Of a stretch of DNA of 21,125 bases, positions 1 to 21,125 are shown piece by piece. The translations under genes and the position numbers were made by a program. The stretch comes from a virus: IMG/VR virus record IMGVR_UViG_3300009285_010696, positions 1 to 21,125 of that record; one strand, given 5' to 3'. Under the pieces are notes generated by a model that worked only from the letters and a program-made list of their open reading frames with translations, was not told where the DNA came from and searched no databases. Every line of letters begins with the position of its first letter. The first letter of the stretch is position 1.

Positions 1-13
1 TAGGCTCGGTCAT
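1..13 (-). CDS. First codons of a further phage gene, cut by the window edge
   Basis: An ATG on the minus strand at 13 is preceded by a good ribosome-binding site (GAGAGGAG, about 19-26). Only four codons (M T E P) are visible, so no product can be named. The preceding reading frame reaches its last visible bases, TA, at the same edge, so the two genes probably overlap by a few bases, like many junctions in this window. Confidence 0.4.
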
Positions 14-428
14 TGGGACTCCTCTCGATCTTCATGGGTTCCTTGACGACGAAACAGAACATCAATTCGGCCATCACCCGCCGCATGCCTTCGTTGAAGG
101 CGAGCGTGCCGTGCTTGTCGGCGTTGTTGCGGTTCGGGGCCGGGTCGCAGATCTGGTGGATCTGGCTGAGCACGCGGCGGCCTTGTTCTAGGCTCGATGA
201 CCCGTTGAACACGGCGATGAAATCGCGCGCGCGGTCCTGGTAGGTGTATGGACCGTCGGGGTGCGCCAGCACGCGCGGGAGCGATTCCAACAACTCGAGC
301 ACCGCGTCCTTCTGCGCTCGGTCGGCGCCGAGACCGAGGAATCTAGCCTCGATCTTCTTGCGCTCGCGGTAGCGGCGCTGGCGCTCGGCGTTGGACAGAG
401 GGCTGGTCCGTCGTTTATCTTTGGGCAT
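1..428 (-). CDS. Hypothetical phage protein, nearly complete at the left edge
   Basis: An open frame of 142 codons starts at ATG 428 behind a GGAG ribosome-binding site and is still open at the edge. The last two visible bases are TA, so the stop may be the very next base. The N-terminus is strongly basic (MPKDKRRTSPLSNAERQRRY), followed by an Arg/Lys-rich helix and a mixed acidic and hydrophobic body containing QICDPAPNRNNADKHGTLAF. It is the first gene after the portal in transcription order. I do not recognise the family; a small virion or scaffolding-related protein is possible from position alone. Confidence 0.65.
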   Translation of the reverse strand, partial: MPKDKRRTSPLSNAERQRRYRERKKIEARFLGLGADRAQKDAVLELLESLPRVLAHPDGPYTYQDRARDFIAVFNGSSSLEQGRRVLSQIHQICDPAPNRNNADKHGTLAFNEGMRRVMAELMFCFVVKEPMKIERSPNDRA

Positions 429-657
429 GATCTCCAGACGTGAATTCATCGTTGGTGCCACCGCGTTTGCGGGAGCTGCCGCTTTGCCGACCGCGCCGTT
501 CGTTGAGATGCTGCCATTCAAAGTTCAGAACTGGACCTATTATGTGCTCTGCGATGGCGCCGACTGGGAGTACGGCGAAGGCATTTACGACGAGGCGATC
601 CAGACGCTCACCAGGACTACGGCGCGAGCGCCGCTTCCGCGCTCGCCACGTTCTTGA
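427..657 (+). CDS. Small exported protein with twin-arginine-like signal, opposite strand
   Basis: This 76-residue frame begins MISRREFIVGATAFAGAAAL, a basic SRREF start followed by a hydrophobic Ala-rich stretch, as in Tat or lipoprotein-like signal sequences. The body has NWTYYVLCDGADWEYGEG, a composition unlike an antisense shadow. Its start overlaps the start of the minus gene at 428 on the palindrome CATG, and its last 13 codons overlap the end of the portal gene. No clear ribosome-binding site is visible. The minus strand of this gap has no competing frame. The design resembles the minus-strand protein at 13615-13905 (MITRR start, hydrophobic stretch, then TYYV). It may be a small moron gene; function unknown. 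Confidence 0.45.
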   Translation: MISRREFIVGATAFAGAAALPTAPFVEMLPFKVQNWTYYVLCDGADWEYGEGIYDEAIQTLTRTTARAPLPRSPRS

Positions 658-2245
658 TCGCCGTCGATATCGGAGCAGCCGCGGCCACTGCCTGACCCGC
701 CGTGTCCGCCTGATCTCTACTAGCGCGCAGTTCCTGCACCTTGCGCTCGGTCTTCAGCCACTTCGACGGCAGCCCGCTCCAATCTGGCGCGTCGCGGGCG
801 ATGCGATCGCCGTCGAAGTTGTCCATGATCTCGGGCTGCGCTTCGGCGAGCGGCGCCAGCATTTCGAGCGAGCGCGAGAGGCCGGCGATCTCCAATTGCT
901 TGCGTGCTTGCTGGATCGGGCTTTGAAAGCGGAAGGTCACTTTCTGCTCGAGGAGCACTTCGGGCCGCGGCGGGAAGGCGCCGGCGCGCTCCATGATCCC
1001 GAATACCCGCTCGACGATATGGCCGATGTAATCGGCTTCGAGCCGGCCGAACACGGGTCCGATGACCCGGATGAACTCTTCCTTGCGCTCAAGGATTTCG
1101 GTCGCCGTCATCTGCCGTCCTTCGATCGGCAGGTTGAAGATGTTCTTGAAGAAGGCGGCCTCGACCTGGCGCCGATAGTCGTTCTGCATTTCCCGGCCGA
1201 GCGGCAAGTTAGTGGTGACAGGGAAACTGCCGACCGGGGCCTGGGTGCCGACGTCGTGCATGTCGAGCACGGTCACGCCGCCGGGAAAGGTGCGGAGCGG
1301 CGACACCACCGAATCATTGGCGATCCAGATCGGCGGATCGACCGCGCGTTGCCCGCCGACGAGAAGCGTCTTGCCCATGGCCTGCAGGGTCTTGGCGTCG
1401 GGAAGCGCCATCATCCCGGGCGAGCGCGCATAGACCTCGCCGGGTGCCGTGTCCCAACGCGGGCACGCCGCCGGGAACTCGGGAAACCCGGTCTCGGCCA
1501 GAATCGTCTCACCCTTGACGTCGATGAGCGCGCTTGCGAACGCCATACCCTTGGCGCCGATCTTGCCCGCCATGCGGTCGTTGCGCGGCAGCACGATCTG
1601 CGCAAAAGGAAAGCGCATCGACGTTTGGCGCTTGGTATTGGCGAGCGCGTCCTTGACGATCGTGCTCGGCTCCTTGCCGACGCGCTCATAGAGCGATGCC
1701 GCCTGCCGTGCGGTCAGTGGTTCCTCGACCACAAGGGTGTCGATGATGCCGTCCTCGTTCTCGTCGATCGCCACTTGCGCGTTGTGGAAGGAGCGAAAGA
1801 GCAAGCCGTCGCGCTGGCGGTTCTGTTGGATCCAGAGCACGCCCCAGCCCCAGCAGCCGAGCGCGAGATCGACCTCGCAGGAGCGCTGGATGAAGCGCGC
1901 GTCCTTGCGATAGACCGCCTGCCACATGCGCTCGCGCACCGCTTCGAGCCAGCGCTTCACTTCATCGATCGTCTTCAGGTCTTCATCGTCGACGGTGACG
2001 TCGAACCAGTTGCTCGTCTTCGGCTTGATCAGGCCGTCCAAGGTGGAGGCGAGATCGCGGAGCGCGAGCCGGGGACTGCCGTCGTAGATGCCCTGGCCGC
2101 GCTGCTCACCGGGCAGTTTCTGCACGGTGAAATCGGCCCGGTTCGGCAGCAGGATATCGCCGAGTTCCTGCCAATACGGCATCCAAGGTTCGCGAATGGC
2201 GAAGAGCGCATTGCGGCGATCCAGGAGATCGTGCACGGGGGCCAT
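617..2245 (-). CDS. Portal protein (podovirus head-to-tail connector type)
   Basis: The 542-residue product matches the family of phage head-to-tail connecting proteins, whose members form the ring at the capsid vertex through which DNA is pumped and to which the tail attaches. Family features seen: an N-terminal helix with EPWMPYWQELGDILLPNRADF, then GSPRLALRDLASTLDGLIKP, and the later RQMTATEILERKEEF and GPVFGRLEADYIGHIVERVF. About 500-560 residues is usual for the family. The ATG at 2245 has a GGAAGGAAAG ribosome-binding site. An intrinsic terminator lies directly upstream (2267-2287). The C-terminus is an Ala-rich tail (AVAAAAPISTAIKNVASAEA). The family call is firm; the phage genus is not. 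Confidence 0.9.
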   Translation of the reverse strand: MAPVHDLLDRRNALFAIREPWMPYWQELGDILLPNRADFTVQKLPGEQRGQGIYDGSPRLALRDLASTLDGLIKPKTSNWFDVTVDDEDLKTIDEVKRWLEAVRERMWQAVYRKDARFIQRSCEVDLALGCWGWGVLWIQQNRQRDGLLFRSFHNAQVAIDENEDGIIDTLVVEEPLTARQAASLYERVGKEPSTIVKDALANTKRQTSMRFPFAQIVLPRNDRMAGKIGAKGMAFASALIDVKGETILAETGFPEFPAACPRWDTAPGEVYARSPGMMALPDAKTLQAMGKTLLVGGQRAVDPPIWIANDSVVSPLRTFPGGVTVLDMHDVGTQAPVGSFPVTTNLPLGREMQNDYRRQVEAAFFKNIFNLPIEGRQMTATEILERKEEFIRVIGPVFGRLEADYIGHIVERVFGIMERAGAFPPRPEVLLEQKVTFRFQSPIQQARKQLEIAGLSRSLEMLAPLAEAQPEIMDNFDGDRIARDAPDWSGLPSKWLKTERKVQELRASRDQADTAGQAVAAAAPISTAIKNVASAEAALAP

Positions 2246-2266
2246 GCGCGGACTTTCCTTCCAATG

Positions 2267-2287
2267 AAAAAGCCGCCCGCAGGCGGC
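2267..2287 (-). terminator. Intrinsic terminator or attenuator just upstream of the portal gene
   Basis: Read on the minus strand: GCCGCC, loop TGCG, GGCGGC, followed at once by TTTTT. The stem is six G/C pairs. It lies between the 99-residue gene (stop at 2312) and the portal start at 2245, where the late operon would otherwise read through. The portal ribosome-binding site follows the T-run by only a few bases, so the element could lower portal expression relative to upstream genes, or be overridden by antitermination. Confidence 0.6.
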
Positions 2288-2311
2288 CGCTCAACTGCGC
2301 TTCAGACGCGC

Positions 2312-2611
2312 TTAGCGCCCGAGGAGCGTGGTGCGCTGGACGCCGTTGCCCTGGGATCCGCCGAGTGGCGAGAGCACCAAGCCGGAAACACCACCGCTGC
2401 GACTGCGGCCGGAGATGCGCGCGCGCTCGCCAGCGGCGGTATCCGAGATCGAGAGCGGAGCCTTGGGCGGGGCGATCGGGTCCGGCATTTTCATCGGCGC
2501 AGGTGCCGCCGGCATCTTCGGCTTGGACATCATCGACGCCGCGCCGACGCCGGCGGAGGCCCCGGACATCAGCAGCATCAAGGACATCGGATCGAGACCA
2601 GGAAAAGTCAT
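2312..2611 (-). CDS. Small Met/Ala/Pro-rich phage protein
   Basis: A 99-residue product starting MTFPGLDPMSLMLLMSGASA. Residues 8-28 are hydrophobic and Gly/Ala-rich, enough for one membrane-associating helix. Residues 29-55 are a low-complexity Pro/Met/Lys segment (MPAAPAPMKMPDPIAPPKAP), and the C-terminus is Gly/Ser/Arg-rich. It sits immediately upstream of the portal, where podoviruses often carry small virion or scaffold-related proteins. No family is recognised. The start lies 5 bases after the stop of the preceding gene. Confidence 0.6.
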   Translation of the reverse strand: MTFPGLDPMSLMLLMSGASAGVGAASMMSKPKMPAAPAPMKMPDPIAPPKAPLSISDTAAGERARISGRSRSGGVSGLVLSPLGGSQGNGVQRTTLLGR

Positions 2612-2616
2612 GGCAG

Positions 2617-2862
2617 TTACCAGTTCTGTGGGTCGAAGGCTTGAGTGGTTTCGCTTTGAAGCGGGCGTTTCTCACGCTCGGATTCCTTCAAAGCGCAGTC
2701 TTGGATTTCGGCGGCACGCTCCCGGAGATATGCGTTTAGGGATTCGCGCGTCCAGCCGTTCTTCTTCTCGTCGGCCGTCGGCTCGCGCTCAGTGCACGGC
2801 TCGATCGCCGCGCAGAGTTTTGACGGCAACGTCCGGGCCGAGAGCTTCGATGACTTGATCAC
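2617..2862 (-). CDS. Small charged hypothetical phage protein
   Basis: An 81-residue frame opening with GTG at 2862. The C-terminal half (EKKNGWTRESLNAYLRERAA and onward) is charged and predicted helical. The first 74 bases overlap the preceding gene. A TTG about 11 codons in would shorten the overlap, so the exact start is uncertain. It ends 5 bases before the next start (2611), consistent with an operon. Function unknown. Confidence 0.5.
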   Translation of the reverse strand: MIKSSKLSARTLPSKLCAAIEPCTEREPTADEKKNGWTRESLNAYLRERAAEIQDCALKESEREKRPLQSETTQAFDPQNW

Positions 2863-3247
2863 AATGATGATCCGTGAGGCGATCGCCGGGGTGGCGCTTT
2901 CTATGGGCGATGCGGGTGATTTTACGCAGCCGCACTTTGTCTTCCTTGGTGAGGTCCTCGACGAACCCCGATTGCTTCACGATCACCGGCCGCTTGTAAT
3001 TTCCGACCTTGGCTTCGGCGATCAGCAATCGGACATCGGGACCATGGACATGATCGGGGACAGGGGGCACCCTCTCCTCGCCCGGCCGCTTGATCGTGAA
3101 TTCCCATGGCCCGATCTCGACCAAGTGCTGACGCTCGGTGTTAAGGCGCACCTTCTCTAGCTGCACGGTCTTGAAGTCGCGAACCTGGTCCTCGGTTTCC
3201 TCGCCGGTGAGCCAGATCGCGAACTCGACATGGTCGCCTGGTTTCAT
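2789..3247 (-). CDS. Hypothetical phage protein, 152 residues
   Basis: A frame starting MKPGDHVEFAIWLTGEETED at 3247, with a beta-rich first half and a basic second half containing KEDKVRLRKITRIAHRKRHPGDRLTDHHCD. The His/Cys cluster HRKRHPGDRLTDHHCD could bind metal, but this is speculative. It follows the HNH gene and precedes the 81-residue gene. No family is recognised. Confidence 0.55.
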   Translation of the reverse strand: MKPGDHVEFAIWLTGEETEDQVRDFKTVQLEKVRLNTERQHLVEIGPWEFTIKRPGEERVPPVPDHVHGPDVRLLIAEAKVGNYKRPVIVKQSGFVEDLTKEDKVRLRKITRIAHRKRHPGDRLTDHHCDQVIEALGPDVAVKTLRGDRAVH

Positions 3248-3795
3248 CGCAGCGCGCCGTCGCGATTGTGACTATGCAACGTGGCGCCAAGTCCTCGTAA
3301 CGATGTCTGTAATAGTGCCAGCCGTAACGCCATACTCAAGCCCCAATGCCTTCGCGTTTCCGCCCTGCCAGGCCGATAGCGCTTTCTGATTTCACTCACT
3401 TGTTTTGCGATTAACCGCGCGCTTCCGTGTCGTTCACCGGCGGCCGGTCTCTTCCGGCCCTTCGCGGTCATGTCGCGGACATTGTCTTTCTGCGTGCCTA
3501 GAAACAGATGGTCTGGCCGAACGCAGGCTTGATTGTCGCAACGATGAAGGACCTTCGTCCCTTTCGGGATCGATCCATTCGTCAGCTCCCACGATACGTG
3601 ATGGCAGAAAGCCATTCTTCGCGTGCCATCTGTGCGGCTGCCGACAGAAAAGCACCCGTAGCTCTTCCCGCTGCGCGATCTGAAGAACCCCGCCGTCCAC
3701 ACCCAACACGAAGTCCGATCCTTGACGATCGAGACCTTCGACCAGAATCGCTCAGCAAGCGAAGAGCGGGATCTTGGAGAGGTCGGGATAGTCAT
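3244..3795 (-). CDS. HNH homing-type endonuclease with frameshifted C-terminal helix-turn-helix
   Basis: The N-terminal half shows the phage HNH_3 pattern: AERFWSKV near residue 14, WVW near 31, then HHVSWELTNGSIPKGTKVLH and RCDNQACVRPDHLFLGT, with metal/catalytic candidates H84, C86, C91 and H96. Free-standing enzymes of this type cut DNA and spread between phage genomes. After KQVSEIRKRY (residues 131-140) the family normally continues into a small DNA-binding helix-turn-helix. That continuation (AKALGLEYGVTAGTITDIV, then TWRHVA and a stop at 3272-3274) is present but in another frame. A single-base loss near 3361-3372, beside a GGG run, explains this. The listed frame uses the shifted end and stops at 3244. 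The first 44 bases overlap the aminotransferase gene. Confidence 0.8.
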   Translation of the reverse strand: MTIPTSPRSRSSLAERFWSKVSIVKDRTSCWVWTAGFFRSRSGKSYGCFSVGSRTDGTRRMAFCHHVSWELTNGSIPKGTKVLHRCDNQACVRPDHLFLGTQKDNVRDMTAKGRKRPAAGERHGSARLIAKQVSEIRKRYRPGRAETRRHWGLSMALRLALLQTSLRGLGATLHSHNRDGALR

Positions 3796-4360
3796 CGTTG
3801 GGCAAGTCCAGATTCGTCCTCGGAAGCAATGATAGCCGAACTAGGCCCTGCGCCGCAATTTCCGGTGACATATATGCGTGCCATCCGGCCATGTCGAACG
3901 TGTCGTCTTTCGGGTGCACGCCCTCGGTGCGGCCGTCGAACCGCGCCCTGCGGAACCACTTATCGGCCTTGGCATTGTCATGCAGAATGCAGCCGCCCTG
4001 CTGAATGCCGAGCACCTTCGACCAGTGGTGCGAGGTGCACATGAAGGTGCCGGAATCGTACATGGTAGCGGTGAAGCGGCGCGCCGCGTCCCACACCGGC
4101 AACGGCGCGAGCTGATAGACGCCGCTCCAAGCCTCGTCGCGGAATTTCACCTTGGTGCCAGCGTGCAGAATCTGCATCGGCACGCTCACGTAGGTGCGCT
4201 TTGGAATCTCGATCGCCGCCGGCAGCCGGCCGCTCGCCTTGTGCCACATCAAACAGAGAAAAAGTGCGTTGGTACAAGAGTTTACGGCGACCGCGTAGGG
4301 GGCGCCGGTATAGGCGGCGACGGCAGACTCGAAGTCGCGGACGACCTGGTAAGGGTTCAT
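3752..4360 (-). CDS. Half-length DegT/PseC-like sugar aminotransferase
   Basis: A 202-residue PLP-dependent aminotransferase-like protein. Full-length DegT/DnrJ/EryC1 enzymes have about 370-400 residues. Features in order: YTGAPYAVAVNSCTNALFLCL (cofactor-binding loop, residues 17-37), IPKRTYVSVPMQILHAGTKV (53-71), VWDAARRF (89-96, with the Asp expected to face the pyridine nitrogen) and TSHHWSKVLGIQQGGCIL (109-126), where K115 is the candidate Schiff-base lysine. The C-terminal domain is largely absent. The start overlaps the PseB stop by ATGA, which supports the PseC step: amination of the UDP-4-keto sugar made by PseB. Whether the short form is active, or is a naturally compact phage version, cannot be told from sequence. 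Confidence 0.7.
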   Translation of the reverse strand: MNPYQVVRDFESAVAAYTGAPYAVAVNSCTNALFLCLMWHKASGRLPAAIEIPKRTYVSVPMQILHAGTKVKFRDEAWSGVYQLAPLPVWDAARRFTATMYDSGTFMCTSHHWSKVLGIQQGGCILHDNAKADKWFRRARFDGRTEGVHPKDDTFDMAGWHAYMSPEIAAQGLVRLSLLPRTNLDLPNDDYPDLSKIPLFAC

Positions 4361-5214
4361 GCCGCCAAGGCCTCGCGCAGGTCGTCGACGCTCAATCGCC
4401 GCGCCTTATCGCTAGTGTTTCCGTCCGCCATGCCCTCATGCAATTTCTCGTAGGTGGGCAGCCCGCGCACGTCCATTTCGACACCCATGGCAAGGGCAAG
4501 ATCGCCCAGGCGATAGGCCGGCAAGGTCGGAATCACGAACTCGCCGCCCTTCATGGTCTTGATCGTGTCGATGACGAGATCGATCGCCTCGTCCATCGTC
4601 ATGAAGAAGCGCGTGCAATCTGGATCGCTGATCGGCACATGCGGCGCGCCGGCGGCGAGGAGCGCGCGCCAGGTCGGCACCACCGAGCCAGCCGAGTTCC
4701 AGACGTTGCCGTAACGTGTAACGGCGAAGCGTGGACCGCTCTCGCCTGTCGTGTTGTTGGCGTTCAAGAACAGCATCTCTGCCAAGGCTTTCGACTGCCC
4801 GTAGGGGCTGATCGGCTGCCAGGCCTTATCGGTCGAGAGCGCCACCACCTTGCGCACGCCGGCGTCCTGGGCGGCCTCGATCACGTTCATGGCGCCGATG
4901 ATGTTGGTCTTCACCATCTCCGCAGGATTGTAGTGGCCGACCTCGATCCGCTTCAGCGCGGCCGCGTGCACTACGACGTCGACACCTTCGAAGGCGCGGC
5001 GGAGGCGATCGCGATCGCGCACATCGCCGATGAAAAAGCGAATGGTATCGGCCGAACTTCTGTACCTTTCGTACAATTCGGCGGCCATGGCCGCCTGCGC
5101 GTGCTCGCCGCGCGAGAACACGATAACGCGCTCGGCTTCCCAGATTAACAGAAGCCGGCGCACGAAGGCGCGCCCAAACGAACCGGTCCCGCCGGTGATC
5201 AGGATGGAGCGCAT
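4357..5214 (-). CDS. pseB: UDP-GlcNAc 4,6-dehydratase (PseB-like)
   Basis: A short-chain dehydrogenase of 285 residues, catalysing the first step of pseudaminic acid synthesis: UDP-GlcNAc to the 4-keto-6-deoxy sugar, NADP-dependent, in the cytoplasm. Seen: the nucleotide-binding TGGTGSFG (7-14), GDVRDRDRL (63-71), the family hallmark AALKRIEVGHYNPAEMVKTN (85-104), STDKA with D129/K130, and YGQSK with Y138 and K142. D129, K130 and Y138 keep the spacing of the FlaA1 residues D132, K133 and Y141. YGNVWNSAGSVVP and SDPDCTRFFMT follow. The ATG at 5214 is chosen because MRSILITGG is the normal start; the frame is open further upstream but that part overlaps the neighbour. The C-terminus is somewhat short (PseB about 330). 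Confidence 0.88.
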   Translation of the reverse strand: MRSILITGGTGSFGRAFVRRLLLIWEAERVIVFSRGEHAQAAMAAELYERYRSSADTIRFFIGDVRDRDRLRRAFEGVDVVVHAAALKRIEVGHYNPAEMVKTNIIGAMNVIEAAQDAGVRKVVALSTDKAWQPISPYGQSKALAEMLFLNANNTTGESGPRFAVTRYGNVWNSAGSVVPTWRALLAAGAPHVPISDPDCTRFFMTMDEAIDLVIDTIKTMKGGEFVIPTLPAYRLGDLALAMGVEMDVRGLPTYEKLHEGMADGNTSDKARRLSVDDLREALAA

Positions 5215-5621
5215 AGCAATCGTTTGGCCTTGGAAAGCGAGATCAGCCTGCCGTAGAGCGGGGACGACAGGCGCCGGGCGACCTCGAATTTGTGGTACTC
5301 GAAGAGGCTGCGAAAGCCGCGTACCGGCTGGTTTATGCCGGGCTGGCGGGCCCACCAATCGAGCTCGGCGCGGTGCGCCGGGACCTCCTCGGCGAGCCGG
5401 AATTCCGGGTCCTCGAGATAGCGCCGCCACCACGCCTCGACCCGGTCGCCCTGGCGGTCCATGTGCACGGCCTCGTGCAGCATGATGGCATCTGGAATGG
5501 GCACGCCGGCCGGGTTGTAGATCGTCCCGCCGAAGGTAAAAAAAACGGCCCGATCGCGAACGAGCGGAAAGGCTGTCACGACCGCGTCGAAGTTCGGCGG
5601 CAGCGCGTGAACGATTTTCAA
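5199..5621 (-). CDS. Putative zinc-peptidase-like phage protein (HExxH)
   Basis: A 140-residue protein with LHEAVHMDRQ at residues 48-57. HEAVH fits the zinc-metallopeptidase HExxH motif. Downstream acidic residues in AEEVPAHRAELDWW (77-90) could supply the third ligand. No signal peptide or membrane segment is seen. The start is TTG at 5621 (TTG AAA ATC) with AGG upstream. It ends 16 bases inside the pseB gene. Known proteins of this general shape occur as short uncharacterised phage proteins. The substrate is unknown and catalysis is not proven by the motif alone. Confidence 0.6.
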   Translation of the reverse strand: MKIVHALPPNFDAVVTAFPLVRDRAVFFTFGGTIYNPAGVPIPDAIMLHEAVHMDRQGDRVEAWWRRYLEDPEFRLAEEVPAHRAELDWWARQPGINQPVRGFRSLFEYHKFEVARRLSSPLYGRLISLSKAKRLLCAPS

Positions 5622-5630
5622 AGCATCGAC

Positions 5631-5750
5631 CTATTTAACGCCGGGTATCCTGCGCGACGGCGGCCACGGTGGGCTTTCCCCGGCGGCCCCTCTTTTCATG
5701 GCCGCCACAAGTGCCTCGCCGCAGCGGACGGCCTTCTCTTCGAGGTGCAT
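5631..5750 (-). CDS. Possible 39-residue peptide gene
   Basis: An ATG at 5750, four bases after the pseI stop, opens MHLEEKAVRCGEALVAAMKR, followed by a Gly/Pro/Arg-rich end (PPWPPSRR) and a stop at 5631. It fills the only gap between pseI and the HExxH gene. The ribosome-binding site is weak. No family is recognised; it could be non-coding spacer. Confidence 0.35.
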   Translation of the reverse strand: MHLEEKAVRCGEALVAAMKRGAAGESPPWPPSRRIPGVK

Positions 5751-5754
5751 TCCA

Positions 5755-6741
5755 TTACACGACAAGTTCGAAACTCATGGGCGTGCCGCGCGCGATCGCG
5801 ACCTTGGCGGTGCGGCAGAGCAACTCGGGCAAATGCTTGGGCGCGAGACCATGGCCAGGCCTGATCGATCGCACGTCCTCCTCGGATATCCGTGCGCCCT
5901 GAGCGATATTCCGCACGGCGTAGAGCGAGCGTCGGAGCGCCCGATAGGGCTCGACGGGGCGGGCGATTTGCATGGCCTCATAAGCCTCGCGCACACCCTC
6001 TGCCATCAGACGGAATTCCCCGGGTTCGAGCGAGAAAGAGGCGTCCGGCCCGCCGTCGGCGCGGTTGAGCGTCAGATGCTTCTCGATCATGGTGGCGCCC
6101 AGCGCCGCGGCCGCGATCGGCACCGCGATTCCCAGCGTATGATCGGAGAGCCCGACCGGCAGGCGGAAGCGCTCACGCAGCGCCGCCATGCGCTTCAGAT
6201 TCGCCTCGGCAGCCTTCGCGGGATAGGCGGAGACGCAGTGCAATAACGTAACGTGCTTGGAGCGAGACGCCGCATTGATGGCGTCGGCGATCTCCGAATC
6301 CGAGGCCATGCCGGTCGAAAGAATCAGGGGCTTTCGTGTCGCGGCAGCGCGCTTTATCAGCGCCAGGTCGGTGAGCTCGAAGGAGGCGATCTTGAAAGCC
6401 GGCGCGCCGAGGCGCTCCAACAGGGCAACGGCCTCCTCATCGAACGGGCTGGAGAAGCATTCGATGCCGACGGACTGCGCGTACTCGAACAGCTTCGGAT
6501 GCCAGTCCCAGGGCGTGGCGGCGTCCTTGTAGAGGTCGAAAAGCTTGCGGCCATGCCATGGACCGCCGTCGATGACGAAGCCGGGCCCATCAAGGTCAAG
6601 CGTGAGGCGCTCGGGCCGGTAGGTCTGGAATTTGACGGCGTCGGCGCCGGCGCTCTTCGCCGCCGAGATCAGCTTGAGCGCGTTCTTGAGGTCGCCGCGA
6701 TGGTTGCCGCTAATCTCCGCAATTATGCGCGGGTACGTCAC
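5755..6741 (-). CDS. pseI: Pseudaminic acid synthase (PseI, NeuB family)
   Basis: The 328-residue enzyme condenses phosphoenolpyruvate with a 6-deoxy-2,4-diacetamido hexose to make the nine-carbon nonulosonic acid. Residues 1-260 are the TIM-barrel synthase domain: IIAEISGNHRGD (6-17), DAVKFQTYRPE (34-44), KLFDLYKDAATPWDWH (66-81), SSPFDE, KIASFELTD (117-125), HCVSAYPA (168-175), GLSDHTLG (197-204) and GGPDASFSLEPGEF (230-243). The SAYPA and GGPDxSFSLEP forms point to PseI rather than sialic acid synthase NeuB. Residues 272-322 are the C-terminal SAF (antifreeze-like) domain. The start matches the family N-terminus and overlaps the end of the HNH gene by 32 bases. Confidence 0.92.
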   Translation of the reverse strand: MTYPRIIAEISGNHRGDLKNALKLISAAKSAGADAVKFQTYRPERLTLDLDGPGFVIDGGPWHGRKLFDLYKDAATPWDWHPKLFEYAQSVGIECFSSPFDEEAVALLERLGAPAFKIASFELTDLALIKRAAATRKPLILSTGMASDSEIADAINAASRSKHVTLLHCVSAYPAKAAEANLKRMAALRERFRLPVGLSDHTLGIAVPIAAAALGATMIEKHLTLNRADGGPDASFSLEPGEFRLMAEGVREAYEAMQIARPVEPYRALRRSLYAVRNIAQGARISEEDVRSIRPGHGLAPKHLPELLCRTAKVAIARGTPMSFELVV

Positions 6742-7204
6742 GAAGCCGCGCCTTTCTTTCTCGCTCCCAGCGAGCGTGGCACAGACGACAGATGCGCTTG
6801 TTGTGCCACCTGTAGGTATTGGCCTTGTTGAACGGATGTCCGTGCATGCAATGCGTCTTGTTTCTCCACCAGCCCTTGGAGGCGACCTTCGCGCGCCCCT
6901 TGGCCTTCGTGTCGCGATTGCTGTCTCCTCGCGTACCCAAGAAAAGATGGCTTGGCCTCACGCAGCCCGGGTTGTCGCATCTGTGGAGGACGCAAGTGCC
7001 TCGGTGCCGGTCGACATCTTTGGGTAAATTGCCGAAATGAATTTTCCACGAGACCCGATGTGCGGTTGTCCGTGGCTCGCCCCTGCCGAGCTGCACAATT
7101 CCGTACCCGTAAGGATCCTTCCTCCCAAGCCACGGCCAGCAACCTTTGCAAAGCCGAACGCGAGCCCAAAAGAACTCTTCCAGTGATTTCCGTCTCATCG
7201 CCAT
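6710..7204 (-). CDS. HNH homing-type endonuclease with C-terminal Cys/His motif
   Basis: A 164-residue protein: EEFFWARVR near residue 9, CWPWLGRKDPYGYG (22-35), AHRVSWKIHFGNLP (48-61) and VLHRCDNPGCVRPSHLFLGT (72-91), the HNH core with H74, C76, C81 and H86. A second Cys/His unit follows (THCMHGHPFNKANTYRWHNK, then RICRLCHARW), common in phage HNH proteins. It sits between the acetyltransferase and pseI, and its last 32 bases overlap the pseI start, as expected for an endonuclease gene dropped at a gene border. It is related to, but not a copy of, the HNH protein at 3244-3795. Confidence 0.85.
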   Translation of the reverse strand: MAMRRKSLEEFFWARVRLCKGCWPWLGRKDPYGYGIVQLGRGEPRTTAHRVSWKIHFGNLPKDVDRHRGTCVLHRCDNPGCVRPSHLFLGTRGDSNRDTKAKGRAKVASKGWWRNKTHCMHGHPFNKANTYRWHNKRICRLCHARWERERKARLRDVPAHNCGD

Positions 7205-7225
7205 ACGGCGACGATAGCCTGATTC

Positions 7226-7648
7226 TCATTGTCCGGACAACTCGTAGGTCACTTGCACCAGCTTAAAGCCGCGGTCGCTGAAGAAGCGATGCGAGCGGCC
7301 ATTGCCGGGCGCGACATTGGCGAGGAGCCGCCCGGGATGCAGCGCGTTCAACCTCCGGAGCGCAGCCTTGCCGTAGCCCATGGCCTGATAGCGCTTGAAG
7401 ATGAACAGGCCGACTTCCCGCGCCTTGGTGAGGTAGATCGCGCCCACGATCTTCGGCGCTGCGTTCATGTTGGTGTTATCGACGATCAGATACCAGGCCT
7501 GATAGGGCTTGCTCGCGACGAAGGCGCAGTGCTCGTCGAAGCTCGGCATAGCCTTGTGCGAGATGTTCTGCTCGGGATTGCGCTCTGCCAATAATTCGTA
7601 GAGTACGCGCGCGGCTTCGGGCGATGCGTAGACGTCGATGAGTTTCAT
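7226..7648 (-). CDS. GNAT acetyltransferase, candidate PseH-step enzyme
   Basis: A 140-residue GNAT-fold protein: NISHKAMPSFDEHCAFVASK near 30-50, AWYLIVDN, KIVGAIYLTKAREVGLFIFK, then the acetyl-CoA loop QAMGYGKAAL and NVAPGNGRSHRFFSDRGFKLV. The last block (asparagine-containing, residues near 110-130) is typical of GNAT enzymes acting on nucleotide sugars. In a Pse cluster it would acetylate the 4-amino group of the UDP sugar. This assignment is from context; PseH proper is only distantly similar. The start at 7648 overlaps the upstream stop by ATGA; an alternative ATG lies two codons upstream. Confidence 0.75.
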   Translation of the reverse strand: MKLIDVYASPEAARVLYELLAERNPEQNISHKAMPSFDEHCAFVASKPYQAWYLIVDNTNMNAAPKIVGAIYLTKAREVGLFIFKRYQAMGYGKAALRRLNALHPGRLLANVAPGNGRSHRFFSDRGFKLVQVTYELSGQ

Positions 7649-7950
7649 GACCACACTAACTCTTCAGCCAGAATAGTGATTTGCGAATCGTGCATGCGCC
7701 CGAGCATTTGCTGCAATTCGAACGGGACATGAAAAATAGCGATCGGCTTCGCGTTTTCGCCGATATCCTTGTGCCCGCAATCAATGTCCCGCTGGGCGGC
7801 CGCGAGCGCATCGGTTTCGCTTTCGAAACGTCCCTCGATCGGATGCAGCAACGTCCACTCCACGCCATCAGGAAAGAAAGAACCGCCGCGCTTAACACTC
7901 TCGACGAGCGCGCCCCAATATCCTTTCGCCAGTTCGTCGTTGAAACTCAT
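7645..7950 (-). CDS. Hypothetical protein, 101 residues
   Basis: It starts MSFNDELAKGYWGALVESVK at 7950, immediately after the stop of the transposon-disrupted gene (TGA then ATG, one base between), and ends in an ATGA overlap with the acetyltransferase. Further text: FFPDGVEWTLLHPIEGRFES, then a segment on a buried-looking amphipathic helix ending HDSQITILAEELVWS. No signal or membrane segment is seen. Function unknown; its coupling on both sides suggests it belongs to the operon. Confidence 0.6.
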   Translation of the reverse strand: MSFNDELAKGYWGALVESVKRGGSFFPDGVEWTLLHPIEGRFESETDALAAAQRDIDCGHKDIGENAKPIAIFHVPFELQQMLGRMHDSQITILAEELVWS

Positions 7951-7951
7951 C

Positions 7952-8320
7952 TCATTCGTACTTGGCCTTGAGGCGCGCATACTGAGCGCGTTCCTCAATT
8001 TCGCGCTTTCGTTCTCCCGCCTCAAAAATCCTGGCGCTCTCGGCCAAGTAAAGACGTTGATGTTCTGCCTTCGCTTCGTCGAGCCACGGAATGCCGCCCG
8101 TGTAATTGTCTAGGCCGTCGATGAAGATATCGAAGTCCGCTTCCTTGATCGAAACGATGCGCAGGGATCGGCAGTCGTCATAATTATCGAAGAGTTCAAA
8201 GCCTATGCCATATCGCTCGCACAAGGCCCGCAACTCGTGCCTAAAGCGGTCGAGCTCAGCGCATTTGACGCGAGTTGAACCATAGCCAAAGGAGTATCCG
8301 GCATTAGGTAGCAAATGCAC
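7952..8320 (-). pseudogene. Operon gene split by the IS1595-family transposon
   Basis: The part from 8290 to 7952 codes for SFGYGSTRVKCAELDRFRHE onward to KAKYE. The listed frame opens with a GTG inside the transposon end and reads through the terminal repeat (HLLPNAG) and the target duplication. Removing the transposon and one duplication joins 11433-11410 to 8290: the gene then starts ATG ACT GAT CAC GTC, with its ATG overlapping the methylase stop (ATGA). The intact product would be about 121 residues and charged, with a basic helical C-terminus. Function unknown. A protein from the transposon-borne GTG is possible but not shown. Confidence 0.8.
8291..8298. repeat. Target-site duplication, left copy
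   Basis: GGAGTATC, identical to 11410-11417. The length of 8 bp is that known for the IS1595 family. Confidence 0.9.
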
Positions 8321-8328
8321 CTAGTGCC
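8299..8328. repeat. Left terminal inverted repeat
   Basis: It begins CGGCATTAGGTAGC and is itself an imperfect palindrome (GGCATTAGGT at one end, ACCTAGTGCC at the other). It matches the reverse complement of 11380-11409 with two mismatches. It supplies a GTG that extends the disrupted phage frame. Confidence 0.9.
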
Positions 8329-8360
8329 GGGAAAGAAATCCGGTGGAAAAGCTTGTCGGC

Positions 8361-9344
8361 TTAAGTGTTCTCGTCGCTTTGATCTGGCTCATCGACACTC
8401 TCACCGGGCCGTCTACTGCCTTGGCTGCTATATTCGAGCCTGAACGACTCGATCTCGCTGTCCCACAGCATCAAAAAATGGTGCGAGAGCCATGCGTCTG
8501 CGGGATCTTGGTATTCGATGAGGAAGTTGAGCGCGAGCGAGTAGGTGATAGGGCCTACACGACCAGAAGTGACTTCGACGGTCCGGGGCTCACTTTTCGA
8601 GAGTGGCTTACCGGGCGGCACGATGTCGTACCAACGATCACCGGGCATCTCAATCGGTGGCGCGGGTCGTCCGTTTCGCCAGCGCACATCGTCAAAGGGC
8701 AGAAGCTCGATACTGAGGCGACGTACTATCGCTGGCGTTTTACCGTAATTGGCGAACGTGTAACGGAGAAAGGGGGCCTGATTTGGGGCTATCTTCCCTC
8801 TCAGCCCTCCAGTCGATTCAAAGACAATAAAAAGGTAGGGCCGCTCAAGTCGGCTGAAGGATTGTTCCGCCAAGTCGGCCTGTCGCTTAGCTTCCTTGGT
8901 CGCCTCGATAGCAGCGGAAGTGGCCTTCTCACCCTCGGCGACCATATCCCTCGCCGCGTCGGCGGCGCGGCGGGTGTGAACCAACGTATGATAGATAAGA
9001 AGGACGCCAGCGGCGGTAAGCACGACGCTGGCAACCGCCGCAATGAACAACCACTTAGCCCAATGGGCCATCTCCTCTTGGGCGCGAAGATCGCTCTTAG
9101 CGCGATCTTCTTCGTCGGGGGATTTTGGCTTGTCTATATTAGCTTCAAGCACGCGGGTGACGCGCTCGATCTCGTTCTTGATGGCTTCAAGTATCAGTGG
9201 GGTGTTGTCGGCTTTTGGTTGTTCTTGAGCTTGGCCGGTGCGGGCTTGGCCTCCGGAGTCGTCACCTATTGGTTGAGCATATACGGCCCCAGCTAAGGCG
9301 AGTCCGACAGCCGCAACGATTGGCAACCAATAGCTACGAGACAT
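8361..9344 (-). CDS. Transposon passenger: exported or membrane-anchored coiled-coil protein
   Basis: A 327-residue protein. Residues 1-23 (MSRSYWLPIVAAVGLALAGA, ending VYA) look like a cleavable signal peptide. Residues 97-121 (KWLFIAAVASVVLTAAGVLL and onward) form a clear transmembrane helix. Residues 123-165 are Ala/Glu/Lys-rich and likely coiled coil (RRAADAARDMVAEGEKATSA). The rest is a beta-rich domain (RPYLFIVFES, YTFANYGKTPAIVRRLSIEL). Its 5' end overlaps the DUF6471 gene by 52 bases. An antisense frame of similar length exists but lacks such organisation. Known only as an uncharacterised type of protein; why a transposon carries it is unknown. Confidence 0.8.
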   Translation of the reverse strand: MSRSYWLPIVAAVGLALAGAVYAQPIGDDSGGQARTGQAQEQPKADNTPLILEAIKNEIERVTRVLEANIDKPKSPDEEDRAKSDLRAQEEMAHWAKWLFIAAVASVVLTAAGVLLIYHTLVHTRRAADAARDMVAEGEKATSAAIEATKEAKRQADLAEQSFSRLERPYLFIVFESTGGLRGKIAPNQAPFLRYTFANYGKTPAIVRRLSIELLPFDDVRWRNGRPAPPIEMPGDRWYDIVPPGKPLSKSEPRTVEVTSGRVGPITYSLALNFLIEYQDPADAWLSHHFLMLWDSEIESFRLEYSSQGSRRPGESVDEPDQSDENT

Positions 9345-9526
9345 TGGATAAAAAACACTGCGGTGAATCCGCCTCGGCTGATCTTATTCGCGATGTTTCG
9401 TTCCGTCTCAGGGATTCCGATCGCCGTCAGTTTCTCAGCCAGCTCCCGATAGCTCATGTTTCGGCGCTTCAGTTCAGCTTTCAGGAGACCTTTGGTCCGC
9501 TCCTGCCATTGGGGGTCAGTAGGCAT
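9293..9526 (-). CDS. DUF6471-type small helix-turn-helix-like protein
   Basis: A 77-residue protein: WQERTKGLLKAELKRRNMSY, then RELAEKLTAIGIPETERNIA and NKISRGGFTAVFFIQCLVAI. This is the pattern of the DUF6471 family, whose alternating helices resemble a Cro/XRE-type DNA-binding fold. It is transcribed divergently from the transposase, and the space between holds repeated operator-like sites, so an autoregulatory repressor role is a fair inference, not shown. It is encoded inside the transposon. Confidence 0.8.
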   Translation of the reverse strand: MPTDPQWQERTKGLLKAELKRRNMSYRELAEKLTAIGIPETERNIANKISRGGFTAVFFIQCLVAIGCQSLRLSDSP

Positions 9527-9554
9527 CTGGATACCCTACATCTAGTGTTGAATA

Positions 9555-9570
9555 TCACCATATCCGATGT
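9555..9570 (+). promoter_or_regulatory. Operator-like repeat, copy A
   Basis: TCACCATATCCGATGT. It covers the -10 region of the leftward promoter and lies just upstream of the rightward -35. It is identical to the complement of copy C and differs from copy B at two positions. Confidence 0.65.
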
Positions 9571-9585
9571 AATTACCATTGACAA
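9557..9585 (-). promoter_or_regulatory. Leftward sigma-70-like promoter for the DUF6471 gene
   Basis: On the minus strand: TTGTCA (9585-9580), 17-base spacer, TATGGT (9562-9557). The -10 is only a moderate match. It lies about 30 bases upstream of the DUF6471 start and overlaps operator copy A. Confidence 0.5.
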
Positions 9586-9607
9586 TGGGGTGCCGTGTCA
9601 CTATATT
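9579..9607 (+). promoter_or_regulatory. Rightward sigma-70-like promoter for the transposase
   Basis: TTGACA (9579-9584), 17-base spacer, TATATT (9602-9607): a near-consensus promoter. Transcription would start near 9614, about 23 bases before the transposase ATG at 9637. Operator copy B covers the -10. Confidence 0.75.
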
Positions 9608-9613
9608 CGATGT
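9598..9613 (+). promoter_or_regulatory. Operator-like repeat, copy B
   Basis: TCACTATATTCGATGT, two differences from copy A. It covers the -10 and expected start point of the transposase promoter. The two differences create the TATATT -10. Confidence 0.6.
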
Positions 9614-9617
9614 ATTA

Positions 9618-9633
9618 ACATCGGATATGGTGA
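9618..9633 (-). promoter_or_regulatory. Operator-like repeat, copy C (inverted)
   Basis: ACATCGGATATGGTGA on plus, the exact reverse complement of copy A. It occupies the space just before the transposase ATG, where the ribosome-binding site would be, and no separate strong Shine-Dalgarno is seen. Confidence 0.6.
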
Positions 9634-9636
9634 CAA

Positions 9637-10596
9637 ATGGCACAGCATTTCCTTCTCTCCGCCAAGGCCCGGACCCTCTCTCTCCGCGAGATTTACGCGG
9701 CGGGTGAGGACAAGGCTTACGAGACATTTTGCAAGCTGCGCTGGCAGGAAACGGACGGCGACCCGGTCTGCCCGCATTGCGGCGACCTAGACCATTACAA
9801 GATCACCACGCGCCGCCGCTTCAAGTGCGCCGGGTGCGGCAAGCAGTATTCGGTAACGAGCGGAACCATCTTCGCCTCGCGCAAGATGAGCTTCACCGAT
9901 TTGCTCGCGGCGATTTGCATCATCGCGAACGCGGCCAAGGGCGTTTCTGCGTTGCAGCTTTCGCGTGACCTACAATGCCAGCACAAGACGGCTTTCGTTC
10001 TCGCACACAAGCTCCGCGAAGCGATGGCAGCGGAAACAAAGGGCACGACGCTCACGGGCGACGTTGAAATCGATGGCGCATTTTTCGGAGGTACGATCCG
10101 GCCCGCGAACCTGAAGGCTGATCGGATTGATCGTCGCCTCGCTCGCTATCAGACCGGCAAGCGCCGTGTCGTGATTGCGCTCCGCCAGCGCAAGGGCCGC
10201 ACGCTCTCGTTTGTTTCGACGGACGAAGGCGACGGCGTTGAAATCGCAAAGCAGGTTGTCGCCCGCGATGCTGTCATTCACGCAGACGAAGCCTCACACT
10301 GGGATGGATTGCACAATGGCTGGAAAACGCAGCGGATCAATCACAGCGAGGCGTACAGCCTTGATGGCACTTGCACGAACCAGGCTGAAAGCTATTTCGC
10401 GCGGCTTCGTCGCATGGTGCGCGGCCAGCATCACCACGTTTCGCCGCGCTATCTTCATCAGTACGCCGCGCATGCGGCTTGGATCGAAGATCACCGCCGT
10501 CTCGATAACGGCGCGCTCGCAAACCGTGCCCTTGGCCTCGCGCTCGGGCACAAGCCGAGCCGGAATTGGTCGGGCTACTGGCAACGGAGCGCCTGA
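9637..10596 (+). CDS. IS1595-family transposase (ISXO2-like DDE domain)
   Basis: A 319-residue transposase. An N-terminal zinc ribbon has C45, C48, C64 and C67 (CPHCGDLDHYKI, then FKCAGCGKQYS). A helix-turn-helix region follows (NAAKGVSALQLSRDLQCQHK, 98-117). The catalytic domain has EIDGAFFGG (D146), IHADEASHWDGL (D217) and TNQAESYFARLRRMVRGQHH (N248/E251), the order expected of this family. It catalyses cut-and-paste or replicative movement of the element through its terminal repeats. It starts 23 bases after the expected transcription start and is followed 2 bases later by a companion gene. Confidence 0.93.
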   Translation: MAQHFLLSAKARTLSLREIYAAGEDKAYETFCKLRWQETDGDPVCPHCGDLDHYKITTRRRFKCAGCGKQYSVTSGTIFASRKMSFTDLLAAICIIANAAKGVSALQLSRDLQCQHKTAFVLAHKLREAMAAETKGTTLTGDVEIDGAFFGGTIRPANLKADRIDRRLARYQTGKRRVVIALRQRKGRTLSFVSTDEGDGVEIAKQVVARDAVIHADEASHWDGLHNGWKTQRINHSEAYSLDGTCTNQAESYFARLRRMVRGQHHHVSPRYLHQYAAHAAWIEDHRRLDNGALANRALGLALGHKPSRNWSGYWQRSA

Positions 10597-10598
10597 CC

Positions 10599-11024
10599 AT
10601 GGCCGACTCTCATCTTGTCAGTACGCTTAGGAACAAACGCGATGATATCGAGCGGATCATTGCCGCCTATCAGAAGAAAATCGAGCGCGCTCGCCGTGAC
10701 CTAGCGAACGTCAACGCCACGCTGCGGTTATTCGAGGCACCGGAAGGGCGCACCCAGTTCCCGGTTTACATGGACACGCTGCGGCTTTTCCGACGTGGCG
10801 AGATAGTCATCATCTGCAAAGCCGCGCTCGCTAAGGAAGGCCCGCTGGATACGCGAGAATTGGCCTTGCGCGTCATCAAGGCTAAGCGGCTAGATACGAA
10901 AGACACCGTGCTCCGCACGTCCATCGCTTTCCGAATTGTTCAAGCCATGAGGCTGCAAGCCCACCGGGGGAAGGTCGAAGCCTTAGACAAACGGAAAGGC
11001 GTCAGAATGTGGCGCTGTCGATAA
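10599..11024 (+). CDS. Transposase-linked coiled-coil protein
   Basis: The 141-residue product starts MADSHLVSTLRNKRDDIERI, two bases after the transposase stop. Residues 5-45 form a likely coiled coil (YQKKIERARRDLANVNATLR). The second half, KAALAKEGPLDTRELALRVI onward to RIVQAMRLQAHRGKVEAL, reads like a winged-helix DNA-binding unit. The frame is open 11 codons further upstream but that stretch overlaps the transposase. It is probably an accessory protein of the element; function unknown. Confidence 0.75.
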   Translation: MADSHLVSTLRNKRDDIERIIAAYQKKIERARRDLANVNATLRLFEAPEGRTQFPVYMDTLRLFRRGEIVIICKAALAKEGPLDTRELALRVIKAKRLDTKDTVLRTSIAFRIVQAMRLQAHRGKVEALDKRKGVRMWRCR

Positions 11025-11110
11025 TTTGCCTTCTAGTAGGGCGTGCAGTACAATGCAACCTACACGTTAAACGAGTCTTGCGAGGACTCCCTAAAAGTTG
11101 TAACCGGAAC

Positions 11111-11139
11111 AAAGAAAAGGGCGGCCGGATTGGCCGCCC
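11111..11139 (-). terminator. Intrinsic terminator of the tRNA gene
   Basis: On the minus strand: GGGCGGCC, loop AATCC, GGCCGCCC, then TTTTCTTT. It is an eight-pair G/C stem with a U-rich tail, 19 bases beyond the tRNA 3' end, so it closes a short tRNA transcript inside the transposon. Confidence 0.85.
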
Positions 11140-11158
11140 AGAGGAGTGATTGGCGGAG

Positions 11159-11231
11159 CGCGCACGGCAGGATTCGAACCTGCAACCAGGGCTTACGAGG
11201 CACCCGCTCTATCCAGTTGAGCCACGTGCGC
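11159..11231 (-). tRNA. tRNA, anticodon CGT (threonine) by position
   Basis: A complete cloverleaf is readable: acceptor GCGCACG paired with CGTGCGC (seven pairs), D arm GCTC/GAGC with loop AACTGGATA, anticodon loop CTCGTAA, T arm GCAGG-TTCGAAT-CCTGC. The anticodon stem GGTGC/GCCCT has one T-C mismatch and one G-T pair. U33 precedes anticodon CGT (reads ACG, Thr). Pairs 1-72 G-C and 2-71 C-G also fit threonine. The D arm looks more like tRNA-Arg, so identity is not certain. The CCA end is not encoded. It is followed by its own terminator and lies inside the transposon. Confidence 0.85.
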
Positions 11232-11275
11232 ACCCCGCCCCTTTCGTGAGCCGGTTTATCCGGTCCCACGGTGAT

Positions 11276-11297
11276 CGACCCGCCAAACGGCGGGTCG
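11276..11297. other. Nine-pair hairpin between tRNA and transposon end
   Basis: CGACCCGCC, loop AAAC, GGCGGGTCG. It lacks a T-run on either strand, so it is not a standard terminator. The rest of 11232-11379 holds a further small GGGGG/CCCCC hairpin near 11348-11361 and no gene that I can support. The region may include the tRNA promoter, which I could not identify. Confidence 0.5.
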
Positions 11298-11379
11298 AAT
11301 CACATCGGGGACGATACGCCCATATTTCAATTCTGATAGCAGCTTTCGGGGGTTATCCCCCTACTCACGATTCAATAGT

Positions 11380-11409
11380 GGCAATTGGTGCATTTGCTAC
11401 CTAATGCCG
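11380..11409. repeat. Right terminal inverted repeat
   Basis: It reads, from the outer end inward on the minus strand, CGGCATTAGGTAGCAAATGC and onward, matching the left end at 28 of 30 positions. Confidence 0.9.
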
Positions 11410-11417
11410 GGAGTATC
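11410..11417. repeat. Target-site duplication, right copy
   Basis: GGAGTATC, identical to 8291-8298. It belongs to the 5' coding part of the disrupted gene. Confidence 0.9.
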
Positions 11418-11429
11418 CGACGTGATCAG

Positions 11430-12068
11430 TCATCGCTTTTCCAACACCCACCAGGTGAGATCGTCCAAGCCCGTCATCCGCTGCCACGCGAAGCCGGCAG
11501 CGATCGGCTTCAGGTCGGGGAAATTGTCGAGCCAGAAGGAACCGAAGTCCCGCGTCCACAGCCGGTCGTTCTCGCCGCGATAGGGCACCATACGCGGCTC
11601 AGCGGAGAAGTATTCGATACAAACGATGTAACGTGACGAGTGACGGTGGATGTTGCGGCAGAATTCGAGCAGATGATCGGGATGGATATGGATCAACACG
11701 CCGCTCGTGAAGATCAGATCGAAGGTGCCAGTCATGTCGCGAATGTCTTGATAGGCGAACTCGACCAGCCCATCAGCGAAAAGACGGCTTAGTGCCGTTT
11801 GGTTCGGCTCGACCGCGAAGAAGCGCGCGTCGTCCCCCAACCAAGGATTGATATAGAAACTCGGGACTTGCTGCATGGCGCGCAGATTGATGCCGACATT
11901 GGCACCGACCTCGGCGATCGAGCGAAGCGGGTGTTTCGTGTGGACAAGGATATCTGCCCATAGATGAATCCGCGCCTTCAGCGCTTCCAGCGTGATCGCG
12001 TTGCGCTCGGTGTAGCGATCGCCGCCGGCGCCCTTCCAGAATGCGACCTGGTCGTTTCCCAAAATCAC
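11430..12068 (-). CDS. Pseudaminic acid biosynthesis-associated methylase
   Basis: A 212-residue class I SAM-dependent methyltransferase. FWKGAGGDRYTERN (10-23) and the glycine motif IAEVGANVGINLRAM (51-65) are typical of the methylase family named for its presence in Pse clusters. FFAVEPNQTALSRL, DLIFTSGVLIHIHPDHL and the C-terminal TWWVLEKR follow. It would methylate a sugar or its substituent, but the exact acceptor is not established for this protein. The start is 6 bases after the preceding stop. Its stop overlaps the true ATG of the next gene (ATGA), which the transposon has since split. Confidence 0.85.
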   Translation of the reverse strand: MILGNDQVAFWKGAGGDRYTERNAITLEALKARIHLWADILVHTKHPLRSIAEVGANVGINLRAMQQVPSFYINPWLGDDARFFAVEPNQTALSRLFADGLVEFAYQDIRDMTGTFDLIFTSGVLIHIHPDHLLEFCRNIHRHSSRYIVCIEYFSAEPRMVPYRGENDRLWTRDFGSFWLDNFPDLKPIAAGFAWQRMTGLDDLTWWVLEKR

Positions 12069-12074
12069 CTCGTT

Positions 12075-12266
12075 TTATGCAGAAGCTATATCTTCGTGTC
12101 TTTCCAAGCGCTTAATGGCAGCAGCCATCGCGAAGTGCCGCCCCTCGTCCCGGCCATTCCCGCGCTCGCGCGCCATGGCGCCGCGTCGGCGGTGCCATTC
12201 GGCCACGGCTTTGAGGACCTTGGGATGGGCGTCGGCAGATATCGGCGGCAGCGGGACACGCTTCAC
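12075..12266 (-). CDS. Small basic hypothetical protein, 63 residues
   Basis: A GTG start at 12266 overlaps the preceding stop (GTGA). The sequence begins MKRVPLPPISADAHPKVLKA and continues AVAEWHRRRGAMARERGNGR, then a helical end (MAAAIKRLERHEDIASA). It is rich in Arg/His/Ala. No family is recognised. Coupling to genes on both sides supports its being real. Confidence 0.55.
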   Translation of the reverse strand: MKRVPLPPISADAHPKVLKAVAEWHRRRGAMARERGNGRDEGRHFAMAAAIKRLERHEDIASA

Positions 12267-12433
12267 GTGCCGGCGTTCGGACAGATGACCACGACATCGT
12301 TCGTGGTCGGTGATCTCGCGACTACGCGACCCGCCTCGATCGACAGCTTCCAGCCCTCGCCGTCCGGCAATTCGGCCACGAACCTCATGCCTTCACGGCG
12401 CTGAATGCCGGCTGGAACATGGATAGTCCTCAC
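12263..12433 (-). CDS. Small hypothetical protein, 56 residues
   Basis: A GTG start overlaps the cytidylyltransferase stop (GTGA), and its own stop overlaps the next GTG (GTGA). The product reads MRTIHVPAGIQRREGMRFVA, then ELPDGEGWKLSIEAGRVVAR and a short beta-type end (SPTTNDVVVICPNAGT). It looks like a compact beta-barrel or sheet. Function unknown. Confidence 0.5.
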   Translation of the reverse strand: MRTIHVPAGIQRREGMRFVAELPDGEGWKLSIEAGRVVARSPTTNDVVVICPNAGT

Positions 12434-13137
12434 GCCGCTCGCCTCCGGTCATTGATGTTCACAAGTTCGGGCCGCTCGGCCAAGATGGCAAGCACGTCGT
12501 CCATGCCGCCTGGCTCACGCACGGCATGCAGCGCCCGCAGGAATTCAAGGTCCTCGGGGTAATCGAGCGTCCAGCGCAACCGCGCGAGATCGAACCGGCC
12601 GGAGGCGAGATTGACGCGCCGAGCATTGCGCACCATCCAAGGAGTCACGTGCTCGCGATCGTAGGGATCGGTCGCCTGCGTATGCGCTTTTTCGAGCGCG
12701 TCCATCGTGAACACTTCGCAGTCGAGGCCGCGCGGAAAGGAACGAGGCCACACATTGCTCGCGTAGTCGGCCTTCTCGCGACGGCGAAGGTCGATGATGC
12801 GTTCGCAGATTTCCGGGTCGATCAGCGGGCAATCGGCGGTGATGCGCACGATCACGCTGGCGCTGGCGCCGACGGCGGCTCGATAGTAGCGCGTGAGCAC
12901 GTCGTCTTCCGGCGTCCAGCCGATCCACACCACGAACCCGTGGCACCGGGCGATCGGTGCCATGGTGAAGGCGTCCTGGCCCACTCCGGGCACGGCGAGG
13001 ATGTATTCCCCGGCCGATATCTTCCTTGAGCGCTCAAGCACGCGGTCGAGCACGGTAGTGCCGGCGAGATCGGCCATGACCTTTCCGGGCAGGCGGGTCG
13101 ATCCCAGCCTTGCCTGGACGATCACGGCGGTGGTCAC
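12430..13137 (-). CDS. CMP-sugar synthetase-like cytidylyltransferase (SpsF/PseF type)
   Basis: A 235-residue nucleotidyltransferase of the acylneuraminate cytidylyltransferase family. The signature IVQARLGSTRLPGKVMADLA (6-25) is the nucleotide-binding loop. GWTPEDDVLTRYYRA, VIVRITADCPLIDPE and PRGLDCEVFTMDALEKA follow, then RWTLDYPEDLEFLRAL. In this setting it would activate the nonulosonic acid as its CMP derivative (PseF step). The sequence is of SpsF type, which is less specific, so the substrate is inferred from the cluster. The GTG start at 13137 overlaps the stop of the 55-residue gene (GTGA). Confidence 0.8.
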   Translation of the reverse strand: MTTAVIVQARLGSTRLPGKVMADLAGTTVLDRVLERSRKISAGEYILAVPGVGQDAFTMAPIARCHGFVVWIGWTPEDDVLTRYYRAAVGASASVIVRITADCPLIDPEICERIIDLRRREKADYASNVWPRSFPRGLDCEVFTMDALEKAHTQATDPYDREHVTPWMVRNARRVNLASGRFDLARLRWTLDYPEDLEFLRALHAVREPGGMDDVLAILAERPELVNINDRRRAA

Positions 13138-13301
13138 TGTTGCCGCATACCAAACGTATGGCGCTCGTAAGATTCAAGGCGCTCTGCAATAGCGGTCTTT
13201 TCATCCGGCGTAAGATTCGGGTCGTTCATGGCATCGGCTGCTACTTTGCGTGCTCTGGCGACAAGTGCAGCCCTGATCCGCGCATCTTGTTCTGGTGTCA
13301 T
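13134..13301 (-). CDS. Small helical hypothetical protein, 55 residues
   Basis: The product reads MTPEQDARIRAALVARARKV, then AADAMNDPNLTPDEKTAIAE and RLESYERHTFGMRQQ. It is all-helical in character and strongly charged. Its stop overlaps the GTG of the cytidylyltransferase (GTGA). Its ATG is overlapped by a seven-codon frame (MNRIDAA) starting right at the stop of the 84-residue gene, which may couple translation. No family is recognised. Confidence 0.55.
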   Translation of the reverse strand: MTPEQDARIRAALVARARKVAADAMNDPNLTPDEKTAIAERLESYERHTFGMRQQ

Positions 13302-13317
13302 GCTGCGTCGATGCGGT

Positions 13318-13572
13318 TCATCTTGGAGTAGGCGGCTCAGGCAGCGGCCTCCAATGCGTCGGCGTTTTGTCGTTCAACATACTAAGGCTGCCGTACACAA
13401 ACCAATACTCTCGATAATAGGTGCGCACGCCGTGCGATAGGGATTCCGATTTCTCGTAGCGCCCAATCTGAACCGGCTGTTTGTATTCGTGGAAATATAG
13501 AAGGACAGTTGTACCGTCCTTTGGTGCCGTATCGATTGATCGCCAAACATGCGAAAAATGCGCGCCGGGCAC
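13318..13572 (-). CDS. DUF551-like phage protein
   Basis: An 84-residue product with HVWRSIDTAPKDGTTVLLYF (9-28) and the ending THWRPLPEPPTPR. The W...APKDGTxVLL and HWxPLPEPP blocks are the recurring pattern of small phage DUF551-type proteins, whose role is unknown. The GTG start is uncertain. It lies 42 bases after the Tat-like gene. Confidence 0.65.
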   Translation of the reverse strand: MPGAHFSHVWRSIDTAPKDGTTVLLYFHEYKQPVQIGRYEKSESLSHGVRTYYREYWFVYGSLSMLNDKTPTHWRPLPEPPTPR

Positions 13573-13614
13573 GAAACCATAACAGGATTATCTTCCTTGC
13601 CCATGTCGTGATCC

Positions 13615-13905
13615 TCAGTGGAGCTCGGCCGTAAATACAACCAGCCACATCTGGCTATCGGCCCTATAATTTGTTTCGCACCGGAGCCGTCTCATTTCGG
13701 TGTAGCCGTCGGCCTCCATCCGCTGCTGAAACGAGCGCATCGAGGCGGGGACGATCTCATTCATGGCCTCAAGATCGAGCTTATCGACCCATTGGACAAC
13801 GTAGTATGTGATCCCCTCACGCTGCGTCGGCAAGAACTTGGAAAATGCAAAGACCGCTACGGACAGCGCCGCAGCGCCGGTGAATAGTCCGCGTCGTGTG
13901 ATCAT
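13615..13905 (-). CDS. Small exported protein with twin-arginine-like start
   Basis: A 96-residue product. Residues 1-25 (MITRRGLFTGAAALSVAVFA and onward) carry a TRRGLF motif and hydrophobic stretch, like a Tat or lipoprotein-type signal. The mature part has GITYYVVQWVDKLDLEAMNE, a helical middle (SMRSFQQRMEADGYTEMRRL) and a beta end (SQMWLVVFTAELH). Its start overlaps the HisF-like stop (ATGA). Its layout is similar to the plus-strand protein at 427-657. Function unknown. Confidence 0.65.
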   Translation of the reverse strand: MITRRGLFTGAAALSVAVFAFSKFLPTQREGITYYVVQWVDKLDLEAMNEIVPASMRSFQQRMEADGYTEMRRLRCETNYRADSQMWLVVFTAELH

Positions 13906-14651
13906 GCCGCCACTCTCATGTTGAAGCCCTTGTCCGCGAGATAGCGTGCAGCGCCCTTGGGCGTCGCGTCCGTGAACTGGAACATGGCCCCAGCCGCGAC
14001 CGCATGGGCGCCGGCGCGCAAGGCTTCCGCCATGTGCTCGTAGCTGCCACAGCCGCCGGAGGCGACGACGGGGATGCTCACGCTTGCGGCGACCGATTCG
14101 ATCAAGTCAAGGTCGTACCCGTTCATGGTGCCGTCTCTCGACACCGCTGTAAGCAATAGTTCGCCAGCGCCAAGAGACTGCCCGCGGCGTGCGTGATCCA
14201 GCGGGCCAATGCCTGCAAGGAGACGGCCACAGTGAGAGACGACTTCGCCATCAAGAACATCGACAGCGAGTACCACGGCCTGGGAACCGAAACGGTGCGC
14301 GGATTCATGGATCACCTCCGGCCGCTCCAATGCGGCGGTGCAGAGAACCACCTTGTCCGCGCCGTTGGCAAGCAGCGCCCGCACGTCCTCGACATTGCGC
14401 ACGCCGCCGCCGACCGTGAGCGGCATGAAGCATTCGCCAGCGATATCGCGCACAAGCCCTAGATCAGGCCCCCTGCCCTCCACAGTGGCCGTCACATCGA
14501 GCAGGATCAGTTCGTCGACGCCGCGCGCCTCATAGACCCGCGCCGCCTGGCGGACGTGGCCGATGACCCGGCCGTGATCGAAGCGCCTGCCCTTGACGAG
14601 CGTCCCGCGCCGGCTAAGCAGCGTCGGGATGATGCGCGTGGCGATCGTCAT
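13902..14651 (-). CDS. HisF-like glycosyl amidation partner (WbuZ type)
   Basis: A 249-residue TIM barrel of the HisF family: RIIPTLLSRRGTLVKGRRFD (6-25), DELILLDVTAT, ECFMPLTVGGGVRNVEDVRA (73-92), GADKVVLCTAAL, AVDVLDG with D131, and PVVASGGCGSYEHM. True HisF needs two catalytic aspartates. The second (D130 of Thermotoga HisF) is kept as D131, but the first (D11) is leucine here (L12). This, and its position next to the amidotransferase, marks it as the sugar-amidation form that channels ammonia, not a histidine enzyme. It overlaps the pseA end by 38 bases. Confidence 0.85.
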   Translation of the reverse strand: MTIATRIIPTLLSRRGTLVKGRRFDHGRVIGHVRQAARVYEARGVDELILLDVTATVEGRGPDLGLVRDIAGECFMPLTVGGGVRNVEDVRALLANGADKVVLCTAALERPEVIHESAHRFGSQAVVLAVDVLDGEVVSHCGRLLAGIGPLDHARRGQSLGAGELLLTAVSRDGTMNGYDLDLIESVAASVSIPVVASGGCGSYEHMAEALRAGAHAVAAGAMFQFTDATPKGAARYLADKGFNMRVAA

Positions 14652-15786
14652 CCGAAATCCGCACCGGTGTGCCGTCCTGGTCCTTGCGTGGCGCGCCGGG
14701 CCCGAAGCAGGCGAAAATGTCCGGGTTGGTCCAGTGGTTGCAGGCCTGCACGAACTCGTCGACCGTCAGCCCGAAATACGCCAGCACGTCCGCGATCGGC
14801 ATGCCCAGCGAGGTAGCGGGGAAGCGCTCGGCGGCCGCCACCATGGGCGCCGCTTCCGCGCGCGTGAGCCGGCCCCTACGAATGTGATTGCAGGCGATAT
14901 CGGTCGCGCGGCTGTAGCCGTATTTCAGGAAGCGCAGCCAGTCCCGGAGCACGGTGACGTGATTGTCGAGGTTCTCGTAGTTCGCAAGGCTCGTCTCGAC
15001 CGGGTGCGGCAGGAACTCGAAGCCATGCTGTTGTGCGATGAAGCCGTTCTTCCAGCCGTCCCAGTCGAGATAATCGCCGAGCCAGATGCCTTTCACGCCG
15101 GCGCGCTCAAGCGCGTCATCAGGCGGGAAGCGGAACGGCTCAAGGTCGGCAGCCGTCAGGCCATCCTCGCCGATCAGATCGTCGTGGCGCATGCCCAGCA
15201 TGCCGCCGAATTCAGCCACCCAGCGCGCGTTCAATTCCGTCGCCGGCTGCACGCCATCGGGACAGGCGTATTCACGCTGCGGCTGCTCGCCCCAGACGAT
15301 GAGCGGGATGCCCATGGCGGCGGCGATGCGCGTGGGAATCGCCCAGATCGCGCAGTGCTCCGGCCAGCTCATGTCGCCGACGCGGTGCAGGCCGATGCGC
15401 ACCAGTTTCTTGCGGACTTCGACGTTCGGGGTCCATTCGATGACGTCGCAGAAGCGCTTCAAATTGTCGAGGTTACGCCGGCCGATGTCCGAAAGCATGT
15501 CCGCGCCGGCGTTCACGGCGAGCACGCGGGCGCCCAGCTCCTTCAGCTTCAGCACCTGGAACGTGCTGTCCTTGCCGCCGCTCACGGGCACGACGACGTC
15601 GTAGGGCGCGCCGGCGCCGCGAGATCGTTGCCCAGCCGCACCTATCATTGCCTCGAGCAGATCGTTCGCCGCACCCCAATTGAACGTCGCGCGATGATCG
15701 AAGCTGCGGCAGCCGGAGCACACTCCACCGACGAAATGCGTGTCGGGCCGGGTGTCGGGGTAGAGGCAGCGGGCGCAGATTTTCAA
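14614..15786 (-). CDS. pseA: N-acetyl sugar amidotransferase (PseA/WbuX family)
   Basis: A 390-residue PP-loop ATPase that converts an N-acetyl group of a sugar to an acetamidino group. Seen: an N-terminal zinc-type cluster C4, C7, C23 and C26 (CARCLYPDTRPDTHFVGGVC), the ATP-binding PVSGGKDSTFQVLKLKEL (67-84), NAGADMLSDIGRRNLDNLKR, and VWGEQPQREYA. The PP-loop motif SGGKDS is intact. In Campylobacter PseA modifies pseudaminic acid, and hisF/hisH copies lie beside it; in Pseudomonas WbpG works with HisH2/HisF2. Here HisF-like is adjacent but no HisH-like gene is seen. The start is TTG at 15786, overlapping the upstream stop (TTGA). Confidence 0.87.
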   Translation of the reverse strand: MKICARCLYPDTRPDTHFVGGVCSGCRSFDHRATFNWGAANDLLEAMIGAAGQRSRGAGAPYDVVVPVSGGKDSTFQVLKLKELGARVLAVNAGADMLSDIGRRNLDNLKRFCDVIEWTPNVEVRKKLVRIGLHRVGDMSWPEHCAIWAIPTRIAAAMGIPLIVWGEQPQREYACPDGVQPATELNARWVAEFGGMLGMRHDDLIGEDGLTAADLEPFRFPPDDALERAGVKGIWLGDYLDWDGWKNGFIAQQHGFEFLPHPVETSLANYENLDNHVTVLRDWLRFLKYGYSRATDIACNHIRRGRLTRAEAAPMVAAAERFPATSLGMPIADVLAYFGLTVDEFVQACNHWTNPDIFACFGPGAPRKDQDGTPVRISDDDRHAHHPDAA

Positions 15787-15953
15787 TCGATCACCACCAC
15801 GGCCGTGCCGAAGATGGCAAGGTCGTCGCGTACCTTGAGAATCTTGCGCGCGACGCCGCGGTCATTCATCACCTTCTCGACCTGACGGAGATAGCGCCGG
15901 ATCTCCGGCGTCGGCCGCCCGATGAAGGTGAGCAGAATCCTGGGTTCGCTCAT
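15783..15953 (-). CDS. Small hypothetical protein, 56 residues
   Basis: The product starts MSEPRILLTFIGRPTPEIRR, continues YLRQVEKVMNDRGVARKILK and ends VRDDLAIFGTAVVVID. The pattern beta-helix-helix-beta suggests a tiny ferredoxin-like or regulatory fold. The ATG overlaps the upstream stop (ATGA) and the stop overlaps the pseA start. Function unknown. Confidence 0.55.
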   Translation of the reverse strand: MSEPRILLTFIGRPTPEIRRYLRQVEKVMNDRGVARKILKVRDDLAIFGTAVVVID

Positions 15954-16252
15954 GCCGGCGGGCTCAGTTCCTTGTCGCTCGCCAAGGAATGCATCTTGTT
16001 AACTACCGCAGTCTGCAGCAACGTCACAGCCGCGGTCAGGAGATTGCCAAGCCCCTCCGGCGCGAAACATTCGAAGGCACGGTAGATGTTCCCGCCGCGG
16101 CCGACCCAGGCGATCCCGATGGCGCGCACTTCGCCGGCTTCCGCTTCCGCGAGCAGCCCGCGCAATAGCGCGACCACGTCCTCGATCGGTTGCGCGTGAG
16201 CATCGCGGTCGGGTGCTTTGAGCCCGGGCAAGAGATGAATATCGGCGCTCAT
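15950..16252 (-). CDS. Hypothetical phage protein, 100 residues
   Basis: The product starts MSADIHLLPGLKAPDRDAHA. A helical segment (EDVVALLRGLLAEAEAGEVR) precedes GIAWVGRGGNIYRAFECFAP and GLGNLLTAAVTLLQTAVVNK. The AIAWVGRxGNIYxAFE-like block recurs in small phage proteins of unknown role. It overlaps both neighbours by ATGA. No signal peptide. Confidence 0.6.
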   Translation of the reverse strand: MSADIHLLPGLKAPDRDAHAQPIEDVVALLRGLLAEAEAGEVRAIGIAWVGRGGNIYRAFECFAPEGLGNLLTAAVTLLQTAVVNKMHSLASDKELSPPA

Positions 16253-16554
16253 TCAACGCGCTCGTGGGTTTTCTCGAAGAGTTTCGGCTCACAAGGATAG
16301 ATTTCGCCCGTCGCGTCCCTGACGATGTAGTCGCCGGGCTTGGCCAGCACCATGCCCTCGGAGGTCTGGATCAGCAGATCATCATCGTCTTCGTAGGCGA
16401 GAATCTTGCGCATGCGCGGGTCGGTGCGCGCGACGATGAAGCCGTCGGCCATCTCATGCTTGAGCTCGGCCTTGGCCCAATGGGGCCAGTCCGCGAACAT
16501 GCGATGATAGCGGAAGGCCTCGACGATCACCGCCTTCCTGCGGTAGCGCGCCAT
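16249..16554 (-). CDS. Small phage protein with PGDYIVRDATGEIYPCEP motif
   Basis: A 101-residue product starting MARYRRKAVIVEAFRYHRMF, then DWPHWAKAELKHEMADGFIV and the end KPGDYIVRDATGEIYPCEPK. The family of small phage proteins with a GDYIIRGxxGExYPCxPxxF ending is widespread; function unknown. The ATG at 16554 overlaps the stop of the 21-codon gene (TGATG). The frame is open further upstream, but that stretch belongs to the other gene. Confidence 0.7.
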   Translation of the reverse strand: MARYRRKAVIVEAFRYHRMFADWPHWAKAELKHEMADGFIVARTDPRMRKILAYEDDDDLLIQTSEGMVLAKPGDYIVRDATGEIYPCEPKLFEKTHERVE

Positions 16555-16619
16555 CAGTAGCGAACGCTGCCCATCGGTTTCGGCTTTGGTCTCGGCTTGC
16601 CCTTCGGTTTCTTCGCCAT
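16554..16619 (-). CDS. 21-residue Lys/Pro-rich peptide gene
   Basis: An ATG at 16619 is preceded by GAGGAGC (16626-16632), one of the best ribosome-binding sites in the window. The product alternates Lys/Arg and Pro (MAKKPKGKPRPKPKP, then MGSVRY). It ends in a TGATG coupling to the next gene. It could be a translational leader for the 101-residue gene or a DNA/RNA-binding peptide. Confidence 0.55.
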   Translation of the reverse strand: MAKKPKGKPRPKPKPMGSVRY

Positions 16620-16637
16620 GATCGTGCTCCTCAGCAT

Positions 16638-16677
16638 GTCCCATTTTCACGCATCAAATGATGCAGAAAAATGGGAC
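16638..16677. other. 40-nt two-part hairpin between terL and the next gene
   Basis: On plus, GTCCCATTTTC (16638-16648) pairs with GAAAAATGGGAC (16666-16677), and inside it GCATC (16651-16655) pairs with GATGC (16660-16664) around loop AAAT. It begins two bases after the terL stop on the minus strand. No T-run follows on minus, so it does not look like a plain terminator. An RNA-processing or stability hairpin is a fair guess. Confidence 0.65.
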
Positions 16678-16678
16678 G

Positions 16679-19195
16679 TTAGAATCGATGCGGGCTGTAG
16701 CCGCCGACGCCCTGGACGGTGACGGCGCCGCGCTGCTCCCTCTTAGTCATGCGCGGGAACAATTCCGTTAACGCCCACACCAAAGCGTCGACCCGATCCG
16801 CCGTGGTATTGCCCTCAATTCCATAGGGCGTGAACATCATCATCTGGTCTTCGAGATCGTCGAAAGCGCCGACGTGGCTGACCCGGCCCTGCTCATAGAG
16901 GGCGGCGATCGGCTCGGCGCGCACGACCTTGCCGCGGCTCGCGTGCACCTCGATCACCTTCACGCTCGGCCGCACGCTCCGGATCGTGCTCTTGACCATG
17001 GCGCCGCCCTGATTGGTCTCGGCCACGATCGCGTCACCATCGTGCGCATCGAGGCCGGAGACCGCGCGACGCGCCCAGCCGTTGGGTCCGAGCCGGCAGG
17101 TCAAGTCGTCGAGCACATAGCCGCGCCCGTCGACGCCGAGCGCCACTACAATGATCCCGGTCTCGGCGAGGCCTTCGCTCTCTGATTCGGGGGCTGACAC
17201 GGCCGGATCGACGCCGACAACAACCCTTTGTAAATCAGGTACTTGGTCTGGTGTCTTGCGGCCGCGCTCAAGGATATCCCGGGTCCACAAGGCGCCCGGA
17301 ATATCATCCAGGATCTCGGCGTAGATCTCCTGTCGGCCGAGCCGTGTGCCCTCGTAGCGCTGGATCGTTTCCTTGAACCAGATGGGGTCGAGGTTCGCGC
17401 GATTCTCATGGCTCGAGCCGGTCACCAGGCGCGTGGTGGAAAGGCTCGCGAGCTGGCGCAGCATTTTCAGCGGCCGCGGCGTAGTGGTGATCAGGCGCCG
17501 CGGGCGGTCGTTCGATGATTCCCGCATGCCGAATTCGAGATTGTCCCAGCATTCGAGCGGGTGCTTGAACTTCGCGAATTCGTCGAGCCAGGCCGTGTCG
17601 CCGGAAAACCCGCGCAATTGGTCGGGTTCCTGATCGGAATAGATCGTCGCCCATGACCCGTTCGGCCAGGTTAGGCGCCGCTTCGAAGGCTCGTAATTCG
17701 GTCGCTCTGCTCTCGTGATGTTCTTGAGGAACCCGCCCGGACCCTCGATCATGTAGTCGCGGGCGTCCGCCGGCGTCCGCGCGATCAGCGCGACCCAGCG
17801 GCCCGCGTAATCGAGCGCGCGCTCATGTACCCAGCCCGAGCCCGATCGGGTGTTGTGAGTCGGGATCATCGCTCGCCCGGCCAAGTAGAGCCGTGACGGA
17901 CTGTCGACCGTGATGCAGCGCACCGGCACGGAGGCGACCGGCTCGACTGCGACGATATAGCGGCGGCGCGCGCGCTCGGCTTGCTTCCCTGCCTTCCGCT
18001 GCAGGGATAGCTTTCGCGGCAGGCGGAACAGCGGCACGTGCGCGGTAAAGCAAACCCGGAACTTGGGGCCGCAGTCTCGCCCGTCAAGTGTCGCGCGACC
18101 TTCGTAAATCACGGCCTTGAAGCCGAGCGTCAAACACAGCTCGCGGGCTTCCTCGGCCAGACGCTTGTTGATCGAACAGAACTCTGCCGATCCCGTGCGC
18201 GGGTCGTAGTAGCCGTCGGTGTCGAACAGTCCGTGCAGCAGTGCCTGCCGTTGCTCGATGGAGGCGCGCAAATACGGTGCCGGAATATGCTTGTTCCGGA
18301 GAACACCGAGATTTCTCAGCTTGGTGATCAGCGCATCGCCGGTCGCGATCATCCGCCCAGTGGTCCCGCAACGCACGGAGCCTTCCGCTGCAGCGATCGA
18401 ATAAGTTTCAGCCCGCCCAGCTCGCCCATTCAATCGGGGCGTCAACCGGAATCCTGCTGCTTCGAACGCGGCAACAATTTCAGCATCCGCCGTGGTGATC
18501 TCACCGCCGTGCGAGGAGCCGTCTCCAAGCCAGCAACCAAGTAAATACGGGTCTATCGGAAGCGCACGCTCCTTGCAGAAGAGCGGCGCCGCGCATGGGA
18601 TCGCATGGTTGACCTCGCGGCCGTCATAGAGCGAGGCCGCGATCTCTTCCGTGGTCAGCGTGCGCGGGCCATGACGCTGCCGATATTGAGGGCGATCTGG
18701 GCGGGCACCAGGCACTCGCCGCCTAAGTGCTTTTCTTGTCCTTCGATCCAGCGTCGTCCACAGATGTTCCGCGTCGGCCACGATCTCGGCGCCGTCGGAG
18801 AAGCAGACGCGGTAGCATGTCTTGCCGATTTGTACCGGATGCACCGCCATAACCCGGCAAGATCGACCGGTTTCATCGAATAGCTCGCCGCCGGCCTGGA
18901 TCGCACCCATCGTCGTCCAGCCCGTCGGCGTCGGAAGTGGCGTGCTGATGTCCAAGGCCTTACCGAATCCGCGTCCTGCCTGAAGAAGCCATAAGCCCCA
19001 GTCGCCGGCCGGTGCAATCTGCTTCGGCCGCGCCCAGAACCGCCAATCGTAGAGCAATTCCTCGAGCTGGGCCTCGGTGAGCCCGTCAAGAACCTTTCTG
19101 CGGTCCGTCGCGCTCAGCAATGAGAGCGAGGCGGCGCTCGACAAGCTCGCGGGCGCTGACGCCGCCGGCCCCGGCCCCGTCGCTGCGTTGACCAT
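16679..19195 (-). CDS. terL: Terminase large subunit with in-frame class 3 intein
   Basis: The motor ATPase and nuclease that packages phage DNA. Counting from ATG 19195 the precursor has 838 residues, of which 369 are intein; the spliced enzyme would have about 469, normal for the family. Extein features: LLYDWRFWARPKQIAPAGDW, Walker A GRGFGK then TRSG (split by the intein), DTAWLDEFAKF (Walker B type), ITTTPRPLK (coupling motif), VVVGVDPAV, IVAETNQGG and DRVDALVWAL (nuclease region). The start is uncertain: ATG 19195 overlaps terS by 110 bases, and TTG codons at 19144 or 19120 would bring it nearer the family N-terminus. All family motifs seem intact. Confidence 0.9.
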   Translation of the reverse strand: MVNAATGPGPAASAPASLSSAASLSLLSATDRRKVLDGLTEAQLEELLYDWRFWARPKQIAPAGDWGLWLLQAGRGFGKALDISTPLPTPTGWTTMGAIQAGGELFDETGRSCRVMAVHPVQIGKTCYRVCFSDGAEIVADAEHLWTTLDRRTRKALRRRVPGARPDRPQYRQRHGPRTLTTEEIAASLYDGREVNHAIPCAAPLFCKERALPIDPYLLGCWLGDGSSHGGEITTADAEIVAAFEAAGFRLTPRLNGRAGRAETYSIAAAEGSVRCGTTGRMIATGDALITKLRNLGVLRNKHIPAPYLRASIEQRQALLHGLFDTDGYYDPRTGSAEFCSINKRLAEEARELCLTLGFKAVIYEGRATLDGRDCGPKFRVCFTAHVPLFRLPRKLSLQRKAGKQAERARRRYIVAVEPVASVPVRCITVDSPSRLYLAGRAMIPTHNTRSGSGWVHERALDYAGRWVALIARTPADARDYMIEGPGGFLKNITRAERPNYEPSKRRLTWPNGSWATIYSDQEPDQLRGFSGDTAWLDEFAKFKHPLECWDNLEFGMRESSNDRPRRLITTTPRPLKMLRQLASLSTTRLVTGSSHENRANLDPIWFKETIQRYEGTRLGRQEIYAEILDDIPGALWTRDILERGRKTPDQVPDLQRVVVGVDPAVSAPESESEGLAETGIIVVALGVDGRGYVLDDLTCRLGPNGWARRAVSGLDAHDGDAIVAETNQGGAMVKSTIRSVRPSVKVIEVHASRGKVVRAEPIAALYEQGRVSHVGAFDDLEDQMMMFTPYGIEGNTTADRVDALVWALTELFPRMTKREQRGAVTVQGVGGYSPHRF
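17852..18958 (-). other. Class 3 intein with LAGLIDADG endonuclease in terL P-loop
   Basis: It lies exactly between Lys and Thr of the Walker A sequence GFGK/T. It starts with Ala (ALDISTPLPTPTGWTTMGAI), not Cys or Ser, and ends PTHN before Thr+1. The class 3 triad is present: Trp in block B (HLWTT, intein residue 67), Cys in block F (VPVRCITVDS, residue 348) and Thr in block G (PTHN, residue 367). The endonuclease has two LAGLIDADG-type blocks: YLLGCWLGDGSS and ALLHGLFDTDGYYD. Class 3 inteins use the block F Cys as first nucleophile. Splicing is needed to make an active ATPase. Confidence 0.88.
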
Positions 19196-19706
19196 TCTTG
19201 TGATACTCTTCGAAGAGACCCAGGTGCTTGCCGAGATCGACGAGCGGCCCGCGTTTGTCGGCGAGCTCGAAGCGGACCTCCGTGACTTCAGGCGTGACTT
19301 TCTCGCCGTCCTCGCCCTCAATGCCGGGGATCGTCTTGACCGTGAGCTTGGTCACCGCCGCCATCTGATCGCGCGAGACCTTGGAGAAGTCGGTGTACGG
19401 TCGCCCGCCGCTGAGCGTCACGTAATCGCCCATGTTCGCGAACGCGAGCTTGGCGAGTTCGTCCACGACCTTGCCGGCGGCGACCTCGTTCTTCGCCCTG
19501 AGCCTCGCCTGCTTCTCCGCGATCGCGGCCTTGATGTCGTCGCGCTGCAGGAGCTCATGCGCCGTCTGCCGCGCGCGCCGCTTCGAGAACCCCGCCCGCT
19601 CCGCCGCAGCCGCGCCATTGCAGTCGATCAGGTACTCGTCGATGAAGCGCTTATGCCCGGCGTTACTTAGCGTGTCATAGGCGCCAGACTGGTCACGCTT
19701 TGTCAC
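19086..19706 (-). CDS. terS: Terminase small subunit (Terminase_2 type)
   Basis: A 206-residue DNA-recognition partner of TerL. The N-terminus has HKRFIDEYLIDCNGAAAAER, then AGFSKRRARQTAHELLQRDD, the family helix-turn-helix region. A helical ELLQRDDIKAAIAEKQARLR segment and a Gly-rich tail follow. It lies directly upstream of terL as in most tailed phages. The 3' end overlaps the terL frame. Confidence 0.88.
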   Translation of the reverse strand: MTKRDQSGAYDTLSNAGHKRFIDEYLIDCNGAAAAERAGFSKRRARQTAHELLQRDDIKAAIAEKQARLRAKNEVAAGKVVDELAKLAFANMGDYVTLSGGRPYTDFSKVSRDQMAAVTKLTVKTIPGIEGEDGEKVTPEVTEVRFELADKRGPLVDLGKHLGLFEEYHKNGQRSDGAGAGGVSARELVERRLALIAERDGPQKGS

Positions 19707-19715
19707 GGGGCTCGC

Positions 19716-19862
19716 TCACGCACACGATGCGGCCGAGAACAGGAACAAACCGGTGCCGACGAAGAAAAGCAGGCCTGATGCCGCCATTTCGACGATGCCC
19801 GCGGACTTTCGATAGCAGTGCACCGCCGACGCCATGACCAGGATGCCGAGCACGGTGAACAA
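19716..19862 (-). CDS. Small two-helix membrane protein, 48 residues
   Basis: A TTG start at 19862 has an AGAGG site seven bases upstream, 4 bases after the previous stop. The product (MFTVLGILVMASAVHCYRKS, then AGIVEMAASGLLFFVGTGLF) has two hydrophobic segments around HCYRKSAG. A GTG start 16 codons earlier would overlap the upstream gene. Small membrane proteins before terS may serve lysis (holin-like), but no endolysin is seen here. Confidence 0.55.
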   Translation of the reverse strand: MFTVLGILVMASAVHCYRKSAGIVEMAASGLLFFVGTGLFLFSAASCA

Positions 19863-19866
19863 GGTC

Positions 19867-20085
19867 TTACCTCTCGTCTCGTCCGAACTTCGGCGCGATC
19901 CAAATGCCACCGGCGATGATCAGCGCGCTCAATGCCACCAGCACGGCGAAGTCGAAGGCCGCCAGCCATGTATAGCGCTGCACCAAGGCAAACGGATCGA
20001 AGGCGGCATCGCGGTAGAGGTGATACGGCATGTAGAGCCACAATGCGATGACGAGGAAAGCGGCGAGGACGGGCATCTGGATCAT
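19867..20085 (-). CDS. Small membrane protein, 72 residues
   Basis: The ATG at 20085 overlaps the upstream stop (ATGA). Two transmembrane segments: PVLAAFLVIALWLYMPYHLY near the start and AFDFAVLVALSALIIAGGIW toward the end. A basic tail (KFGRDER) follows. Two short helices with a charged tail resemble holin or antiholin designs, but no family is recognised. Confidence 0.6.
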   Translation of the reverse strand: MIQMPVLAAFLVIALWLYMPYHLYRDAAFDPFALVQRYTWLAAFDFAVLVALSALIIAGGIWIAPKFGRDER

Positions 20086-20321
20086 CCGGTGATTTTCTTG
20101 ATCGGATCGTTGCCGTAGTGCACCACCCGGCCGATCAGGAATCGAAATCCGACGATCGAGAGCAACAGCCAAAGCATGAGCGCTAGGTACGCTGCCGGTG
20201 CATCATGCAACGCCGACCAGTACGTCTCGGCAGAGGTGACCGACACTAGGGCATAGATCGCGGTCAGGCCGTTCTTCAGCCATTCCTTTGCGGCCGGAGA
20301 CTGCAGAAGTCGGTTCATCAT
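20082..20321 (-). CDS. Small membrane protein, 79 residues
   Basis: It starts with paired ATG codons at 20321/20318 (a TTG three codons earlier overlaps the upstream stop). MMNRLLQSPAAKEWLKNGLT leads to one or two hydrophobic helices (AAYLALMLWLLLSIVGFRFL) and a basic end (HYGNDPIKKITG). It is the first of three consecutive short membrane proteins upstream of terS. No family is recognised; a lysis role is possible from position. Confidence 0.55.
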   Translation of the reverse strand: MMNRLLQSPAAKEWLKNGLTAIYALVSVTSAETYWSALHDAPAAYLALMLWLLLSIVGFRFLIGRVVHYGNDPIKKITG

Positions 20322-20326
20322 GCGTA

Positions 20327-20773
20327 TCAAGTGCGTTTTGCTGGCAGGATGAGCGGGCGATCATAGGGCTGGGCAACGATCACCGCCGGCCCGCGCACTA
20401 GGATGAATTCATGGCTCACGCGATAGCCGCGGCGGATCGGCCCCGATAGCGTCGGGCTTTTCTCGTCGCCCCTGGTCAACGTGGCGGTGATGGTTAGCTC
20501 GTTCGGCCCGCCGATCTTGTCGATGTATTCGGCGGCCTGGCGCAGCACCCACTCGCGATCGCGACCGCAGACTTCGACCTTGCCGTCCTTCTTGATCTCG
20601 ACGCCGATCACGCCGGCGGGCCCGGGCCGGCTGATGCCGAGAAGTCCGGGCAAGTAGAACGTCAGCCGGAAGTCCGGCATTTCCTCGGGCGCGCGTGCGG
20701 ATGACTGCTGCCGAGCGGTCTTGCGATAGCCTTGCACGTGACGGCCGAAGGCAACGGTCCAGCGGCGGCTCAT
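20327..20773 (-). CDS. Hypothetical phage protein, 148 residues
   Basis: The product has a basic N-terminus (MSRRWTVAFGRHVQGYRKTA) and a beta-rich body: DFRLTFYLPGLLGISRPGPA, GVIGVEIKKDGKVEVCGRDR, then NELTITATLTRGDEKSPTLS. An AGAGG site precedes the ATG at 20773. No signal or membrane segment. Family not recognised; a virion or DNA-binding protein are both possible. Confidence 0.6.
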   Translation of the reverse strand: MSRRWTVAFGRHVQGYRKTARQQSSARAPEEMPDFRLTFYLPGLLGISRPGPAGVIGVEIKKDGKVEVCGRDREWVLRQAAEYIDKIGGPNELTITATLTRGDEKSPTLSGPIRRGYRVSHEFILVRGPAVIVAQPYDRPLILPAKRT

Positions 20774-20778
20774 CGCCT

Positions 20779-21125
20779 CTAACCGCCCCCGGCCCTGAAG
20801 CGGCGGGCGATTTCCTTGAATAGCCGGCGACCTGCGGCGAAGAAGCTGCGCTTCGTATGGACCTGCGGGTGTGCGTGCGATGCCGGCTTCGGCTCGACGC
20901 GCATCCGGTGCCGCGCTTCATAGGTCAGCCTGCGCCGGAGCCGGCGCGATAATCCGCGCGGCGATCGCAGCAAGGTCGGAGACGGTTGCCACCTCGGCTT
21001 CGGCAGCTCGAGCACGATTGCAGCCACACAAGCCGCGCGCCAGGCATTGCGCCGGGCGGCGCGATAGGTTTCGGCCGGGCGAGCGGTCCCGCGCGTGCGC
21101 GCTTGCTGCCCCGGCCACGGCCGCC
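20779..21125 (-). CDS. Basic hypothetical protein, 5' end beyond the window
   Basis: The frame is open from the right edge to a stop at 20779. It contains TARPAETYRAARRNAWRAAC, then VAAIVLELPKPRWQPSPTLL and a very basic tail (KRSFFAAGRRLFKEIARRFR). Codon third positions are GC-rich, as in the neighbours. A GTG at 21027 could be the start, giving 82 residues, but the preceding residues also look coding. A competing frame (20918-21118) ends in an ATGA and may be a second overlapping gene. Function unknown. Confidence 0.45.
   Translation of the reverse strand, partial: RPWPGQQARTRGTARPAETYRAARRNAWRAACVAAIVLELPKPRWQPSPTLLRSPRGLSRRLRRRLTYEARHRMRVEPKPASHAHPQVHTKRSFFAAGRRLFKEIARRFRAGGG

Follow-up and report, generated by a model that had tools for sequence, protein, structure and literature searches.

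The pseudaminic acid (Pse) pathway of Helicobacter and Campylobacter comprises PseB-C-H-G-I-F together with PseA, and in C. jejuni the acetamidino modification set consists of PseA with HisF and HisH. P. aeruginosa possesses the set WbpG/HisH2/HisF2. The Maf flagellin glycosyltransferases (structure 5mu5) and the GT42 sialyltransferase CstII represent two groups that both use CMP-nonulosonates, Maf modifying protein directly. Among cultured phages, the "immuto" phages of Flavobacterium carry a sugar cluster encoding a 214-aa protein that is 45% identical to the short aminotransferase described below; unlike the present locus, it has several glycosyltransferases and a second, full-length aminotransferase, and no PseI is annotated in the stretch read.

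The stretch of DNA analysed here (the window) comprises the whole of a 21,125-bp IMG/VR record. An intein-split terL and the portal gene flank eight sugar genes, all on the minus strand; family searches recovered in this interval every sugar gene named in the initial annotation. The features are as follows.

617-2245, minus: portal (head-tail connecting protein; Head-tail_con PF12236, E 2.6e-107)
3244-3795, minus: HNH homing endonuclease between mini-PseC and the portal-side genes (HNH_3, E 1.2e-12)
3752-4360, minus: mini-PseC, a condensed 202-aa DegT-fold aminotransferase
4357-5214, minus: PseB, UDP-GlcNAc 4,6-dehydratase, 285 aa (TIGR03589, 315 bits; PDB 2gn4, E 1e-71)
5199-5621, minus: 140-aa HExxH-like protein, next to PseI/PseB also in contigs L048 and L041
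5755-6741, minus: PseI, pseudaminic acid synthase (TIGR03586, 430 bits, cut-off 340)
6710-7204, minus: HNH homing endonuclease between GNAT and PseI (HNH_3, E 1.5e-8)
7226-7654, minus: GNAT acetyltransferase, PseH role (Acetyltransf_1, weak, E 6e-5)
8299-11409, no strand assigned: IS1595-family transposon, 3.1 kb, between the methylase and GNAT genes
8361-9344, minus: membrane protein (transposon cargo)
9293-9526, minus: DUF6471 protein (transposon cargo)
9637-10596, plus: ISXO2-like transposase (transposon cargo)
11158-11231, minus: tRNA-Thr(CGT) (transposon cargo)
11430-12068, minus: Pse-associated methylase (TIGR03587, 145 bits, cut-off 112)
12430-13137, minus: SpsF-like CMP-sugar synthetase, PseF role (CTP_transf_3, E 1.4e-20; PDB 6oew, E 2e-32)
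13902-14651, minus: HisF2/WbuZ-like protein (best family WbuZ, 253 bits, equivalog cut-off 300)
14614-15786, minus: PseA/WbuX-like N-acetyl sugar amidotransferase, start codon uncertain (TIGR03573, 256 bits, cut-off 203)
16679-19099, minus: intein-containing terminase large subunit, terL (Terminase_6C, Terminase_6N, LAGLIDADG_3)
19086-19706, minus: terminase small subunit (Terminase_2, E 7e-28)

The terL intein (369 aa, 17852-18958) sits within the Walker A motif (GRGFGK/intein/T). The 4-bp overlaps first described for the sugar genes hold for PseB/mini-PseC and HisF/ORF 13615, the other junctions being overlaps of 16-44 bp or gaps. The operon is interrupted by the two HNH genes and by the transposon, in which the features that characterize the IS1595 family are all present: an ISXO2-like transposase, terminal inverted repeats (CGGCATTAGGTAGCAAATGCACC) and an 8-bp target duplication (GGAGTATC, at 8291-8298 and 11410-11417). 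In the window copy this element may block expression of the downstream genes.

Like the Helicobacter and Campylobacter pathway, the locus encodes homologues of PseB, PseI and PseA with intact motifs, and has a GNAT and a CMP-sugar synthetase in the PseH and PseF roles; it differs in being phage-encoded, in lacking PseG, and in having a half-size DegT protein for PseC and an SpsF-like protein for PseF. The dehydratase, whose start we place at 5214 rather than 5433, has PseB as its best family but falls short of the equivalog cut-off of 408 bits; its catalytic motif TDK...Y...K is intact, and its structural match, 2gn4, is a UDP-GlcNAc C6 dehydratase. The closest PDB entry to PseI is 8h2c, a pseudaminic acid synthase (E 6e-83). 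Two positions occupied by Phe and Ser mark Pse-type synthases (PMC7371886), and both residues occur in the window protein (KIASF and VSAYP); a simple motif count, using a crude pattern on matches some of which are partial, found the pair in 35 of 65 phage PseI matches, the rest being mixed. The GNAT accompanies the sugar cluster in most relatives. The match of the SpsF-like protein, 6oew, is a cytidylyltransferase, and in B. subtilis SpsF itself, a putative cytidylyltransferase, is required for the CMP-legionaminic pathway (PMC7439481).

As in the P. aeruginosa set, a WbuX-type amidotransferase adjoins a WbuZ-type HisF. The former has the PP-loop SGGKDS and matches PDB 8wex (E 8e-23). The latter keeps VLAVD and has lost the HisF Asp11 (IIPTLLSRRG); since this residue is missing and WbuZ is the best family, a role in histidine synthesis is unlikely, and the protein would instead pair with the amidotransferase as an ammonia channel.

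Gene content, conservation, folds, key residues and co-occurrence were computed, and from these we infer the enzymatic activities, the exact sugar and its acceptor. PseB would convert host UDP-GlcNAc to a 4-keto-6-deoxy sugar, which mini-PseC, a PLP aminotransferase of about 200 residues, would aminate at C4 and the GNAT would acetylate. After removal of UDP by a host or unrecognised enzyme, PseI would condense the sugar with PEP, and the SpsF-like enzyme would form the CMP sugar. PseA and HisF would change an acetamido to an acetamidino group with ammonia from a host source. PtmH of Campylobacter N-methylates the acetimidoyl group of CMP-Leg (PMC3766260); the phage methylase probably acts likewise on the product, which is thus probably CMP-activated N-methyl-acetamidino pseudaminic acid. 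In related phages a transferase with a Maf/CstII fold would then place the sugar on protein, most likely a Ser/Thr-rich candidate virion protein encoded upstream. We consider it rather probable that the phage makes a CMP-activated Pse derivative from host UDP-GlcNAc late in infection, and that the relatives' transferase attaches it to protein.

Two steps are missing. The UDP-sugar hydrolase PseG is not among the window ORFs and was found in none of 47 long relatives by a search that did match control genomes. The HisH glutaminase of the WbpG/HisH2/HisF2 and PseA-HisF/HisH sets is, unlike in those systems, absent from the window and from all 47 long mini-PseC records. So far as observed, therefore, the phage genes do not make up a self-sufficient pathway. 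It is conceivable, though we regard it as unlikely, that the phage adds to or redirects a Pse pathway of its host, with PseA, HisF and the methylase modifying host-made CMP-Pse and the host supplying PseG and HisH. The constant absence of these two, while PseA, HisF and the methylase are frequent, is what such an arrangement would produce; but a host that makes CMP-Pse would have no need of PseB, mini-PseC, PseI and the CMP synthetase from the phage. This explanation mainly concerns the origin of two steps and is compatible with decoration of the virion.

The transferase of the relatives resembles Maf 5mu5 (Z 12.3) and CstII (about Z 10; Foldseek E 3.6e-5) in the predicted fold of its core, residues 1-170. 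With 12-20% identity the resemblance is distant, and the protein also matches MptE and thiamine pyrophosphokinase-like folds, at Z 10-11. Unlike Maf and CstII, the phage protein has a long helical tail and no Pfam match to either; in four relatives no Pfam family exceeded the cut-off, with one weak sub-threshold MptE-like match. A search with a single sequence found only itself, and an alignment search gave 196 contigs. The transferase occurs in 32 of 47 mini-PseC records and in none of 37 random viral records (Fisher p about 1e-11), a small, habitat-unmatched control drawn as a random 16-mer sample of viral contigs, which replaced a lysozyme-based set that was too small. Conversely, PseI is found in 28 of 46 transferase records and 0 of the same 37 (Fisher p about 4e-10). 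The 15 mini-PseC records without transferase and the 18 transferase records without PseI come from sets in which many records are fragments. A search, run without a positive control, gave no match to the transferase in nine mini-PseC-bearing bacterial genomes.

The transferase gene adjoins capsid or terminase genes and directly follows a gene for a Ser/Thr-rich protein, in contrast to Maf, the partner of which is flagellin. In L039 the transferase gene occupies 14952-15791 and the Ser/Thr-rich gene 14254-14892; in L122 the transferase gene is at 17930-18817. In 47 of 96 cases the upstream gene is a member of a single Ser/Thr-rich family, with a Ser+Thr content of 27% where the mean is 14%, and terL comes after the transferase in 52 of the 96. 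This family is profile-related (hhalign 91%) to the protein at that place in the window's kin, where the transferase follows the capsid gene, just beyond the end of the window contig. The window itself, which stops before the capsid genes, holds no transferase; its kin suggest that the window's own phage carries one.

The initial annotation had proposed that the sugar alters either the host surface or the virion. Because related phages encode a matching Maf/CstII-like sugar transferase beside their capsid genes, virion decoration is the better suggestion, and these phages probably sugar-coat their own particles. That host transferases instead use the CMP-sugar to change LPS, capsule or flagellin, so that receptors are masked or superinfection is excluded, seems to us rather improbable. 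PseI scores above cut-off in 50 of 289 Alphaproteobacteria; if the phage infects a bacterium of this kind, its host may supply PseG and an acceptor, and the records without a phage transferase fit this explanation. However, the genes lie in a packaging/structural operon, where expression would come too late to benefit a lytic phage much; no family of flippase, ligase or membrane glycosyltransferase recurs in the clusters; and in most longer records a dedicated transferase adjoins the capsid genes.

The aminotransferase had been called PseC-like, which is correct as to its DegT fold; at half length, it scores 31 bits against a PseC equivalog cut-off of 423. Like the DegT/DnrJ/EryC1/StrS aminotransferases WbpE, ArnB and PseC, it has the PLP Asp and Lys and the S-x-H-x-x-K...GG stretch. 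Asp91 and Lys115 are invariant in an alignment of 55 diverse sequences, Lys115 aligning with the DesI Lys within S-x-H-x-x-K. The AlphaFold model (pLDDT 97.5) contains the PLP-domain fold of fold-type I enzymes and superimposes on sugar transaminases over 191 of 202 residues (Z 20, 2.5 A). Unlike these enzymes of 360-400 residues, mini-PseC lacks the small C-terminal domain and also a central segment; its structural matches skip large parts of the targets and end near residue 320-390 of these. A truncated pseudogene, cut for example by the adjoining HNH gene, is ruled out because about 200 aa is the normal length in the 55 aligned relatives; judging by the model, the protein is a conserved, condensed DegT aminotransferase and no fragment. 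There is little likelihood that it is a degenerate, non-catalytic remnant serving, for example, as a regulator or scaffold: loss of an entire domain and the central segment, and a Pfam alignment spanning only 70 residues, would accord with this, but the catalytic Lys and Asp are invariant and the clusters have no recurring full-length DegT family in its place.

Mini-PseC occurs in 114 IMG/VR contigs, usually with PseB, PseI, GNAT, CMP-sugar synthetase, PseA, HisF and the methylase. The view that phages rarely carry so much of such a pathway thus does not hold for environmental phage contigs, where the set is common; it is nearly absent from cultured phages, and the literature searched, with subscription journals and preprints outside its scope, held no report of a Pse pathway in phages. 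Two independent contigs repeat the block: L048 has it in the same order from terL to portal, and L039, which begins at PseA, has it from there to the portal. In all 29 loci where a terL or portal marker was recognised, the marker is on the mini-PseC strand. Since the block recurs between terL and portal, the Pse-type nonulosonate pathway truly belongs to the phage. A host sugar island lacking phage function, joined by misassembly or recent transduction, is the case that the initial annotation had named as its own refutation; it is extremely improbable, and effectively ruled out by the repeated placement, despite the bacterial origin of the pathway and the transposon and tRNA inside the block. 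Mini-PseC, moreover, was found in 114 viral contigs but, at near full length, in just 10 of 84,980 bacterial genomes, and phage PseI falls outside the sampled alphaproteobacterial clade in a quick midpoint-rooted tree of one class with weak forks.

The chances seem to us about even that a large group of phages, nearly all uncultured, produces a modified pseudaminic acid of its own and attaches it to a virion protein through a phage-specific family of CMP-nonulosonate transferases; the PLP aminotransferase used, at about 200 residues, would be roughly half as large as is usual for its fold. If so, the particles of many environmental phages would carry sugars resembling sialic acid that the phages' own pathway supplies, and these sugars could influence adsorption, particle stability or recognition. 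Mini-PseC would be an easy metagenome marker of the pathway and a test case for the minimum size of a fold-type I PLP enzyme, and the Maf/CstII-like family would be a new source of nonulosonate transferases that are small and soluble.

The genes of the window, which is one complete IMG/VR virus record, are arranged as follows.

Minus strand, first half: TerS, TerL (intein-split), two small ORFs, PseA/WbuX, HisF/WbuZ, a small ORF, an SpsF-like CMP-sugar synthetase, a Pse-associated methylase
8299-11409: IS1595-family element, 3,111 bp, between methylase and GNAT; inverted ends, duplication of 8 bp (GGAGTATC)
Minus strand, second half: GNAT, an HNH endonuclease, PseI, a 140-aa ORF, PseB, mini-PseC (3752-4360), an HNH endonuclease, three small ORFs, portal

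The location of the sugar genes between terL and portal, noted in the initial annotation, is confirmed. Curated cut-offs are exceeded by PseI, PseA and the methylase, while PseB and HisF clearly match their families but score below the equivalog cut-offs. The catalytic motifs of PseB (TDK...Y...K) and PseA (SGGKDS) are intact. In the HisF-like protein, the first of the catalytic Asp residues found in true HisF is missing. PseI carries Phe and Ser at the two positions where these residues are reported to be Pse-specific (PMC7371886). The Walker A motif of TerL holds a 369-aa intein with a LAGLIDADG domain (17852-18958), and, counting also the operon's two HNH genes, this phage is rich in homing elements. 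The 140-aa HExxH-like protein adjoins PseI or PseB here (5199-5621) and in the related contigs L041 (8355-8789) and L048 (8604-9044); L041 retains it though little else of the sugar cluster is left. The cargo of the IS1595 element comprises tRNA-Thr(CGT), a membrane protein and a DUF6471 gene, a tRNA gene being unusual in an element of this type. No transposon is found at the methylase/GNAT position in L048 or in a further relative, L039, and the insertion may impair expression in the window's phage genome.

Pfam and NCBIfam align only the first 75 residues of the 202-aa mini-PseC to DegT/PseC. The remainder is likewise conserved, D91, S110, K115 and RFDxR being invariant in an alignment of 55 relatives, and 191 of the 202 residues of the AlphaFold model (pLDDT 97.5) superpose on full-length sugar transaminases (Z 20, 2.5 A). 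The family therefore retains the PLP core, without the central segment and C-terminal domain. We infer that mini-PseC is an active transaminase because its Lys and Asp are invariant, because of its place in the pathway, and because a neighbour-family count revealed no second recurrent aminotransferase family in these clusters.

Such clusters had been called rare in phages, a view that fails since the mini-PseC profile matches 114 viral contigs. In the 80 of these that were kept, the commonest neighbours are PseB, PseA, PseI, CMP synthetase, GNAT, HisF and methylase. The carriers are phages of several kinds, differing in terminases and portals, and mini-PseC shares its strand with terL or portal in all 29 stretches with such a recognised marker. 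L048, recovered by the mini-PseC scan, repeats the window's order (TerL, PseA, HisF, SpsF, methylase, GNAT, PseI, 140-aa ORF, PseB, mini-PseC, two small ORFs, portal). L039, recovered by a portal-based scan (portal 70% identical), begins at PseA, has the same series to portal, and continues with scaffold, capsid and a transferase. In L342 (1308-1814, minus strand) and L029 (644-1273, plus strand) the late operon holding the cluster starts with a NusG/RfaH-like phage protein (PF02357), which may be an antiterminator for this long operon.

A search of 84,980 bacterial and archaeal genomes with the mini-PseC profile gave ten near-full-length copies. Five contexts were read: two appear phage-like (L128, L129) and three are bacterial sugar loci (L131, L134, L136), rare polysaccharide-type occurrences in Neomarinimicrobiota, Sediminibacterium and Prochlorococcus. 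L129, a phage-like contig in a Sulfuricaulis MAG bin, combines mini-PseC, PseB and PseA with a NeuC/LegG-like hydrolysing epimerase, a NeuB-family synthase, a NeuA-like enzyme, radical SAM and HisF. This gene set seems to encode another nonulosonate pathway. The 50,697 cultured-phage records yielded seven matches, none above 60% identity; among them are Flavobacterium immuto phages, whose copy is 214 aa long. Against 114 viral contigs, the set is therefore common among uncultivated phages and hardly ever seen in cultured ones, which neither the initial annotation nor any paper found in our literature search points out.

PseA and HisF should introduce an acetamidino group, the N-methylation of which by PtmH/ORF8-type methylases is described in Campylobacter and Legionella (PMC3766260); the product is most likely a CMP-linked, N-methyl-acetamidino pseudaminic acid. 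PseG and HisH were found in none of 47 relatives (each at least about 31 kb) by searches positive in control genomes, and these steps would be either host-supplied or performed by unrecognised phage substitutes. As to host supply, PseI exceeds the cut-off in 50 of 289 sampled genomes from the class of an Alphaproteobacteria-labelled MAG, a possible class of the host. A protein of ~110-120 aa recurring in 15 mini-PseC loci (e.g. L068:2777-3100), where read between mini-PseC and CMP synthetase, is a candidate missing-step enzyme or regulator. In a quick midpoint-rooted PseI tree with Alphaproteobacteria as the sole bacterial class, the window clusters with L039, L048 and L041, and all 30 alphaproteobacterial sequences form one clade devoid of phage sequences, which for this one class and rooting speaks against recent capture from Alphaproteobacteria.

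Ninth in frequency among the families around mini-PseC is the ~280-aa putative transferase, for which Pfam and PHROG give no assignment. Its model (mean pLDDT 80.5, core mostly >90) matches the Maf pseudaminyl transferase (Z 12.3) and CstII sialyltransferases (Z about 10; Foldseek E 3.6e-5), as well as MptE and thiamine pyrophosphokinase folds. It is present in 32 of 47 mini-PseC records, and a PseI/NeuB homologue in 28 of 46 transferase records; 37 random viral records contained neither. Directly upstream, 47 of 96 cases have a member of a Ser/Thr-rich family of ~150 aa; terL comes after in 52 of 96. In the window's relatives the transferase is preceded by the capsid gene and by a protein that is profile-related to this family in its C-terminal part (hhalign 91%). 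Bacterial Maf genes lie close to the flagellins that Maf modifies, and by this analogy the upstream neighbour is taken as the likely acceptor. Because the window contig ends at the gene following portal, the transferase is predicted, not seen, in its own phage.

Beyond the window itself, the result is a nonulosonate module that is widespread in phages and pairs a condensed aminotransferase with a dedicated transferase family that had no earlier assignment. The module most probably serves virion glycosylation.
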